Origin: Okeania sp. SIO1I7
GTDB lineage: Bacteria; Cyanobacteriota; Cyanobacteriia; Cyanobacteriales; Microcoleaceae
Length of the DNA: 64,000 bases
Assembly: GCA_010672585.1 (NCBI GenBank)
Contig: JAAHGF010000002.1
Span: 1 to 64,000, forward strand
Reading direction: 5' to 3'
Position 1 is the stretch's first letter. Each line of letters opens with the position of its first letter. The position numbers and the translations under genes are program-made. This document shows positions 1-64,000 of the stretch, one piece after another. The notes below the pieces were generated by a model, which saw nothing but the letters and a program-made list of their open reading frames with translations, made no database searches and had not been told where the DNA came from.

Positions 1-201
1 ATAAAATAAAAGCTGTTGAGGCAAGAGTTCTTTTTCCCATTCCTTCACAGCCTTTTCTCCAGCTTCAATAGCCTTTTCTATATCTGTTTTATTCAAAGTT
101 TTAGTTAGGCGATCGCCCGCTTTTTTCCAGGCATTATTCCACAAAGAGTCGGCAATTTTTGATAATCCCCAACCTGCTAAACCTACTAAACCAGCTTCCA
201 T
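1..201 (-). CDS. N-terminal part of an unidentified protein (runs off the window)
   Basis: An open frame starts at ATG 201 and continues past base 1, so only 67 residues are visible. A GAGGT ribosome site lies about 7 bases before the start. The protein begins MEAGLVGLAGWGLSKIAD and continues as an amphipathic, Lys/Glu-rich helical stretch, with a HIP1 octamer inside the codons. I do not recognise a domain. Short helical heads of this kind often precede large multidomain proteins in cyanobacteria (NACHT or other signalling proteins), but that is a guess from style, not from a motif. Confidence 0.6.
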   Translation of the reverse strand, partial: MEAGLVGLAGWGLSKIADSLWNNAWKKAGDRLTKTLNKTDIEKAIEAGEKAVKEWEKELLPQQLLFY

Positions 202-489
202 AAATTACCTCTATATAAAAATGAGAGACTACTAATTCAGTTATAGCAATGAGCGCTCAGGTATTTACAATGTCCAGCTCAAAGTGCAGTAAGTGAAAAG
301 ATGTACAAAAAATAATGTGTAAATATGCCAGCGCACATTGCTATATAGCAATATCCGCTGGCTTATGTACAAATTGCAGGAACTGTCCAATAGCTAAAAA
401 GATTAATAGTCCATTACGGTTAGTTATGTGGTATAATTGACAAAATATGCACCCAATTTTTGAGCTATTCAGAATATAATTTTCGCAAT

Positions 490-1359
490 TCATCCATTGA
501 AGAAATCTGGGGAATTTGAGAAGCGATCGCTGACGCAAAGCTCCGCTAACGCCTCTAACAATTTCAGATCGTCTATTTGGGAAATCTCAGATAATATCCC
601 CACATATTCATCACGAAACTTGAGTTTCAATCCCATTTCAATTGCTAATAATAACGCCTGTTTAATTTGAACATCTTTTTGAGATATTTCAACATCCTTT
701 TGGGATATCTCAGCATCCTTTTGGGATATTTGCAGATTTTTTTCTGCTGCTAATTCATCTCCTGTTTTAATTACATTTCCCGACTCATTACACCAAAGTA
801 ACCAAGTACCATTCAGATTTTCAAACACACCATTCCAAAGAGTTAATCCTAAATTTACATCAGCAAACCAAGCATTTTTCGGAATATAAGAACTACCATA
901 AAGTTGAAATACTTGCAGTACAGTTTCACTTAGTTTTTGCAATGGATCGTAGACAACATAATAAGGAATTCGTAATTGTGCATAGCTTGTCAATTTACTT
1001 CCTAATTCATTGCCTGGAGTGGGAGAAACAATTTCAATTACTATATCCGGAGATTTGCCAAATTCCCAGAATAAATAAGAACGAACATTACGTTTCCACC
1101 ATTGTTCGCCACCAGGAATATTCAAACTTAAAAACACATCAGGTACAATTCCTGAATCTCCGACATAAGAAAATAAAACCACATTAGCAGCAACGATAAA
1201 AGGAGCATTTATAGGTATTTCTGCACCGCTATAAAATATAGTTGTGAGGAGACACTGTTGTTTTTCATTAATAAAGCTATCTAAGGGAGTATCATCCTCA
1301 AGAATCATATTAGTAGTGTCTGGATATTCATGGGGCAGAAGAGTCAATTTTTCTGACAT
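490..1359 (-). CDS. Uma2 family (DUF820) PD-(D/E)XK nuclease-like protein
   Basis: 289 residues; ATG 1359 follows a GGAGGAAC ribosome site. The first ~200 residues are a Uma2/DUF820 core: the Asp of GIVPDVFLS, the Glu of DIVIEIVSP and the strand ending YYVVYDP are the expected PD-(D/E)XK elements. The family is hugely expanded in cyanobacteria and is a putative endonuclease of unknown target. After the core comes a coiled-coil built from four near-identical heptads (ISQKDxE), encoded by a 21-bp DNA repeat, then a helical tail. The last ~12 residues are encoded by a GCGTTAGCGGAGCTTTGCG-type dispersed repeat ending in a HIP1 site, so the C-terminus has been modified by repeat DNA. No partner gene is adjacent. 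Confidence 0.88.
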   Translation of the reverse strand: MSEKLTLLPHEYPDTTNMILEDDTPLDSFINEKQQCLLTTIFYSGAEIPINAPFIVAANVVLFSYVGDSGIVPDVFLSLNIPGGEQWWKRNVRSYLFWEFGKSPDIVIEIVSPTPGNELGSKLTSYAQLRIPYYVVYDPLQKLSETVLQVFQLYGSSYIPKNAWFADVNLGLTLWNGVFENLNGTWLLWCNESGNVIKTGDELAAEKNLQISQKDAEISQKDVEISQKDVQIKQALLLAIEMGLKLKFRDEYVGILSEISQIDDLKLLEALAELCVSDRFSNSPDFFNG

Positions 1360-1397
1360 AGTTCCTCCAGATTGATTTGGTAATTATAGCGCTACGC

Positions 1398-1633
1398 ACA
1401 ATTCAAAAGTCAGAAGTCAAAAGTAATATCTGACTGAGTTTGAGAATTTATAAATGTCCTAACTTAAATCCGTAGTGGTATATTTAATATATGAAATTTC
1501 AGTGGTACTCAGCAGTATATCAAAACGCGCAATTCAAAAGTCAAAAGTCAAAAGTCAAAAGTAATATCTGACTGAGTTTGAGAATTATAAATTCTTAATT
1601 CTTAATTCTTAATTCTTAATTCTTAATTCTTGA
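1398..1633. repeat. short tandem repeats between Uma2 and DUF3754 genes
   Basis: This gap holds two blocks of the AAAAGTC-type heptamer array (around 1398-1420 and 1528-1562), each followed by the same phrase TAATATCTGACTGAGTTTGAG, so the block is itself duplicated. A run of TTCTTAA heptamers follows (about 1591-1630). No gene or promoter is recognisable. Confidence 0.75.
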
Positions 1634-1664
1634 ACAATTTTCTACTTCTAAATTTCCTATTTCT

Positions 1665-3002
1665 TTAAGCATAATGAAACGCATTATCCCAGATATAATC
1701 TATTAATTGTTTCGCATCATCTAAGGGTAATACTCGACAACAACCATTGTCATCATAGGTTAATAATGGTATCTCTGAAATCTCATCCTCATCTTCACCA
1801 TATCTGACAATTTTGCCCTGAATTTTTGCGAGATTATTCAATGGTCCTTTGATATCAAAGTCAATTTTTGTATCAAATTTTTGCTCCATCCAGGCTTCAA
1901 TTTTGTTATCTAATTGTTCTGGAGTTAGATATGTATTGCTTGTCAATAAGTGATAGTAAACTAAAATAATTTCCTTACATTCTTCTTCTTCTGCATCATC
2001 AATTAAAGTTTGAAATACACCTGCATTATTAGCAATATTCTTGAAAAATAAAGTGTCTGTTACCTGTTTTTGAAACTTAATCTGTTTAGTTTTATATTTA
2101 CTATACTGCTTGAAACAAAATCCTCCTAAAGTTATTAATAGAGATGATGAAGCCAATAAAACTCCTGTTATATTCCTCACATCTTCCGGATTAGCTCTCA
2201 AGTTCAATTTTTCTACATAAGACGGACCGAGAACTAGAAAAACAATTACACCGATAATTAGTAAAAGTTGCGGTACAATTCTCAGGACAATCGGTACTGC
2301 TGCACCAATACCAGGTACTACTAGCATTAGACGGTCTTTCAAAGTCATACTAACTTTAACATTGGGAAATAGAAATTCTATATCATTTTTAGGAATATTT
2401 TTATAGAGAGAAATATAGATTTTTTTAGGACTTAGATGAGATTCTTCCCCATCGTTTTCTGAACCATCAGTATCCTTTGTATTTTGGCACTTAATTAATA
2501 AAGCAACCCTTTCAAAAATATCAATTTTTTTTTCAATTTTGCGGAAAAAAAATTTCTTAACTTTTATTGTCTTATATATATCTCCTCGACAGTAACATAT
2601 CATCTCTTCAAAATCATCAAAATTGATATCTGTCTTCAGTTCAATTAACGAAGTTTCCTGAAAAGCACGTTCTAAACTAGGCCGAGATATGGGAAAAAAA
2701 TTTCCTTGTTCTAGAATTTTCTCAAAACTCTGAACAACTTGAGTTTTCATCATTGCTAGTTGTGATGCAGAGTGAGAGGCAATATATTTAGTATTAGCAT
2801 CTGGATTAAATGGAGCATAATTTTCCTTTAATATCTCCAGTGTTTTATGTAATTTAAAATGATAATAAGCCAGCAGAATAGAACAAAAATTTCTAAACTT
2901 TTGTAAAGAGCTTTCTGGTAACTTACCATCTTGAATACAAAGTTCTATAACATCTTTTCTAGAATAAGGAATAAATGCTTCCCTGTCTTGATAAACTGCC
3001 AT
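1665..3002 (-). CDS. DUF3754 (TMEM143-like) membrane protein
   Basis: 445 residues from ATG 3002, preceded by GAGGT. The middle shows the DUF3754/TMEM143 signature: a Phe-Glu-Arg-Val-containing segment, then IYISLYKNIPKNDIEFLFPN followed by a short linker and two hydrophobic helices. The first is about residues 227-264 (rich in Pro, Ile, Leu, Val) and the second about 280-300. The N-terminal 200 residues are charged and presumably soluble; the last 140 contain an acidic helix-rich tail. The family occurs in cyanobacteria, plants (plastid) and mitochondria; its biochemical role is unknown. It is a single gene, transcribed away from the DICT gene next door, with the divergent promoter region at 3003-3178. 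Confidence 0.8.
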   Translation of the reverse strand: MAVYQDREAFIPYSRKDVIELCIQDGKLPESSLQKFRNFCSILLAYYHFKLHKTLEILKENYAPFNPDANTKYIASHSASQLAMMKTQVVQSFEKILEQGNFFPISRPSLERAFQETSLIELKTDINFDDFEEMICYCRGDIYKTIKVKKFFFRKIEKKIDIFERVALLIKCQNTKDTDGSENDGEESHLSPKKIYISLYKNIPKNDIEFLFPNVKVSMTLKDRLMLVVPGIGAAVPIVLRIVPQLLLIIGVIVFLVLGPSYVEKLNLRANPEDVRNITGVLLASSSLLITLGGFCFKQYSKYKTKQIKFQKQVTDTLFFKNIANNAGVFQTLIDDAEEEECKEIILVYYHLLTSNTYLTPEQLDNKIEAWMEQKFDTKIDFDIKGPLNNLAKIQGKIVRYGEDEDEISEIPLLTYDDNGCCRVLPLDDAKQLIDYIWDNAFHYA

Positions 3003-3178
3003 AGTTGTATACCTCTATTATATTCGGATATATTTTACCACTTTTTTAGACCCATAAAAACACGATAATGCTTGACAAAATTATCATAGTATGTATAAAT
3101 ACAAGAAGCGATCGCTTTAATAATCAAGGTAGCTAAAAGATAAAATACAAATATATAAAATAATCATCATTTAATAAA

Positions 3179-4579
3179 ATGAATCCAGAAGCAACTTTAA
3201 ATCAACTTAAAGAAGCTAGTCCGGAAGGAAAACTTCCCTCTAGTTATGGAGTTTATTTCAAAAATACATTGGTAGCTTTATGCCATGCTTTAGAAGACCA
3301 CATATTACAAACCAACACTAAAAATGCAGAAGAAAAACCATTAGTTTTGGTAACATTTCAAAAAGGGAAATGGTATTTACAAGAAGCAGATCGTTATCAA
3401 GAAATAGCACAATCTAGCCGTCACATTGTTATTAGTGCAGTACTAGATAGTGGGTTATCCAAACATCCTACAAGTCAGCTAGAAAATGTTTCTTTAATTA
3501 ATTTAAAAACCACGGATAGTTTAGTTAATGAATGGAATCTAATTATCCTAGCTCCAAGTTACAGAGCTATGGTACTTTGCCATGAACTATCAGAAGATGA
3601 ATATGTACTCAATGGTCAACCCACTGTAGATGTAGAAAGAAAATTTTACGGTTTATGGACTTTTGATAAAACTTTAGTAGCTAAAGCCGCAGAAATTCTC
3701 ATAGAAAGATGTCGCCCCTACGATCCTGCCTTAGCAGACACCATTCAAAAACAACATCAAGAAATTCTAACTATCAAAGATGTACCACCTACAGATATGA
3801 CTAACGTGGTATCTCGAATAGTTTCTTATCTGCAAACTTCCCAACAGCAGATGATTGCGATGAATCGTCAAACCCGGGAGCTTTGGGAGTTAGAAGGTCA
3901 AGCATTACGAGTTAGTCGCAACCTAAATGCTAATAAATTGCAAGCCTTTTTACGAATGGCGCAGAAAGTAGATGAACGCGATCGGACTAACCCTATTGCT
4001 TCTTTGCAAGTAGCAGCTTTATCTGAAACTCTTGGTCAAATGTTAGATTTACCTACTTTGCAGTTGCGACGTTTGCGGTTAGCAGGATTATTGTTTCGAG
4101 TGGGGTTAGCATCAGCACCAAAGGAAGTATTTACTCAAACACCAGATGAATTAGATGATGCAACTTTAACTTTTTGGCAGGAAAGGAGCGTACTTGGTGG
4201 TCAATTATTAACAGCGATGCCAGAGTTAGCACCTATAACTAAAATTGTGACTCATCATTTAGAACATTGGGATGGTAGTGGTAAACCAGACGGTCTCAGA
4301 GAAGACGAAATACCCGTAGAATCTCGAATTCTAGGGTTAATTTCTTACTTCCAAGAGTTAATACAACCACGAGGTAAAAGAATAGCTCTTAGTTTGGGAG
4401 AAGCTTTAGAAAAATGTATCAATCACAGTGGTACATATTTTGACCCTATTCTAGTAGAATCTCTCAGCAATGTCATTCGATTAACTGAAATGGGTCTAAT
4501 GCAATTACCTCAAAGACCAAGTCAACTTCCCAACGTTTGGTTAGAGGAAGTAGTTACATCAAAGACATCAGTACATTAA
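3179..4579 (+). CDS. DICT sensory domain protein with degenerate HD-GYP-like domain
   Basis: 466 residues. Residues ~10-200 resemble the DICT sensory domain (opening SSYGVYFKNTLVALCHALED), known from cyanobacterial diguanylate cyclases and two-component proteins. Residues ~250-450 resemble an HD-GYP output domain: HHLEHWDGSGKPDGL near residue 359 matches the HH-E-DGSGYP block. The metal-binding core is not intact, because the position expected to read L-L-H-D-I-G-K is LLFRVGL here, and GYP is GKP. It is therefore probably a non-catalytic c-di-GMP sensor or scaffold rather than a phosphodiesterase. It stands alone; a family-2 repeat begins 10 bases after the stop. Confidence 0.72.
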   Translation: MNPEATLNQLKEASPEGKLPSSYGVYFKNTLVALCHALEDHILQTNTKNAEEKPLVLVTFQKGKWYLQEADRYQEIAQSSRHIVISAVLDSGLSKHPTSQLENVSLINLKTTDSLVNEWNLIILAPSYRAMVLCHELSEDEYVLNGQPTVDVERKFYGLWTFDKTLVAKAAEILIERCRPYDPALADTIQKQHQEILTIKDVPPTDMTNVVSRIVSYLQTSQQQMIAMNRQTRELWELEGQALRVSRNLNANKLQAFLRMAQKVDERDRTNPIASLQVAALSETLGQMLDLPTLQLRRLRLAGLLFRVGLASAPKEVFTQTPDELDDATLTFWQERSVLGGQLLTAMPELAPITKIVTHHLEHWDGSGKPDGLREDEIPVESRILGLISYFQELIQPRGKRIALSLGEALEKCINHSGTYFDPILVESLSNVIRLTEMGLMQLPQRPSQLPNVWLEEVVTSKTSVH

Positions 4580-4588
4580 AAGAGGGAG

Positions 4589-5124
4589 TTCAACAATTAA
4601 TAATTAATAATTAATAATTAATAATTAGACATCTCCAGAAAAGAGGCAGTAGGGAGTAGGGAGTAGGGAACCCACCCCTAATATCATGTCCGGTTGAATA
4701 CTTATACTTTGGAGAAGGTAAGGCAGAAGGCAGGAGGCAGGAGGCAGAAGGAAAGAAAAGGTTAGAAGGGAAAAGGTTTTTTGATCACGCTATTATCCGG
4801 ACATGATATAACCCCTCCGGTGGAGGGGAAAAATTGATAATTTCTTTGGGATAATTGATTTTATTTTTTATTATTGGAGATGTCTATTAATAATTTATAC
4901 TCTGAAGTTAGCAGGTAGTAGGTTGTAGATAAGAAAAGTGTACCGCCTCACCTCATACATAATTTAATACTATTCGAGGCAATTGGGTTGAAAATTCAAC
5001 CATCAGGATCTTGAAGAATATTATAGCTCGTAGGTTATTCACCTAAAACCTAAAACCTAAGACCTCAAACTAAGACCTAAAACCTAAGACCTAAAACCTA
5101 AGACCTAAAACCTAAGACCTATAT
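4589..5124. repeat. gap with nested repeats, including a complete TATCATGTCCGG element
   Basis: From left to right: the TTCAACAATTAATAATTA edge of repeat family 2 (4589-4626); an outer inverted repeat with GACATCTCCA (about 4629) and TGGAGATGTC (about 4876); and inside it, at 4682-4808, a MITE-like element with ends TATCATGTCCGG...CCGGACATGATA flanked by TAA on both sides (4679-4681, 4809-4811). The core is purine-rich. The gap ends with a ~10-bp tandem array (ACCTAAAACCTAAG type, 5041-5124) directly against the next start codon. No gene is seen. Confidence 0.8.
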
Positions 5125-5125
5125 T

Positions 5126-5740
5126 ATGAATCAATCAACATCTCTAGATATTGCAGCCATTCGAGTAGGCAAAATCAAACATTTAGCAAATGCTCATCTC
5201 CCTGGTGTAGATTTAGCAGGAACCCAGCTTTCAGAAGCAGACTTCTACCAAGCTAACTTGATTGGAGTTAATTTTGCTGGAGCTAATCTACAGAAAGCAC
5301 AATTGAGAGCTAACCTGCGTGGGGCAGACTTCACTGGTGCAGATTTGAGAGAGGCAGACTTTCGTAATGCTGACCTACGGGGTACTATTTTTATGGATGC
5401 CCAAGTTAGAGGAGCTAGCTTTGCAGGTGCTTTCTTAAATGGAGCTGTATTGAATAGTTTAGAATTAAGTGGGGCTGATTTTCGTGGGGCCGACCTACGA
5501 GGTGTGAACTTCACTAGAACTATTCTATTTCAAGCAGAATTTAGTAGTGCTAATTTATCTGGTGCAGATTTATCCCAAGCAGATTTAGAAGAAGCTAATT
5601 TTACTGGGGCCATACTCCGGGGCACAAATTTACAACGGGCTAATTTGCTCTGTGCTATAGTCGATCGGGCTGACTTCAATGGTGCTCTACTCACAGATGC
5701 TTGTCTGCAAGGTACACCCCTTGATTCAGTCAATTGCTAA
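5126..5740 (+). CDS. pentapeptide repeat protein
   Basis: 204 residues, almost entirely A(D/N)LXX/A(D/N)FXX pentapeptides from about residue 25 to the end, which predicts a right-handed quadrilateral beta-helix. There is one break in register near NLQKAQLRANLRGADF, where a residue is missing or added. There is no signal peptide or membrane helix, so a cytosolic location is likely. Family members range from gyrase-protecting DNA mimics to thylakoid-lumen proteins, and the sequence does not decide between them. The start codon is immediately preceded by a tandem array (ACCTAAGACCT type) with no recognisable ribosome site, so the leader has been remodelled by repeats. Confidence 0.85.
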   Translation: MNQSTSLDIAAIRVGKIKHLANAHLPGVDLAGTQLSEADFYQANLIGVNFAGANLQKAQLRANLRGADFTGADLREADFRNADLRGTIFMDAQVRGASFAGAFLNGAVLNSLELSGADFRGADLRGVNFTRTILFQAEFSSANLSGADLSQADLEEANFTGAILRGTNLQRANLLCAIVDRADFNGALLTDACLQGTPLDSVNC

Positions 5741-6399
5741 AAGTTTGATTTGCGTAGTGGAATTACACATCTAAAATGTGACAATAGTAGGAGCGGGTTC
5801 GGCGTTAAATTAATTGCTCAACATTAAATTGAGATGAACTCGCCCCATTCCCCTGTCTCAGTCCATATGTTTGCTTCTCCCCCACTCCCCCACTCCCCTA
5901 TTTCCCTTCCACGGTCGGGGGAGGGGCTAGGGGTGGGTCCCCTGCTCAACAAAGTGTAGAAAAGTTTTTGATAAATTGTATTATATCATGTCCGGATAAT
6001 TAGTGATAAAAAAACTTTCTCCTTTTCCTCCTGTTTTTTCTTTCTTCTTCTTTCTTTCCTCCTGACTCCTGACTTCCCCTCCCAGGAGGGGAGGGGGAGG
6101 GGCGAAGGGTGGGTTGACTCCTGACTCCTCCGTCATTTATTTATAAGTATTCAACCGGACATGATATTACTTCTACCTCCTCGCTCACTCCCCGTTTCTC
6201 CTGTCTCCTGTCTTCCCTCCTGGGAGGGGGAGGGGCTAGGGGTGGGTTGTCTCCTGTCTCCTACCCCTACTAAAAGACTAGTGAAGCGCAAACCCTAAGT
6301 AGATGGAAAGTAATGCTTATTAAGTACATAAGTACAAGTAAACTTTACAATTCTTTATCAAACTGTTAGGATATCAATGAAGGCAAACATTGAAAAATT
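5741..6399. repeat. gap with a reversed TATCATGTCCGG element and pyrimidine-rich arrays
   Basis: The element at 5984-6166 has TATCATGTCCGG at the left, CCGGACATGATA at the right, and TTA on both sides (5981-5983, 6167-6169). It is inverted relative to the copy at 4682. Its core is a C/T-rich array of TCCTGAC heptamers and CCCCTCCC phrases. Before and after it are similar C/T tracts containing the phrase GAGGGGCTAGGGGTGGGT twice (about 5931 and 6233). The last 100 bases are AT-rich and may hold the promoter of the following gene; I could not identify a -10 with confidence. Confidence 0.8.
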
Positions 6400-7161
6400 A
6401 TGGTGACTGCGTTGTTTACCAATGTACCAATGCAAAATCAAAGTGGCGATCGCCTAGTGAGCAAGGCAGCAGGAGCAGCAATAGCAGCTCTGTTTAAAAG
6501 CTCTGATAAAGTCGAAGCCAATGTCCGCGCTGAACCAGTGGCCAAACTTTTACAGGGTAGTCTGGATGGGTTTGATTTTATTGGCAAAGGAATGCGGATG
6601 TACAATGGCCTTCGGATTGAAGTTATGGAGCTTTACCTGCAAGCTGTCTCAATAGACTTTAGTGCTATTTTTACTGGTAAAGTCAAATTAAGGCAGCCGA
6701 TCCAGGCCACTTTGAGGACTGTATTAACTGAGTCTGACTTGACCACTTCTTTCAATACACCATTTGTGGTAGAGAAACTGCAAAGGCTCAAATATCAGGG
6801 ACAATCCCTACATTTCCAAAATACTCAAATGACTATCACTGAAGATCGAGCCCTCAGACTTAAAACTCAAATCGGGGTAGGAAATCCAAATCAACCTATA
6901 GATGTTGATTTCACTGCTAACGTTGAAGTGGAAGATAGACGTAAAATCAAATTTGTTAATGTTAAATATAATGGTAATCAAGAGTCAGTAGATTTAGGTA
7001 AATCTTTAATAGATCATGTTAATAATTTACTGGATTTAGATAAATTTGCTTTAGAAAATACTCAACTGCGAGTAGACCGATTACGGGTCGGAAGAGATGA
7101 CATTACATTCTATGGTATAGCTAAGATTGAACAGTTTCCTAGTGGGATGAAGAATAAATAG
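6400..7161 (+). CDS. DUF2993 (LmeA-like) lipid-binding family protein
   Basis: 253 residues. The pattern fits DUF2993: an N-terminal helix, then alternating beta strands with phrases such as LRIEVMELYLQAVSIDFSA, LTESDLTTSFNTPFVVEKL and LRVDRLRVGRDDITFYGIA. The mycobacterial relative LmeA is a periplasmic phospholipid-binding protein; the cyanobacterial members are uncharacterised. No Sec signal is visible from this start, unlike LmeA, so either the protein is not exported or a longer start was missed. ATG 6400 is the first in-frame ATG, and GTG follows directly as codon 2. A strong inverted repeat at 7315-7362 probably ends transcription. Confidence 0.75.
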   Translation: MVTALFTNVPMQNQSGDRLVSKAAGAAIAALFKSSDKVEANVRAEPVAKLLQGSLDGFDFIGKGMRMYNGLRIEVMELYLQAVSIDFSAIFTGKVKLRQPIQATLRTVLTESDLTTSFNTPFVVEKLQRLKYQGQSLHFQNTQMTITEDRALRLKTQIGVGNPNQPIDVDFTANVEVEDRRKIKFVNVKYNGNQESVDLGKSLIDHVNNLLDLDKFALENTQLRVDRLRVGRDDITFYGIAKIEQFPSGMKNK

Positions 7162-7314
7162 CTGTTAATCTTTAAAATCTATTTAATGCAAGAGCAAAAT
7201 TGATGGAGTGAGGTTGAAAATAAAGCAGGAATTGACTACAAAGTATACAATTTCCTTGACAATTTGGCTTCTTTATCAAACAAGTTCAGAAATGAAATAA
7301 TACTTCAGGTTAGA

Positions 7315-7362
7315 TAGAAGCTACTCTAAAACATAATCTCTTCCCAGTTAGAGTAGCTTCTA
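7315..7362. terminator. perfect inverted repeat between convergent genes, likely bidirectional terminator
   Basis: TAGAAGCTACTCTAA (7315-7329) and TTAGAGTAGCTTCTA (7348-7362) are exact 15-base complements with an 18-base loop. The hairpin lies 150 bases after the DUF2993 stop on the plus strand and 25 bases after the Psb35-like stop on the minus strand. There is no strong U-tract, so Rho-independent action is inferred. Confidence 0.6.
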
Positions 7363-7386
7363 ATCTTAAGTTATGTTGTTATGCTT

Positions 7387-7554
7387 TTAACTATCTTTAT
7401 CCTCATTAACTTTAGGAACATAGTCAGGACGTTGTGCATCCTCCCAACCAGGAGGACGCTTAGAATTATACCAAGCAATTGAACCGATAGTAACAGCAGC
7501 AACAAAGCCTACTACAACGACTGCAATTGGAATCCATATATTACCCTGCACCAT
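7387..7554 (-). CDS. psb35: small thylakoid-type protein, Psb35-like
   Basis: A 55-residue protein from ATG 7554, preceded by GGAG. Residues ~5-27 form one hydrophobic helix (WIPIAVVVVGFVAAVTIGS), followed by AWYNSKRPPGWEDAQRPDYV and a short acidic tail. The single helix followed by NSKRPPGW and an RPDYVP tail matches my memory of the Psb35 (photosystem II assembly) family of small cyanobacterial membrane proteins. The gene is isolated, convergent with the DUF2993 gene, and shares the hairpin at 7315-7362 with it. I am sure it is a real small membrane protein and less sure of the name. Confidence 0.62.
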   Translation of the reverse strand: MVQGNIWIPIAVVVVGFVAAVTIGSIAWYNSKRPPGWEDAQRPDYVPKVNEDKDS

Positions 7555-7767
7555 ATTAAATCTCCAAGTTATTTCTATAATTAGAAATATTATCTCACAG
7601 CCTGGACTGAGTTTAAATCAAATCAAGCATTATTGCTAGACGGGGTAAATATTCAAGATTATTTGGTTGATATAAGAAACAATCTAGAAGCTGAATTGGA
7701 GAGATTTTTTTGTGGATGCGATCACAGACGGTAGCATCAGCCATATTGCTACTTTAACCATACTTAT

Positions 7768-8061
7768 TTAACCACCAGCAACAGCAGGAACAATGCTCAC
7801 TTCATCTCCATCTTGTAGAGATGTTTTTGTTCCCTCTAAAAACCGGATATCTTCACTGTTGACATAAAAATTTAAAAATCTTCGGGGTTCCCCTTGGTCA
7901 TCACAGAGACTTTTTTTGATTCCGGGATAGTCTGTTTCTAGAGAATCTATTAGTTCGGAAATATTGCCACCGCCACATTCAATTTCAATTTTTGCTTTAT
8001 CTTTTGCTTTATTTTCAGTAAATTTTTGCAGTGGGGTAGGAATTAAAACTGTAACTGCCAT
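7768..8061 (-). CDS. CysO-like sulfur-carrier protein (MoaD/ThiS family)
   Basis: 97 residues ending [12 protein letters not shown], the free Gly-Gly needed for thiocarboxylate formation. The stretch [16 protein letters not shown] is very close to the mycobacterial CysO pattern (N-x-YVN-x-EDVRF), and [13 protein letters not shown] matches its C-terminus. CysO donates sulfide for cysteine synthesis after activation by an E1-like enzyme; no E1-like gene or Mec-type protease is present here. It lies downstream of threonine synthase on the same strand, an association known in cyanobacteria, but 860 bases of repeat and transposon remnant now separate them, so co-transcription is doubtful. Confidence 0.82.
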
Positions 8062-8191
8062 AATTAATTAATCTAGGTTCTATAGCTAATACTTTAATTT
8101 GCAAATTTTCATTGTAATGGTGTGCCCAGAAAAACTGTAACTTTTTTAAGAAAAAAATTATTTTTCCTAACCCACTATTAATGATTGGAAG

Positions 8192-8301
8192 ATACAGCAG
8201 ATTCCATCTTGCTTAGTTACATTAATCGTGGGCAAGATGCCAGCACTGGGAACATTTAATTGTTAGTATCTGTACTTCATACACGACCGAATCTGCTGTA
8301 T
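8192..8301. mobile_element. MITE-like element with 13-bp terminal inverted repeats
   Basis: ATACAGCAGATTC (8192-8204) and GAATCTGCTGTAT (8289-8301) are exact inverted repeats about 110 bp apart. A second inner complement (ATCTTGC ... GCAAGAT) adds to the fold. There is no coding capacity. I saw no second copy in this window, so mobility is inferred from the structure only. Confidence 0.55.
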
Positions 8302-8336
8302 ATAGGAGTTTGTTCAACAAACCTCTAACCTAAAAA

Positions 8337-8450
8337 AAATAGGTGGTGGTGCATTGTCATGGTCGTGCATTGCATTATTTTTGTTATGAGAACAGTGGAA
8401 GCATCTTGTTCCCGTGCCTAGCATCCCTTGTTCCTTGTATAGAACCGTTC
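8337..8450. repeat. dispersed repeat, second copy at about 25690-25800
   Basis: AATAGGTGGTGGTGCATTG followed by GGTCGTGCATTG, TATTTTTGTTA and AGCATCTTG recurs at about 25690-25775 with mismatches. No gene is associated. The two copies flank different genes, so this is a dispersed sequence rather than an operon leader. Confidence 0.55.
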
Positions 8451-8482
8451 TACTAAACTTACCAAAATTTACCCAATAGGGT

Positions 8483-8735
8483 TTTGGAGCTAGCTTCCTG
8501 CTTCTGTGAGAACCACTGACCGTAGTCTGTAACTTATTCTCTCCACAGGCTTAAACTCGCTCTTGACTCAAGCTACTTATACACATAGTTTTTCAAGTTG
8601 ACAGCAGCATTAAAATCTCTGTCAGTTTCAAAACCCCTGAGTGGTATCTTTGTACGCTGTATTCGCTTTTGGTAGCAGTCCTCAGTCTGAGCAAGCCAGT
8701 GGAAATTCAGGAACGAGAATAGGGGAAAAAGCGGA
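8483..8735 (-). pseudogene. C-terminal remnant of an IS605/IS607-type TnpB (OrfB)
   Basis: On the minus strand from about 8700 to 8573 the frame reads an EDCYQKRI...ETDRDFNAAVNLKNY segment. D-R-D-x-N-A-A-x-N-L is the hallmark C-terminal block of TnpB, carrying the last RuvC aspartate. A stop follows; in another frame downstream the sequence reads FKPVERISYRLRSVVLTEAG, like the usual TnpB tail, so there is also a frameshift. The zinc-finger and everything upstream are gone; the region before it is a C/T-rich array. This is a dead fragment. Confidence 0.6.
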
Positions 8736-8922
8736 TGCGACCCCCCGCCGCCCGATAGTGCACCAAGCAAGTAGAAAAATACTCTCATCTCCCCATCTCC
8801 CCATCTCCCCATCCCCCCATCCCCCCATCTCCTCCTCTGTTTTTAAATAGATCCGTTTAGGGGTTCTATACCATGACTATGCAGGACTACCAAAGAATAT
8901 TCTTTCTTTGAGGTGAAGTTGG

Positions 8923-10236
8923 TTAAACCAAAACTTGCTCCCAATCAAGACGCTCTAATGTTTGAGCACGTTCCCAAGCTCGCTCGAAACTGTCTAACTT
9001 TGCATCTATTGTTAGAGGTTCGCCGATATAACCTTGTACTGCTTCTTGTGTCTTTAAGCCGTTACCTGTAATATAAGCAACGGTAGTTTCTTCAGGATCG
9101 ATTTTGCCTGCTTCTGCTAATTTTTTCAAGACTGCAATGGTTGTACCACCTGCTGTTTCGGTGAAGATGCCTTCTGTTTCTGCCAATAACTTCATGCCTT
9201 CAATAACTTCAGTATCGGTGACAGATTCGATATTACCGTTTGTTTTGCGAGCTACTTCTAATGCGTAGATACCATCTGCGGGGTTGCCAATCGCGATTGA
9301 TTTGGCAATAGTATTAGGTTTAACTGGGGTGATAAAATCACGACCTTCTCTGAATGCTTGAGCTACTGGGGAACAACCTTCAGCTTGCGCTCCACTAAAA
9401 CGAACTGCTTTATCTTCTACTAAGCCTACTTTGACAAATTCTTGGAACCCTTTATAAATTTTAGTGTAGAGGGAACCGGAGGCGATGGGAGCAACGATAT
9501 GGTCTGGTAGTTGCCATCCTAGTTGTTCGGCGACTTCAAAGCCTAAAGTTTTTGAACCTTCTGAGTAGTAGGGACGGAGGTTAATATTGACAAATCCCCA
9601 ACCGTAGGTATTGGCAACTTCGCAACAGAGGCGGTTTACTTGGTCGTAGTTACCTTTGACTGCCATAACTGTTGGATTGTAAATTAGGGTGCCGAGAATT
9701 TTGCCTGCTTCTAGGTCGGAGGGGATAAATACACAACACTCTAATCCTGCTTTGGCTGCGATCGCTGCGGTGGAGTTTGCTAGGTTGCCTGTACTGGCAC
9801 AGGATACTGTGGAGAAGCCTAATTCTCTGGCCCGACTTAGGGCTACTGATACTACCCTATCTTTGAAGCTGAGGGTAGGCATATTTACTGCGTCATTTTT
9901 GATGTAGAGATTTTTTAGACCCAGGCGACGGGCTAAACGTTCTGATTTTAGTAGGGGGGTCATACCTGTTCCTACATCTATTACGTTATCTGTTGCTACT
10001 GGTAGGAATTGACGATAACGCCATATAGAGTTAGGACCTGCTTCGATTGTTGCCCGGCTCACTGTTTGACGGATTTTTTCATAGTCATACTTTACTTCTA
10101 GGGGGCCAAAGCATACATCTTCGCATATATGTTTGGCTTCTAGTGGGTATTCTTCACCACATTCTTTGCACTTGAGTGTTTCTATTGCTGTATTTTGACT
10201 GTGGATTTGACTATCGATATTTGTGGCCTGGGTCAT
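8923..10236 (-). CDS. thrC: threonine synthase
   Basis: 437 residues; ATG 10236 is preceded by AGGGAG. It converts O-phosphohomoserine to threonine with PLP. Visible features: a Cys-rich N-terminal ribbon (CKECGEEYPLEAKHICEDVC, residues 23-42) typical of plant/cyanobacterial ThrC; the PLP lysine in PTLSFKDR (K125); the STGNLANS loop near 148-155 (phosphate/PLP binding); and IASGSLYTK with a glycine-rich C-terminal block. Length and order are normal. On the same strand lie a MoaD-like carrier 1.1 kb upstream and a CysO-like carrier 0.9 kb downstream, so the gene belongs to a sulfur-carrier neighbourhood that repeats have pulled apart. No leader peptide or riboswitch is recognisable upstream. 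Confidence 0.93.
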   Translation of the reverse strand: MTQATNIDSQIHSQNTAIETLKCKECGEEYPLEAKHICEDVCFGPLEVKYDYEKIRQTVSRATIEAGPNSIWRYRQFLPVATDNVIDVGTGMTPLLKSERLARRLGLKNLYIKNDAVNMPTLSFKDRVVSVALSRARELGFSTVSCASTGNLANSTAAIAAKAGLECCVFIPSDLEAGKILGTLIYNPTVMAVKGNYDQVNRLCCEVANTYGWGFVNINLRPYYSEGSKTLGFEVAEQLGWQLPDHIVAPIASGSLYTKIYKGFQEFVKVGLVEDKAVRFSGAQAEGCSPVAQAFREGRDFITPVKPNTIAKSIAIGNPADGIYALEVARKTNGNIESVTDTEVIEGMKLLAETEGIFTETAGGTTIAVLKKLAEAGKIDPEETTVAYITGNGLKTQEAVQGYIGEPLTIDAKLDSFERAWERAQTLERLDWEQVLV

Positions 10237-11224
10237 ATTCTTTACTCCCTACTTTTAACTAAGAACTATTAACTATTCTGCACTTTTTGAAATACTAGCA
10301 TGGGTAAAAATTACCGTCAACTATACCCGATAAAAATAGTCGGGATTAATTTTATCCTATTTTTTTGATTATTAATTGCAACAGATAGACCTTCTGCTTT
10401 GGCAGGTAATTTTACTAATTTAGTAGTTGATTTTAATGTAGCTATTGGAGGAGTAATATAAGTAGCTTATTTATTATAATTAAACTGATAATTAATAATT
10501 TTTATAGCTATTTTGTTTTAATTTATTATAGTTTTGAATCCAATATTTACTAATATTTTATTTGTCAATATAGCAATTTCCATGCTGGCGAGTTAAAAAT
10601 TAGTTTTTTTAGGGAAAAGGGAATATCAAACAAATAAAAATAGGTTTAACTCACGCTTACTGCAAAACGCTATATTACTAATTTTCAGAATAAAAACAAA
10701 TTTATTCTGTCATATTTTTTCTATTTTTTTCTATTTAATTTAGTATTAAATGTGAATAATGTTATAGTAATGGAAGCAAAAGACACAGACAGATCGAGAG
10801 CTTAAAACTCAGACAAAGTAATACTTTTCCTTATTCCTTCTTTCTTTTTTATTTTTTCTTCTGCTATATTGGATTTATTTGAATAAATGTAGCATTTTAT
10901 AGTGAAAAGCTTTCTAGAGGTAAGTGGTTTAATACCATATACCAAAGAAATTATATTTTCTAAAAAAAATATCTAAAATCTAAAATAATTGGCAGTCCTG
11001 CAACCGTAATGGTATTGATGAAATTTGGGACAAATTACCTATAGCGCTGTGCGCAGGCAACAGGCAACAGGGGAAATAAAAAACCGATGTTAACCCCTAC
11101 TATCTATGGTGGTTATGCGTAAATCTTGTAAAAGAAAGAGAATGTATTTCGGTTTGTTTCCTACTCACAGTTTTTTCCACTCCAGGTTTGCCTATCTCCT
11201 GTACTCCCCTACTCCCCCACTCCC
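10237..11224. other. AT-rich gap upstream of thrC with one inverted-repeat element
   Basis: Mostly AT-rich, without a supported gene. At about 10569-10675 lies a diverged family-3 element (ATAGCAATTTCCATGCTGGCGAGTTAAA ... TTTAACTC ... ACGCTATA; written here in parts) like the copies near 25463 and 52858. The rest (10680-11100) shows no feature I can support. A short frame at 11100-11294 on the minus strand runs through repeat sequence and is not credited. Confidence 0.5.
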
Positions 11225-11362
11225 TTACCGAATAATTAAGGTTTAAAGCCTCTCCTTTCAAGGAGAAAAAAGAAAAATTTTTCCTTTGAGTCAATCCTCT
11301 CCTTGAAAAGAAGAGGTAATTATTAATTATTAATTATTAATTATTAATTATTAATTGTTGAA
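11225..11362. repeat. repeat family 2 element overlapping the 3' end of the MoaD-like gene
   Basis: It starts TTACCGAATAATTAAGG, contains two complementary CTCTCC(T)TT...AAGGAGAG stretches and a run of TAATTAT units, and ends AATTGTTGAA at 11362. The last 18 bases provide the final codons (S-T-I-N-N-stop) of the neighbouring gene. Other copies are at 19423, 28678, 32600, 46203, 47155, 47812, 49154 and 60449. Confidence 0.78.
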
Positions 11363-11613
11363 TCCCCTACTCCTCCACTAACTGGAGGAATGAGGACTAC
11401 TTCATCGCCGTCTTGAAGGATGGTTTCGGGTGGAGCAAAGTTGAAGTTAATGCCAAATTTGGTGACTTTTCGCCACTGCTCTAGTTCGGGGTGTTGGGTG
11501 ACGATCTGTTCTAAAAGTTGGGAGGCGGTGGTTCCTGGGGAAAGGGTGAGTTGGAGTTCGGAGACTCCATAGGCTTCTTGGTAGACTGCGAATAGTTTGA
11601 GGGTGATGGTCAT
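11344..11613 (-). CDS. moaD: MoaD-like sulfur carrier with C-terminal extension beyond Gly-Gly
   Basis: 89 residues. The beta-grasp pattern is clear: MTITLKLFAVYQEAYGVSEL at the start and DGDEVVLIPPVSGG at the end. Functional MoaD ends exactly at Gly-Gly, which is adenylated and thiocarboxylated for molybdopterin synthesis. Here eight residues (VGDSTINN) follow, the last five encoded by a family-2 repeat that overlaps the stop codon. Unless the tail is processed, the protein cannot be charged, so it may be inactive or rely on cleavage. An ATCAGTT heptamer array lies directly before the start (about 11616-11646). It is upstream of thrC on the same strand; no moaE is nearby. Confidence 0.8.
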   Translation of the reverse strand: MTITLKLFAVYQEAYGVSELQLTLSPGTTASQLLEQIVTQHPELEQWRKVTKFGINFNFAPPETILQDGDEVVLIPPVSGGVGDSTINN

Positions 11614-11710
11614 TTCAGTTATCAGTTATCAGTTATCAGTTATCAGTACTTCCTGTAATAGAGATGCTTGAAACCTAATTTTTTCGTCATATTATTGGCA
11701 AGAGGCGAGT

Positions 11711-12155
11711 CAGCTTCTACTTCTTTATTTTTTGCGTTGAATAAAAAATCATGCGTAGGGGCGAGCAGCCCCTTATACATTTTATAATCTTCAGAATATC
11801 AGAGTTTTTGTTTGAATGCAACTATTTCCCTGGCAATTTTTTCGAGAGCTTTTAAAGGGGAATCAGCTTCTTTATTTTTTGCGTTGAATAAAAAGTCATG
11901 CGTAGGGGCGAACAACCCCTTATACATTTTATAATCTTCAGAATATCAGAATTTTTGTTTGAATGCAACTTTTTCCCTGGCAATTTTTTCGAGAGCTTTT
12001 GAAGGGGAATCAGCTTCTTTATTTTTTGCGTTGAATAAAAAGTCATGCGTAGGGGCGAACAACCCCTTATACATTTTATAATCTTCAGAATATCAGAATT
12101 TTTGTTTGAATGCAACTTTTTCCCTGGCAATTTTTTCGAGAGCTTCTGAGGATGA
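11711..12155. repeat. 147-bp tandem repeat, three copies
   Basis: The landmark GCGTTGAATAAAAA recurs at 11734, 11881 and 12028, exactly 147 bases apart. Copies two and three are nearly identical; copy one has a few changes. Because 147 is divisible by 3, the minus strand stays open across two units and makes an artificial 92-residue frame with a 49-residue internal repeat. There is no ribosome site or similarity, so I treat it as a non-coding minisatellite. The unit contains GCGTAGGGGCGAACAACCCC, a common intergenic phrase in such genomes. Confidence 0.85.
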
Positions 12156-12304
12156 GAATGATTGATAATTTAATTTATTATTTTAAATAAGGGCGTTGTT
12201 GAATAAATGTATGATTTCACAGGAGTCAGGAGTCAGTAAGACCTTAACACCTAAGACCTAACATAAAATTGTCGTCAAAGTTAACCATTTACAATCTAAT
12301 TAAA

Positions 12305-13636
12305 ATGCTCAAAATTCAAAACTTAGTTCTAACTAGCAGTTGTTTTTACCTCTTTTTTTCAAGCTATTGTTTAGCAAAAACTCCTGAATTTTCCGAATCT
12401 ACTCTCAGAAAAAATGCTGTAAATATTATCTCTCAACGTCAAACAGATGCAGAACAAGAATTAGAACCTCCCAATCAATTTTCCCCTAATCCTTTAGAAA
12501 GCAGCGAACCAGACCCACTTTTGCCAGAACCTCCTACGACAGGAACTGTTACCGGGGACAAACGAGAAGAACTTTCTCAAGAACTCGACCGACTTAACGC
12601 TGAAGCAGCAGCATTATTTGCGGGGGGAGAAACAACTAAAGCTTTTGATACCTGGAATAGAGAACTTCGTTTGCGACGTTATCTTGGTCAAGCAGAAGAG
12701 TTAGCAGCTTTGGAACGAGTGGCAGAAATAGCATGGAATAATAGTCAAAAATTACAGGTGCAGTGGATAACAAAACGACTGGAAACCTTACAACCAGAAA
12801 TTCAAGAACAAGAACCTGTGAATATAGAATTGTTGCAAGCATTAGGTTCTGCATTTAATACTGTTAGAGCAAAAGATCCAGCAGTTCAAGTTTATCAGCA
12901 AGTTATTGCTGAAGCTAGGGAGCTAGAGGATGTTGCGACTCTGAAACTAGCTTTGACAGCTATGGGGGAGATATATTTGAATTGGCTAGATTATGATAAT
13001 GCAGCGATCGCCTATGAAGAATTATTGGAGGTTCAGCAGCAGAGTGAGTTAGAAACATCTACTAATGAAGAAACAATAGATCCTGCTTTAACTACTAATT
13101 TTGAAAAAGTAGATACTATCGAAAAGTTAGCTTTTATTTATAATCAAGCGGGAAAACCTCTACAAGCAATTACAGCTAAAGAAAGATTGGTGAATTTTTA
13201 CGAAGGTCAACAAATTATCACAGAAGTTCCAGATATAAAAATATCTATTGCTGGAGATTATGAGGAGCTTGGAAAACTTAGTCTTGCCAGTCAATACTAT
13301 CAAGAAGCTTATGATATTGCTCAATCAATTCAACGATTTATAAGTGCTAGTGATGCTTTAGAAAAGTTGGCAGCGCTCTATCTTTCTCAGGATGAAAAGG
13401 AGGCAGCAATTGAAATATATAAAGTGCAATTATTGATGGATCAACAGTTTGTTAATGTTTATGGGATGATGGAAACTTATGACCGTATGGGTCAAGTTTA
13501 TGCACAATTACAAGCTTTTCCTTTGGCAATGTCATCTTTTCAAAGAGGTTTAGAATTATCGAGACAATTGGGGGGATATCGAGAAAGTTATTTTCTACAA
13601 AAGCTTGAAAAATTGAATAGAAATAAGAATAATTGA
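12305..13636 (+). CDS. exported TPR-repeat protein
   Basis: 443 residues from ATG 12305; a longer frame exists only with a TTG at 12269 and would bury the signal sequence, so I prefer 12305. Residues 1-24 look like a Sec signal peptide (hydrophobic TSSCFYLFFSSYCLA, cleavage after C-L-A). A Pro/Glu-rich linker follows (about 45-95), then a long alpha-helical region with TPR-like units such as YEELGKLSLASQYYQEAYDI and YDRMGQVYAQLQAFPLAMSS. It is probably a periplasmic scaffold. No enzymatic motif is present, the partner is unknown, and no operon partner is adjacent. Confidence 0.75.
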   Translation: MLKIQNLVLTSSCFYLFFSSYCLAKTPEFSESTLRKNAVNIISQRQTDAEQELEPPNQFSPNPLESSEPDPLLPEPPTTGTVTGDKREELSQELDRLNAEAAALFAGGETTKAFDTWNRELRLRRYLGQAEELAALERVAEIAWNNSQKLQVQWITKRLETLQPEIQEQEPVNIELLQALGSAFNTVRAKDPAVQVYQQVIAEARELEDVATLKLALTAMGEIYLNWLDYDNAAIAYEELLEVQQQSELETSTNEETIDPALTTNFEKVDTIEKLAFIYNQAGKPLQAITAKERLVNFYEGQQIITEVPDIKISIAGDYEELGKLSLASQYYQEAYDIAQSIQRFISASDALEKLAALYLSQDEKEAAIEIYKVQLLMDQQFVNVYGMMETYDRMGQVYAQLQAFPLAMSSFQRGLELSRQLGGYRESYFLQKLEKLNRNKNN

Positions 13637-13946
13637 AGAACCACAAAGCCCCCGCGCATCCCCCATTTAACAAAAAGCGCAGCATCTTCTGGCCTCCCAT
13701 CGTTCAAAAGCGAAGCATCCTCTGGCTTCCCCCTTTCTAAGGGGGACGGGAGGGGGATTTCCAAGGGGGACGGGAGGGGGATTAATAAAGGGGGACTTTT
13801 ACCAACTAATGAATTCTTAATTCCCCCCAGAATTGGGGGGTTAGGGGGGCAAAATTCAGTATTAAACAACTTTTCAGATATCCTCTAAGTCCTCTTAGGT
13901 AAGCATAATGCTTACCATCTTAGAGATGACTCTCGACTCTTATTAT
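13637..13946. repeat. G/C-rich dispersed repeats after the TPR gene
   Basis: Contains GGGGGACGGGAGGGGGATT twice (about 13741-13782) and other CCCCC/GGGGG phrases of the same type that occur in frame inside the CHAT gene at 45156-45290. No gene is supported; frames here on the minus strand are antisense to, or run out of, repeats. Confidence 0.55.
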
Positions 13947-14168
13947 TTAATTAATTAATTCAAAAATTCTGTACTTGTAGAATATGCAAAACATAGCTAA
14001 AGGAGTAAGTAGAAGTGTTAAAGATAAAGTGACTGTAGATAAGGTGATAAGCACTGCTCCTACTTCAATTATTTCCAAAATAATAGAAGCAGTTATTTGA
14101 GTTTTATTTTTTTTCCTATGCTTTCCATAACCTCTAGGTAAACGTTTCTGATAATTGGTATTCTTCAT
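13947..14168 (-). CDS. small putative membrane protein
   Basis: A 73-residue frame from ATG 14168, preceded by a purine-rich AAGAAAGAAG. It has a basic N-terminus (KRLPRGYGKHRKKNKTQ) and then a long hydrophobic stretch, about residues 26-66, that could form one or two helices. I recognise no family. The charge pattern (positive inside) is consistent with a real small inner-membrane protein, but there is no neighbour support and it could be chance. Confidence 0.38.
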   Translation of the reverse strand: MKNTNYQKRLPRGYGKHRKKNKTQITASIILEIIEVGAVLITLSTVTLSLTLLLTPLAMFCIFYKYRIFELIN

Positions 14169-15069
14169 TTTTCTTCTTTCTTGAAATTACATCTCTACCA
14201 TAAAAGGTAGATACTACCCCAAGGCAAGGGATGCAATTATTTACCTATAAATCTATTACAATAAAGTATTCAGCTTGAGGATAGCTTGGGAGTAACCCAA
14301 ACCTTTTTTTCAATTACTTAAAATGATTAGGAATTTCAGTTTGGGTTAGCTTGTACCTACCCCAAACCACCCAAACTCATACCATTTCTCAAAAACTTTT
14401 CTATACTTTCTTAAGTAGGGGAGTAAGGGAGTGGGGGAGTGGGGGAGAGACAAACACCGGAATAATTAGCATGAACTGGCTAATAATTAGGAAATAAGTT
14501 ATTAAACCTGTATTAATTACTTGATAACTGAAGTTTTAGCCAAGTATAGCACTACTTTTGGGAATTGGTATCATACCGTTTCGTTTCACGGAAGTTAAAA
14601 GTCAAAAGTCAAAAGTAGGATTTTATAGAGCTACAAAACTTTGGTTTTACAGTAATTTCAGGAAATTATTTCACTTTTAAAGTTTGAAACTATTTGTGAC
14701 ATCTTGAAAGTGAATTAGTATCAGGACTGTTTTATATCATGTCTCTTTAAATAACCACTTCGGAAAAATTTAGGCAGTAGGGAATAGGGAGTAGGGAACA
14801 AGAGGAAATTTGTTTGCTCCCCATAACAAAGGGAAAAAATATTCTCTCTCTAGAGTTGAACATTTTTACCCTAGGCAAATTTATGAGACTTGATATTATT
14901 ATCTATCACGACCTGGGTCTGCAAAGTGTGGGGAGAAACTACAATTAGAAGAGTTGAATTAACTCTTTGGTGGTTATTGGTGGTTCGATATTCTCATACC
15001 TCCAATGCGTTTTACTACAATAAAATAGCTCTGACCCAAACTTCAAATAATTCTAATTAAATAAAATCT
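14169..15069. repeat. gap with repeat family 4 and a degenerate TATCATG element
   Basis: At about 14381-14575 is a family-4 element (starts TACCATTTCTCAAAAACTTTT, ends TTTTGGGAATTGGTA) with further copies at 37551-37738 and 56965-57160. At 14735-14895 is a diverged TATCATGTC...GACTTGATA element flanked by TTA on both sides. An AAAAGTC array lies at 14596-14613. The last ~150 bases should contain the promoter of the NACHT gene, but I see no clear boxes. Confidence 0.65.
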
Positions 15070-18000
15070 ATGGCAAGAACAGGTAACTGGGGTGAGGAAC
15101 CTCTCAAACGAGCAAAAAAATTAATCGAATTTCTCATAAATTACAGTCATAGTAATAATCAGCAAAAGGAATTATTTACTGAGTGGAAAGATAGATATAG
15201 AGATAGCGATCGCCCTAAACTTTTTATCAGAACAAATTTAAGAGAGCTTGCTGGTCTATTAAATCAAGAAAGACCATCTAAATATAAATCTGGTTCAAAA
15301 ACTGATAAACGAAAGAATGAGATTCAGGATACTATAAACTACCTAAAAGAATTAGGAATTGTGACAGAAGATAGTACACCTAGTCAAAAAAGTAAAGGTA
15401 CTAGAGCTTTGACATTCGCTCTTTGGAATTCTCATAAAATGTCAGAAAACCTAACAAATTTAGGGTTAGTTTGGGAAAATCAGAAAGACCAAAAGGAAAG
15501 CAAAACTGAAAAACATAATTCTAGTAATCAAAAACAACAAATTAATAGAGAATTAGACCCTATTCTGAAAGAAAATATTGACAGTTATATTTCTAAATTA
15601 TTTAGAAAGGATCAATTTGCAGAATTAGATCAAGCAGGTGAACCAGAAACAGGTGATAAGCGTACTAATCTCCAAAAAGTATTTATCGATCTTTTTCTTG
15701 CACCGTGTAATGAAATAGCTACTGAAACTAGGGGAAAATTCACTGTTGAAGATGATTTATTTATAAACAGAAATTATATTCCGGCTATGGAATACTTCAC
15801 ACAAGAAGAAAAAAAGTACAATAAAGTTGTAATTATTGGGGGTCCAGGTCAAGGTAAATCTACTTTAGGGCAACAACTAGCTCAAGTACATAGAGCTAAA
15901 CATAAAGGTAAAGAATATGAATTTACTGAAAATATAAAAATTAAACGTATTCCCTTTCGAGTAATCTTGAAGTATTTTGCTCAATGGTTATCAAATAAAC
16001 CAGAATCTTCTAGTTTAGAAAATTACCTAGCTACAGAAATGGGTAAAATTATAGAAAGACCAGGAGAAATATTTGCTGCTACTATACAAGATATTTTTAA
16101 AAAGAAAGAATGCTTGTTAATTTTGGATGGATTAGATGAAATTTCCGATGGTCGTTTACAACAGCAAATGGTCGAAGAAATTTATACTTTTTTAGACTGG
16201 GCAGAAGATATAAAAGTTGATTTAAAAGTAGTAGTGACTTCTCGTCCTAATATGTATAAACAACAGTTCGATCCTCAAATATTTCGTCATTTGAGATTAT
16301 TGGAGCTTATTCCATATCAGGTAACAGAATATGCTCTAAAATGGGTAAAAACTAGAGAAATTGATGATGGAGAACAAATAAGAATAATTGATATTCTCCA
16401 AGAATGTGGGCAAGATGAGAGAATTTCTAAATTGTTAACAACTCCCTTGCAAGTAACTATTATTTTACTGATTATTAAAAATGGTGGCAGACCTCCAGGG
16501 GAAAGAGAAACTTTATTTAATGAATATTGGAATACCATACTAAAGCGAGAAAAAAGTAAAGACAAAAACTTAATTAAGAGTGATGACCAAATTCTGCTTA
16601 ATGTTCATTCTTACTTGGGTTATTTGTTACACAAATACGCTTCTCCTAATACTTCTGATACTTCTAATATTAATGCTCAGTCTCTTTTAACACAAGATGA
16701 ATTTAGAGCAGCAATTAAGAAAGTATTACGAGAGAACGATGACTATTCATCCAAAAAAGATATTAATAATAAAATTGAGGAATTTGTGAAGGATGCTCAA
16801 GATAGATTAGTTTTGATTGTTGAACCACAACCAGGACTATTTGGCTTTGAAATTAGGTCTTTTCAAGAGTTTTTTGCTGCTGTCTATCTCTTTAGAAAAG
16901 GTAATAAGTTTGAAAATTTGAAGGAAAAAATTGCAGCAGTTGATTCTGAACATTGGCGATATGTTTGTTTATTTTTAGCAGGTAGAATTGTTAGAGAATT
17001 AGGAGATGATTCTGAGAAAATTTTGACACAAGTTTGTCGTCCGTTAGACAGACCTGTGGAAGATAAAAATCACAATCAAAATCATTTTTTAAGACCTGGT
17101 GCTTGGTTTGCTTTAGAGGTAGTAGCAGATGGTTCTTTAAGTAAATCCCAATATCGTAATTTCCAATATGATTTAATTGATTACGGTTTAGAAGTTTTAG
17201 ATACAGGACTTACAAGGAGCCAAATTTATCAGTTAAGTTATTATACAAAACAGTTATCTCAATCAGATAAAAATGATCTTTTACGGAGAATTTTAGAAAG
17301 TAAATTTAACGGTAAAAATTTTCCAGAGAGTTGTTGGGAAAATGCTTTAGATATTTATGGTAAATATTTTCCACAAGAAGATTTTCTTAAAGAAAAAGTA
17401 GATGCACTTCTTGAGACTGAAGAAAAGAACCTAATTTTATCTGCTTTCAAGCTTGCTTTATCTTATATACCTGACTCCCTATGGATAGCAAAACGTTTAG
17501 AAAATTATTGGTTGTACTGGATAGAGAATGAAGATATAGTAATTAAATTTTTATCTAGAGATGATAAAAATGAACTATTAAGGTGTTGGTCGCTTGATAA
17601 AAGTCAATCTGAAAAACTTGCAGAGGTAATTATTGAAAATTGGCGAAATGATTCACATCGCTCAGAAAAACTAAGTTGGGAATTTACACAACCTCAAGTA
17701 TTAGCAGATCAATTGATTTTATTGCCAGATTTTTTGCTAATAATAGCTAGCTATTGCCGAAATAAACCCTTTAAAGAAGAAATCAAAGGCAATGTTTTAC
17801 ATGGTGTTCAGATATTAATCAAACCAAGTAAAACTTCATATATTTCAGATATTCCTAGTGAAACAATAGATAGTGTTGCTCGACTACTACAAAATAATGA
17901 TTTTATTTTACCAGTGAAACTAATACTTTGGATAGTTTTTTGGTTATTTAATCAGCTAGATAAACAAAATATAGAGTTATTTGGGAATTTTCTTAAAGAT

Positions 18001-19215
18001 AATTCACCCTTACCAGACTATTTTGATAGATTATGGTCTATTTTAGGATTTCTAGAGTATTCTTGGTGTCTCTTAACCTTAGCTATTAAGGTAAATACTA
18101 ATCAACAAGATAAATTTGCCAATTTTTTAGATTATTTGGATGGTTCTACTCAAATATCTATTGCTGAAGAAATAGATAAAGTAATTAAAGAATTTTTAGA
18201 TAAAGATAATGATCAAGAAAAACAACGACTTATTATTGCCTTACTAACATCAGTAGGATTAGATGATTTTTTTCCTCAACTAACTTCTACTGCTAGAAAA
18301 ATAGGAGTTAGATTATATGAATTAGTAGAAGCATATCTCGCATTTTACTCATTAAACCCAGACTTAGAATATCCTCCAGAGCAACTACAAAAAATGCTAA
18401 CTATTGTTGAAAAAGCAATACAAAATAGAGAAAAGCCATATAAAAATTTATGGTTAATATTTATAGGTATTTGGTCATATTCTTCAGAAGTTATAGAGTA
18501 TGCACGTCAAATTCTTGAATTATTTCTTGAAAAGTATTCTGAATCTTACCCTTTTCCTCCTGCTAGTTTAGGTATAACTTTATTCCTAAAGCTGCTTAAA
18601 CATGATGCTAATATCTTAGATTTAGCACCTAATTTGTTTACTACATTACCACTATATAAGCTAATCGAAGTAGACAGATATAAACCACTATATAACCCAA
18701 TCGAAATAGACATAGTAGCCATATATGAATCTTTTATTAAACCTGATGAAAAATATATTTCTAGATTTACACCATTGCTGACTCATAGCAATAAATCAGT
18801 TCGTGTTGGCAGCGCATTGATTTTCAAAGCAATCAGGGATTCATCTAATCGTTCAATAGAAACAAAAAGACAATTTTTCCCAGATATTCCTATAGATTTC
18901 AGTTTAGGAATAGAATTTATTCACAAAGAAAAAACGAAAGACCGTCTAATTGGTATAACACTTCTATCTTTTCCAGATTATCCTATCGAAGAGAAGCAAT
19001 ATCAACATTTGATTTTGAATAATTTACAACATCCAAAAACAGAAGCAGAGGAAAAAGCTTGGAATAAGTTTCTAAAGGAAATTCCAATGGATTCAGAAAA
19101 GCATTTTATGTGGCGTACATTACTAGAAGAAATTTTGAGGAAACCTGCTGTTTATAGTAGTTCGGTATTAAGAATAGCAATGGAACGATACCTTGAACTT
19201 CTTGGTAAGAGTTAA
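15070..19215 (+). CDS. NACHT-domain STAND NTPase
   Basis: 1381 residues. Residues ~1-125 look like a winged-helix region (TNLRELAGLL, then an IQDTINYLKELGIV helix and an ALTFALWN strand). A charged linker follows, then the NACHT module: Walker A GGPGQGKST (257-265), Walker B LLILDGLDEISDG (DGLDE at 353-357), sensor VVVTSRPN, and a winged helix with LTTPLQVTIILLI and FEIRSFQEFFAAVYLF, typical of NACHT. The last ~750 residues are alpha-helical repeats, presumably the ligand sensor. STAND NTPases of this shape act as signalling switches, and bacterial NACHT proteins include phage-defence proteins. No separate effector is adjacent, so the N-terminal domain is the likely output. No membrane helix is visible. 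A function in defence is inferred. Confidence 0.85.
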   Translation: MARTGNWGEEPLKRAKKLIEFLINYSHSNNQQKELFTEWKDRYRDSDRPKLFIRTNLRELAGLLNQERPSKYKSGSKTDKRKNEIQDTINYLKELGIVTEDSTPSQKSKGTRALTFALWNSHKMSENLTNLGLVWENQKDQKESKTEKHNSSNQKQQINRELDPILKENIDSYISKLFRKDQFAELDQAGEPETGDKRTNLQKVFIDLFLAPCNEIATETRGKFTVEDDLFINRNYIPAMEYFTQEEKKYNKVVIIGGPGQGKSTLGQQLAQVHRAKHKGKEYEFTENIKIKRIPFRVILKYFAQWLSNKPESSSLENYLATEMGKIIERPGEIFAATIQDIFKKKECLLILDGLDEISDGRLQQQMVEEIYTFLDWAEDIKVDLKVVVTSRPNMYKQQFDPQIFRHLRLLELIPYQVTEYALKWVKTREIDDGEQIRIIDILQECGQDERISKLLTTPLQVTIILLIIKNGGRPPGERETLFNEYWNTILKREKSKDKNLIKSDDQILLNVHSYLGYLLHKYASPNTSDTSNINAQSLLTQDEFRAAIKKVLRENDDYSSKKDINNKIEEFVKDAQDRLVLIVEPQPGLFGFEIRSFQEFFAAVYLFRKGNKFENLKEKIAAVDSEHWRYVCLFLAGRIVRELGDDSEKILTQVCRPLDRPVEDKNHNQNHFLRPGAWFALEVVADGSLSKSQYRNFQYDLIDYGLEVLDTGLTRSQIYQLSYYTKQLSQSDKNDLLRRILESKFNGKNFPESCWENALDIYGKYFPQEDFLKEKVDALLETEEKNLILSAFKLALSYIPDSLWIAKRLENYWLYWIENEDIVIKFLSRDDKNELLRCWSLDKSQSEKLAEVIIENWRNDSHRSEKLSWEFTQPQVLADQLILLPDFLLIIASYCRNKPFKEEIKGNVLHGVQILIKPSKTSYISDIPSETIDSVARLLQNNDFILPVKLILWIVFWLFNQLDKQNIELFGNFLKDNSPLPDYFDRLWSILGFLEYSWCLLTLAIKVNTNQQDKFANFLDYLDGSTQISIAEEIDKVIKEFLDKDNDQEKQRLIIALLTSVGLDDFFPQLTSTARKIGVRLYELVEAYLAFYSLNPDLEYPPEQLQKMLTIVEKAIQNREKPYKNLWLIFIGIWSYSSEVIEYARQILELFLEKYSESYPFPPASLGITLFLKLLKHDANILDLAPNLFTTLPLYKLIEVDRYKPLYNPIEIDIVAIYESFIKPDEKYISRFTPLLTHSNKSVRVGSALIFKAIRDSSNRSIETKRQFFPDIPIDFSLGIEFIHKEKTKDRLIGITLLSFPDYPIEEKQYQHLILNNLQHPKTEAEEKAWNKFLKEIPMDSEKHFMWRTLLEEILRKPAVYSSSVLRIAMERYLELLGKS

Positions 19216-19296
19216 GTTTATGATGAATTCTAGAAAATCATACTTTCAGTCAATAAAAATTTCGTAGTCCTGTATAAACAAAATGAATTATATTTT

Positions 19297-19729
19297 CTAG
19301 ATATTACTATCCTCACTAAATAATGTGTCTAAATTACGATAACCACTAACAATCCGAACAATAACAATACCTTCATCATAAGGATAATAAAAGATAATAT
19401 AATCTCTGACTAAAAACCCTCTTCAACAATGAATAATGAATAATGAATAATGAATAATTACCTATCCTTGAAAAGAAGAGAATTGACTAATAATGAAAAT
19501 TTTTTGATTATCCCCTTAAAAGGGGAGGCTTTAAACCACAATTTTTCGGTAAATTAGGTCTAATTTGTGCATAGGATTTCCCTATATTCGGAAAATTACC
19601 AAATAACTTACATTTTTGGCGAATCGCATCAAATAGATTACTAGCTGAACGAGGATTATTTTTAGCAAGATAATCACAAATTTTATTAATATCTTTAATT
19701 GCATCCTCAGAAAATTGATACCTTGCCAT
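19297..19729 (-). pseudogene. parE/relE-type toxin gene split by a 127-bp repeat
   Basis: The 5' part (19729 down to 19550) encodes MARYQFSEDAIKDINKICDY through YAQIRPNL, a standard ParE/RelE N-terminal two-thirds. The 3' part (19422 down to 19297) reads RGFLVRDYIIFYYPYDEGI, then IVRIVSGYRNLDTLF and a TAG stop, the ParE C-terminus with its VRIVSGYRDL block. Joining them across 19423-19549 restores a normal-length toxin (about 100 residues). The inserted DNA is a family-2 repeat and truncates the product after 14 foreign residues. The antitoxin gene overlaps the start by one base (TAATG). The toxin is almost certainly inactive. Confidence 0.88.
19423..19549. mobile_element. repeat family 2 element inserted in a toxin gene
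   Basis: 127 bp, from TCAACAATGAATAATG to AATTTTTCGG. It contains AATGAAT heptamers, a CTTGAAAAGAAGAG segment and a CCCCTTAAAAGGGG palindrome. Insertion inside parE between codons for Leu and Arg fixes its ends to within a few bases. No clear target duplication is visible at the boundaries. Confidence 0.82.
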
Positions 19730-19986
19730 TAATCTAATCCATATTCATTCCTTAATCTAGCTTGTAACTGCTCAAAAACCAATTCACCATCAGTCACATT
19801 TCCTGCCAAAATTTGCTCAGTTGCACTATCAATTTTTTGACGTAATTCTTCTAATTGACTATCAACTTCATTATCCTCTTCAGCTAAAATAATAACTTCC
19901 ACTTTTTGACCTGCTGCAAATGGTAAATCTGATAAAACTAACTGCTGAGGATTATCAATTACTACATATTTTTTATAAGCATTCAT
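19729..19986 (-). CDS. antitoxin of a ParE/RelE-type toxin-antitoxin pair
   Basis: 85 residues. An N-terminal beta-rich part (YKKYVVIDNPQQLVLSDLPF ... AAGQKVEVIILAEE) is followed by an acidic helix, the usual layout of small cyanobacterial antitoxins: a DNA-binding head and a toxin-binding tail. Its stop overlaps the toxin start (TAATG), the classic translationally coupled order. Because the toxin gene is disrupted, the antitoxin is an orphan; it could still neutralise a related toxin elsewhere or repress its own promoter. Confidence 0.75.
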   Translation of the reverse strand: MNAYKKYVVIDNPQQLVLSDLPFAAGQKVEVIILAEEDNEVDSQLEELRQKIDSATEQILAGNVTDGELVFEQLQARLRNEYGLD

Positions 19987-20048
19987 AAATTTTTATCCTA
20001 ACGTTTACAAAATTATTGCTCAACTAATTTTGACTTTTGACTTTCTCA

Positions 20049-20166
20049 GGACTTACGCAGAGACTCTACATATAGAGAGGGCGTTAGCGGAGCTTGGCGT
20101 TAGCCAATGCCATTCGCCCCTACATACCTACATATGGTATTTTCAAGGTTGATTTGCGTAAGTCCC
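20049..20166. mobile_element. MITE-like element with GGACTTACGCA ends
   Basis: AGGACTTACGCA at 20049 and TGCGTAAGTCC ending about 20165 are inverted. The core carries GGCGTTAGCGGAGCTTGGCG phrases. A related copy is at 25593-25684, and a half-copy at 53273 is interrupted by a TATCATGTCCGG element. Downstream (20175-20280) is an array of ACTTTTGA/ACTTCTG heptamers. Confidence 0.65.
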
Positions 20167-20280
20167 GTTTCTAATAATTTTTGACTTTTAATTTTTAACT
20201 TTCTAATAACTTCTAACTTTTGACTTTTGACTTTTAACTTTCTAATAACTTCTAACTTCTGACTTCTGACTTCTGACTTC

Positions 20281-20874
20281 CTACTCCAATTCCCGCCTTC
20301 CCTCCAACGCACGCGCCAAAGTCACCTGGTCAGCATATTCTAAATCTCCTCCCATAGGCAAACCAAAAGCAATGCGCGTCACTTTTGTAAAAGGTCTCAA
20401 CAACTGACCGACATATAAAGTAGTAGTCTCTCCTTCCACACTCGGACTAATAGCAATAATCACTTCCTGAATATTTCCCTGACTAACTCGCCGCACCAAA
20501 GCTTGAATAGTCAACTGTTCTGGACCAATACCATCCATCGGCGAAATGACTCCCCCCAAGACATGATATTCACCCTTATATTCTCGTGTTTTCTCCAAAG
20601 CAATAAGGTCGCGGGAGTCAGAAACCACACAAATAACTTCCTTGTCTCGCTGAGGGTTACGACAAATTTCACAAATAGGTTCAGCAGATAAATGGAAACA
20701 TTTCTCACATAAACCCACTTTTTTCCTCGCATCAACCAATGCTTGAGCTAAAGCTTGAATTTCCGCTTCCGGGCGCTTAATAATATGTAGTGCCAGACGT
20801 TGTGCTGTCTTCGGGCCAACTCCGGGCAACATTTGTAATTGTTCAATTAATCTGGCTAAAGGTCGAGTATAAAT
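20281..20874 (-). CDS. recR: recombination protein RecR with no canonical start codon
   Basis: RecR loads RecA at gaps together with RecF/RecO. Visible: [16 protein letters not shown] helix-hairpin-helix, a four-Cys zinc ribbon (CEKCF...CEICRN), a Toprim domain ([16 protein letters not shown]) and the C-terminal [16 protein letters not shown]. The first ATG (20832) would remove the conserved N-terminal [13 protein letters not shown]. Reading back, that peptide is in frame, but between it and an in-frame TAA at 20896-20898 there is no ATG, GTG or TTG. GGAGG sits 9 bases before an ATT codon (20872-20874), giving 197 residues, the usual length. I annotate ATT as the probable start. A CAGTTAT array (20895-20923) lies immediately upstream and may have replaced the original leader. 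Confidence 0.88.
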
Positions 20875-20893
20875 TTTGGACTTCCTCCGATTC

Positions 20894-21237
20894 AGTTATC
20901 AGTTATCAGTTATCAGTTATCAGCACCAAGTACTGTTTGCGCAACATGACCTAGGAAAGCATCCAGCTTGATATACTGAAGTTTATTCTTTTCATTCCTT
21001 TAAAAGGATAGGCTTAGACCTTATTTTTTAGTCACAACCTGCTATTTGATTGTAGCCATAAATAGTTTTACTCTCAGAAAAAATAAATATTATCAATTCT
21101 GACTTTCTAACTTCTGACTTCTGACTTTTGACTTCTGACTTCGTTAAGGCGATCGCTTATGTAAACCAAATTTACAAATTGAAGGATTTTTCAGATTGAG
21201 CAGCTATCGTGGAAAAAGCAGTAATCATTCTAAGTCC
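20894..21237. repeat. gap with heptamer arrays between recR and the lipoprotein gene
   Basis: Contains a CAGTTAT array (20895-20923), an ACTTCTG array (about 21099-21140) and one HIP1 octamer near 21150. The plus-strand gene at 21238 and recR are divergent, so the promoters should lie here; no clear boxes are seen. Confidence 0.5.
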
Positions 21238-21645
21238 ATGACTGAGACAAGAAAAATTAAGAGAACTATCATTATTTCCTTAGTATTAATCTCTTCAATT
21301 TCCCTAACAGCTTGCACATCTCATAAGCATCGGGAAATCTATAAAAGTCTCGAAGACTGTCGTAGGGAATGGGGAGGAGTTGAAAAATGCGAACTGATAA
21401 CCGATGGCAGTTATCCACCTGGGTATTATTATGGTCCCTACTACTATCGGTCTAGGTCTAGTGGTAGATACTTTTATCGAAATATTAATAGTAGCTATCA
21501 ACCAGTTCCCAGTAATGCAGGTATTCTCAAAAGTCCTTCGGGAAGGTCTACAACTTCTGTTGGTAGAGTCACTAGAGGTGGTTTTGGTAGTAGAGGTGGT
21601 AGAGGTGGTAGTAGTTTTGGGGGTAGAGGTGGTGGCAAAGGTTGA
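21238..21645 (+). CDS. DUF1190/YgiB-like lipoprotein with Gly-rich tail
   Basis: 135 residues from ATG 21238 (an upstream TTG frame only adds a non-signal head). Residues 1-25 form a lipoprotein signal with lipobox LTAC. Next comes YKSLEDCRREWGGVEKCE, a paired-Cys motif like that of DUF1190 (YgiB), then Tyr-rich YYYGPYYY and a C-terminal Gly/Arg/Ser-rich tail. In enterobacteria ygiB sits directly before ygiC, and here the next gene is a YgiC-like enzyme on the same strand, which supports the call. Function is unknown; an envelope location is predicted. A (GAAGGAA)n array separates the two genes. Confidence 0.68.
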   Translation: MTETRKIKRTIIISLVLISSISLTACTSHKHREIYKSLEDCRREWGGVEKCELITDGSYPPGYYYGPYYYRSRSSGRYFYRNINSSYQPVPSNAGILKSPSGRSTTSVGRVTRGGFGSRGGRGGSSFGGRGGGKG

Positions 21646-21651
21646 TATAGC

Positions 21652-21723
21652 AGAAGAAAGAAGGAAGAAGGAAGAAGGAAGAAGGAAGAAGGAAGAAGGA
21701 AGAAGGAAGAAGGAAGAAGGAAA
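21652..21723. repeat. GAAGAAG-type heptamer array
   Basis: About ten tandem copies of a 7-bp purine unit (AAGGAAG) between the lipoprotein gene and the glutathionylspermidine-synthase-like gene. The same unit occurs at 27585-27612, within the TATCATGTCCGG elements and near 56785. Confidence 0.85.
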
Positions 21724-21822
21724 AACTTTGCGTTGTCTGAGTTTTAAGCTTTTGATATGTCTGCCTCCTTTGCTTCGACTGCTATGAAATCTTAAATTAA
21801 AATTCAAAAAATAAAGTAACAA

Positions 21823-22950
21823 ATGAAACGGATAAATATTGAACCTCGTGCCAACTGGCAGCAGAAATGTGAAGCGGTTGGTTTTCATTTTTATAATATG
21901 TACGGGGAACCATACTGGGATGAGACTGCTTGTTACTATTTCACTACTTCACAAATAAATGAATTAGAAGCAGCAACTCAAACTCTACAAGAATTATATA
22001 TTGAAGCGGCAGAGCGCATTATTCACGAAAACCGTTTTTCTCAATTATCTGTTCCGGAACAGTTTGCGGAATTATGTCGCCACTCTTGGGAACGGGATGA
22101 CCCCAGTCTTTATGGTCGTTTTGACTTTGCTTATGATGGCATCAACCCACCGAAGTTATTGGAATACAATGCTGATACGCCAACTGCGCTTTTGGAAACT
22201 GCGGTAGTGCAGTGGACTTGGTTGGAGGAAATGTTTCCTGAAGCGGATCAATTTAATTCTGTGCATGAAAAGTTATTAGCTGCTTTTGTGGAAATGAATG
22301 GTTTGGCAGGGGAGACTTTATATTTCAGTTGTGAAAGAGAGACTTTGGAAGATTTGGGAACTGTTGAATATTTGCGAGATTTGGCAATTCAAGCAGGATT
22401 AAATACTCAACATATTTATATTGATGATATTGGTTGGAGTGAAGATTTAGAAGTTTTTTGCGACTTGGATAATCAAATTATTCGTCATTTATTCAAGTTG
22501 TATCCTTGGGAATGGATGATGCGGGAAAATTTCGGGAAATATCTATTATTAGAACCGATGAATTTAATCGAACCTGCTTGGAAATTAATTTGGAGTAATA
22601 AAGCTATTCTGCCTATTCTTTGGGAATTTTTTCCAGACCATCCTAATTTATTGCCTGCTTATTTTGATTCGGTCAAATTATCTCATCCCTATCTGAGTAA
22701 ACCTGTTTTTTCGAGGGAAGGTGGAAATATTACTGTTTATTTTGGAGATAGAGAATATCAAACGGAAGGAATATATGAAGATGAACCTTTAATTTATCAA
22801 TCCTATTATCAATTGCCGAATTTTGATGGTTATTATCCTGTAGTTGGTGCTTGGGTTATTGGTGGAGAAGCGGCTGGTATTTGTGTTAGGGAAGATAGGG
22901 AAATTGTGACTCAAGATTTAAGTAGATTTGTGCCTCATTATTTTGTATAA
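21823..22950 (+). CDS. glutathionylspermidine synthase-like ATP-grasp enzyme (YgiC family)
   Basis: 375 residues. It matches the C-terminal synthetase half of glutathionylspermidine synthase: CYYFT near the start, RFDFAYDGINPPKLLEYNAD around residue 105-125 (substrate/ATP-grasp core), a middle domain, and a C-terminal YYQLPNFDGYYPVVGAWVIG with GICVRED. It lacks the amidase domain, like YgiC/YjfC. ATP-dependent ligation is the family chemistry; the actual substrates of YgiC-type enzymes are not settled. It likely forms a unit with the upstream DUF1190-like lipoprotein gene, 177 bases away. ATG 21823 has no strong ribosome site. Confidence 0.8.
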   Translation: MKRINIEPRANWQQKCEAVGFHFYNMYGEPYWDETACYYFTTSQINELEAATQTLQELYIEAAERIIHENRFSQLSVPEQFAELCRHSWERDDPSLYGRFDFAYDGINPPKLLEYNADTPTALLETAVVQWTWLEEMFPEADQFNSVHEKLLAAFVEMNGLAGETLYFSCERETLEDLGTVEYLRDLAIQAGLNTQHIYIDDIGWSEDLEVFCDLDNQIIRHLFKLYPWEWMMRENFGKYLLLEPMNLIEPAWKLIWSNKAILPILWEFFPDHPNLLPAYFDSVKLSHPYLSKPVFSREGGNITVYFGDREYQTEGIYEDEPLIYQSYYQLPNFDGYYPVVGAWVIGGEAAGICVREDREIVTQDLSRFVPHYFV

Positions 22951-23076
22951 AATCCTGCTGAAAAGTGGTCATTACGACGATAGGAAGCAATCTACCATAA
23001 CCTCTGAGATTACTTCCTTCCACTCCGTTCCAGTCGCAATGACTTACAATAACTAATCATCTGGATTTGATATTAG

Positions 23077-23529
23077 TTAGAAACTATTGAAAAAAGGGTT
23101 CATTTGGTTGACCCTAGAATTGATATTGATACTCAAATTTTTGATAATTCAGAAACTCGGATAAAACTTTGTCAGATGACTGGCGGTCATTTCCGAGATT
23201 TGATGTTATTAATGCAGTCTGCAATGCGTCAAGTAGACGATTTTCCGATAAATAGAAAAGCAGTTAATCGTGCTATTAGCGATGCTAGAGATGGCACTTA
23301 TCGAAATGCAGTTAATTATGAAGAATGGGATAAGTTGGCAAAAGTTTATCGTTCAAAAAATATCGATCATAATGAGGAATACCGCAGCTTATTGTTCCGT
23401 CGCTGTGTATTGGAATATCGAGATTTTAATACAGAAGGTAATCCTGTACGTTGGTATGATATTCATCCTTTAATTGAAGGAACATCTGAGTTTCAATCGG
23501 CACTAAATAGATTAATTTCTAATGAGTAA
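23077..23529 (+). pseudogene. C-terminal fragment of an ATPase gene preceding a CHAT gene
   Basis: The frame opens after a stop at 23074 and encodes VDPRIDIDTQIF, then IKLCQMTGGHFRDLMLLMQS, a helical block and AVNRAISDARDG. This resembles the sensor-2/C-terminal helical part of AAA-like ATPases found beside CHAT genes in cyanobacteria (the L-C-Q-M-S/T-G-G-H phrase). The P-loop half is absent and the DNA upstream is repeat-like, so this is an N-terminally truncated remnant. The only starts are TTG codons. It overlaps the next gene (ATGAGTAA), as in a coupled operon. Confidence 0.55.
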
Positions 23530-25105
23530 TAACTTAGTCAGTCGCATAGAAAAATTTAGACCAGATGAACAAGAAATTTATTTGACCCTGAAACGTGATT
23601 TATCTTAGCGTGAAGGTTTTGGCATTTTATTTGTCAAGTGTTCTCCTGTACAAGAAAGTTTGATTATTAGCAAAGTTAAGCAAGATATTCCAGGCAAAAA
23701 AATTGAGGTTTTAAAATTAGAACATTCTATTGATAATTTATATGACTTGATTGCAGAGAAGGTTAAAGATAATCCAATTAATGTCTTATTTATTAGCGGT
23801 ATTGAAAAGTCTTTAGCTTTGGAAGATTATATTAAACGTACCTTAGAAAAACCGAAAATTTATCACGAAAAAGGTTCGATATCACGCTTATTAGGTCATC
23901 TAAATTGGCAAAGGGAAAGATTTAGAGATGATTTTAACTTCCCCCAAATTTTACAATTTCATTTTGCTGATATAAACAGTCTAAAAATTGAAAGGGAAGG
24001 TTTTCCCAAAGGAGATGTAGAACAACAAGCAATTAATAGTAGAGAAATTTACGTTGTCTACGAAATACCAGTTAACAAAAATTTTCTATTTCAAGATAAA
24101 CGCGCTTTCGATGAATTTGTTGCTCCTATAAATGAAGATCTGAATCTTTACTACTCCGATAAACAAAAGTGGATAAGTGAATTATCGTTTTATCTAAGAA
24201 ATTTTACTCAAATTCTGAATTTAGATGAAATTATTTCCCATATTCCTCAACAATGCCAGAAAATTATCTTAATTCCCCATCGCTTTTTACACTTATTACC
24301 AATTCATGCTTTTATCTTAAATGATGGTAGTTATTTATTAGATCGTTATGAAGTAACTTATTCCCCTAGTTGTAGATTATTGCAACTGATTAAAAATCAG
24401 CAACATCCTAACTTTGAAAAGTTATTTGCTATTCAAAATCCTACGGAAGACTTAATTTACACTGACTTAGAAGTAGAAACAATTAGTTCGTATTTTGATT
24501 CTGCTGAAATTTTAGCAAAAGAAAAAGCAACCAAAACCGCCTTCAAAACTTATAATGACTTTTCATCAGTTAACTGCCTTCATTTTTCATGTCATGGTTA
24601 TTTTAATATAAATTATCCTTTAGAATCATCCCTATTATTAGCTAATGCTGAAACTAAAACCGAAAATTTGACTTTAGCTGAAGTCTTTGAGGTTAACTTG
24701 AGTAAATGTCGTTTAGTTACTCTATCAACTTGTGAAACCGGATTAACAGATTTTAGGGATCTTAGTGACGAATATATTAGTTTTCCTAGCAGTTTTATTT
24801 ATGCAGGAAGTTCTAATGTTGTTAGTAATTTGTGGATTCCTGACGATCTATATGCTGCTTTACTAATGATTAAATTTTATCAAAACCTTCATCAAAATTT
24901 TACTGTTTCAGCTGCTCTCAATAAAGCTCAAATTTGGTTACGAGATAGCACTACAAAAGAATTACAGGAATGGATTAAAAATAATCATCTAATGAGTGCA
25001 GCTAGTGTAACCCATCTATCTGAATATCTATTATGGTTTGACCTAGATGAACAACCTTTTGAAGAACCTTTTTATTGGGCTGCATTTTCTGCTATTAGTC
25101 AGTAA
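23522..25105 (+). pseudogene. CHAT-domain protein gene with an in-frame TAG
   Basis: ATG 23522 overlaps the previous stop. The protein starts MSNNLVSRIEKFRPDEQEIY and would continue ...KRDLS-W-REGFGILFVKCSP, but the expected TGG is TAG at 23606-23608. The rest is open to 25105 (about 500 residues downstream of the stop). The CHAT caspase-like domain is intact: RFLHLLPIHAFIL, the His of LHFSCHGYF and the Cys of LVTLSTCETG, then NVVSNLWIPDD. CHAT proteases act as regulated effectors. Either the strain has lost it through one nonsense mutation, or translation restarts at a TTG near 23660, which would still give a complete protease domain. Confidence 0.8.
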
Positions 25106-25233
25106 AGTCAATTTCTCATTAACTATATCTAAGTCACATTCCAATCTAATACTAAACAAATTAATAATCATCTTTGCATAACTGTATATTTGAGCAATAA
25201 TGATTGAATAGTCGTTTACATCTATACCCAAAG

Positions 25234-25443
25234 ATGAAGTATATCCCGTTTGTTTTAATGAATCTTTCCCAGAAACTTTATGGAATTTTGAAGTCTTTGC
25301 AACGCAAATTAGGATTAGAAACGGCAGAAATTGATGATAGTTCAGAAAGTTTAATTCGAGAATATGGTATATTTATATTACTTTTTGGAATTTTATTTTT
25401 GTTCGTAGCATATCAAAGTTGGGCGAGTAATAAAGATAAGTAA
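25234..25443 (+). CDS. small membrane-anchored protein behind the CHAT gene
   Basis: 69 residues from ATG 25234 (a TTG 30 bases upstream is the alternative). A charged N-terminal half (LGLETAEIDDSSESL) precedes one strong C-terminal helix, GIFILLFGILFLFVAYQSW, and a short basic tail. I do not recognise the family. It sits 130 bases after the CHAT gene on the same strand, so a role as membrane anchor or target in that cassette is possible but unproven. Confidence 0.5.
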   Translation: MKYIPFVLMNLSQKLYGILKSLQRKLGLETAEIDDSSESLIREYGIFILLFGILFLFVAYQSWASNKDK

Positions 25444-26126
25444 TTTTCATTTGAATAGTTATAGCAATTCCCATGCTGGTGAGGTACAAAATTCCTTTGC
25501 TTTAGGGAGTAGGGAGTAGGGAGTAGGGAATAAAAAAGAAGAAAAACAACTGTACCTCAGTTAAGGTGCGTTGCAACTAGAGTTTAATATTACAGGACTT
25601 ACGCATGAGGCACGAAAAACTAGGATTTGAGATTGCTTTCCTGTGGGTCGCAATGACGAAAATACCTTGTAATGTGTAAGTCCTAATTAAGATAAAAAAA
25701 TTGGTGGTGATGATATTTTCATTGGTCGTACATTGTAATTATTTTTGTTACGAAACACCTTAGCATCTTGCTCCCATACCAATAATTTTTTATTCCTATC
25801 TACCATTAAGCAAGCAGGACTACCAAAAAATTATTATTTGCCCACTCTATGAATTTACTTATAAGTTATAAGGTGCGTTGCAACGCACCCTACTAGACTG
25901 ACACGCCTAAAATAGTGCACTCTTATTTTTGATAATCACCTCACCACTCCCTCATCTCAATCCCCCACCCCCCCATTTTCTAATGCACATTTTTAGCTGT
26001 GTCACGCCACTACAATTGCTTTTAAATTTACTGAAAAATTCAGGTATAAAGCCTCTCCATTAATTAAGAAGAGGTAATTCTAAATTCTAAATTCTAAATT
26101 CTAAATTATTTAACCTCTTCCTTCGT
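25444..26126. repeat. gap made of at least four dispersed repeats
   Basis: About 25461-25580: a family-3 element (TATAGCAATTCCCATGCTGG, GAGGTACAAA ... TGTACCTCA) with a GGGAGTA array inside. 25593-25684: GGACTTACGCA ... TGTGTAAGTCC element. 25690-25800: a second copy of the 8337-8450 sequence. 25870 and 25567: the phrase AAGGTGCGTTGCAAC twice. 26038-26106: part of a family-2 repeat with a CTAAATT array. No gene or clear promoter. Confidence 0.7.
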
Positions 26127-27548
26127 TTAAAACGATCGCCTCCAATTAAAGAACTTCTCTAACATATTCTGCTGCCATAAATTATTGGCATATTTCTGTT
26201 TTTTCAACAACAAACCTGCCTTACTATTTACCTCAGATAAAGTTGGATAAATATGAATTCCAGTCAAAGCATAAACAGGTAACTTATTCGACATTGCCAG
26301 AACAATTTCATGGATTAATTCCCCAGCAGAAATACCAACTAAATGTGCCCCTAAAATTTCCCCATTTCCCTTAGTAATAATCTTACCAAATCCAGTTGTA
26401 GCTGCCTCAGCTTGAGCGCGGTCTACACCAGAAAAAGGCTGCTTCAATACACAAACATCATCTCCATAACGTTCTCTTGCCTGCTGTTCTGTTAACCCCA
26501 CCCTTGCCAATTCTGGGTCAGTAAAAGTTGCCCAAGGAATAACCCTATAATTAGCTTTACTAATCGGAAAAAATAACGCATTTGTTAAAGCTACAACCGC
26601 TTCATGACCTGCTACATGAGTAAACTGATAACCACCAATTACATCACCACAAGCATAAATTTTAGAATTAGTAGTTTGCAACTTTTCATTAACAATAATT
26701 CCCTGCTTTCCTACCTCCACACCAGCAGCATCTAAATTCAAAGATTCTACATTAGGCAACCTACCACCAGCAACTAAAATCTCATCAACTCTAATATTTT
26801 TTCCACCTGCCGTAATTACTTTTTTCCCATCCACAACCTCTACTTTTTCTGCCCTAACTTCCTTCAAAATATTAATACCTTCCGACTCAAATTGTTCCTG
26901 TACAACTTGAGCAGCTTCCGGTTCTTCTTTCGGTAAAATATGACTTCTACTAGAGATAATAGTTACCTCACTACCAAGGCGAGAAAAAGCTTGACCCAAC
27001 TCACAACCAATAGGACCAGCGCCAATTATTGCCAAAGAATTTGGTCTTTCTTGTAGAGAAAATACCTTTTCATTTGTTAGAAAACCAGCAGATTTTAACC
27101 CCTCTACAGATGGAATTGCAGGTCTAGAACCCGTAGAAATAACAAAAGCTCTGGCAGTTAATTTTTTACCATCAACTTCAAAAGTTTTGCGGTCTATAAA
27201 CTTACCTTCTCCAAAGATAACTTCAACACCCAAACCCCTAAATCTTTCTGGCGAATCATGTGGTTGAATATTATCTATTACTTGTTGAACATGACCAGTT
27301 GCCTTAGCAAATTCAATCTCTGGAGGTTGAGTATAAATGCCAAACCTAGAAGCATTTTTTACTTGATAAGCAACACGAGAAGCATGAATTAAAGACTTAC
27401 TAGGAACACAACCAAACCACAAACAATCACCACCAAGACGGTCGCGTTCTACTAATGCTACTTTAGCCTTAAGTTGAGCAGCAGCAGAAGCTACAACTAA
27501 ACCCCCCGAACCACCACCAATAATCACAATATCATATTCAACTGTCAT
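26127..27548 (-). CDS. mercuric-reductase/dihydrolipoamide-dehydrogenase-type flavin disulfide reductase
   Basis: 473 residues; ATG 27548 has GAGGT upstream. The FAD fold GGGSGG (11-16) is followed by the redox pair in GGDCLWFGCVPSKS (C42, C47), an NAD(P)-binding IIGAGPIGCELGQAF, the second FAD motif IYACGDVIGG and the dimer domain with HIYPTLSEVNSK. The C-terminal catalytic pair of lipoamide dehydrogenases (H-P-T-L-S-E preceded by His) is YPTLSE here, with the His shifted two residues earlier, which argues against lipoamide as substrate. There is no extra N-terminal metal domain and no C-terminal Cys pair, so mercury reduction is not supported either. Many cyanobacteria carry this enzyme with unknown substrate. 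Confidence 0.85.
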   Translation of the reverse strand: MTVEYDIVIIGGGSGGLVVASAAAQLKAKVALVERDRLGGDCLWFGCVPSKSLIHASRVAYQVKNASRFGIYTQPPEIEFAKATGHVQQVIDNIQPHDSPERFRGLGVEVIFGEGKFIDRKTFEVDGKKLTARAFVISTGSRPAIPSVEGLKSAGFLTNEKVFSLQERPNSLAIIGAGPIGCELGQAFSRLGSEVTIISSRSHILPKEEPEAAQVVQEQFESEGINILKEVRAEKVEVVDGKKVITAGGKNIRVDEILVAGGRLPNVESLNLDAAGVEVGKQGIIVNEKLQTTNSKIYACGDVIGGYQFTHVAGHEAVVALTNALFFPISKANYRVIPWATFTDPELARVGLTEQQARERYGDDVCVLKQPFSGVDRAQAEAATTGFGKIITKGNGEILGAHLVGISAGELIHEIVLAMSNKLPVYALTGIHIYPTLSEVNSKAGLLLKKQKYANNLWQQNMLEKFFNWRRSF

Positions 27549-28744
27549 AATTTTACCTCTATAAAAATGGGAAATGAAAAGAAGAAAGAAGGAAGAAGGA
27601 AGAAGGAAGAAGGGAAAATTTACTTATGGATAGTCAACAAGAGGCCACTTCGTTTCTTAGTCTTATAACTCCAGACAATTTTAAGCACCTCCATTGAGGG
27701 TTTTACAGAAGTAGGTTTTTAACAAAGAGGTGAGTAATAACTTTTATTCAGTATAAAATTTCCACAAAAATGTACTTTATTTATACAATAAATTGCTCAA
27801 AACTTCTCTCTCTCCACACCCCCCACACTCTTGTATATCAAAGGTAAAAACCTACTACAAGATTGCGGAAATAACTGACAAGTTACAAAATTCTAAAACA
27901 ATTACAAATCAAAAATGATTGACTTTGTAAATTTTGACTGTCTTGAGTGCGTCTTACATTCTGGAGGGGCTGTGTGTGGAACTATTTCCGCACTTTATAC
28001 ACCCCGTAGGAAACCTCAGAATTACGCACTCGCTTTTAACTTCTGCGTAGTAGCACTACCCTTGTAAACCATTGACAGTGGGGTATTAAACCCGGCACAG
28101 AAAAGATGATTCACAGTAAAACTATCTTATCTATTAAAAACAGATTAAGAAATAGCTTTAATATCAAAAAAAATACGATTTTTAAGTACTATTAATTAGT
28201 GGGGAATATCCCAGAAAAGCAACTCCACATCTTCAAACTCTTTCAAATCTCAAATCCAATAATTATTTATTTAACCCTCAAAATATTAGTCAGGTCTGAG
28301 AAACTACTGAAGATTAATTAAGAATCGATCAAATCAACAAACTATTAGACATCTATTCATTAATGGATAATGGATAATTACCTCTCCCTAAAAGGGATAG
28401 GATTGACTAAAAGGAAAAAATTTATTCTCTTGGTCGATTGGATATGGCGCAGGTTTCGGAGCCATCCCACCCAACGGGTGCGCTCCGCTAACGACCGCTT
28501 TTTTCCCGTTTCAAGGGGAGGGTTTAAACCTGAATTATTTAATTATTAATTCTTCGGTAAAAATACAAAATAGAATCAATTATCATCCATAAATTATCAA
28601 TTATTTCTCCCTGTTCACTGTTCACTGTTCCCTATTCCCTCTTTTTTAGAGATGTCTATTAAATACACCCCCTAAATTTTAGAGAAAAAAAAATTTCCTT
28701 TGAGTCAATCCTATCCGTTTTCAAGGAGAGGTAATAATTAATAA
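27549..28744. repeat. 1.2-kb gap with nested repeats, no gene seen
   Basis: 27585-27612: GAAGAAG array. 27619-27720 and 28050-28110: pieces of repeat family 5 (GTCTTATAACTCCA; GTGGGGTATTAAACCC). 28347-28658: an inverted pair TAGACATCT ... AGATGTCTA enclosing a long family-2 element (28373-28560) with GGTCGATTGGATATGG and GACCGCTTTTTT. 28678-28763: another family-2 piece overlapping the next gene's stop. The stretch 27720-28050 has nothing I can name. Confidence 0.65.
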
Positions 28745-29227
28745 TTAATTATTAATTGTTGAAACTTGTTCTACAGTCGGTGTTGAAGTTTTATCCTCTG
28801 TAGAATTACCGAATAGTTTTTGACTAATCCAATAGGTTAAAATATGAGATAATAAGCCAAAAGGTCCGGCAAACAAACAAAGAATTATTGAGTGGACAGT
28901 CCAAACACCAGTACGTTGTCCTTCCCAATAAATCCAACGACCGACAAATAAATCCATGACAAGAAAATGAATCCATCCTGTTGCTGCTGCTGATTCTTCT
29001 CCAAAGAATTTAGCAATATCAGGCAAAGTAGGGTTGGATAAAGCAGCAGCAGATTCAGGGGTAATACTACTAATAAGTAAGTAAAGATAAAGGAAGGCTA
29101 ATAATACGAACGGAATAAAAGATTCCATGATTTTGCGAGTAACTTTCCAGTTAGGCAAAAATATTATTAATGCCCAAAATGGTAATACAAATAAGTTAGC
29201 ACCGTTGAAAATTAGATCGATTGTCAT
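28745..29227 (-). CDS. ABA4-like (DUF4281) membrane protein
   Basis: 160 residues, four predicted membrane helices: FNGANLFVLPFWALIIFLP, the LLAFLYLYLLISS region, WIHFLVMDLFVGRWIY and ILCLFAGPFGLLSHILTYW. The WIHFLVMDLFVGRWIYWEG and AGPFGLLSH motifs are the ABA4 signature; the plant homologue is needed for neoxanthin formation, so a carotenoid role is plausible in a cyanobacterium. The last five residues, STINN, and the stop are encoded by the edge of a family-2 repeat, as in the MoaD gene. Its start region abuts the divergent serpin gene. Confidence 0.8.
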   Translation of the reverse strand: MTIDLIFNGANLFVLPFWALIIFLPNWKVTRKIMESFIPFVLLAFLYLYLLISSITPESAAALSNPTLPDIAKFFGEESAAATGWIHFLVMDLFVGRWIYWEGQRTGVWTVHSIILCLFAGPFGLLSHILTYWISQKLFGNSTEDKTSTPTVEQVSTINN

Positions 29228-29259
29228 TGTTAGTTATTGACTCCAGTAAAGGTAAGAAA

Positions 29260-30573
29260 ATGTTCAAAGAACTTTTAAATAAATGTTATGCCATTTCGGC
29301 AAAAATGTCTCTAGGGACTATGGCTATAATTATCATTATTAGTATCTATAATTTGCCTGGAGTTGCAGTAAAGTCAAGGAGTCGGGAATTTTATACTGAT
29401 AATCATACAAATTCCCGACAGAAAATATTCGCTAAAATAGAAGATATGAACATCAGTATAAAATTAGTTTCCGCTAATAATAGATTTGCCTTTCAACTAT
29501 TTTCAGAAATTCAAAAATCACAATCAAATAAAAATATTTTTATCTCTCCGAGCAGTATAGCGATCGCTCTATCAATGACCTACAACGGTGCCGAAGGAAA
29601 AACTAGAGATGCTATGGCTAAAGCGTTAAATTTTCAGGGAATGAGTTTAGAAGAAGTTAATCAGGCAAACAAAGAATTAGGCATTTTATTAAATAGTTTA
29701 AATCCAGATATTAAATTAGATATTGCTAATTCAATCTGGACGAAAAAAGGAATGTCTTTTGAGCCAACATTTATGCAAAGAAATCAAAATTTTTATCATA
29801 GCAAGGTGAGTGAAATAGACTTCGATCATCCTAGAAGTCCTGAAATTATCAACAATTGGGTCAACGATATTACTAAGGGTAAAATTGATAAAATCATTGA
29901 AAAACTCGAACCTAATACAGTGATGGTATTGTTAAATGCTATTTATTTTCAAGGCAATTGGGAGCAAAAATTTGCAGAAGATTCCACAAAAGAACAACCT
30001 TTTTATCTACCGAATGGAACAGAAAAGCAACATCCAATAATGTTTCAATCATCTAGATATTTATATTACGAAGATGAAGAATTTCAGGCAGTGAGTTTAC
30101 CCTATGGAGAAGGACGAGTAAGTATGTATATATTCCTTCCCAAAGAAAAAGTAGGATTAGACAGATTTTATCAAATTTTAAATGAGGAAAACTGGGAAAA
30201 TTGGATGCTGCAATTTGACTATTGTAAAGTAAATCTAGGCTTGCCAAAATTTAAAACCGAATATGAAATTACTCTAAATGATGCGTTGAAATCTTTAGGA
30301 ATGGAGATAGCTTTTAACAAAAATAATGCTGATTTTTCTGGGATGCGTCCTATTCCACCAGAGTTATATATAGATGAAATTAAACATAAAACATTTGTGG
30401 AAGTTAATGAAGCAGGAACAGAAGCGGGAGCGACTACCAGTATAACTATGAGAGCAAGAAGTGCAGAAATACCTGTTGATATGTTAGTCGATCGCCCCTT
30501 CTTTTTAACAATTAGAGATGATGATTCTGGCACCATTCTTTTTATGGGAGAAATTACAAATCCAGAAAATTAG
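29260..30573 (+). CDS. serpin with N-terminal signal/anchor (copy 1)
   Basis: 437 residues from ATG 29260, preceded by AAGGTAAG (a TTG at 29221 would extend into the divergent promoter). Residues ~14-33 are hydrophobic (signal peptide or anchor). The serpin fold is complete: FISPSSIAIALSMTYNGA, INNWVNDITKGKIDKII, VMVLLNAIYFQGNW, and a C-terminal DRPFFLTIRDDDSGTILFMG. The hinge EAGTEAGATTS is small-residue-rich, as in inhibitory serpins. Counting 17 from the hinge Glu places P1-P1' at Arg-Ser in MRARSAE, suggesting a trypsin-like target; the loop is two residues longer than in antitrypsin, so this is provisional. It likely acts outside the cytoplasm. Confidence 0.92.
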   Translation: MFKELLNKCYAISAKMSLGTMAIIIIISIYNLPGVAVKSRSREFYTDNHTNSRQKIFAKIEDMNISIKLVSANNRFAFQLFSEIQKSQSNKNIFISPSSIAIALSMTYNGAEGKTRDAMAKALNFQGMSLEEVNQANKELGILLNSLNPDIKLDIANSIWTKKGMSFEPTFMQRNQNFYHSKVSEIDFDHPRSPEIINNWVNDITKGKIDKIIEKLEPNTVMVLLNAIYFQGNWEQKFAEDSTKEQPFYLPNGTEKQHPIMFQSSRYLYYEDEEFQAVSLPYGEGRVSMYIFLPKEKVGLDRFYQILNEENWENWMLQFDYCKVNLGLPKFKTEYEITLNDALKSLGMEIAFNKNNADFSGMRPIPPELYIDEIKHKTFVEVNEAGTEAGATTSITMRARSAEIPVDMLVDRPFFLTIRDDDSGTILFMGEITNPEN

Positions 30574-30796
30574 GGTGCATCTCAATTTTTAATAAAGCCT
30601 AAAATTTATCGCTTTTAGGGAACAGGGAACAGGGAACAGGGAATAGGAAAAAAGTATTTTTGCAAATATTGAGATGCACCCATAGAAATGATGTTGATTT
30701 CCATATTTTTAATCCTGGAGTAGGAAAAGATTTGTCTCATTCTCTGAAGCTTAGTTAGTAAAATAAAATTACTATTGTGACATCCGTAATAATTAA

Positions 30797-30904
30797 ATAT
30801 GCTTCACAAAATGAATAATCATAAATTTTCAGTTTCAGATATTGACTTTCATTCTTTTACTAAACTCAGAGCAGCAAAATAGTAGATAATTATTTGAATT
30901 TGGT
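30797..30904. repeat. duplicated leader upstream of serpin copies 2 and 3
   Basis: AATATGCTTCACAAAATGA through TTTGAATTTGGT recurs at 32725-32831 in front of serpin 3, and its first two-thirds again at 34145-34222 after serpin 3. The duplication unit was therefore leader plus serpin. CATCCGTAATAATT also precedes copies 1 and 2 of the leader. Confidence 0.8.
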
Positions 30905-32385
30905 ATGATTGTATTAGCCAAAATCAGAGATATAGACATGATTGAAAAATTAGTTTCTGCAATTCAAAAATCCCAGACAAATGAAAATATTTTTATCTCA
31001 CCCAGTAGTATAGCGATCGCTCTATCAATGACCTATAACGGCGCTCGGGGAAAAACTCAAAATGCTATGGCTAAAACATTAAACTTTTAGGGAATGAGCT
31101 TAGAGGAAATCAATCAAGCAAATCAACAATTAGGAAATTTGTTGGAGAGTTTAAATCCTGAGATTAAATTATATATTGCTAACTCAATCTGGGTTCGACC
31201 AGGAGTACATTTTTATCAGAGTTTTTTGCAAATAAACCAAGAATTTTATCAGAGTCAAGTCGAAGAAACTCTAAGTATAGAAACCATCAATAATTGGGTA
31301 AAAGATAAGACTCAAGGCAAGATAGAGGAAATTCTTAAAGCACCACTTTCACCTTATTGTGTCATGGTGTTGTTAAATGCTATTTATTTTAAAGCTAATT
31401 AGCGAGAAGAATTTTCAGAATATTATACTCAAGAAATGCCTTTTTATTTGCCTAATGGAACTAAAAAACAACATCCAATTATGTTTCAGTCATCAAGACA
31501 TTTATATTATGAAAATAAAGATTTCCAAGCAATAAGTTTGCCATACGGAGAAAGTAGTTTAAGTATGTATATATTTCTTCCCAGGGAAAAAGTAGGTTTA
31601 GAGAAATTTTATAGAACTTTAAATGAGAAAAACTGGAAAAAATGGATGCAAAAGTTTGCTTCTTGCAAAGTTAATTTAGGTTTGCCAAAATTTAAAACCG
31701 AACATATTTTTTGCCAAAGTACCGATATCCAAATTGATAGAAGTACGTTACGTTTGCGCGATAGAATTCCGTTCCGCTACGCGATCAAACTACGTTACGC
31801 TAGCGTGAACGCACTTCCACTCACTAATTCTCTTTTCATTTTAATAAGCACCTACGCAGAGCGAATTACTTACCTCAAAAATACACGAAAATTTCTTCAC
31901 AATCAACCACCCTATATTTCTTATATATCAAGACTTTTAACAAATGGCCAAGAAATGCCCGTTTGCACTCAAATTATCCCCATTTTTCCCCCTAAATAGC
32001 TCATTTAAACTTTTTTGGGAAAATTTAGTTTAAATTCCAAATATATTTGACAATATTTTATAAGCTTAATTTATACAAATGTTTTTTTAACCAATTATTA
32101 AACCTTAAAAAGCTGACAGATAAAGCTTTTCAGAGGAGAAAACAGGAAGTATATTTTCTATAGAATCCATTCTTTATCTGTCAAACTGCTTTAATATAGG
32201 ATTTACCAAACTTTTGTTTATGATAATTGGCGTTCGCAGAGCGTGGAGTTAGCCGTATTGCTACTTAGCATAACCTTGGACGGAAAAGATACGGTTAGGG
32301 GTTCTATAGGAAAAAAGTATTTTTGCAAATTACTGAAGTTAAACATAAAACATTCGTTGAAGTGAATGAAACTGGAACAGAAATG
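30905..32385 (+). pseudogene. serpin pseudogene (copy 2)
   Basis: The frame starts MIVLAKIRDIDMIEKLVSA as in copy 3, then an 11-codon in-frame deletion removes the NNKFAFQLFSE block. TAG at 31088-31090 replaces Gln (LNF-stop-GMSLEE against LNFQGMSLEE), and TAG at 31400-31402 replaces Trp (YFKAN-stop against YFQGNW). Homology ends near 31706 (KFKTEH), where unrelated repeat DNA with GTTACGCTAGCG-type phrases begins. A short piece of the hinge, VKHKTFVEVNETGTE, reappears at 32337-32385. The reactive loop and C-terminus are gone, so no inhibitor can be made. Confidence 0.9.
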
Positions 32386-32831
32386 ATGTTGATTTCCATG
32401 TTTTTAACCCCAGAGAAAACAGGAAAATATTTGTCTCATGCTCTGAAGCTTGGTCATTTCAGTTAGCCTCCTCCGGAGGAACTTTCCTACGGAATGCTAC
32501 GCAAACGTTAACAGTTATCAGGCACGCCTCCTCCGGAGGAACTGCGTACTTCAGTACCTCTGCAATAAGGAGGCAAGAAAATACGGAATTCTCTTTTGTC
32601 TTGGTCGATTAGATATGGCGAGGAAACCTCGCCATCTCTCGACCGCTTTTTATCCCCTTAAAAGGGGAGGCGCATACCCACGATTTTTCGGTAAAATGAA
32701 ATGAATATTGCGACATCCGTAATAATTCAATATGTTTCACAAAATGAGAAATCAGAAATTTTCAGATATTGTCTTTCATACTCTTACTAAACTCAGAGCA
32801 GCAAAATAGTAGATAATTATTTGAATTTGGT
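31707..32831. repeat. repeat DNA between serpin copies 2 and 3
   Basis: 31725-31810: palindromic GC-rich phrases (CGTTACGCTAGCG). 31980-32335: AT-rich, nothing named. 32386-32455: copy of the sequence at 30684-30755 (ATGATGTTGATTTCCAT ... CTCTGAAGCTT). 32466 and 32527: the palindrome TCCTCCGGAGGA twice within GCCTCCTCCGGAGGAACT. 32600-32699: family-2 element with a strong hairpin (ATGGCGAGGAAACCTCGCCAT). 32725-32831: leader repeat. Confidence 0.65.
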
Positions 32832-33995
32832 ATGATTATATTAGCCAAAATCGGAGATATAGACATGATTGAAAAATTAGTTTCTGCCAATAACAAATTT
32901 GCCTTTCAACTATTTTCAGAAATTAAAAAATTCCAGCCAAATGAAAATCTTTTTATCTCGCCAATTAGCATAGCGATCGCTCTGTCAATGACCTATAACG
33001 GCGCTCGGGGAGAAACTCAAAAATCTATGGCTAAAACTTTAAACTTTCAGGAAATGAATTTAGAGGAAATAAATCAAGCAAATCAAGAATTAGGAAATTT
33101 ATTAGATAGTTTAAATTCCGACATTAAGTTAAATATTTCTAACTCAATCTGGACTAAAATCGGAATACCTTTTGAGCAAAACTTTCTACAGATAAACCAA
33201 GACATTTATCACAGTCAAGTAAGGGAAATTGACTTTGATAATCCGAAAACTCCAGAAATAATCAATAATTGGATAAAAGACAATACCAAAGGCAAAATCG
33301 AGCGAATAATTGAAACACTAGCTCGTGATTCAGTTATGGTATTGTTAAATGCTATTTACTTTCAAGGAAACTGGCAAAAAGAATTTGATGATTTTGATAC
33401 CAAAGATCGACCTTTTTATCTATCTAATGGAATGGAAAAACAACATCCAACGATGTTGCAATTATCCCAATATTCATATTATGAAAATCAAACTTTTCAA
33501 GCCATTAGTTTACCTTACGGAGAAGGTCGCGTCAGTATGTATGTCTTTCTCCCCAAAGAAGAAATAGGATTAGAAAAATTCCATCAAACTTTAAATGAAG
33601 AAAATTGGGAAAATTGGATGCTAAAGTTTGAATCTCAAAAAATCACATTAACTCTACCCAAATTTAAAAATGAATATGAAGTTAGCATCAATGACATACT
33701 AAAAACTTTGGGAATGGAAATAGCTTTTGACAGAAAGACAGCAGATTTTTCGGGAATGTGTTCTATTACATCAGAGTTATATATTAATGAAATTAAACAT
33801 AAAACATTTGTGGAAGTAAATGAAAAAGGAACAGAAGCAGCAGCAGCTACCAGTATAGTTATGCCAGTACCACTTTCTATGGAAATAGAAACAAGTTTAG
33901 ATATGTTTGTTAATCGTCCCTTCTTCTGTGCAATTAGAGATAATAATTCTGGCACTATTTTGTTTATGGGAGAAATTACAAATCCAGAAAATTAG
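32832..33995 (+). CDS. serpin without signal peptide (copy 3)
   Basis: 387 residues, or 376 if the second ATG (32865) is used. No hydrophobic N-terminus, so a cytosolic location is predicted. All serpin landmarks are present: FISPISIAIALSMTYNGA, INNWIKDNTKGKIERII, VMVLLNAIYFQGNW, and the C-terminal NRPFFCAIRDNNSGTILFMG. The hinge EKGTEAAAATS is a textbook inhibitory hinge. The reactive loop continues IVMPVPLSMEIETSLD, about three residues longer than in copy 1 and without the Arg-Ser pair, so the target protease differs (Leu or Met at P1 is possible). The rest of the protein is very similar to copy 1, so the loops have diverged faster. Confidence 0.92.
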   Translation: MIILAKIGDIDMIEKLVSANNKFAFQLFSEIKKFQPNENLFISPISIAIALSMTYNGARGETQKSMAKTLNFQEMNLEEINQANQELGNLLDSLNSDIKLNISNSIWTKIGIPFEQNFLQINQDIYHSQVREIDFDNPKTPEIINNWIKDNTKGKIERIIETLARDSVMVLLNAIYFQGNWQKEFDDFDTKDRPFYLSNGMEKQHPTMLQLSQYSYYENQTFQAISLPYGEGRVSMYVFLPKEEIGLEKFHQTLNEENWENWMLKFESQKITLTLPKFKNEYEVSINDILKTLGMEIAFDRKTADFSGMCSITSELYINEIKHKTFVEVNEKGTEAAAATSIVMPVPLSMEIETSLDMFVNRPFFCAIRDNNSGTILFMGEITNPEN

Positions 33996-34305
33996 ACTTA
34001 TTTCAGAAGTCGGGGAATAGGGAAGAGGTAAAGAAAAACATAATAAATAAAAAATAGGAAAAAAAGTTGATTTTTTAGAATGTATGTAATCTAGATTTTT
34101 TGATTGTAGGAATAAATCACAAATTAAGATATAACTAGCTTTATATATGCTTCACAAAATGAGATATCAGAAATGTTCAGATATTGGCTTTTATACTTTT
34201 GCTAAACTCAGAGCAGCATAGCGCACTAACAGAAAAAGATAATTTACGCCCTAAAAAATGGTATTAAAGCCATTCCCATACGACTTCTTACTCCTAAGAA
34301 ATATC
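33996..34305. repeat. gap after serpin 3 with a third partial leader copy
   Basis: 34145-34222 repeats the serpin leader (ATATGCTTCACAAAATGAGA ... CTAAACTCAGAGCAGCA), but no serpin follows. This suggests that a further tandem copy was lost or that the unit ended here. The remainder is AT-rich without features. Confidence 0.65.
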
Positions 34306-35811
34306 TTAGAATTGGAAGTAGATAAAAGGTTGATGAGCAACTCTAACCAAAGGTAAAATAGCAGAAACACAAACTCCATAAATAGCTGCAAAACTCCAAT
34401 TGGGAATTATACGCCACCAGTTAGTAAACCAGTTTTTGTATGCTGCCCAATGTAGCAATACTAAAGGTATAAACATCCATCCAGCTTGAAGTCCTAAGTT
34501 TTCAGTACCAGGAGAATTAAACAAGACAAAAGATTTGACAATAGTTAAGCCACTCAAAAAATCTTCACTGCGAAAAAAGATTCCAGAAGCAGAAAACCAG
34601 TAAAACGTTAAAGGAATACCTAGAGCATTTCTCACAGGTAGTAATTTCTTGTAGGGAGATACCCGTATTGACCATTCTTTATGTACCGCTAAAGCTATAC
34701 CATTTAGTCCTCCCCAAATCACAAAGTGCCAAGCTGCACCATGCCATAGTCCCGTTACCAGCATAGTATAGATAAGATTGCTATAAGAGAATATACTGGT
34801 TCTATCTTTTTTTTCCCGCCTTCTCATCAAAGGAATATAAAGATAGTCTCGGAACCAACTAGACATAGTAATATGCCAGCGTTTCCAAAGTTCCGTGATG
34901 TTACTGGCAAAGTAAGGAAAGTTGAAATTTAAAGGTAATTTATAGCCTAGTAAACCAGCAGAGGCGATCGCCATATCTGAATATCCAGAAAAGTCACAGT
35001 AAACTTGGATAGTCAAAGAGATTACACCTATCCAAGCACTCGCTACTGTATAAATCTCTGGATTAGCAAAATACTTATCGACTATAATAGAAAGATTATC
35101 TGCGATACAGGCTTTCTTAAAATATCCTACCAGAAACAGCATCAAACAACTCCTAACCTCCACTTGACTAAATTTTTTCGGTGTTAATAACTGAGGTAAA
35201 AAGATGGCTGCACGAACAATAGGTCCAGCAACCAATTGGGGGAAAAAGCTGACAAATAAGGCAAAATCCCAAAAGTTTTTAGTTGGTTTGAGTTTACCTC
35301 GGTAAATATCTAAAGAGTAGCTGAGGGTTTGAAAGGTATAAAAGCTAATTCCTACAGGTAGAATAATTTGTAGAATCGGAAAACTTATAGGTAAACCGAG
35401 AAAATTGAGAAAATTAGCGGCTGAATCAGTGAAAAAGTTATAGTACTTAAAAATTCCTAAGATACCAAGATTGCCTATTAAACTTAATACTAGCCATAGT
35501 TGGCGTTGTCGCGAGTCTATAGGTTTGGACGCAAAGTTGTTCCAATCAAAGTTTTTTGTCCTATAAGTTTCCTTAGTTTCCCAATCTGGATTAGCATCAT
35601 CAATTATAGGTCTAGATATCATCAAACCAACGACATAATCGATGACTGTGGAAGCTAACATTAAAGATAAGAAGCGCCAATTCCAAGCGGCATAAAAAAG
35701 ATAGCTGCAAATGAGTAACCAAATTTTACGATGTTGGTGTTCCCTTAATGTCCAATAGATACAGAAAACTGTAAGGAAGAAAAACAGGAAGCGAAATTCA
35801 GTAAAAATCAT
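34306..35811 (-). CDS. MBOAT-family O-acyltransferase (AlgI-like)
   Basis: 501 residues with about ten membrane helices. Signature blocks: ITELWKRWHITMSSWFRDYL and MLVTGLWHGAAWHFVIWGG, the latter with the invariant catalytic His of MBOAT enzymes. AlgI/PatA-type members transfer acyl (usually acetyl) groups through the membrane to extracellular polysaccharide together with an SGNH partner. Two SGNH proteins lie upstream on the same strand (36245 and 37934), so an exopolysaccharide acetylation unit is inferred. No polysaccharide synthase is in the window. Bases 35812-36244 before it contain repeats rather than a tight operon junction. Confidence 0.87.
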   Translation of the reverse strand: MIFTEFRFLFFFLTVFCIYWTLREHQHRKIWLLICSYLFYAAWNWRFLSLMLASTVIDYVVGLMISRPIIDDANPDWETKETYRTKNFDWNNFASKPIDSRQRQLWLVLSLIGNLGILGIFKYYNFFTDSAANFLNFLGLPISFPILQIILPVGISFYTFQTLSYSLDIYRGKLKPTKNFWDFALFVSFFPQLVAGPIVRAAIFLPQLLTPKKFSQVEVRSCLMLFLVGYFKKACIADNLSIIVDKYFANPEIYTVASAWIGVISLTIQVYCDFSGYSDMAIASAGLLGYKLPLNFNFPYFASNITELWKRWHITMSSWFRDYLYIPLMRRREKKDRTSIFSYSNLIYTMLVTGLWHGAAWHFVIWGGLNGIALAVHKEWSIRVSPYKKLLPVRNALGIPLTFYWFSASGIFFRSEDFLSGLTIVKSFVLFNSPGTENLGLQAGWMFIPLVLLHWAAYKNWFTNWWRIIPNWSFAAIYGVCVSAILPLVRVAHQPFIYFQF

Positions 35812-35827
35812 TTCTAATGTTTATCAA

Positions 35828-36236
35828 ATGTTTATCAAACAGGATTGGGTCGCGCAACCCCACCTTTTAAGGCGAAATATTTTTGGAGGTTTGCTCAAAT
35901 CTGCATTACAAAAATAACTTCTGACTTCTGATATAGAATCCGGTTATACAGTATATGTTTATAATTCTATCCACACTTTCTCGCCTTAAATCTCCCCATT
36001 CACTAAAGTCAAAAGTTAAAAGTTAAAAGTTAGAAGTTAAAAGTTAGAAATGATATTTTATATCAAATCCGTTTAATTCAGTATAAAAAAATGTTCCATC
36101 TTCAACCATTACCAAATATTTCTCGATATTCCCCTCCTGGGAGGGGTTAGGGGTGGGTCCCCATCTCCCCATCCCCCCATCCCCCCATTTCCCCATCCCC
36201 CCATCTCATATAATAAGTATTCAACCGGATTTGATA
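35828..36236. repeat. gap with duplicated leader and a diverged TATCA element
   Basis: 35828-35930: GTTTATCAAACAGGATTGGG, GGTCGCGCAACCC, then TTACAAAAATAACTTCTGAC; this phrase set recurs at 37509-37555 plus 37740-37930 and partly at 42300-42380 and 59411-59480. 36009-36050: AAAGTTA arrays. 36061-36236: element with TATCAAATCCG ... CCGGATTTGATA ends, a diverged member of the TATCATGTCCGG family, with C-rich core. Confidence 0.7.
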
Positions 36237-36244
36237 TGACGTCG

Positions 36245-37327
36245 TTAAAAAGGATAAATTCCTAATTTTTTTGTTTCAAGATATTTAGCAAATTGTTCTG
36301 CCATAAAACGAGTAAATTCCCTTGCACCTCTGTCATTTAGGTGTGCGAAATCCCATCTGCTTTCAAATTGATATAAAGTAGGGAAAGTTTCGGGATTGTC
36401 TAAAGCAAAAACCACCGATTTATTGTGCTGTTTATACAATTCGATTGCTGTTGGTTCTTGATATTCCAAAGTTGGAGATATAAAAATAATAGGCTTAATT
36501 CCCTGTTCCTCAATGCGGTCGCACATATTCTTGAGAACCTTCAAGCTATAAGTTTTAAAGAAATTAATTGATGCAGTGTTCCTTTGCTTCAATTTATCTA
36601 ACCTTTGATAATAACTATCTAAATTATTTACAAATTTTTGCCGACGACGAATCCAACTTTTACCAAGTTTTTTTTCCCCATCTAAAGCAGAATATCCAGA
36701 TTCTTGTATCAAAAGTCTAGAGTATGGTTTTTTGATAAATTCAACTAAGTTAGAACCTAAGACTTTTTCTGACCAAAAATCAGAAAATCTACCCATCCAT
36801 AAAATTCTATAGAATAGACTTTTTAAATTACCATAAGTAGTCAAAAACTTTTTTCGCAAGGGTTTTTCTTGTTCCAATGTTATACCTAAAGCTAAGATAG
36901 TTTGCTTGGGAGTATGCCAATATATACTTCTGAAAGAATCTGCATCACGTAGCTCTTCAATTAAATAATCGTAGTATTCTATAAATAACCACTTTAAATT
37001 AGCCGGTTTTAAAGCAATTATTTTTTTTAGATAAAAATTTATCTCTGCTACTGTTGCTCCACTAAATGCTAAGTTAAAAGATTTAATTTCTACGTTTTGT
37101 TCTGCCATTAATTTATCAAATAAATGAGGTACTATACCGTTATAAGTTGTACTAGGACCGAGAAATATAGCATTATATTCATCTTTGTGTTCGGCAAAGT
37201 ATTTTAGCTTTAAACTAACATCATTACCATAATTAGGAATGTTAGGATAAGGAAAAATTATATTGGCAAGAACAAAAACTACTATTAATGTAATTATGAA
37301 AATAATACTGTAAGTAACTGCTGCCAA
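36245..37327 (-). CDS. SGNH/GDSL-type acyltransferase partner, copy 1 (5' end damaged)
   Basis: 360 residues if a TTG at 37327 is used. Residues 4-24 form a membrane helix. An SGNH domain follows: block I with Ser59 in NAIFLGPSTTYNG, Gly of LAFSGAT, and the catalytic Asp-His in RWDFAHLND (D326, H329). The paralogue shows that the original start is ATG 37372 (MTKVDIWKNR), but codon 11 is TAA here (37340-37342) where copy 2 has Lys. The loss affects only a short cytosolic head, so re-initiation could still give an active protein. It is expected to work with the MBOAT protein in polysaccharide acetylation. Confidence 0.72.
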   Translation of the reverse strand: MAAVTYSIIFIITLIVVFVLANIIFPYPNIPNYGNDVSLKLKYFAEHKDEYNAIFLGPSTTYNGIVPHLFDKLMAEQNVEIKSFNLAFSGATVAEINFYLKKIIALKPANLKWLFIEYYDYLIEELRDADSFRSIYWHTPKQTILALGITLEQEKPLRKKFLTTYGNLKSLFYRILWMGRFSDFWSEKVLGSNLVEFIKKPYSRLLIQESGYSALDGEKKLGKSWIRRRQKFVNNLDSYYQRLDKLKQRNTASINFFKTYSLKVLKNMCDRIEEQGIKPIIFISPTLEYQEPTAIELYKQHNKSVVFALDNPETFPTLYQFESRWDFAHLNDRGAREFTRFMAEQFAKYLETKKLGIYPF

Positions 37328-37370
37328 AAATTTATAATATTACCGATTTTTCCAGATATCAACTTTCGTC

Positions 37371-37933
37371 ATAAATTTTTGTCTATCCAATATATAATCT
37401 ATTACTCTTTAAAATTATACCATTATTATTTAATTAACAATTATTAATTATTAATTTTTCGGTAAGTAAGAAAAACAGGAAGCGAAATTCAGTAAAAATC
37501 ATTTCAAATGTTTATCAAACAGGATTGGGTCGCGCAACCCCACCTTTTAATACCATTTCTCAAAAACTTTTCTACATTTCCTTGGGAGTAGGGAGTAGGG
37601 AGTAGGGAGTAGGGTTTAAAGAAATAAGATATTTTGGATTAATGCCGATAATCGAATGCAAACATTACTGAATTATTATTATTACTTAATAACTGAAGTC
37701 GCATTGGAAGTATAGCATTATTTTTGGGAATTGCTATAAGACGAAATATTTTTGGAACCTTGCTAAAATCCCTGTTATATCATGTCCGGTTGAATACTTA
37801 TTATTAAGGTAGTAGGGGAGTAGGGGAGCAGGGAAAATAGAGAGATTTACTGTTTAAGCACTCATGATAAGTTTTTTCATCACTGATTATTCGGACATGA
37901 TATTACAAAAATAACTTCTGACTTCTGACTTCT
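37371..37933. repeat. gap between SGNH copies: MBOAT remnant, family-4 repeat and TATCATG element
   Basis: 37467-37503 (AAGAAAAACAGGAAGCGAA and following) repeats the first codons and start of the MBOAT gene at 35783-35815, so the ancestral duplication included that gene. 37551-37738: family-4 repeat with GGGAGTA array. 37778-37902: TATCATGTCCGG ... CGGACATGATA element with TTA on both sides (37775-37777, 37903-37905), inserted in the CCTGTTACAAAAATAAC phrase seen intact elsewhere. Confidence 0.8.
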
Positions 37934-39061
37934 TTAAAAAGGATAGATTCCTGATTTTTTTGTTTCAAGATATTTAGCAAATTGTTCTGCCATAAAACGA
38001 GTAAATTCCCTTGCACCTCTGTCATTTAGGTGCGCGAAACCCCATCTACTTTCAACTTGATATAAAGTAGGAAAAATTTCGGGATTGTTGAAAGCAAAAA
38101 CTACCGATTTATTGTACCGTTTATACAATTCGATTGCTGTTGGTTCTTGATATTCCAAAGTTGGAGATATAAAAAGAATTGGCTTCATTCCTTGTTCCTC
38201 AATGCGGTCGCACATATTTTTGAGAACCTTCAAGCTATAAGTTTTGGATAAATTAATTGATGCAGTGTTCCTTTGCTTCAATTTATCTACCCTTTGATAA
38301 TAACTATCTAAATTATTTACAAATTTTTGTCGATGACTAATCTCAGTTTTACCAGGTGTTTTTTTCCCATCTGAAGCAGAATATCCAGATTCTTGTATCA
38401 ACAGTTTGGAGTATGGTTGTTTTATAAATTCAACTAAGTTAGAACCTAAGACTTTTTCTGACCAAAAATCAGAAAATCTACCCATCCATAAAGTTCTATA
38501 GAATAGACTTTTTAAGTTACCATAAACAGTAGAAAACTGTTTTCGCAAGGGTTTTTCTTGTTCCAACGTTATACCTAAAGCTAAGATAGTTTCCTTGGGA
38601 GTATGCCAATATATACTTCTGGCAGAATCTGCATTACTGAGGTGCTCATACAAACTATCTTGGTATTCTATAAATAACCACTTTAAATTAGCAGGTTTTA
38701 AAGCAAGAATTGTTCTTAAATAAAAGTCTATTTCTGGTACTGTTGCTCCACCAAATCCTAAGTTAAAAGATTTTATTTCAACGTTTTGTTCTGCCATTAA
38801 TTTATCAAATAAATTAGGTACTATACCGTGAAAAGTTGTACTAGGACCGATAAAAATAGCATTATATTCATCTTTGTGTTCGGCAAAATTTTTTAACTTA
38901 AGACTAACATAACTAGGATAATTAGGAATGTTAGGATAAGGAAAAATTATATTGGCAAGAACAAAAGCTACTGTTAATGTAATTGTGAAAATAATACTGT
39001 AAGTAGCTGCTGCAAAAAATTTATAATATTTCCGATTTTTCCAGATATCAACTTTCGTCAT
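37934..39061 (-). CDS. SGNH/GDSL-type acyltransferase partner, copy 2 (catalytic Asp replaced)
   Basis: 375 residues from ATG 39061 (a GTG at 39094 would add 11). Clearly paralogous to the preceding gene along its whole length. The N-terminal membrane helix and Ser of NAIFIGPSTTFHG are kept, but the DxxH block reads RWGFAHLND: Asp is Gly, from a single GAT to GGT change. SGNH enzymes need the Ser-Asp-His triad, so this copy may be weak or inactive, whereas copy 1 keeps the Asp but has lost its start. It is inferred to have arisen from tandem duplication with the MBOAT gene. Confidence 0.78.
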   Translation of the reverse strand: MTKVDIWKNRKYYKFFAAATYSIIFTITLTVAFVLANIIFPYPNIPNYPSYVSLKLKNFAEHKDEYNAIFIGPSTTFHGIVPNLFDKLMAEQNVEIKSFNLGFGGATVPEIDFYLRTILALKPANLKWLFIEYQDSLYEHLSNADSARSIYWHTPKETILALGITLEQEKPLRKQFSTVYGNLKSLFYRTLWMGRFSDFWSEKVLGSNLVEFIKQPYSKLLIQESGYSASDGKKTPGKTEISHRQKFVNNLDSYYQRVDKLKQRNTASINLSKTYSLKVLKNMCDRIEEQGMKPILFISPTLEYQEPTAIELYKRYNKSVVFAFNNPEIFPTLYQVESRWGFAHLNDRGAREFTRFMAEQFAKYLETKKSGIYPF

Positions 39062-39717
39062 AAATTTTTGTTTATCCAAAATATAATCTTTCACTCTTGA
39101 AAATTATAACATTTACAGCATTTTGCGACTTAATGTAATACGAGAGAAGAAATAGTAAACTTAATAAAATCTTATACCAAATTCCAAAAAGGTCGTTACC
39201 CAATGGATAATGGATAATTGATAATGGATAATTGATAATTAATCAATTTGGTTTAAAGCCTCTCTCTCCTTTAAAAGAGAAAAAAAATCAACAAAATTTC
39301 GTGATCTTCAATCAAGAACGGTTTTAACCAGAGTTAATTATCCATTATCAATTAATGAAAGTATTAATCTCTAAATTCTCAGCGGACTTGATATAATTCA
39401 CTATTATTTAGAGCTTCATCTCACTTCCTAATTTCAAAATAATACTCTCATTTACTAACACCCCTGAATTCTTTATCGATCAAAATTCCAGTAGTTAAGG
39501 TAATTAGTTAAGACCGCTATCACAGTCACATCATCAGCTCGTATATGTAGATAATATATTAATTAAAATCTCTAAAATCTCCGATGATTAACGTAATTAA
39601 TTTTTCCCAGACTTTTTTGCTCCTAAATTTATAATTTCGATTTTTGTAACGGTAGGAACCCAATATATATAATGAAATAACCCTAACTTAGACCCAAACT
39701 AACCATAATCCCTGTTT
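39062..39717. other. gap upstream of the kinase gene
   Basis: 39201-39360 holds family-2-like sequence (GGATAAT units at both ends, GGTTTAAAGCCTCTC, GGTTTTAACCAG). The rest (39370-39717) is AT-rich with no gene. It should contain the divergent promoters of copy 2 and the kinase, but no convincing boxes were found. Confidence 0.5.
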
Positions 39718-41613
39718 ATGAATAACCCTATATATCCCGGACTTATACTCACTAACCGCTATAAAATAGTCAAACAATTGGGACATGGTGGATTTGGACG
39801 CACCTACCTCGCAGAAGATAACCATCGTTTCCAAGAACCCTGTGTACTCAAAGAATTTGCCCCCCAAGTACAAGGTAGTTATGCTTTGCAAAAATCCCAA
39901 GAATTATTTGAAAGAGAAGCAGGTGTACTTTATAAATTGCGACATCCACAAATTCCTGGGTTTCGAGAAATGTTTCGCTTTAAATTAGATGGAGAAGGAT
40001 ATCTATTTTTAGTACAAGATTATGTAGAGGGTAAAACTTATCGTGCTTTGCTAGAAAACCGCAAACGTCAAGGCACTTTTTTTAGCGAAACAGAAGTAAC
40101 AAAATTTTTACTACAGATATTACCAGTCTTAGAATATATTCATAATTTGGGAGTTATTCACCGCGACATTTCCCCAGATAATATTATTCTGCGAAGCTCC
40201 GATAAACTGCCAATATTAATAGATTTTGGTGGAGTCAAAGAAACAGCAACAAAAGTAGTATCCGAATATGCTCATGGTATTTCGCTCCAAGCAACAAGGT
40301 TGGGAAAAGTCGGATATGCACCAGACGAACAAATGCGACTAGGAATGATAAATGCTAACAGCGACCTATACGCTTTAGCAGCGACAGTCTTAGTTTTACT
40401 GACAGGAAAAGAACCCTCTTTTTTGATAGATCCTCACAATTTAACCTTTAACTGGCGCAAGAAAATTAGCATTAGTCCAAATTTAGGTAACGTGCTAGAC
40501 AAAATGTTAGCTCCTAAACCAAGCGATCGCTATTCCACAGTTAGTCAAGTGATAGCAGCTATTGAAAATGTTGCTTCTAGCACTGACTTAGCACCTACCC
40601 AAGCAGCGCCAAATGTTATCTCCACTCCACCTATTACCGCAGATCAAATCTCTAATGTGACAACAACACCAGTTTCTCGAATTCCAGTTACGACTAATAA
40701 AACTCAAAAATTTTCAATTTTGTCAACAATTTTATTAGTATTAATAACAATATTTAGTATGGGAGGAATAGGTTGGGTAGCTGGTAATTTGTGGTTAGAA
40801 TACAAATCTAATCAAAAAGAAAAAATTGTCAATGAAAAACCCCAAGAACTGAGCGATCGCCTCAAAAAATCGGGCATTGAAGAGTCTTTCTTTTTCCCCT
40901 TAGTAGATGACTTTTTCTACGCTAAATATCCTCAAAAAAAAGGGCAGACTTTAAGTGATGAAAGTTCAGAAGATAAATTATGGAAGTGGCGGTGGTATGA
41001 AATAGCAAACCAATTACTTAACAAACTAGAAACACTAAGTTTAGATGCTCGTCGTAGATTAGGAAACTATAGTAAAGATGATATTTATCGATGGAAATCT
41101 CAACTTAGTAGATTAAATATTAGTAGTAGAGCTTTTAATGATTTGACCGATGCTCGATTTTTTTATTTATTCTCAGAACAACCCCGTGGAAAAAATATTA
41201 TTGGTTTACCCATGGGTCAAATTTGGCAAGCGATCGCTACCGACACAATGAAAGGTTTACAAAGTAGAAAATCCTTAGAAGAAATTAGTTTTACACGAGG
41301 TTCATTTAGAGAAGTTGTGAATGGTAATTTACAACCAGGAGAAGGTAAAATTTATTTAGCATGGATACAAGCAGACCAATTTTTACGCATTAGGTTACGA
41401 GCTAATACTCCAGAGGTTTTCTTATCTATTTATTCTCCTGGAAAGGATCGTGGTAGGTCTACAGCATTAGTAGAAGATCGAAATATAAATCGATGGAGGG
41501 GTAAAACTCTAACTTCTGGTTATTATCAATTTGTAGTTGTTTCTAATTCAGATCAACCTATAGAATATTTTTTAGGAGTAGCTGCTAGAGATAGAATTAA
41601 TAGTAGGTATTAG
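39718..41613 (+). CDS. transmembrane Ser/Thr protein kinase
   Basis: 631 residues. A Hanks-type kinase domain spans ~10-285: glycine loop LGHGGFGRTYLAED, lysine in CVLKEFAP, catalytic loop VIHRDISPDNII, DFG in LIDFGGVKE, and a Tyr-Ala-Pro-Asp-Glu activation-segment end. A Thr/Pro-rich juxtamembrane part follows, then one membrane helix (about 338-362, ILLVLITIFSMGGIGWVAG) and a ~260-residue extracytoplasmic region. The end of that region (YLAWIQADQFLRIRLRANTP ... YYQFVVVSNSDQPIEYFLGV) resembles a pre-peptidase-type beta domain. It probably senses envelope or external conditions. The TAG stop lies in a repeat phrase (TATTAGACCTCTC). Confidence 0.9.
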   Translation: MNNPIYPGLILTNRYKIVKQLGHGGFGRTYLAEDNHRFQEPCVLKEFAPQVQGSYALQKSQELFEREAGVLYKLRHPQIPGFREMFRFKLDGEGYLFLVQDYVEGKTYRALLENRKRQGTFFSETEVTKFLLQILPVLEYIHNLGVIHRDISPDNIILRSSDKLPILIDFGGVKETATKVVSEYAHGISLQATRLGKVGYAPDEQMRLGMINANSDLYALAATVLVLLTGKEPSFLIDPHNLTFNWRKKISISPNLGNVLDKMLAPKPSDRYSTVSQVIAAIENVASSTDLAPTQAAPNVISTPPITADQISNVTTTPVSRIPVTTNKTQKFSILSTILLVLITIFSMGGIGWVAGNLWLEYKSNQKEKIVNEKPQELSDRLKKSGIEESFFFPLVDDFFYAKYPQKKGQTLSDESSEDKLWKWRWYEIANQLLNKLETLSLDARRRLGNYSKDDIYRWKSQLSRLNISSRAFNDLTDARFFYLFSEQPRGKNIIGLPMGQIWQAIATDTMKGLQSRKSLEEISFTRGSFREVVNGNLQPGEGKIYLAWIQADQFLRIRLRANTPEVFLSIYSPGKDRGRSTALVEDRNINRWRGKTLTSGYYQFVVVSNSDQPIEYFLGVAARDRINSRY

Positions 41614-41859
41614 ACCTCTCTGGAAAAGAGGGAGTAGGGAGTAGGGAGTAGGGAGTAGGGAGAAGAACATTTTTACCCTTGTCCAATTAACGATACTTGA
41701 TATTATCTGAAATCTTTTTCACCTGCATTTTTGCAAGTTTTTTTCCTGTACTTATATCAAATATCTTTGAATGACCACAATAAAAAATCTAGGGAGTAGG
41801 GAGCAGAAAATTGATAGTTTTAGTCGCTGAATTACTTATATTTATAGCTCTTCAATAAA
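41614..41859. repeat. GGGAGTA array after the kinase gene
   Basis: 41630-41662 carries five tandem GGGAGTA heptamers; another pair lies near 41792. A phrase ATACTTGATATTATCTG at 41693 resembles the edge of the TATCATG element at 14895. No gene. Confidence 0.6.
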
Positions 41860-42141
41860 TCATCTATCTGCTGATTCAGACTTCCCAATCCTAGGCCAAT
41901 AATCAAACCATAATTCATCTTTATTTCCTTTCACAACAACTTTTTCAACAGTCATCGTACAAGGTTTAACTACATTAGTTTTTAAATTAATATTGAACAC
42001 AACATTAATCAATGAAATTTTAGCAATACCAATTTTACTAATAATCACAACGACAATAAATGTTGCATTTGCAGCTTTAACGAAAATTTCAATTGCCTGT
42101 TTTTTCAGCAGCTCAATTTGCTCTTGAGACAAAACTTGCAT
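41860..42141 (-). CDS. small putative membrane-associated protein
   Basis: 93 residues; ATG 42141 follows GGAGAAAAC, a good ribosome site. It begins MQVLSQEQIELLKKQAIEIF, then a hydrophobic stretch (ATFIVVVIISKIGIAKISLI), then charged beta-like sequence ending WFDYWPRIGKSESADR. I recognise no family. The ribosome site and composition favour a real gene; it is transcribed away from the CHAT-associated genes that follow. Confidence 0.55.
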   Translation of the reverse strand: MQVLSQEQIELLKKQAIEIFVKAANATFIVVVIISKIGIAKISLINVVFNINLKTNVVKPCTMTVEKVVVKGNKDELWFDYWPRIGKSESADR

Positions 42142-42704
42142 AATAGTTTTCTCCTGTCTATTTTTTGTTTGATTTTCTAGGTGCTTAGAGATTTTTACTC
42201 TCTGAATAAATGCTAGCTAAATTTATTTAATAATGGTGTAGATAAAAATCGAATTTTTTAGATTAACAACTGGATAGGTTAACGAAGTAAGAAGTCATAA
42301 ATCAGAAGTCAGAAGTTATTTTTGTAACGGGTATTTTGAGCAACTCTCCAAAAATATTGCACCTTAAAAGGCAGGGTTTTAGACCCATATTATTTGTAAG
42401 CATTCAGCTATTAGCAGTCAGCTATCAGCAATTAATAATGAATAATTACTTCTCAGGTTGGGTCTGGAGACTTTGACAGTAACTTTTGATTCAAACTCGA
42501 TTTCAAAGGTGGCTTTTACCTTTCCCAATATTAATAGCTGATAGCTAATAGCTGACGGCTGAATGCTTACTATTATTTTGATAAATATGTATAGATACAA
42601 AGAGAATTATATAGAAAAATATAGATTTTTGTAGATAACTATTGACGCTAAATAAATACATTTGTTATATTTTGCTCAAAATAACTTCACCAATACTGAT
42701 ACCT
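42142..42704. repeat. gap with an inverted-repeat element (GTAAGCATTCAGC ends)
   Basis: 42396-42570 starts GTAAGCATTCAGC and ends GCTGAATGCTTAC, with further complementary TAGCTGATAGC phrases inside: a ~175-bp MITE-like element. 42300-42380 repeats the TTATTTTTGTAACGGG / CTCCAAAAATATT phrases seen at 35880 and 59411. The 130 bases before the next start are AT-rich. Confidence 0.6.
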
Positions 42705-43136
42705 ATGAATAAATCTTATGAACACTGGGAAAGTCAATTTCTCGATCAAATGGTAAAGGAATTGCATTTGTATGGTAACGATGCAATTGCTTTTAAAGAA
42801 AGATTACTATCAGAAAATGAACGAAAATACTCGAAAGAGTTAAAGGGTAAATTAAAAAATGACTATGGATTTTCGGAGAATACCCTGAAAGATTGTTGGA
42901 GTGACACAATCTATCCAGCTTTAATAAGACATGGTTTTAATTGCAAAGACAAGAATAATACCAATGGAAAATATCAGAAAACTAGGCAAGGTGTTAGAAA
43001 ATGGTTAGAGACAGAAATTTTTCCTGAATATATAAAAAATATTGCGCCTAAAAAAACTACTGAGCTTTGGCAAGAATTATTGAATCAAGCTGAAAATAAT
43101 TCCGATGTTTCACTAGAAATAGTACGACAAAAATAA
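42705..43136 (+). CDS. uncharacterised protein in the second CHAT neighbourhood
   Basis: 143 residues from ATG 42705 (a TTG 63 bases earlier would add an implausible head). Lys-rich and helical; a CWSDTIYPALIRHGFNCKD helix-turn could be part of a winged-helix or death-fold-like adaptor, but I do not recognise it. Its last 25 residues (TTELWQELLNQAENNSDVSL) closely resemble the first residues of the next gene product (SEIWQALWKKSEDDTNISIE), suggesting a shared interaction motif or a past duplication. The genes are 31 bases apart and likely co-transcribed. Confidence 0.6.
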   Translation: MNKSYEHWESQFLDQMVKELHLYGNDAIAFKERLLSENERKYSKELKGKLKNDYGFSENTLKDCWSDTIYPALIRHGFNCKDKNNTNGKYQKTRQGVRKWLETEIFPEYIKNIAPKKTTELWQELLNQAENNSDVSLEIVRQK

Positions 43137-43167
43137 ATAATCATACGAGAAAATCTGGAGGATTACT

Positions 43168-43725
43168 ATGAGCGAAATTTGGCAAGCATTATGGAAAAAA
43201 TCAGAAGATGATACGAATATTTCCATTGAAAAAACTGACTCATCAGAAGATAGTAGCAATATTTCTATTGAAGAATCTACCTCTGAAATTAATGCGTCTC
43301 ATCTAGGAATAGGTAATAGTCAATGGAATCCAAACCCACAAACTAATTGCCCATCATTTTCAGTTGGGAGTAAAATTAATTATCAATTTAGACTGAATAA
43401 TTCTGGCTATTTAATTGTGACTGAAAAATTTGCTTCTGGGGAAATTTATTGTATTGCTCCTTCTTTTTTAAGTCCGACTTTTCCTATGTCTTGGGGAACA
43501 TTGATTTTACCTAAAGATAAACACGATCCTTTTATTGTTCAACCACCCATTGGATATGAAGAAATTATCGCCATTTTTAGTCAAGAAAAACCCCAGTTAG
43601 ATTGGCTACCTAAACCTGAAGATAAGCCATTAGAATTACAAACAGAACATCTGGCAAGTTTGTTGAATCATGTCAATAAAAATAATTGTCAATTGATGCG
43701 ATATAAATATTTAATTACAGCCTAA
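43168..43725 (+). CDS. DUF4384 domain protein
   Basis: 185 residues; a GGAGG site lies 7 bases before ATG 43168. After an acidic Ser-rich N-terminus (about 1-55), residues ~65-150 match DUF4384: SVGSKINYQFRLNNSGYLIV, then IYCIAPSFLSP and PFIVQPPIGYEEIIAIFSQE. DUF4384 is a beta-sandwich found next to, or fused with, caspase-like, CHAT and kinase proteins in bacteria, with unknown ligand. The location just upstream of a CHAT gene fits this pattern. The N-terminal motif is shared with the end of the preceding protein. Confidence 0.72.
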   Translation: MSEIWQALWKKSEDDTNISIEKTDSSEDSSNISIEESTSEINASHLGIGNSQWNPNPQTNCPSFSVGSKINYQFRLNNSGYLIVTEKFASGEIYCIAPSFLSPTFPMSWGTLILPKDKHDPFIVQPPIGYEEIIAIFSQEKPQLDWLPKPEDKPLELQTEHLASLLNHVNKNNCQLMRYKYLITA

Positions 43726-43765
43726 ATTTCTGAGAAACTTAGTTTCTCACTCAACTTAATACAAA

Positions 43766-44350
43766 ATGAAAACCGACCATATATTTTATCGAATTTTCCA
43801 AGACTTACCTGAAACCTTCTTTCAGTTGTGGGGAGAATTACCAGAAAACCTTAATAATTAATAATTAATAATTAATAATTAATAATTAATAATTAGGGAC
43901 AGTTTTCATTATCCATTATCCATTATCCATTATTAATTAATGAAGGAGGTACAATTTCAAAAAGACAGCAAAATTTATTTACGTTTATTCTCCGAAATTT
44001 TTACCTATCTTAGAGACAACGAACCGGACTTAAGGTGGCGTGCTATGATTATATTTAAAAGTCGTAGTATGGAACCGACAGAAAGACAAAGAGAATCTGT
44101 GCAACCCTTATTAGATTCTCCCCTTGTAAAGCGCATCTATTTGAATGAATTAGAAGTGAGTGAAACAACTCCTTTAGGAGTACAGATTGTTCAATTAGTT
44201 GTAGCGAGGAAGAAACAATTTTTGGAGAGAGTAACCGTATTAATTAATCGAGTCAAACAGCAGTTTACCGAAGAAAATTATCGGTTACAACTTTTGAACC
44301 TATTGTCAGTTATTGTTATCGAAAAATTACCACTTAGTCTTAAAACGTAA
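43766..44350 (+). pseudogene. DUF2887/Rpn-type nuclease gene, broken by a repeat
   Basis: The N-terminus is clear at ATG 43766: MKTDHIFYRIFQDLPETFFQ, then a stop in a TAATTAATAA array (43850-43895). After the array the frame resumes at about 43940 with KEVQFQKDSKIYLRLFSEIF, RWRAMIIFKSRSMEP and KRIYLNELEV, the second half of the DUF2887 core. About 50 residues carrying the conserved R-I-D-G segment are missing, replaced by the repeat. The usual coiled-coil tail is also absent: the frame ends at 44350, where CHAT-gene sequence begins. The family is a transposase-related nuclease group common in cyanobacteria. Inactive. Confidence 0.78.
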
Positions 44351-46202
44351 AGCCATCAGTAACGCCGCTGATGCAGCTTTCAATGCAGCAATGAATAGCG
44401 ATCGCTACCCCCACCTCCAAGACTCTTTTGAAAAATATCGTTCTCTGTGGAAACAAATTGTTAATTTGCAGTCTTCTCTTTACTTACCCAAAAATTCATC
44501 TCGTCTCGAAGCTAATAAAAAACTCCTGAATGAACTATATGTTGAAGTCGAAACTTTACAAAAAAAGCTCTCTGCTGAAGTACCAGAAATGAACTTAGAA
44601 AATCAATTAGTAGATCGCCAAGCTATTGCTTTAGAATTACCGGAAAATAGTACCTTAATTGAATTTGCTTATTTTCCTGTCTATGACTTTACTACCAAGG
44701 AATTTCAAACACCCCGTTATCTTGCCTTTATCTTACCTGCTAAAGAACCAGAAAAAGTGCAGATGATTGACTTAGGAGCAGCGGAAAAAATTGATAATTT
44801 AATTAGTCTGGTGCGTCAAGCTATTTCTCCAGTAAATCTAGAAAATATGGGTTTGGCTACGAAAAAAGTCAAACTAGGAATATCTAAACCATCAAATCCA
44901 TTTGTTGAATTAACAACGACAGTTTTTCAACCTCTAAAAGAATACTTACAAGGCGAACAATTATTTATTTGTCCCGACGGCAAATTAACTCTTATTCCGT
45001 TTGGAATTTTACCTGTAGATGGAGAAAATAATCCCTTATTTATTGATAAATATAAAATTACCTATTTAACAGCAGGTAGGGATTTATTACGACATAAAAA
45101 TCAGCCATAACGTAGCGCATCTGAATCTTTAGTTATTGCTGATCCGAATTTTGATTTGTCTGTAGAAATTCCTCCAACTCCCCTTAATAAGGGGGGATTA
45201 GAAATTCCACCAATTTCTCTTAGTAAAGAAGGCTTAGAAATTCCCCCAACTTCCCTTAGTAAGGGGGGCTTAGAAATCCCCACAACTCTACAGAAAAAAA
45301 CAGACTTATCTATTAACTTAAATTCCCTGAAAGGTGAAATTATCGAAACTTTCGGACAAGAGGATAAAAAACCATTTTTACCTGTTCCTATGACTAGAGA
45401 AATTGCCGAAGCTGTTGCTGCCGAATTTCAAGTCAAACCTCTATTACAAAATGATGCCTTAAAAACTCATTTAACAAATAGTAAATGCCCGAAAAAATTA
45501 GTTTTGGCAACTCATGGTTTCTTTTTAAAACAAGATTATCCCCCCCAACCCCCCTTAGAAAGGGGAGAGTTTGATAATTCCCCTCAACCAGTTTTAGAAA
45601 GGGGGGAGTTTATTGGATCGGGTTTTCGTTTACATCAAATCAAAGCTGAAAGAAATCCATTATGGCGTTCTGGATTAGCATTAGCAGGAGCAAATACTTG
45701 GCTTTTCGGAGGAGAAATTCCCCCAGAAGCAGAGTTAGGAATTCTATTTGCTTTAGATGTAGCAGGTTTGGATTTATGGGCAAATGAATTAATCATTTTA
45801 GTTGCCTGTGAAACAGCAGTCGGAGATGTGAAAATTGGAGAAGGAGTCAAAGGATTACGCAGTGCATTTACCGCAGCGGGAGCTAGACTTTTAATTATGA
45901 GTTTGTGGTCTGTTCCAGCTCAAGTTTCGATTCTATTAATGAGCCGCTTTCTTGCTAATATGCAGCAGAAAAATTTATCCAGTCAACAAGCTTTACAAGA
46001 GGCACAACTTTATATCAAAAAAATCACAAGAACAGAATTAGAAGCTTTACCCACAGGTAAAAAAATTATCCAAGAAATTCGAGCAAATTTGCAAAATAAA
46101 TCTCCTGAATTATTGCCACAATGGGAAGCACAAAATCATCCTTTACAAGCACGTTATTTTTGGGGTGCGTGGGTATGTGTGGGCAGGGAATTTAAAAGTT
46201 AA
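44313..46202 (+). pseudogene. CHAT-domain protein gene, 5'-truncated, with in-frame TAA and repeat insertions
   Basis: Homology begins near 44347 (KAISNAADAAFNAAMNS), with the TPR-type N-terminus missing. The frame is open to a TAA at 45108-45110 (KNQP-stop-RSASESLVIADP) and continues in the same frame to 46202. The CHAT core is present: LFICPDGKLTLIPFGILP, the His of LVLATHGFF, the Cys of LIILVACETAVGD, and GARLLIMSLWSVP. Two repeat-derived insertions stay in frame: a 36-bp unit encoding EIPPTPLNKGGL about 3.5 times (45163-45290) and PPLERGEF-type segments (45545-45613). Start loss plus TAA make a functional protease unlikely, although the catalytic pair is intact. Confidence 0.82.
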
Positions 46203-46537
46203 AATTCAACAATTAATAATTACCTTTCCTGAAAACGGATAGGACTAGCGAAAATATTTTTTGTTTTTATTTGTTCTTCAAATAAGAGTCTTTAAACCTT
46301 AATTATTCAGTAATATCATGTCCGGATAATTAGTGATCAAAAAAACTTCCTCCTTTTCTTCCCCTTGATTCTTTCTTTTTTCTTGCTTCTGTCATTCTTC
46401 TTTATTCTCTCCTGAAAACTGATAACTGATAACTGATAACTGACTTGACACTCTCAGAAAAATTATGAGATAATCTAAATGATAATCAAACTATTATCTG
46501 AAAATTAATTATTCACAAAATCAGCTTAGGAGGTCGT
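46203..46537. repeat. family-2 element and a half TATCATGTCCGG element
   Basis: AATTCAACAATTAATAATTA starts directly at the CHAT stop; the element ends about 46312 (TTATTCAGTAA). TATCATGTCCGGATAATTAG starts at 46314, flanked by TAA, and runs into a C/T-rich core and an ACTGATA array (46426-46443), but no right end is found, so it is truncated. About 60 AT-rich bases precede the next gene. Confidence 0.65.
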
Positions 46538-46807
46538 ATGTTAAAATACGCAATTGTTGCTTTGATAACCCTGGAATTAGTCTTGCTAAGTGCATTAGTT
46601 AAAGTGCCCGCTAATGCAAATATTAGAGACCCAGAAATTTTTACTTGGGATTATGCGTCTTTAAGTAATACTCAGGTTGTTTGTAAAAAAGTAGTATTTC
46701 ATCCTACAAATAGGTGGATGCCAGAATCATCAGATATGGAGCCTATAAATATTAATTCCTTGGTAGTAAATGATAGTTATTGTTCTAACTTAACTAAACC
46801 TGTTTAA
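46538..46807 (+). CDS. small secreted protein
   Basis: 89 residues, strong AGGAGG ribosome site 4 bases before ATG. Residues 1-27 form a signal peptide with ANA cleavage (VKVPANA-NIRD). The mature part is ~62 residues with two Cys (VVCKKVVF, DSYCSNL) that could pair. No family is recognised. The signal peptide plus ribosome site make it a convincing gene. Confidence 0.68.
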   Translation: MLKYAIVALITLELVLLSALVKVPANANIRDPEIFTWDYASLSNTQVVCKKVVFHPTNRWMPESSDMEPININSLVVNDSYCSNLTKPV

Positions 46808-47393
46808 CATCATGTCCAGATGATTATTCTCTTGAAGAAGGCAGCTATGCTGAAGAGAAAATAATTACTTATGGATAGTTTTCGACACCCCACTCCATGT
46901 CTTATAACTCCAAGAAATTTTAAGTACTCCCATTGACGGTGGGGTATTTAACCCGCAAAAGAAAAGATAAAAAACTATAGGGGTATATTTATAGATCAAG
47001 AATGTTCCACTTAACAGAAATATTTCTGCCTAAATCTACCCCTATCTCAGATATAGAAAAAAATCAGAGAAAAAACTTACAAAAATTGGAAAACCGGGTT
47101 TTTGGTGACATAAATCCGGTTTATCTATATGATGTTATAAAATTATGTTCATTAATGGATAATTGATAATGGATAATTGATAATTACCTCTGGTTAAAAC
47201 CGCTACGGAATTGAATATAAAGAAATATTATTTCTTCTCTTGGTCGATGGTCGGACAGCTCCGAGACCTCGCCATCTCTCGACCGCTTTTTTCCCCTTAA
47301 AAGGGGAGGCGTCAAGGCGCGAATTATTTAATTATTAATTAGTTAATTATTCGGTAAAGTTCGTATTGTAGATTATTACGAGGTAAAAAAAAT
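46808..47393. repeat. gap with family-5 and long family-2 repeats
   Basis: 46808-46823: CATCATGTCCAGATG, a degenerate family-1 edge. 46858-46972: a family-5 copy (TTACTTATGGATAGTTTTCG, GTCTTATAACTCC, GACGGTGGGGTATTTAACCC). 47073-47140: CCGGGTTTTTGG...AAATCCGGTTT inverted phrases. 47155-47356: a long family-2 element with a hairpin around GGTCGATGGTCGG ... CATCTCTCGACCGC. Confidence 0.65.
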
Positions 47394-47465
47394 ATGAAAT
47401 ATCGTGTCAGTCTTAATCGTAGAGATATAATAGTTGAATTGTAGATTATATGAGGTAAAAAAAAT
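47394..47465. repeat. 72-bp tandem duplication of a small gene's start region
   Basis: The segment with GAGGTAAAAAAAATATGAAAT occurs twice, with ATG at 47394 and 47466. The first copy encodes MKYRVSLNRRDIIVEL and then a stop; the second continues into the 58-residue gene. The ribosome site is duplicated as well. Confidence 0.8.
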
Positions 47466-47642
47466 ATGAAATACCGCGTAACTCTTAATCGTAGGGATAT
47501 AATGGTCGAAGCAGGAAGTAAAGAAGAGGCAAGTAAACAAGCGGCAGATAAGATTCATAAAGGAGAAAAAATTAACAGCATTAAAGAGGTAAAGTCATCG
47601 GAATCTAAGTCTGGCTCTTGGTGGGAAATTTGGTTAGATTAA
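47466..47642 (+). CDS. small hypothetical protein (58 residues)
   Basis: ATG 47466 with GAGGT 9 bases upstream. The product starts MKYRVTLNRRDIMVEAGSKE, is rich in Lys and Glu, and ends SWWEIWLD. The N-terminus resembles a short beta-hairpin plus a helix (EEASKQAADKIHKGEKINSI), a pattern seen in small beta-alpha DNA- or protein-binding folds; no family is claimed. The 5' end is tandemly duplicated upstream, with synonymous and conservative differences, which suggests that the codons were under selection. Confidence 0.55.
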   Translation: MKYRVTLNRRDIMVEAGSKEEASKQAADKIHKGEKINSIKEVKSSESKSGSWWEIWLD

Positions 47643-48783
47643 GTATTGAAGAAGCAAGAAGCAAAAAGGAAAAAGTATGGGGACAGTCAAGGACCTGCCA
47701 CTTCGTGTCTACAAATCCCAAGTAATTGTAAAAACCCTGTATACGGCGGTATCTTCAACCCAAAATAAAAAGAGAAATTGACAATATAATAGGGTTTTGC
47801 ATATTGATTAATTACCGAATAATTAATAATTAAATAATTAAATAATTAAACAATTCGGGTTAAAAGTCTCCCCTTTCAAGGGGAAAAAAGCGGTCGTTAG
47901 CGCAGCTTCCCGTAGGGTGGGATGGCTCCGAAACCTGCGCCATATCCAATCGAACAAGAGAATAAATTTTTTCCTTATTTGTCAATCCTCTCTCTAAAAG
48001 GGAGAGGTAATTATCAATTATCCATTAATGAAATTAACTAGGCTTGATTTTTTCTTAATATTGAGAAAAAACTTAATATTGAGAAAAAAATTTAAGGGCT
48101 AATAGCTTAGTGCTAATGACTATAATTTAGGGATGAGGTTAAGATAGTTGAGAAATATTTCATTTTTTATATTACCCAATAACCTCCCCCTTTTTCTAAT
48201 TAAAATTAATTCTAAAAAGTCGTAATTTTATAGATAATTATACAGCATTGAAGAAGGAAGAAGGAAGGAGGAAAAAGTGGATGGGGACTCAAACCCCAAC
48301 TAATTGTAAACACTGTGTAGACAGCGGGGTATTAAACCCAAAATAAAAAGAAAATCAATAATTTATCTAGCTTACTTAACATACATAAAACATCAAAAAA
48401 TTGTTTCCTAATTATCAAATATTTTCTGCAAAACTTAGCTTAAGTAATTATCTTGAAGAAGGAAGAAACAATCAGAAAAAAGTGGATGGGAATACTCTTC
48501 GACACGCCACTTAAGTGTCTTATATCATATCCGCTAGCATCGGAGCGTGTATAGAATTAAGTCACAATTGGAAGAAACCCTTCTGCCTTTTACCCTCTGT
48601 CTTCCTTCCACCAAAGTATAAGTATTCAAACGGACATGATATTATAACCCCAACCAATTGTAAACACCGTGTAGACGGCTGGGTATTAAACCCAAAATAA
48701 AAAGATAAACTATACTCTCTTTTCTGTCTTAATTTTCTGTTGTCTAATCTCCTATCGGTCTAACAAAAAACTAATTATTAGTA
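47643..48783. repeat. repeat-dense gap: three family-5 copies, one split by a MITE
   Basis: 47683-47776, 48278-48350 and 48483-48707 are family-5 copies (TGTAAACAC(C/T)GTGTAGAC, GGTATTAAACCCAAAATAA). 47812-48025 is a long family-2 element in the opposite orientation. In the third family-5 copy a TATCATATCCG ... CGGACATGATA element (48523-48641) splits GTCTTA/TAACCCC and is flanked by TTA on both sides. 48045-48090: AATATTGAGAAAAAA repeated twice. No gene is seen. Confidence 0.75.
48523..48641. mobile_element. TATCATGTCCGG-family MITE inserted in another repeat
   Basis: The left end TATCATATCCG and the right end CGGACATGATA are inverted. TTA (48520-48522 and 48642-48644) flanks both sides. 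The uninterrupted phrase GTCTTATAACTCC at 27659 and 46903 is the empty site, with a single TTA. This fixes the element's ends and its 3-bp target duplication. Confidence 0.82.
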
Positions 48784-49143
48784 ATGAAAATTACCTGCCA
48801 ACAACAATCTTTAATTACTACTTTTTTATTAATATTGATAAGTATAGCTTACTGTAGTTTACTGGTGAGTGAAGCAAAAAGTCAAACTCCCAAATTACTA
48901 TCTCAAAACGAATATCCTCAAGATTTTACAGAAGCTTATCAAGCAAGTTGTAAAATTAATGCTGTGACAAAAGGATTATCAACAGAACAAGCTGAAACAC
49001 TATGTGATTGTACCCTGAATCAGTTTCAATCTAAATATACCTTAGAAGAATTTCAGAAATTAATGAACAAAGCCGCAAAAGAGGAAACGCCAGAAGAATT
49101 AATAGAAGTTGGAGAGATTTGTGCTGAAGAGTTGATAGATTAG
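48784..49143 (+). CDS. small secreted Cys-containing protein
   Basis: 119 residues. Residues 1-33 form a signal peptide (FLLILISIAYCSLL ... SEAKS). The mature part has SCKINAVTKGLSTEQAETLC, then CDCTLNQFQSKYTLEEFQKL and a last Cys in EICAEELID. The pattern C-x(n)-GLS-x-x-x-A-x-x-x-C-x-C followed by a Y-T/S-x-E-E-F helix is shared by small exported proteins in many Gram-negative bacteria; their role is unknown. A family-2 edge begins 11 bases after the stop. Confidence 0.68.
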   Translation: MKITCQQQSLITTFLLILISIAYCSLLVSEAKSQTPKLLSQNEYPQDFTEAYQASCKINAVTKGLSTEQAETLCDCTLNQFQSKYTLEEFQKLMNKAAKEETPEELIEVGEICAEELID

Positions 49144-49614
49144 GTGATATATGTTCCACAATTAATAATTAATAATTAATAATTAATAATTACCTATTCT
49201 TTTCAAGGAGAGGATTGACTAATAATGAAAATTTTTCTTTATTATCCCCTTAAAAGGGGAGGCTTTAAACCAAAATTTTTCGGTAATTCAAAAATTAATA
49301 CTTACAGCATATTTCGGGCAAATGAGGTACAGGGTAAATGATGAAAATATTGTAGTGAGGTAATCTAGCCATCTTCGGGGTGTACCTCACGGGCAACGGG
49401 AAGCGCTGTATCTCTGGTGAAAATTATCAAAAAATTATTAAGATTGGCTAATAGGATTTTTGGCGTTGCTGATTTGAGGTATGATATCATGTCCGGATAA
49501 GAGGGTGAGCAAAAATTTTCTCCTTCTTTATTCCCTCCTGACTCCTGAGGACTGACTCCTGACTCCTAAGTAATTTAAGATTAATATGACACACTAATTC
49601 AGCAACGCCCAAAA
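49144..49614. repeat. three repeats ending at the RND start codon
   Basis: 49154-49285: family-2 element (TTCCACAATTAATAATTA ... TTTTTCGGTAA). 49297-49430: family-3 element (GAGGTACAGG ... TGTACCTCA, GCTGTA). 49461-49610: element with GGCGTTGCTGATTTGAGG at the left and CAGCAACGCC at the right, carrying a TATCATGTCCGG half inside. The right end is 4 bases before ATG 49615, so the leader of the RND gene is entirely repeat DNA. Confidence 0.75.
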
Positions 49615-52600
49615 ATGAAACAATCTACAGCAAAAAATCTACGACAACGCTGGAATATTTCCAGATGGGCGATCGCTCAACCATGGTTAACCATTTGTTT
49701 TTGGTTAAGTGTAGTAATAGCAGGTTTTTTTGCCTTTAGTAGTCTCAAATATGGCTTATTTCCAGAAGTCAGTTTTCCAGTAGTGGTAGTACAAGCAACA
49801 GCAAATTTTGACAATACTATCGAAACAGAAACGCAAATTACAACTCCGATAGAAAAAGCTGTAAAAATGCTCGAAACAAAAGGGATGTATGAACTGCGCT
49901 CCTCAACATATCCAGGTCAAGCAGTCATCAACATAGCTTTTACCACCCTAAGCAATTTAACATCAGCAACAGCAGATGTGGAAACTGCACTCAAACAAGT
50001 ACCTCTCCCTCCAGAAACTAATTTAGACATAATCAGTCTTGACCTCAATGAGTCAGCAGCAATTAGCTACACCATTGTTAGTGACAGTAAAACTCTCAGG
50101 GAATTAACTACCATTGCTCAAAATCAAATTATCCCTACTATTTCAGAATTACCGGAAGTTTTAAAAGTCAACCTACTTGGTGATGCTTCCTTAAAACAAA
50201 AAGACACTGACACATCACTCCCTAACACTTTCCCAACTTTAGTCAGTTTCAATAATAAAAATGCTATAGCTTTCCAAGTAGTAAAACGTGCTGATGCTAA
50301 TACTTTAGAAGCAGTAAGTAAAGTAGAAGAAACTGTAGCAAAAATGCAGTCTGACTTGCCAGAAATAAAACTCGTCTTAGCAGAAACTCAAGCAGACTAT
50401 ATTCAGGAAGCAACCCAAGCGACTATCGATGCTTTATTATTAGCAATTATTCTAGCAGTAGCAGTCATTTTTCCATTTTTACGGAATTTTTCAGCCACCA
50501 TAATTACAGCTTTAGCAATACCTATTTCTCTATTAGGTACTTGTATTGTCATGGCAATATTTGGATTTAACCTAGAAACTATTACCCTCCTCGCCTTAGC
50601 AATAATAATTGGAATAATTGTTGATGATGCTATTGTAGATGTGGAGAATATTGCCAGACATCTCCAAGCAGGAGAAACTCCCAAACAAGCGGCCATCAAT
50701 GGTACTGATGAAATAGGTTTAACCGTTGTTGCTTCTACCTGCACTATTGCTGCAGTATTTCTCCCAGTCGCTTTGATGGGGGATACCCTTGGTCAGTTCT
50801 TTCAACCCTTTGGTTTAACAGTTTCCGCAGCAGTATTAATTTCTTTATTAGTTGCCCGCACTTTATCCCCAGTATTAGCAGTGTGGTGGTTAAAAGAAGT
50901 TAAAACTCAGAATTCAGAAGGCAGAAAATTGCAGTTTGAAGTCAAAAATAAGGAGTTAGAAGGAAATAATAATAATCAAGTTAAACCTCAGAATTCAAAA
51001 GGCAGAAAATTGCAGTTTGAAGTCAAAAATGAGGAGTTAGAAAAAAATAATAATAATCAAGTTAAACCTCAGAATTCAAAAGGCAGAAAATTGCAGTTTG
51101 AAGTCAAAAATGAGGAGTTAGAAAAAAATAATAATAATCAAGTTAAACCTCAGAATTCAGAAGACAGAAAATTGCAGTTTGAAGTGAAAAATAAGGAGTT
51201 AGAAAAAAATAATAATAATCAAGTTAAACCTCAGAATTCAAAAGGCAGAAAATTGCAGTTTGAAGTCAAAAATGAGGAGTTAGAAAAAAATAATAATGAA
51301 GTTAAAATTAATCTCAAACAAGATGGTTTATTCAATCAAACACCAATTAGAGGTCAGAAGTTAGAAGGAAATTATGATGAAGTCAGAAGTCAGGAGTTAG
51401 AAGGAAATTATGATGAAGTCAAAAGTTATTTGAAACTAGAGAGTTTATTCAATCAAACACAAAAGTGGGAGAACACTTTATCCAATCAATACCAAAAATT
51501 ACTTAACTGGTCTCTAGACCATCGAAAAATTGTCATAGCAATAGCTTTACTCAGTTTCATCCTTGGTGTGGCAATGATTCCTCTAATCCCTAAAGGATTA
51601 GTACCACAACTAGACCGAGGAGAATTCAATATTACCTACACTTACCCTCTACCTAATTTTGTTAGTAATACTGAAAATACTCTCTCTCCCCAAACAACTC
51701 AAGCACCTTCCAATAACTCAATTTTTCCTGAAGGAGCATTTAATTGGATTAGCGATATAACCAAATCTCCCACTAGAATCTTATTAAGAAAATCTCGTAG
51801 AGTAGCGCAACAGATAGAGGAAATTGTTTTATCCTTCCCAGAGGTAGAATCAGTCTTTAGTATTGCAGGTTTCCAGGGTGAGCCAAATCATGGTAAAATA
51901 TATGTAAAACTCAAAAAAGAGCGATCGCTCACTACTGCTCAAATACAAGAACAAACTCGTAATGCTTTATCTGAGTTAAAAAATATTAGTGTTAGCGTTG
52001 AGGATATCCCATTTGTTGAGACTGGAGCTGGAAAACCTTTTGAGATAATGCTATTAGGAGATAATCTAGAAATTATCTACAACACTGCTCAAAAAATTCA
52101 AACTCAAATTGCCAAAATACCAGGATTTGTCGATTTAACTATTGCGCCTCAGTATAATAATTTCGATAACCCTATGGAAATAACTCACCGCGCTCAAAAG
52201 CAGGTTATCTATATTACAGCGAATCTCTCTGATGGTTTAGGACTAGGGAATGCTATAGATTTAGCAGTAGAAATAGCTCAACCAATTTTACCTCCTGGTG
52301 TCAAGTTAGACTTAGGTGGGGATTCTTTGAGAATAGGGGAAGTCTTTAGTAGTTTTTTTGTGACTTTAGGTTTCTCTGTTGTATGTATGTTGACAGTCTT
52401 AGTGTTACTTTTTGGTAGATTTTTAGAACCCTTGGTAGTAGGTTTGTGTTTGCCTTTGTCTATTGTGGGAGCAATGTTAGGATTATTATTTACTCAGAGT
52501 GATTTTGGTGTTATTTCCCTGCTCGGTCTAATTTTTCTCCTGGGTTTACTGGATAAAAATGCTTTGTTATTGATGGATTATATTAATCAACTGCGTCAGT

Positions 52601-52851
52601 CAGGGTTAGACCGTAGACAAGCTATTTTGCAAACTGGTTTAGTGCGACTGCGACCCATTTTAATGACGACAAGTTCGACAGTTTTAGGAATGTTGCCGAT
52701 CGCTTTGGGATTAGGAGCAGGAGCAGAATTACGACAACCTCTAGCTGTGGCAATTATTGGAGGGTTAATTACTTCTACTTTGTTGAGTTTAATCGTAGTT
52801 CCTGTTTTGTATACCTTATTAGAAGATTGGTGGAGATTGAAATTAGGGTAA
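49615..52851 (+). CDS. RND-family efflux permease (HAE1/AcrB-like) with a repeat-expanded cytoplasmic loop
   Basis: 1078 residues, 12 predicted helices. The first helix is near 23-42; periplasmic domain 1 is shorter than in AcrB. The TM4 proton-relay Asp pair is present (GIIVDDAIVDVENI, D337/D338), as is the TM10 Lys (GLLDKNALLLMDY, K981). Between TM6 (ending LSPVLAVWWLKE) and TM7 (starting RKIVIAIALLSF) is a ~185-residue hydrophilic insert (about 428-615): five copies of a 27-residue unit beginning QVKPQNSKGRKLQFEVKN, then shorter repeats. The loop is cytoplasmic in AcrB. Neither a periplasmic adaptor nor an outer-membrane channel gene is adjacent, so the substrate is unknown. The start lies 4 bases after a MITE end. 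Confidence 0.85.
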   Translation: MKQSTAKNLRQRWNISRWAIAQPWLTICFWLSVVIAGFFAFSSLKYGLFPEVSFPVVVVQATANFDNTIETETQITTPIEKAVKMLETKGMYELRSSTYPGQAVINIAFTTLSNLTSATADVETALKQVPLPPETNLDIISLDLNESAAISYTIVSDSKTLRELTTIAQNQIIPTISELPEVLKVNLLGDASLKQKDTDTSLPNTFPTLVSFNNKNAIAFQVVKRADANTLEAVSKVEETVAKMQSDLPEIKLVLAETQADYIQEATQATIDALLLAIILAVAVIFPFLRNFSATIITALAIPISLLGTCIVMAIFGFNLETITLLALAIIIGIIVDDAIVDVENIARHLQAGETPKQAAINGTDEIGLTVVASTCTIAAVFLPVALMGDTLGQFFQPFGLTVSAAVLISLLVARTLSPVLAVWWLKEVKTQNSEGRKLQFEVKNKELEGNNNNQVKPQNSKGRKLQFEVKNEELEKNNNNQVKPQNSKGRKLQFEVKNEELEKNNNNQVKPQNSEDRKLQFEVKNKELEKNNNNQVKPQNSKGRKLQFEVKNEELEKNNNEVKINLKQDGLFNQTPIRGQKLEGNYDEVRSQELEGNYDEVKSYLKLESLFNQTQKWENTLSNQYQKLLNWSLDHRKIVIAIALLSFILGVAMIPLIPKGLVPQLDRGEFNITYTYPLPNFVSNTENTLSPQTTQAPSNNSIFPEGAFNWISDITKSPTRILLRKSRRVAQQIEEIVLSFPEVESVFSIAGFQGEPNHGKIYVKLKKERSLTTAQIQEQTRNALSELKNISVSVEDIPFVETGAGKPFEIMLLGDNLEIIYNTAQKIQTQIAKIPGFVDLTIAPQYNNFDNPMEITHRAQKQVIYITANLSDGLGLGNAIDLAVEIAQPILPPGVKLDLGGDSLRIGEVFSSFFVTLGFSVVCMLTVLVLLFGRFLEPLVVGLCLPLSIVGAMLGLLFTQSDFGVISLLGLIFLLGLLDKNALLLMDYINQLRQSGLDRRQAILQTGLVRLRPILMTTSSTVLGMLPIALGLGAGAELRQPLAVAIIGGLITSTLLSLIVVPVLYTLLEDWWRLKLG
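50905..51445. repeat. 81-bp in-frame tandem repeat inside the RND gene
   Basis: The unit (CAGAATTCAAAAGGCAGAAA ... AATAATAATAATCAAGTTAAACCT; written here in parts) occurs about five times to ~51300. Two shorter units with GAAGTCAGAAGTCAGGAG-type heptamers follow. All lengths keep the reading frame. Confidence 0.85.
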
Positions 52852-53594
52852 AAAAGTTACAGCAGTTTTCTAGTTGATGAGGTACAAAGTTTTATTGCTT
52901 TAGGCAACAGGCAACAGCTCATCTGGCAACAGCTCATCTGGGAATATAGGAATAAATAGTCTTATAGCTGTACCTCACGCTTCCTCAAAAGTGCTGTAAA
53001 TTGTTGATGAGTTGGCGCTGTCTGGCGTAGTTATACCATATCCGTTGGTATAGTCCCGCGTAAAAGTTGGGGAAATATCTACCGCCATATAAGTAAAATT
53101 TTTCCTTTTCTTAAAGCTTCTTCCAACTTCGGTCTTCCTTACCTTCTCTATACAAGACCGATGCTACCGGACAAGTCTATTATACCAAGGAGGAGTCAGT
53201 CCTCAGGAGTCAGGAGGGAAGAAAGAAGGAAGAGGAAGAACAGGAGAAGAAGGAGAAAGTTTTTTGATCACCAGGACTTATATCATGTCCGGTTGAACAG
53301 TTATAAATAAACGACGAAGGAGTCAGGAGACAGGAGGGTAGAAAGAATGAAGAAGGAGAAAGTTTTTTGATCACGCTCTTATCCGGACATGATATTACGC
53401 ACACATACGAAATAATACACCATGTGTAGGGGTAACGGCCGTTAACCCCTACTGTATGTGGTAGTCCTGCATGGTAATGGTGAGAATATATATTTTTTAA
53501 TTTCTCCCACACTCCCCATCCCCCCATCTCCCCATCTCCCCATCTCCTCATCTCCCTATCCACCCCACACATGGTCTCAAATTCTCGGTATAGA
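52852..53594. repeat. gap with family-3 repeat and nested TATCATGTCCGG elements
   Basis: 52861-53000: family-3 element (GATGAGGTACAAAG ... TGTACCTCA ... GCTGTA) with a GGCAACA array. 53187-53272: the right part of one element (ending GTTTTTTGATCAC) without its terminus. 53281-53394: a complete TATCATGTCCGG element with TTA on both sides, splitting AGGACTTA/CGCA. 53405-53475: the remainder of the host element (GTGTAGGGGTAACGGCC ... GTAGTCCTGCA). 53510-53560: CCCCATCT array. Confidence 0.75.
53281..53394. mobile_element. complete TATCATGTCCGG MITE inside a GGACTTACGCA element
   Basis: 114 bp: TATCATGTCCGGTTGAAC at the left, TTATCCGGACATGATA at the right. Flanking TTA at 53278-53280 and 53395-53397. 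Removing the element and one TTA restores CAGGACTTACGCA, the end of another repeat family (20049, 25593). The core is a (GGAGTCA)/(GAAGAA) purine run. Confidence 0.85.
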
Positions 53595-54881
53595 TTAATC
53601 CTTCATATAATACGACCTAGTTCCCTTAGCATTAATTGCCTCCCCTAATCTATTTAACCCATGTACATAAGCAGCAGTTCGCATTGAAATAGAAAACCGT
53701 TGAGATATTTGCCAAATTTGTTCTGTTTCTGCCAACATTTTTTCTTTCAAGCGTTGATTAATCTCATCCAAAGTCCAATACAAACCACTCCGATTTTGTA
53801 CCCACTCAAAATAACTTACAGTCACACCACCAGCATTAACCAAAATATCAGGAAATACATAAATTCCACGGTCTTCTAAAATTATATCTGCAGCAGAAGT
53901 AGTCGGACCATTTGCAGCTTCAAAGATAAATTTTGCTTTAATATCTTTGACACTTTCCTCAGTAATTTGATTCTCCAAAGCAGCAGGAATTAATATATCA
54001 ACATCTAAAGCTAAAAGTTCTTTATTAGTCAAAATTTGATGCTCAACAATATTACAAACACTACCTTGACAATAAACAGCTTGAATACCCTTATTAGACT
54101 CCTTATATTTTCGAATACTAGGAATATCTAAACCCTTTGAAGAATAAATACCACCCTGAGAATCACTAACCGCAACTACCTTATAACCAGCTTGACAAAG
54201 TAACTCTGCCAAAAATGCTCCTACATTACCAAAACCTTGTACTGCAACTGTAGTTTTTTCCGGAATATATCCAAACTTTGGCATGATAGTTTCAATAGTA
54301 AAAAAAGCACCCATTGATGTTGCCGTATTTCTGCCCAAACTACCACCGATAGTAACAGGTTTACCCGTAATAACTGCCGGAATTAATTGTCTACGAATAA
54401 TACTATACTCATCCATCATCCAACCCATAATCATCGGGTTAGTGTACATATCAGGTGCGGGAATATCCACATCAGGACCGATAAAATCAGCGATCGCGTC
54501 AATATATCCCCTACTCAAACGTTCCAACTCCATCCGAGATAACTCTTTAGGATTAACAGTAATTCCACCCTTCGCTCCACCAAAAGGTAAACTCACAACT
54601 GCACATTTAAAAGTCATCCAAAATGCGAGAGATGTTACCTCATCAATAGAGACATTTGGATGATAACGAATACCACCTTTTGTCGGTCCTCTAGTATCAT
54701 CATAACGAACTCGATAACCTTGAAAAACTCGTAACGAACCATCATCCATCCGGACAGGAATTGATACTATTAAACTAGCTTTCGGATGTTTGAGACGCTC
54801 TTTTGTATCCTCAGAAAGAGAGACATATTTTAATGCTTTTTCTAACCTGAGACTAGCATCAGCAAATAAAGAATCTGACAT
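53595..54881 (-). CDS. gdhA: glutamate dehydrogenase
   Basis: 428 residues, the usual size for hexameric GDH. It interconverts glutamate and 2-oxoglutarate plus ammonia. Visible: TRGPTKGGIRYHP, then FKCAVVSLPFGGAKGGITVN with the catalytic Lys, the catalytic Asp in VDIPAPDMYTNP, GGSLGRNTATSMG and the Rossmann loop VAVQGFGNVGAFLAELL. Leu/Val dehydrogenases share much of this, but the length and the KGGIR and GPTKGG elements favour GDH. Coenzyme preference cannot be read safely. Isolated gene. Confidence 0.88.
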   Translation of the reverse strand: MSDSLFADASLRLEKALKYVSLSEDTKERLKHPKASLIVSIPVRMDDGSLRVFQGYRVRYDDTRGPTKGGIRYHPNVSIDEVTSLAFWMTFKCAVVSLPFGGAKGGITVNPKELSRMELERLSRGYIDAIADFIGPDVDIPAPDMYTNPMIMGWMMDEYSIIRRQLIPAVITGKPVTIGGSLGRNTATSMGAFFTIETIMPKFGYIPEKTTVAVQGFGNVGAFLAELLCQAGYKVVAVSDSQGGIYSSKGLDIPSIRKYKESNKGIQAVYCQGSVCNIVEHQILTNKELLALDVDILIPAALENQITEESVKDIKAKFIFEAANGPTTSAADIILEDRGIYVFPDILVNAGGVTVSYFEWVQNRSGLYWTLDEINQRLKEKMLAETEQIWQISQRFSISMRTAAYVHGLNRLGEAINAKGTRSYYMKD

Positions 54882-55409
54882 AAATACCTATTTTGATGAA
54901 TAAAATTATGTTGGTATTTCGATCATAAATCTCTTGATTCACTGTAATGATTAAGAAAAATAAAGGGCGTTGGTAAAGCGCGTGTATGATATTAGTCTTA
55001 ATTCTTTAGGAGTCAGGAGTCAGAAGTCAGGAGTCAGGAGTCAGGAGGGAAGAAAGACAGAAGAAATAGGAGTAGAAGGAGAAAGTTTTTTGGTCGCGTA
55101 AAGGTCACGGAGTTCTATCGCGCTCTTATCCGGACATGGTATCATACCTCAAATTACTAACGCCAAATAAAGAATAACGGCGTTGGTAAAGCGCGTGTAT
55201 GATATTAATCTTAATTACTTAGGAGTCAGAAGTCAGGAGGGAAAAAAGAAGAAGAAGTAAAGAGGAACAATCATCTGAAGGAGTGTTGAATTTTTTATAT
55301 TATTTCTCCCCACATCTACCCTCTACCCTCTTACCTCCTGTCTCCTGTCTGCTGTCTCCTGTCTCCTAGCTCAAAAAACTTAATATTTATGAAGATACGC
55401 TTAGGGGTT
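54882..55409. repeat. gap with two copies of a GGCGTTGG element
   Basis: 54965-55164 starts GGGCGTTGGTAAAGCGCG and ends ACTAACGCC, containing an AGGAGTC array, GTTTTTTGGTCGCG and TTATCCGGACATGG. It is the inverse form of the element at 49461-49610. 55182-55260 is a second, partial copy (GGCGTTGGTAAAGCGCGTG). 55330-55370: TGTCTCC array. No gene. Confidence 0.7.
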
Positions 55410-56510
55410 CTATAAATGCTTGCTTTGATAGAAGTTACGCCGCGCTATAAAGTAGTCCCAATCTACAAATCCTGCTTTAAGATGTCTAATTCCCGATCTA
55501 GGATCGAATGCTGTCCGTCCATGCATTATCCTCACATTATGTATTAGCAAACAGTCCCCATCATTGAGACGGAAGCGGTACTGATATGCTGGATTTTTCA
55601 TATAGTGATAGAAGATTGAGTAAGCTTGATAAAAACTTTCTATCTTCTCAAATGGGATAGTTCGTTCGCAGTTTTTTTCGTTAAAGCAGATGCGATATAT
55701 ATTACCTTGTGTATCTAATTGAATAATCGGAGCAGTATCAGAAAAATAATAATTATTCTGGGGGTCAAATGTATGAAAAACAATCGGGGTTTCGCTCAAA
55801 ATTTTGAAGTATTCAGGATATTTTTGACGAAAGTCTTCACAAACCCGAAAACCATCAACCAGTATTGATTCGCCACCTTTAGCGTTATGTTCGACGCAAT
55901 AGAAAAACACCATCAAGAACTTGCTCAATTTATAGTTTTGAGCATTGTGAGGCAATACCTGTGGACCTGTCATTAAATCGCCCAAATCTTTAGCATCTGG
56001 AGTAGGTTTAACATCACTAACTATCTCAAATGTACCATTGATTGGTCCAATAGATTTTGTGAGAAAAGATTCCATTTCCTAAATACTTATATTACTGAGT
56101 AAGGTAAATCCCAAGGCACAAAGTTCGTCCATCCACACTAATTGTGGACATGAATGAATGTCGTGTCTCTCTATTGGATGCTTATCGAACCAACATCTAT
56201 CCCATAATACAAGTTTTGGTTCGTTGCAGATTTGCTTTGGATCTGGGTCGTAAGCATATTTCATCAGCCAGGAAATAGGATATATACTGCGATGAGAAGG
56301 CTTTTCATCCCAATCAATAATCAATTCTTCTTCATTTAATTCCACATATAATGGCTTTGGTTGTGGATTCTCTGTATAATCATAAATTCTCCGAAAAGTA
56401 TCTGGATTACGAGATTTAGGATTCAAGCAATTGTCACGCAACCAGAGATAGTGGAAACGTTTGCCTCTGACTTTAATAAAACTTTCATTTAAAATTGTTG
56501 TACTGTTCAT
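55410..56510 (-). pseudogene. gamma-butyrobetaine-dioxygenase-like (TauD/TfdA) gene with in-frame TAG
   Basis: The first part (56510 to 56079) is the GBBH-like N-terminal domain: FHYLWLRDNCLNPKSRNPDT and a WDRCWFDK segment ending LCALGFTLLSNISI. TAG at 56079-56081 interrupts; the same frame continues at once (EMESFLTKSIGPING) to 55410 with the dioxygenase domain: FFYCVEHNAKGGESILVDGF, the distal His of RIMHGRTAFDP and Arg of GIRHLKAGF. The expected H-x-D iron ligand pair reads H-N-A (LPHNAQNY), and a few residues near GPINGTFEIVSD are missing. Stop codon plus iron-site loss point to a dead enzyme. Confidence 0.8.
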
Positions 56511-57433
56511 TCAAAACTCCTACTTTTTGGTAGCTCAAAACTAAGGAATACAAATTCAATTTAATTTGATTTTATTAAGTTTTCGACATTATTATACCAA
56601 AATTTATATTAATTTTGGCTACATAGGCTGATAGAATCAATCTAATCACTGGTATTCAGTAATACCAATTTTAAAAAAGAATGCTACAAAAAGGTAGACT
56701 TCGTTCAGATATGTTTAAAAATAGCTGCTCCAGTTCATTTTAGATATTTATTTCTATTGTTTTCCCCTTTTTTTTAAAATTTTAATTCTTCTTCCTTCTT
56801 CCCTCTTCCTTCTTTCGTACGGACGTTGTATGCAACTTCCCTACCATTTGTAACGAACATTTATTAAATTGGTATAACAGAAAAAAAGGATTTTCCGCCT
56901 GGAATACGAGACCATAATTGCTTAAAAATTTTTCCTCAACGGTCTCACCGTAACCCATCCTAATAATAGCATTTATCAAAAATTTTTCTACATTTTATTG
57001 AACCTGGTAGTAGGGGAGTGGTGGATAAGTAAACATAAGAATAATTAACATTAACTGGGCTACTAATTAGCAAAAAAGTTATTCTATCTGTGTTAATTAC
57101 TTAATAACTGAACTGTTATCTAAGTATGGCATTAATTCATGGTAATTGGTATAATTTATGGTTAAAAATGGTTGACCACTGTCGATCACCACTTTTTATT
57201 TTTTTTCCCACATAAGTCATCAGTTCATCAATTCATCAATTTCTGTTACTTCAGTTTTTTTTCACAAATCCTGCACAGATATCTATAAAATTATCAGTCA
57301 AAAATATCAGAAAAATTATCCTCAAATATTACTTGAAAAGGGTGAAATACCTGAATCTAGATATTCTTCCCGGACATCAGCAACTGAACACTAAAATAGA
57401 TAATAATAGTAGTAATACTCTGTTTTGTCGTTT
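56511..57433. repeat. gap with a family-4 repeat
   Basis: 56965-57160 is a family-4 copy (ATCAAAAATTTTTCTACATT ... ATGGTAATTGGTATAA). 56785-56815: CTTCTTC array. The minus-strand frame around 56782-56979 runs out of that array and is not credited. 57200-57433 is AT-rich and should hold the promoter of the next gene. Confidence 0.6.
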
Positions 57434-57976
57434 ATGGTAGAAGTCCTAGCAGCTTTGTCTGCATCAGCAGCAGCAGGTATCAGAATAGCCTTACCGTTAC
57501 TATTAATCGGTTTATGGCAAAATGATTTATGGTCGAAAGTACCTGTGCTGTCCAATATTTCCCCGCAAATAGTAGTGGGAGTTTTAGTTAGTTGGTCTTT
57601 ATTTGAAATATTTGCCTCAAAAAAGCTGTTAGGTCAACGCATTCTAAATTTAATTCAACTTTTATTCAGTCCAATAGTAGGAGCAATTATGAGTATGGCG
57701 ATCGCTAAAGCTACTAATTTAGAAGACTGGTTAACGATCGTGATGGGAGTAGTTGGTGGTTTACTTGCCTTAGTGCTACAACTCGTTCAGGTAGGATGGT
57801 TTTATAGATGGCGTGGTTTGCCTATCTGGATGTTGTTAGTCCAAGATATTCTGTGTATTTGCCTGGTAATTTTTGCCTTTGACGCACCCCAACAGGGAGG
57901 ATTAATTGCCTTACTATTATTATGGCTAGCAATTCGTAGCTATCAAGATTGGTATGGCTGGTATAAAGGACATTAA
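57434..57976 (+). CDS. DUF4126 family membrane protein
   Basis: 180 residues from ATG 57434 (a TTG three codons earlier is possible). It begins MVEVLAALSASAAAGIRIAL and has about five hydrophobic helices, with LPLLLIGLWQNDLW and SPIVGAIMSMAIAKATNLED. This is the DUF4126 pattern (small multi-pass proteins, function unknown). It ends in a hydrophilic YQDWYGWYKGH tail. Convergent with hemH, 97 bases apart. Confidence 0.75.
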   Translation: MVEVLAALSASAAAGIRIALPLLLIGLWQNDLWSKVPVLSNISPQIVVGVLVSWSLFEIFASKKLLGQRILNLIQLLFSPIVGAIMSMAIAKATNLEDWLTIVMGVVGGLLALVLQLVQVGWFYRWRGLPIWMLLVQDILCICLVIFAFDAPQQGGLIALLLLWLAIRSYQDWYGWYKGH

Positions 57977-58073
57977 AGACAAAAAAGTGGTGTTCTTCTG
58001 CAAAGATATATTTTAAAGATATAAGAGTAAAAGATTAAAGAAAGGGCATCGCTAGATGCCAAATGTCCCTCTT

Positions 58074-59237
58074 CTAAAGTAAGCCAGCCAAGTGTAAGGG
58101 GCCATGACCAGTAATCAACTCCAACAACAAAGCCATAAAGCCAAGCATTGCCAACCGTCCATTCCATACTTCTGCGGTGGTAGTCAAACCCCACTGCCAT
58201 TTTTCTTGGGGATACATTTTGATAATTTTTTTCATCTGGATGGCATCAGAAAAGTGACGAGTAGGACCATCTAGAGCTTCAACAACTAAATCTGCTAAAT
58301 CATTGATAAATACTGGATGGGTATTTAGAGCAGGTACTCGGTAAAAGTTACTAATTCCAGCTTCTTCTGCCACCTCACGATATTCCATATCAATTTCTTG
58401 CAGAGTCTCGATATGTTCGGAAACAAAGCTGATGGGAACTACTAATAAATCTTTAACCCCACCACTCGCCAATTCTTGAATAGCTTCTTCGGTGTAAGGT
58501 TTCAACCATTCCACAGGACCTACCCGACTTTGATAAGCTAAGGTATGAGGGTTAGAACGATTTAAAGCTTTCATAATCTTATCCACACAGTCTTCAATTT
58601 CTGCCTGATAAGGGTCTCCTGCTTCTTCAACGTAGCTAACTGGTACACCATGAGCACTGAAAAAGATATGCACTTGTTCTGAGTTTGAACAGTTATCTAA
58701 TTCTTGAGCAATTAATTCTGCCATGGCCTGAATATATCCTGGTCGTTGATACCAAGAGGGAATAACGGTATATTCAGTGTTCTGTAATTCTGGGTCTTTT
58801 TGCCAGAGTTGATCAAGTAATCTAAAGCTAGAACCGCTAGTGCTGATAGAATATTGAGGATAAAGTGGCAGAATTACTAACTTTTCTATTTGGTCACGCT
58901 TAATTCTAGCCAGAGCTTCTTCTGTAAAAGGATGCCAGTAACGCATTCCTATATAAGTTTGAGCTGTTAATCCTTTTTCTTCTAACTGTTTTTCGATCGC
59001 CAGAGCTTGCTGTTCAGTAATCGATCTTAATGGAGAACCACCGCCAATTTCTTTATAATTGTCCTGGGACTTTTGAAAACGCATAGTGGAAATGAACCAT
59101 GCCAAAGGTTTCTGTAACCAAGGAAAGGGCAAACGAATAATTTCTGGGTCAGAAAATAAGTTGAATAGAAAGGGACGGACATCTTCTAGTTGTTCTGGCC
59201 CGCCTAAATTAAGTAATAAAACTCCAACACGACTCAT
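58074..59237 (-). CDS. hemH: ferrochelatase with C-terminal Hlip/CAB helix
   Basis: 387 residues. It inserts Fe2+ into protoporphyrin IX. The N-terminus [20 protein letters not shown] is typical; the active-site His is in [17 protein letters not shown] and the second metal site region in [13 protein letters not shown]. After the catalytic part (to ~325) come a Pro-poor linker and [20 protein letters not shown], a chlorophyll a/b-binding (Hlip-type) helix with the E/N-G-R-x-A-M-x-G motif. This extension is the cyanobacterial/plastid type II form, which ties haem synthesis to chlorophyll protein assembly in the thylakoid. No anomaly. Confidence 0.95.
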
Positions 59238-59561
59238 AGTATTAATTAGGCTCCAATTTTAATATTTGTTACTAAATTTAACATATTAATATTTTCTTAA
59301 GTATATTTTCCAAGGAATAAAGAGTCAACTACTAGCCCAAAATTAACGAAGTCAGAAGTCAGAAGTCAACCCACCCCTCGCCCCTCCCCCTCCCAGGAGG
59401 GGAAGTCAGAAGTTATTTTTGTAACGGGGATTTGAGCAAGTCTCCAAAAATATTTCTCCAGTCAAGGTAGGGTTGCGCGACCCAATTATTTTGATAAAAT
59501 TTATACACTTTTGACTTTTAACTTTTGACTTTTAATTTTTAACTTTTGACTTATTAATCTT
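59238..59561. repeat. gap with heptamer arrays and a repeated phrase
   Basis: 59348-59368 and 59510-59550: AGAAGTC and TTTTGAC arrays. 59411-59490 repeats the TTATTTTTGTAACGGGGATT / GGGTTGCGCGACCC sequence seen at 35840-35930, 37515-37770 and 42310 in other orientations. 59371-59400: CCCACCCCTCGCCCCTCCCC phrase. Confidence 0.6.
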
Positions 59562-60200
59562 ATGGCAACAATTTTAAGAGACTGGAGCTATAAATATCAA
59601 TGGTTATATGACGGTATTTCCCGTTTAGCAGCTATTAGTGTTGGTGGAGAAACTAACTTTCGTCAACTAGCTTTAAAGGGTTTAACTATTGAGCAAAATA
59701 CTAAAATACTTGACCTTTGTTGTGGTAGTGGTCAAGGGACTAATTTTCTGGTTAAATATTCCCAAAATGTTACAGGATTAGATGCTTCTCCACTATCAAT
59801 AAATAGAGCTAAAAAAAATGTACCATTGGCTAAATATGTAGAGGCATTTGCTGAGGATATGCCATTCTCAAGTAATCAATTTGATTTAGTACATACGAGC
59901 GCTGCTTTACATGAGATGAATTCTGAACAATTACGGCAAATTATGCAAGAAGTTTACCGCATTCTTAAACCAGGTGGAATTTTTACTTTTGTTGATTTTC
60001 ATCGTCCGGTAAATATTCTTTTTTGGCCTGGGTTTGCCATCTTTTTATGGTTATTTGAAACTGAAACTTCTTGGAATTTTATTAATACAGATATATTGGG
60101 ATTATTGAAAGAAGTAGGGTTTATTTTAACCTATACTAATTCACCTAAACCTGTTTTATATGCTGGTGGTAGTCTGCAAGTAGTTCAAGTTCAAAAATAA
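59562..60200 (+). CDS. class I SAM-dependent methyltransferase
   Basis: 212 residues. SAM-binding motif I LDLCCGSGQGTNFL (about residue 50), motif II VTGLDASPLS, an acidic AEDMPF, and a post-motif III RILKPGGIFTFVDFHRP. A hydrophobic stretch (FWPGFAIFLWLFE) near 150 suggests a membrane-near or lipid-like substrate such as a quinone or pigment. UbiE/MenG and MPBQ methyltransferases are the closest style, but the substrate cannot be read. An AACTTTTGACTT array lies directly before ATG 59562, and no ribosome site is visible. Confidence 0.8.
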   Translation: MATILRDWSYKYQWLYDGISRLAAISVGGETNFRQLALKGLTIEQNTKILDLCCGSGQGTNFLVKYSQNVTGLDASPLSINRAKKNVPLAKYVEAFAEDMPFSSNQFDLVHTSAALHEMNSEQLRQIMQEVYRILKPGGIFTFVDFHRPVNILFWPGFAIFLWLFETETSWNFINTDILGLLKEVGFILTYTNSPKPVLYAGGSLQVVQVQK

Positions 60201-60644
60201 AGTTGCTTAAAAACCTGTTTAACCTGTGAGTTGTATGATAATTTGATAATCATGTTTAAACTTGAGCGAATAATTAATAATCACTCACAGGAAAAAATAT
60301 GTGTATAGTATTAAGGTATATTGGCTAACCACTACAAATTTCTCAGTTGCTTCTGATACCTGATAATTCTATAGTAAATCAAAGCTTCGATCCAGAAGAT
60401 AATTATATGATTCAATTAGCCTGCTTTGGTTTAGCTACGAGTTCATTAATTGATAATTGATAATGGATAATTGATAATTACAAGAAGGTTAAAACCGTCC
60501 TTGATTGAATATCAGGAAATATTATTTCTTCTCTTGGTCGATTGGATATGGTTAGGAAACCCATCCATCTCTCGACCGCTTTTTTCCCCTTAAAAGGGGA
60601 GGCTTTAAACCATAATTATTAATTGTTAATTATTAATTGTTGAA
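60201..60644. repeat. gap dominated by a long family-2 element
   Basis: 60449-60644: GGATAAT units, GAAGGTTAAAACCGTCC, TCTTCTCTTGGTCGATTGGA, ATCTCTCGACCGCTTTTTTC, CCCTTAAAAGGGG and the edge AATTGTTGAA, which ends exactly at the stop codon of the next gene (60645). 60201-60448 is AT-rich without features. Confidence 0.7.
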
Positions 60645-60896
60645 TTATCTTGGATTTTGATTACTCAGCAAAATAATTCCTATTCCCATCAATATCCAAG
60701 TTCCTTCAAAACCAACATTAATCCGGTGAGTTTTTTCTCTACTTAATAAATACTGAAATTCTCTATCTGATAATTCAAAAGCAGATTCTGCAAGTTGTTG
60801 ATTGGTTTTAGCTAACTGCATAAAATCTAATGCTCCCCAATAGGTGGAGATACCAACAACAAAAATACCAATTGCTGTACCAAATAGGCGAAACAT
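60645..60896 (-). CDS. small membrane protein
   Basis: 83 residues. Two helices: IGIFVVGISTYWGALDFMQL near the start and TWILMGIGIILLSNQ near the end, separated by a charged loop (SDREFQYLLSREKTHR). No family recognised. The TAA stop abuts a family-2 repeat edge exactly. ATG 60896 lacks an obvious ribosome site; the two-helix topology makes it credible. Confidence 0.6.
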   Translation of the reverse strand: MFRLFGTAIGIFVVGISTYWGALDFMQLAKTNQQLAESAFELSDREFQYLLSREKTHRINVGFEGTWILMGIGIILLSNQNPR

Positions 60897-61390
60897 AATT
60901 AACTGTTAAAATTAGATTTATTAAATTTAAGTCAATTTGAATTATATTCAAAATTACCAAAATATTACAACATTTGTTTTTGATAATTAAAATGGATTTG
61001 TTTAGGGTGTGTTAGATAGCTATTATTAACCTCTGTTAAAGCTATTTATAGCAGTTTTTAGAATACAGAGATTTTGGCTTAAAAGCACTTATGCTCAGGG
61101 TAGAGGTCAGAAGTTTTGTAGTCTACTTTTGTGAAAACTCCTATAATAATCTAGCAAAGAAAACAAAATTTATTGTTACTGCTTCCTTTTCCCCAGCACC
61201 TTTAATAAAGGAAGTAGGGAAGGAAACAAAATTTACGCCTTTTTCAGAATACGTTGTTTAAGAAGATGACTGTTAAAAATCATCATAATATTGTAGTTTG
61301 TAGGGTGAGTAAAAAAACCAAAATTATTGTTATAAGCAAAAAATTTACTACTATAAAAAATATGACAATGCGAAGACTAAAGGTTTAAAA
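60897..61390. other. gap upstream of the PLD-helicase gene
   Basis: AT-rich, with no repeat family recognised and no gene. The phrases AACAAAATTTA at 61165 and 61223 and GGAAGTAGGGAAGGAAAC at 61208 are short local repeats. The promoter of the downstream gene must lie here, but I cannot place it. Confidence 0.4.
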
Positions 61391-64000
61391 ATGAACAGAA
61401 AACGTTTAAGTTGGTTTGAACCTGGTAAATCATTTCAATACATTAGTGAATGGCTAGAAAAAGCTAAAAATAAAATTCGGATTGCTACAGGTTTTTTTAC
61501 TATCAAAGGATGGAATTTAATCCGTCGTTATACTAAAGGTAAACAAACCTTTCTTTTAGTTGGTTTAGATGATCCAGGAGAACAAAGAGCAAGAATGGCT
61601 TTAGTTCAGGAAATAATGCGAGATTTACGGACAGGATTAGATAAAGATAGAAGAAAAGCAGTTATTGACCTTGTAGAAAAAATACAATCTCAGGAATTTG
61701 AAATTGTTGATGCTAGAGCAGCAGACCATCACAACAAACTTTATATTTCCGATGGAGAAGCAGCAATTCAAACCTCTTCAAATCTGACAGGAAAAGGTCT
61801 TTTGGAACAGGTTGAAGGTGGGAATATTATTAAGAATAAAATTGAAATTGCTGCTTTAGCTAGAGAATTTGACAATTACTTTATTAATGCTCAAGATTTA
61901 ACTCAAGAACTTCTAGATATTTTATTGAAATGGTTAGAGTTTGATACACCTTGGGATATTTATCTGAAAACCATGTTAGTGTCCGCTTTTGAAAATAAAC
62001 AACCTCCTAAAACTTGTTATACAAAGAAACCAGTTTCTTATCAAAATTATATGATTGCCCAAACATTACGGCAAATGCGAGACTTTAATGGTTCAATGAT
62101 AGTTGCATCAACTGGATTAGGAAAAACAGTTGTTGCTGTTCATGTAGCTATACATTTAAAAGAAGAAGATTTGATTGATAATGTAATGATTATTGCACCA
62201 AAAGCTGTTGAGAGTAACTGGCGAAAAGAAATGCGAGAAGCTGCACTTCCTTATGAATTTTTTGTGCAAAAAATATTTGATAAAGAAATGAAATATGCTC
62301 GGCATAAACTCAAAGAATTTACAGACATTTTAGAAGTGGTTGAACAGCAAAGTTGGTTATTAATTATTGATGAGAGTCACGAATTTAGAAATCGCTTTAA
62401 AAAAGACCTGTCTAATAGGAGAAAAAATCCTTCTGAACGAACAGCTTTTACTAGACTGAGAGAATTAGTAAAAAAAGGTAATGCTAAAGTTTTACTTATG
62501 ACAGGTTCTCCCTATGGTACAGATATTGATAATATTAATAATCAACTTTATCTGCTACCTCATAAAGCTAATAATCCTCATGAATTTGAACATTTTTTGA
62601 GTGTTTTGCCAGACCAGAAATATTTATTTCCTCAAGAAACTGAAAATGTCAAAATTTGGTCTGTTGAAAGCACAGACGAATTTATAAAACTGCCAGTAGT
62701 CAGTCAATTAACAACTTCTCACGTTGCTCAATGTTATGGTCAAAAAGATGAGCAAGGAACTTATATTAACTTCAGTGATGAAAAACGTTATATTCCTAAT
62801 ATGGTTCTTCATACTATCAATTTTCAACTGATTTTTGAAGCAGAATTAACTGAAGCTATAACCCAAGGATATTTTGAAGTTACGGGAAACCATCTGTCTA
62901 AATACCTATTTAATCAATTAGTTAAAATTTCTTGGGCAAGTTCTCCTTTAGCACTTCAAGACATCCTAGAAAGTATTGCTGATACTCCAGGAGGGGAAAA
63001 TAGTTATGAACTTGAGAAGCTAGATTTTATATTTTCTCGTCCACAACGAGCAGCATTTTTAAAACCAATCATTACTAAGCTAAAAAAATTCAATTACAGC
63101 AACGATCATAAAATTATAGCTTTATCAAAAATTCTTGAAAAAGTATTAAAAAATGAGCAAAAAGTTATCATCTTTTCTGAGAGAAGACCAACTGTAGTTT
63201 ATTTGTTTCAAACACTAAAATTAAAATTTCCTGATTTAAAGATTGCAGCCACTATTGAAAAAAGTGAAACCGAGGAAAAATTCAAAAAAAAATTCAAGAT
63301 GAAAGATAGTCGAGAAATTGAAGATATGATTAACCAATTTGCTCCTATTGCCAATAAAAAAACTAATCAATATTCAGAAACTTATGACATTTTTATTTCT
63401 ACAGATACTCATGGTGTAGGTGTAAATATGCAAGATGCTTCAGTAGTAATTAACTACGATATTGACTGGACTCCTATTAAACCAGTGCAAAGAGCGGGAA
63501 GAATTTTACGCTTTTGGCATTTGCCTCGTAGCGTGGAAATTTACACTTTTGTACCAAAACTTATTAATCAACATCAAGTAAGTACAATTAATTATGAATT
63601 AGTAGAAATTCAACAGCGATGGGAAAATTTAATGTCTCGTCATTACGAATCAGAAAAAGTAATGGATTCGCCTGTTTTAACTGCGGAAGAAACCCAAGAA
63701 ATAAACTTTTCAGAAATGGCATCTCAACCCACAAATAAATCTGGAGAAATAGATTTGAATGCTCTGGCAAATTTAGAAGTTCCTAAAGGAGAAATTTCTC
63801 CTTATTATCAACATACTGCAAAACTACAGCAAAATCGAGATTATGCTGAGACTTTGGCAGATGATTTAATTAGTAGTAAATTATCTTCAGATAAAGAACC
63901 TTTACTTTATATGGTACTGTTTCATCAAAACAAATATCATGGTATTTTTTACAACTCTAATACTAATAATTTGACTGAGCCTGAAATTGTCACAGTCTTA
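61391..64000 (+). CDS. PLD-family nuclease fused to an SF2 (SNF2-like) helicase, 3' end outside the window
   Basis: 870 residues are visible from ATG 61391 without a stop. Residues ~10-190 are a single phospholipase-D-type domain: H-x-K-x4-D in DHHNKLYISDG (H114, K116, D121), followed by TSSNLTGKGL. From ~215 a superfamily-2 helicase: STGLGKT (240-246), IIAPKAVESNW, DESH box LLIIDESHEFRNR (327-330), motif III LLMTGSPYG, KVIIFSERRPT, THGVGVNMQDA and motif VI QRAGRILRFW (Q700-R707). One PLD motif implies a dimeric nuclease. PLD plus SF2 pairs or fusions are common in DNA-defence modules (for example the DISARM drmC/drmD pair). Partner genes would be downstream, beyond base 64000. Confidence 0.88.
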   Translation, partial: MNRKRLSWFEPGKSFQYISEWLEKAKNKIRIATGFFTIKGWNLIRRYTKGKQTFLLVGLDDPGEQRARMALVQEIMRDLRTGLDKDRRKAVIDLVEKIQSQEFEIVDARAADHHNKLYISDGEAAIQTSSNLTGKGLLEQVEGGNIIKNKIEIAALAREFDNYFINAQDLTQELLDILLKWLEFDTPWDIYLKTMLVSAFENKQPPKTCYTKKPVSYQNYMIAQTLRQMRDFNGSMIVASTGLGKTVVAVHVAIHLKEEDLIDNVMIIAPKAVESNWRKEMREAALPYEFFVQKIFDKEMKYARHKLKEFTDILEVVEQQSWLLIIDESHEFRNRFKKDLSNRRKNPSERTAFTRLRELVKKGNAKVLLMTGSPYGTDIDNINNQLYLLPHKANNPHEFEHFLSVLPDQKYLFPQETENVKIWSVESTDEFIKLPVVSQLTTSHVAQCYGQKDEQGTYINFSDEKRYIPNMVLHTINFQLIFEAELTEAITQGYFEVTGNHLSKYLFNQLVKISWASSPLALQDILESIADTPGGENSYELEKLDFIFSRPQRAAFLKPIITKLKKFNYSNDHKIIALSKILEKVLKNEQKVIIFSERRPTVVYLFQTLKLKFPDLKIAATIEKSETEEKFKKKFKMKDSREIEDMINQFAPIANKKTNQYSETYDIFISTDTHGVGVNMQDASVVINYDIDWTPIKPVQRAGRILRFWHLPRSVEIYTFVPKLINQHQVSTINYELVEIQQRWENLMSRHYESEKVMDSPVLTAEETQEINFSEMASQPTNKSGEIDLNALANLEVPKGEISPYYQHTAKLQQNRDYAETLADDLISSKLSSDKEPLLYMVLFHQNKYHGIFYNSNTNNLTEPEIVTVL

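Follow-up and report, generated by a model that had tools for sequence, protein, structure and literature searches.

A MITE family with 3-bp TNA target duplications in Okeania and its probable source, a variant clade of IS630 transposases

Copies of the repeat in the window

The window, a 64,000-nucleotide stretch of contig JAAHGF010000002.1 of Okeania sp. SIO1I7, contains five complete copies of a repeat with 12-bp terminal inverted repeats. They are 114-183 bp long and carry no transposase gene. Together with diverged copies and single arms, the following features were mapped (a dot marks features without an assigned strand):

4682..4808 (+), MITE copy of a1-a2 type, 127 bp, flanks TAA/TAA
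5984..6166 (-), MITE copy of a1-a2 type (reverse), 183 bp, flanks TTA/TTA
14735..14895 (.), diverged copy with several end mismatches, TTA/TTA kept
36061..36236 (.), diverged copy, ends of TATCAAATCCG type (as in relic L022), flanks TTA/TGA, duplication absent
37778..37902 (+), MITE copy of a1-a2 type, 125 bp, flanks TTA/TTA, one mismatch in the right end
46314..46337 (+), solo a2 arm without a right end, also present in the related genome G250
48523..48641 (+), hybrid MITE copy with b1 arm left and a1 arm right, 119 bp, flanks TTA/TTA
49457..49614 (.), other repeat with GGCGTTGCTGA-like inverted ends, enclosing a TATCATGTCCGG arm at 49485-49496
53281..53394 (+), MITE copy of a1-a2 type, 114 bp, flanks TTA/TTA
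55130..55141 (-), TACCATGTCCGG arm in the TTTGAGGTATGA context also seen at 49485

An earlier note on this DNA had reported the five complete copies, and all of them were recovered at these positions with 12-bp inverted ends and identical TAA or TTA flanks (5/5). The 12-bp ends of the hybrid copy contain two mismatches on the left and one on the right. Allowing at most one mismatch, the window contains 12 such ends; in 60 Markov-1 resamplings the mean was 0.07 and the maximum was 1. An Rfam scan of the window gave no match.

The note had also listed two diverged copies and two half copies, and each list stands in part. The diverged copy at 14735 is flanked by TTA on both sides. The one at 36061, which has a counterpart at the matching position in G250, shows no duplication. 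The arm at 46314 is indeed a solo arm. The arm at 49485 lies inside the other repeat, whose GGCGTTGCTGA-like arms span 49457-49487 and 49584-49614. The context of the 49485 arm was met again at 55130-55141 and twice in C1; it is therefore not simply half a copy.

Arm types and interiors

The outer 12 bp are common to all arm types, about 30 bp are common within one type, and the interiors are variable. We distinguished several arm subfamilies: a1-a2, b1-b2, and the hybrids a1-c2 and b1-a1. The b1-type MITE arms match broken transposase-bearing elements in G250 (L056) and G285 (L059) at 28/34 bases. For a1 and a2 arms, no full-length element matching over 30 bp was found in the loci searched; the best matches to full-length elements were 22-25/34, about half of which is the shared 12 bp. 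Widely spaced a1/a2 arm pairs were considered as candidate full elements. Six such pairs were found, and the three that were opened all proved to be separate MITEs.

The target duplication is TNA

In the 9.48-Mb draft of the host genome, exact TATCATGTCCGG ends occur 273+266 = 539 times and a reversed-pattern control occurs 1+1 = 2 times. With at most one mismatch, the counts are 497+491 and 7+5 for the control. In 864 kb of the host genome, 35/37 near-intact copies have identical 3-bp flanks, all of the form T-N-A (21 TAA, 12 TTA, and 2 TGA); none of them matched over 4 bp. When the right flanks of the 37 copies were shuffled 5000 times, the mean was 16.8 matches and the maximum was 26. At 80 loci from named Okeania, Trichodesmium, and related records, identical TNA was found in 55/63 copies. 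The duplication seen in the window was thus also found beyond it; matching flanks were absent in 2/37 host MITEs and 8/63 copies in the named relatives.

These data support the reading of the repeats as a MITE family whose ends span 12 bp and whose insertion duplicates 3 bp. The earlier note had taken the target to be TTA or TAA. The length of 3 bp was borne out, and the restriction to these two triplets was not: TGA was found in the host and TCA duplications were seen in other genomes. Therefore, the target duplication is TNA and is wider than TTA/TAA.

Empty sites support the duplication as well. The orthologous site of copy 53281 in G250 (L054) is empty, contains one TTA, and is clean apart from substitutions. 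For copy 48523, the length of the G250 site fits an empty site and its sequence is diverged. The comparison with a related genome, which the earlier note had proposed, was therefore clear for one copy and less so for the other. The note had also pointed to empty versions of both loci within the window. For copy 48523 this was confirmed, as GTCTTATAACTCC is present at 27660 and 46899 inside repeats that align by eye with its flanks. For copy 53281, AGGACTTACGCA does occur, at positions 20048 and 25594. However, the resemblance to the flanks, judged by eye, is confined to roughly these 12 bases, so the G250 site is the stronger proof.

Transposase relics in the host genome

Three decayed IS630-like transposase copies were found in the host, two of them between MITE-type ends:

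C1:312275-313692, transposase relic between MITE-type ends
C44:740697-741846, transposase relic between MITE-type ends
C37, C-terminal fragment of a transposase

The flanks of the two larger relics are unmatched (TGA/TAA and TTA/TCA). Two relic fragments gave no Pfam match, and the family assignment therefore rests on intact relatives. A search for intact IS630 in the host with the IS630 model, in which 32 of the 52 first-look candidates were scored, gave no hit at 1e-30. When profile A1 was used to search for an intact clade transposase, it retrieved only relics and genes for helix-turn-helix (HTH)-only proteins (42/42 candidates scored).

IS630 transposases lie between the same kind of ends

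The earlier note had left the parent transposase unnamed. The transposases located between such ends belong to the IS630 family, and the parent is very probably an IS630 clade whose elements end alike. The transposases of the relatives tested show a Pfam DDE_3 match and a winged helix-turn-helix N-terminus. Five relatives, those with open frames tested (L026, L027, L029, L030, and L034), were scored with the NCBIfam IS630 model (NF033545); all five reached 204-243 bits (cut-off 100). Most full elements with such ends are about 1.1-1.2 kb long, and several members have two-frame transposases with an A-run. When the transposase profile was run against the PDB, a single partial hit was returned, which covered 33 residues (E 5.6e-9) and was set aside.

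Identical TNA flanks were found in 36/41 distinct full-length copies with such ends, representing ten groups. They were absent in the other 5/41, including both G292 copies (99.8% alike). Among TA-type IS630 controls, matching TNA flanks were detected in 1/29. An element of G058 exists in a 1140-bp form and an internally deleted 894-bp form and has a two-frame transposase. One and the same pair of ends has TAA, TTA, TGA, or TCA at its flanks, depending on the copy.

In a transposase tree, one branch (96/88) splits 20 TNA rows from 10 TA rows; the root is arbitrary, some rows are partial, and one is possibly partly out of frame. With the same arbitrary root and partial rows, a single TNA/TA change was seen in 94% of 200 bootstrap trees. 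L026, L034, L041, and L079 were placed in no group, their single-copy flanks being unmatched. L080, L093, and L094 (long branches) and L027 (a near-duplicate) were left out. For ISAva6, which is 41% identical by tblastn, a single locus was read, in two strains; no TNA duplication is present there, and the element was labelled neither TNA nor TA. The spacing from the second D to the E is 31 residues where the motif is readable, in contrast to 43 in three TA-type rows.

Proposed origin of the repeats

We propose, with a probability of about 0.88, that the repeats are nonautonomous DNA transposons mobilised in trans by a TNA-duplicating clade of IS630. Transposases of this clade would recognise TATCA(TG/AA/AG)TCCGG-like ends and insert into T-N-A with a 3-bp stagger, by which T-N-A would be duplicated. 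The duplication itself is shown by the flanks and the empty site. Cut-and-paste movement and staggered joining would follow known DDE transposases. Because no intact clade transposase was found in the host, we infer the trans-mobilisation there, likewise from known DDE transposases. Mixing of arms, as in the b1-a1 hybrids, would fit a mechanism in which any two ends lying near each other can move the intervening DNA. Since the transposase genes found are three decayed relics, the several hundred host copies are probably now immobile or dependent on a transposase outside the assembly.

A parent of IS5/PIF-Harbinger type, with the IS630 relics lying between similar ends by chance, would agree with the 3-bp duplication, which is described as the PIF/Harbinger rule (PMC2213677) and is not the IS630 rule. 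This origin is improbable, since elements with IS630 transposases are bounded by such ends and TNA duplications in many genomes, and the two larger host relics are positioned between such ends as well. It is very improbable that the repeats are no longer transposons and have been retained for a regulatory or structural role (as terminators, boundary elements, or sites for host HTH proteins). The host does have two conserved HTH-only transposase relatives and yielded no intact parent, but the absence of copy 53281 from G250 and the target duplications show transposition, and the arms and interiors of the repeats vary. Hardly credible is a true duplication of TA as in other IS630, with the third base matching by chance or composition: the element ends begin and finish with TA and the flanks are AT-rich, but N differs between copies with the same ends and yet agrees within each copy, TGA and TCA contain no TA, and the excess of matches over shuffled flanks, the single TTA at the empty site, and the TA-type controls all argue against it.

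Relation to known elements

Going by its description, Nezha is also a cyanobacterial MITE. MITEs of the PIF/Harbinger group (Tourist) are short and AT-rich and have TWA or TNA duplications. The 3-bp target of these IS5-like elements is similar, but their transposase family is another one, and the resemblance to the window repeats would be convergent. A 3-bp TNA duplication alone is thus no proof of an IS5/PIF-Harbinger MITE.

With the IS630 family (Tc1/mariner/IS630 superfamily, e.g., ISY100), the clade shares the IS630 model score, DDE_3, and the winged helix-turn-helix. However, the window-type elements duplicate 3-bp TNA and not TA. ISY100 is described as preferring TA (PMC6400869), and a TA duplication is given as the hallmark of the IS630-Tc1-mariner group (PMC8533490). 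Our search for published reports of a 3-bp TNA duplication in IS630, which covered sources other than ISfinder entries, found none. ISHsp2 of Halomonas sp. ZM3, an IS630 element with a predicted frameshift at GAAAAAAAAA, is described with a TTAA duplication (PMC3606827); compared by description only, it also departs from TA, but with 4-bp TTAA instead of TNA. Fot/Fot-like elements (pogo) are reported to have TAA and TAAA duplications (PMC7386202) and most Sailor elements TATA (PMC8533490), indicating that the duplication length can change in the IS630-Tc1-mariner group. By description, these are other clades with fixed TAA, TAAA, or TATA rather than T-any-A.

Plasmid copies of ISAzs14 (Azospirillum) and of IS630 elements of Thermus and Deinococcus have TCA on both sides (two copies each). 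In the transposase tree, these elements lie on the TNA side. Their ends differ (TACCAG, TACCCT, or TACGG, not TATCATGTCCGG). For ISTth6, a Thermus IS630 that may differ from the Thermus element compared here, a 2-bp repeat is described (PMC6352166).

The MITE biology is ordinary; what appears to be new is the IS630 variant behind it. The putative TNA lineage of cyanobacteria, which has relatives in Thermus, Deinococcus, and Alphaproteobacteria, suggests a change of stagger within the IS630-Tc1-mariner group. Structural and biochemical work could compare natural pairs of related transposases that differ in stagger (2 bp against 3 bp). Pipelines that demand TA for IS630 may misplace the boundaries of such elements.

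HTH-only proteins and heptamer arrays

Two stand-alone DNA-binding halves of the clade transposase (145 and 148-152 aa) are encoded in the host. The host genome carries transposon ends by the hundred, and such HTH domains may bind ends of this type. Both proteins are under purifying selection and look domesticated, judging by sequence. It is possible, though doubtful, that Okeania-type hosts kept both HTH halves and that the proteins bind dispersed ends as transposition silencers or regulators at MITE sites.

We also considered, and dropped, the idea of the MITEs as spreaders of period-7 heptamer arrays. In the 864 kb, 21/549 such arrays lie inside the 37 near-intact MITEs, which make up 0.7% of the sequence. 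The arrays are enriched there by sequence share, and the MITEs are clearly not their main source.

Target duplication of the MITEs

All five complete MITE copies read from the window were found where the earlier note had placed them, each with matching 3-bp flanks (TTA four times, TAA once). The 12-bp end occurs there 12 times at ≤1 mismatch, whereas 60 Markov-1 resamplings yielded 0.07 on average and never more than 1. Two further copies had been described as diverged; the one at 14735-14895 retains TTA on both sides, but the one at 36061-36236 is flanked by TTA and TGA. The half copy at 46314 is also present in G250, a genome of the same genus. This solo arm is adjoined by a TAACTGA heptamer array (46397-46436); TAACTGA repeats are reported for Beggiatoaceae (PMC4679880).

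Ends lying 60-450 bp apart were then paired in 864 kb of the same genome (C1:1-400000, C15:1-400000 and the window). Among the 67 pairs, 37 were near-intact (≤3 mismatches summed over both ends), and 35 of these had identical 3-bp flanks, showing that the duplication is consistent beyond the window. In 5000 shuffles of the right flanks, matches averaged 16.8 and never exceeded 26. No near-intact pair matched over 4 bp. The duplication had been described as TTA or TAA, which holds for 33 of the 35 copies (TAA 21, TTA 12); the other two have TGA. No base within 10 bp of the 35 target sites was invariant beyond TNA. In the remaining 30 pairs (4-6 mismatches), flanks matched in 5; many of these pairs are probably chance pairings.

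Named loci were also inspected: at least 80 from Okeania, Trichodesmium, Hydrocoleum and Microcoleaceae, among the matches listed, in a collection that may lack records of the window's own or a very near genome. Matching flanks were seen in 55 of 63 copies shorter than 450 bp with both flanks readable (TTA 33, TAA 21, TCA 1).

Empty sites

The proposed insertion at 53281 was confirmed by the G250 orthologue, GATCACCAGGACTTACCCACGCATACG, which corresponds to the joined flanks with one TTA and a few substitutions. In the case of the copy at 48523, joining the flanks and removing one 3-bp repeat gives the length seen at the G250 site, but the sequence of that site has diverged. As for the empty versions claimed for this copy within the window, GTCTTATAACTCC is present in repeats at 27660 and 46899, and the context aligns to the flanks by eye.

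MITE structure and abundance

By our arm types, the 37 near-intact copies comprise 22 a1-a2, 10 b1-b2, 3 a1-c2 and 2 b1-a1 hybrids. Their interiors vary in length and content and are mostly purine-rich, with a purine fraction, in the orientations read, of 0.47-0.90 in 35 copies and 0.35 in the two hybrids. Arrays of 7-bp units are frequent inside them; 21 of the 549 period-7 arrays (≥3 units) in the 864 kb lie within the 37 MITEs. In the same sequence, counted without a shuffled control, arrays of period 6 (129) and period 8 (67) were rarer than those of period 7; there were 344 of period 5 and 3002 of period 4, where chance weighs more.

The genome totals 9.48 Mb in 109 contigs, of which the window is C22. 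It contains 273 + 266 exact 12-mer matches (control, 1 + 1) and 497 + 491 at ≤1 mismatch (control, 7 + 5). Across the order, 113 of 291 sampled genomes, counting this one, contain one or more exact matches. Counts were mostly low, and lone matches may be due to chance; examples of high counts are G250 (235+238), G285 (189+183), G091 (81+81) and G242 (67+57).

Probable parent transposase

Widely spaced ends in C1 led to a 1418-bp stretch (C1:312275-313692, L021) in which degraded fragments of an IS630-like transposase remain. A protein search detected a second relic, bounded by TATCAAATCCGG-like ends (C44:740697-741846), and a profile search detected a third transposase fragment in C37. Neither the C1 nor the C44 relic has matching flanks. 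The search of this genome for a full transposon with the same ends recovered two relics between such ends, but no intact transposase: the IS630 model gave nothing at 1e-30 among the best 32 of 52 candidates, and the transposase profile A1, for which every one of 42 candidates was scored, gave only the relics and two stand-alone DNA-binding (HTH-only) genes. The decayed gene of L021 contains the palindrome GGCGAGGAGACCTCGCC twice, a portion of which is also present in the MITE at C15:230169-230440.

In other genomes, relatives with open frames have DDE_3 and winged-helix domains, and all five tested exceeded the NCBIfam IS630 cut-off. A homologue of the second relic was detected at 1e-10 in 63 of the 291 genomes of the order, own genome included. 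At 1e-60, at least 10 genomes of a 292-genome phylum sample were positive, all of the window's order; this is a lower bound, because just seven candidates per genome were scored.

TNA and TA duplications in full elements

Distinct copies were compared in ten groups of full elements with such ends; loci that lacked an end, had <12 bp of flank or repeated the flanks of an earlier locus were excluded. Flanks were identical in 36 of 41 copies, and every one was TNA.

Matching flanks by group
G058: 5/6
G064: 5/5
G038/G097: 6/6
G009a: 6/6
G103: 3/4
G160: 4/4
G120: 3/3
G200b: 3/3
G249: 1/2
G292: 0/2

Recombination or misassembly might explain why both G292 copies lack matching flanks. In six TA-type IS630 groups, 3-bp flanks matched in 1 of 29 (AAT). 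We also read by eye the flanks in 12 of 120 matching plasmid records of named bacteria. TNA was present on both sides in nine: Thermus (two), Azospirillum (two, one annotated ISAzs14), Deinococcus (two), Methylocystis, Stanieria and Cyanobacterium aponinum. The three without it were Polaromonas and ISAva6 in two strains.

In a tree with flank-verified labels, one branch (96/88) divides 20 TNA rows from 10 TA rows, and a single change suffices in 94% of 200 bootstrap trees. Fourteen rows were assigned to no group. Because several rows are of half length, the ISAzs14 row sits on a long branch and is possibly out of frame in part, and the rooting is arbitrary, the tree proves neither a single origin nor the direction of the change. 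In the 34-row set of an earlier tree with looser labels, the motif holding the second D and the E was readable in 17 rows; the spacing between these two is 31 residues in each of the 14 such TNA-side rows and 43 in the three TA-type ones.

The passages retrieved from open-licence full-text literature, a search that did not cover ISfinder, describe no TNA duplication for IS630. The departures from TA that they give for the IS630-Tc1-mariner group are TTAA in ISHsp2 (PMC3606827), TAA/TAAA in Fot/Fot-like elements (PMC7386202) and TATA in Sailor (PMC8533490); ISTth6 is entered with a 2-bp repeat (PMC6352166).

Two-frame transposases

Two overlapping frames encode the HTH and DDE parts in G058, G064, G103, G120, G160 and one G033 element, and the overlap region contains an A-run of A8 or longer.

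Split-frame transposase loci
L061
L147
L143
L160
L154
L064

Over most of the element, the copies compared within each of the first five genomes agree at 99-100%, an observation suggestive of programmed frameshifting. Likewise, a programmed frameshift is predicted for ISHsp2 (PMC3606827).

HTH-only genes

In both HTH-only genes of the own genome, the profile match is limited to the N-terminal DNA-binding part.

HTH-only genes
Gene 1: C16:230247-230681 (L350:1748-2182), 145 aa
Gene 2: C44:386200-386643 (L351:1701-2144), 148 aa

Of ten genomes searched, which include G225, the eight of the family and G242 were examined for these genes. At least one of each gene was present in all eight family genomes, of which five belong to the window's genus and three to genus g5; G242 gave no match. 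Between the own genome and the other seven, dN/dS (NG86) was 0.035-0.141 for gene 1 and 0.072-0.438 for gene 2, the maximum of 0.438 falling at very low divergence. Both genes are under purifying selection. Gene 2 adjoins gatA (TIGR00132) in the own genome, and the adjoining frame has a similar start in G250 and G285. Relatives of gene 2 with ≥61% identity and open frames of 152-212 aa were found in seven other genomes of a 146-genome phylum sample; in a sample of the same size, gene 1 had nothing above 58% outside the own genome. Both genes match G009's TACGGAATCC-type TNA transposase at 50-54% and, judged by sequence, look like domesticated DNA-binding halves of a TNA-clade IS630 transposase.

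Other features

The end at 49485 had been taken for a half copy and was reassigned: it is embedded in another repeat with GGCGTTGCTGA-like ends.

Repeats with GGCGTTG-type ends holding a TATCATGTCCGG-like arm after TTTGAGGTATGA
Window 49457-49614
Window 54953-55239
C1:276024
C1:382792

These repeats are possibly composites of two MITE families. Repeats with AGGACTTACGCA ends (window 20048 and 25594; C1:159146-159423) are perhaps an additional MITE family. One such copy is nested within a TATCATGTCCGG MITE, and a AGGACTTACGCA-like site is split by the copy at 53281. At L272 (~4214-4350), a MITE in an ACTTA site is nested within the apparent arm of another MITE. The window also contains a bacterial serpin gene at 32832-33995 (Pfam Serpin, 397 bits).
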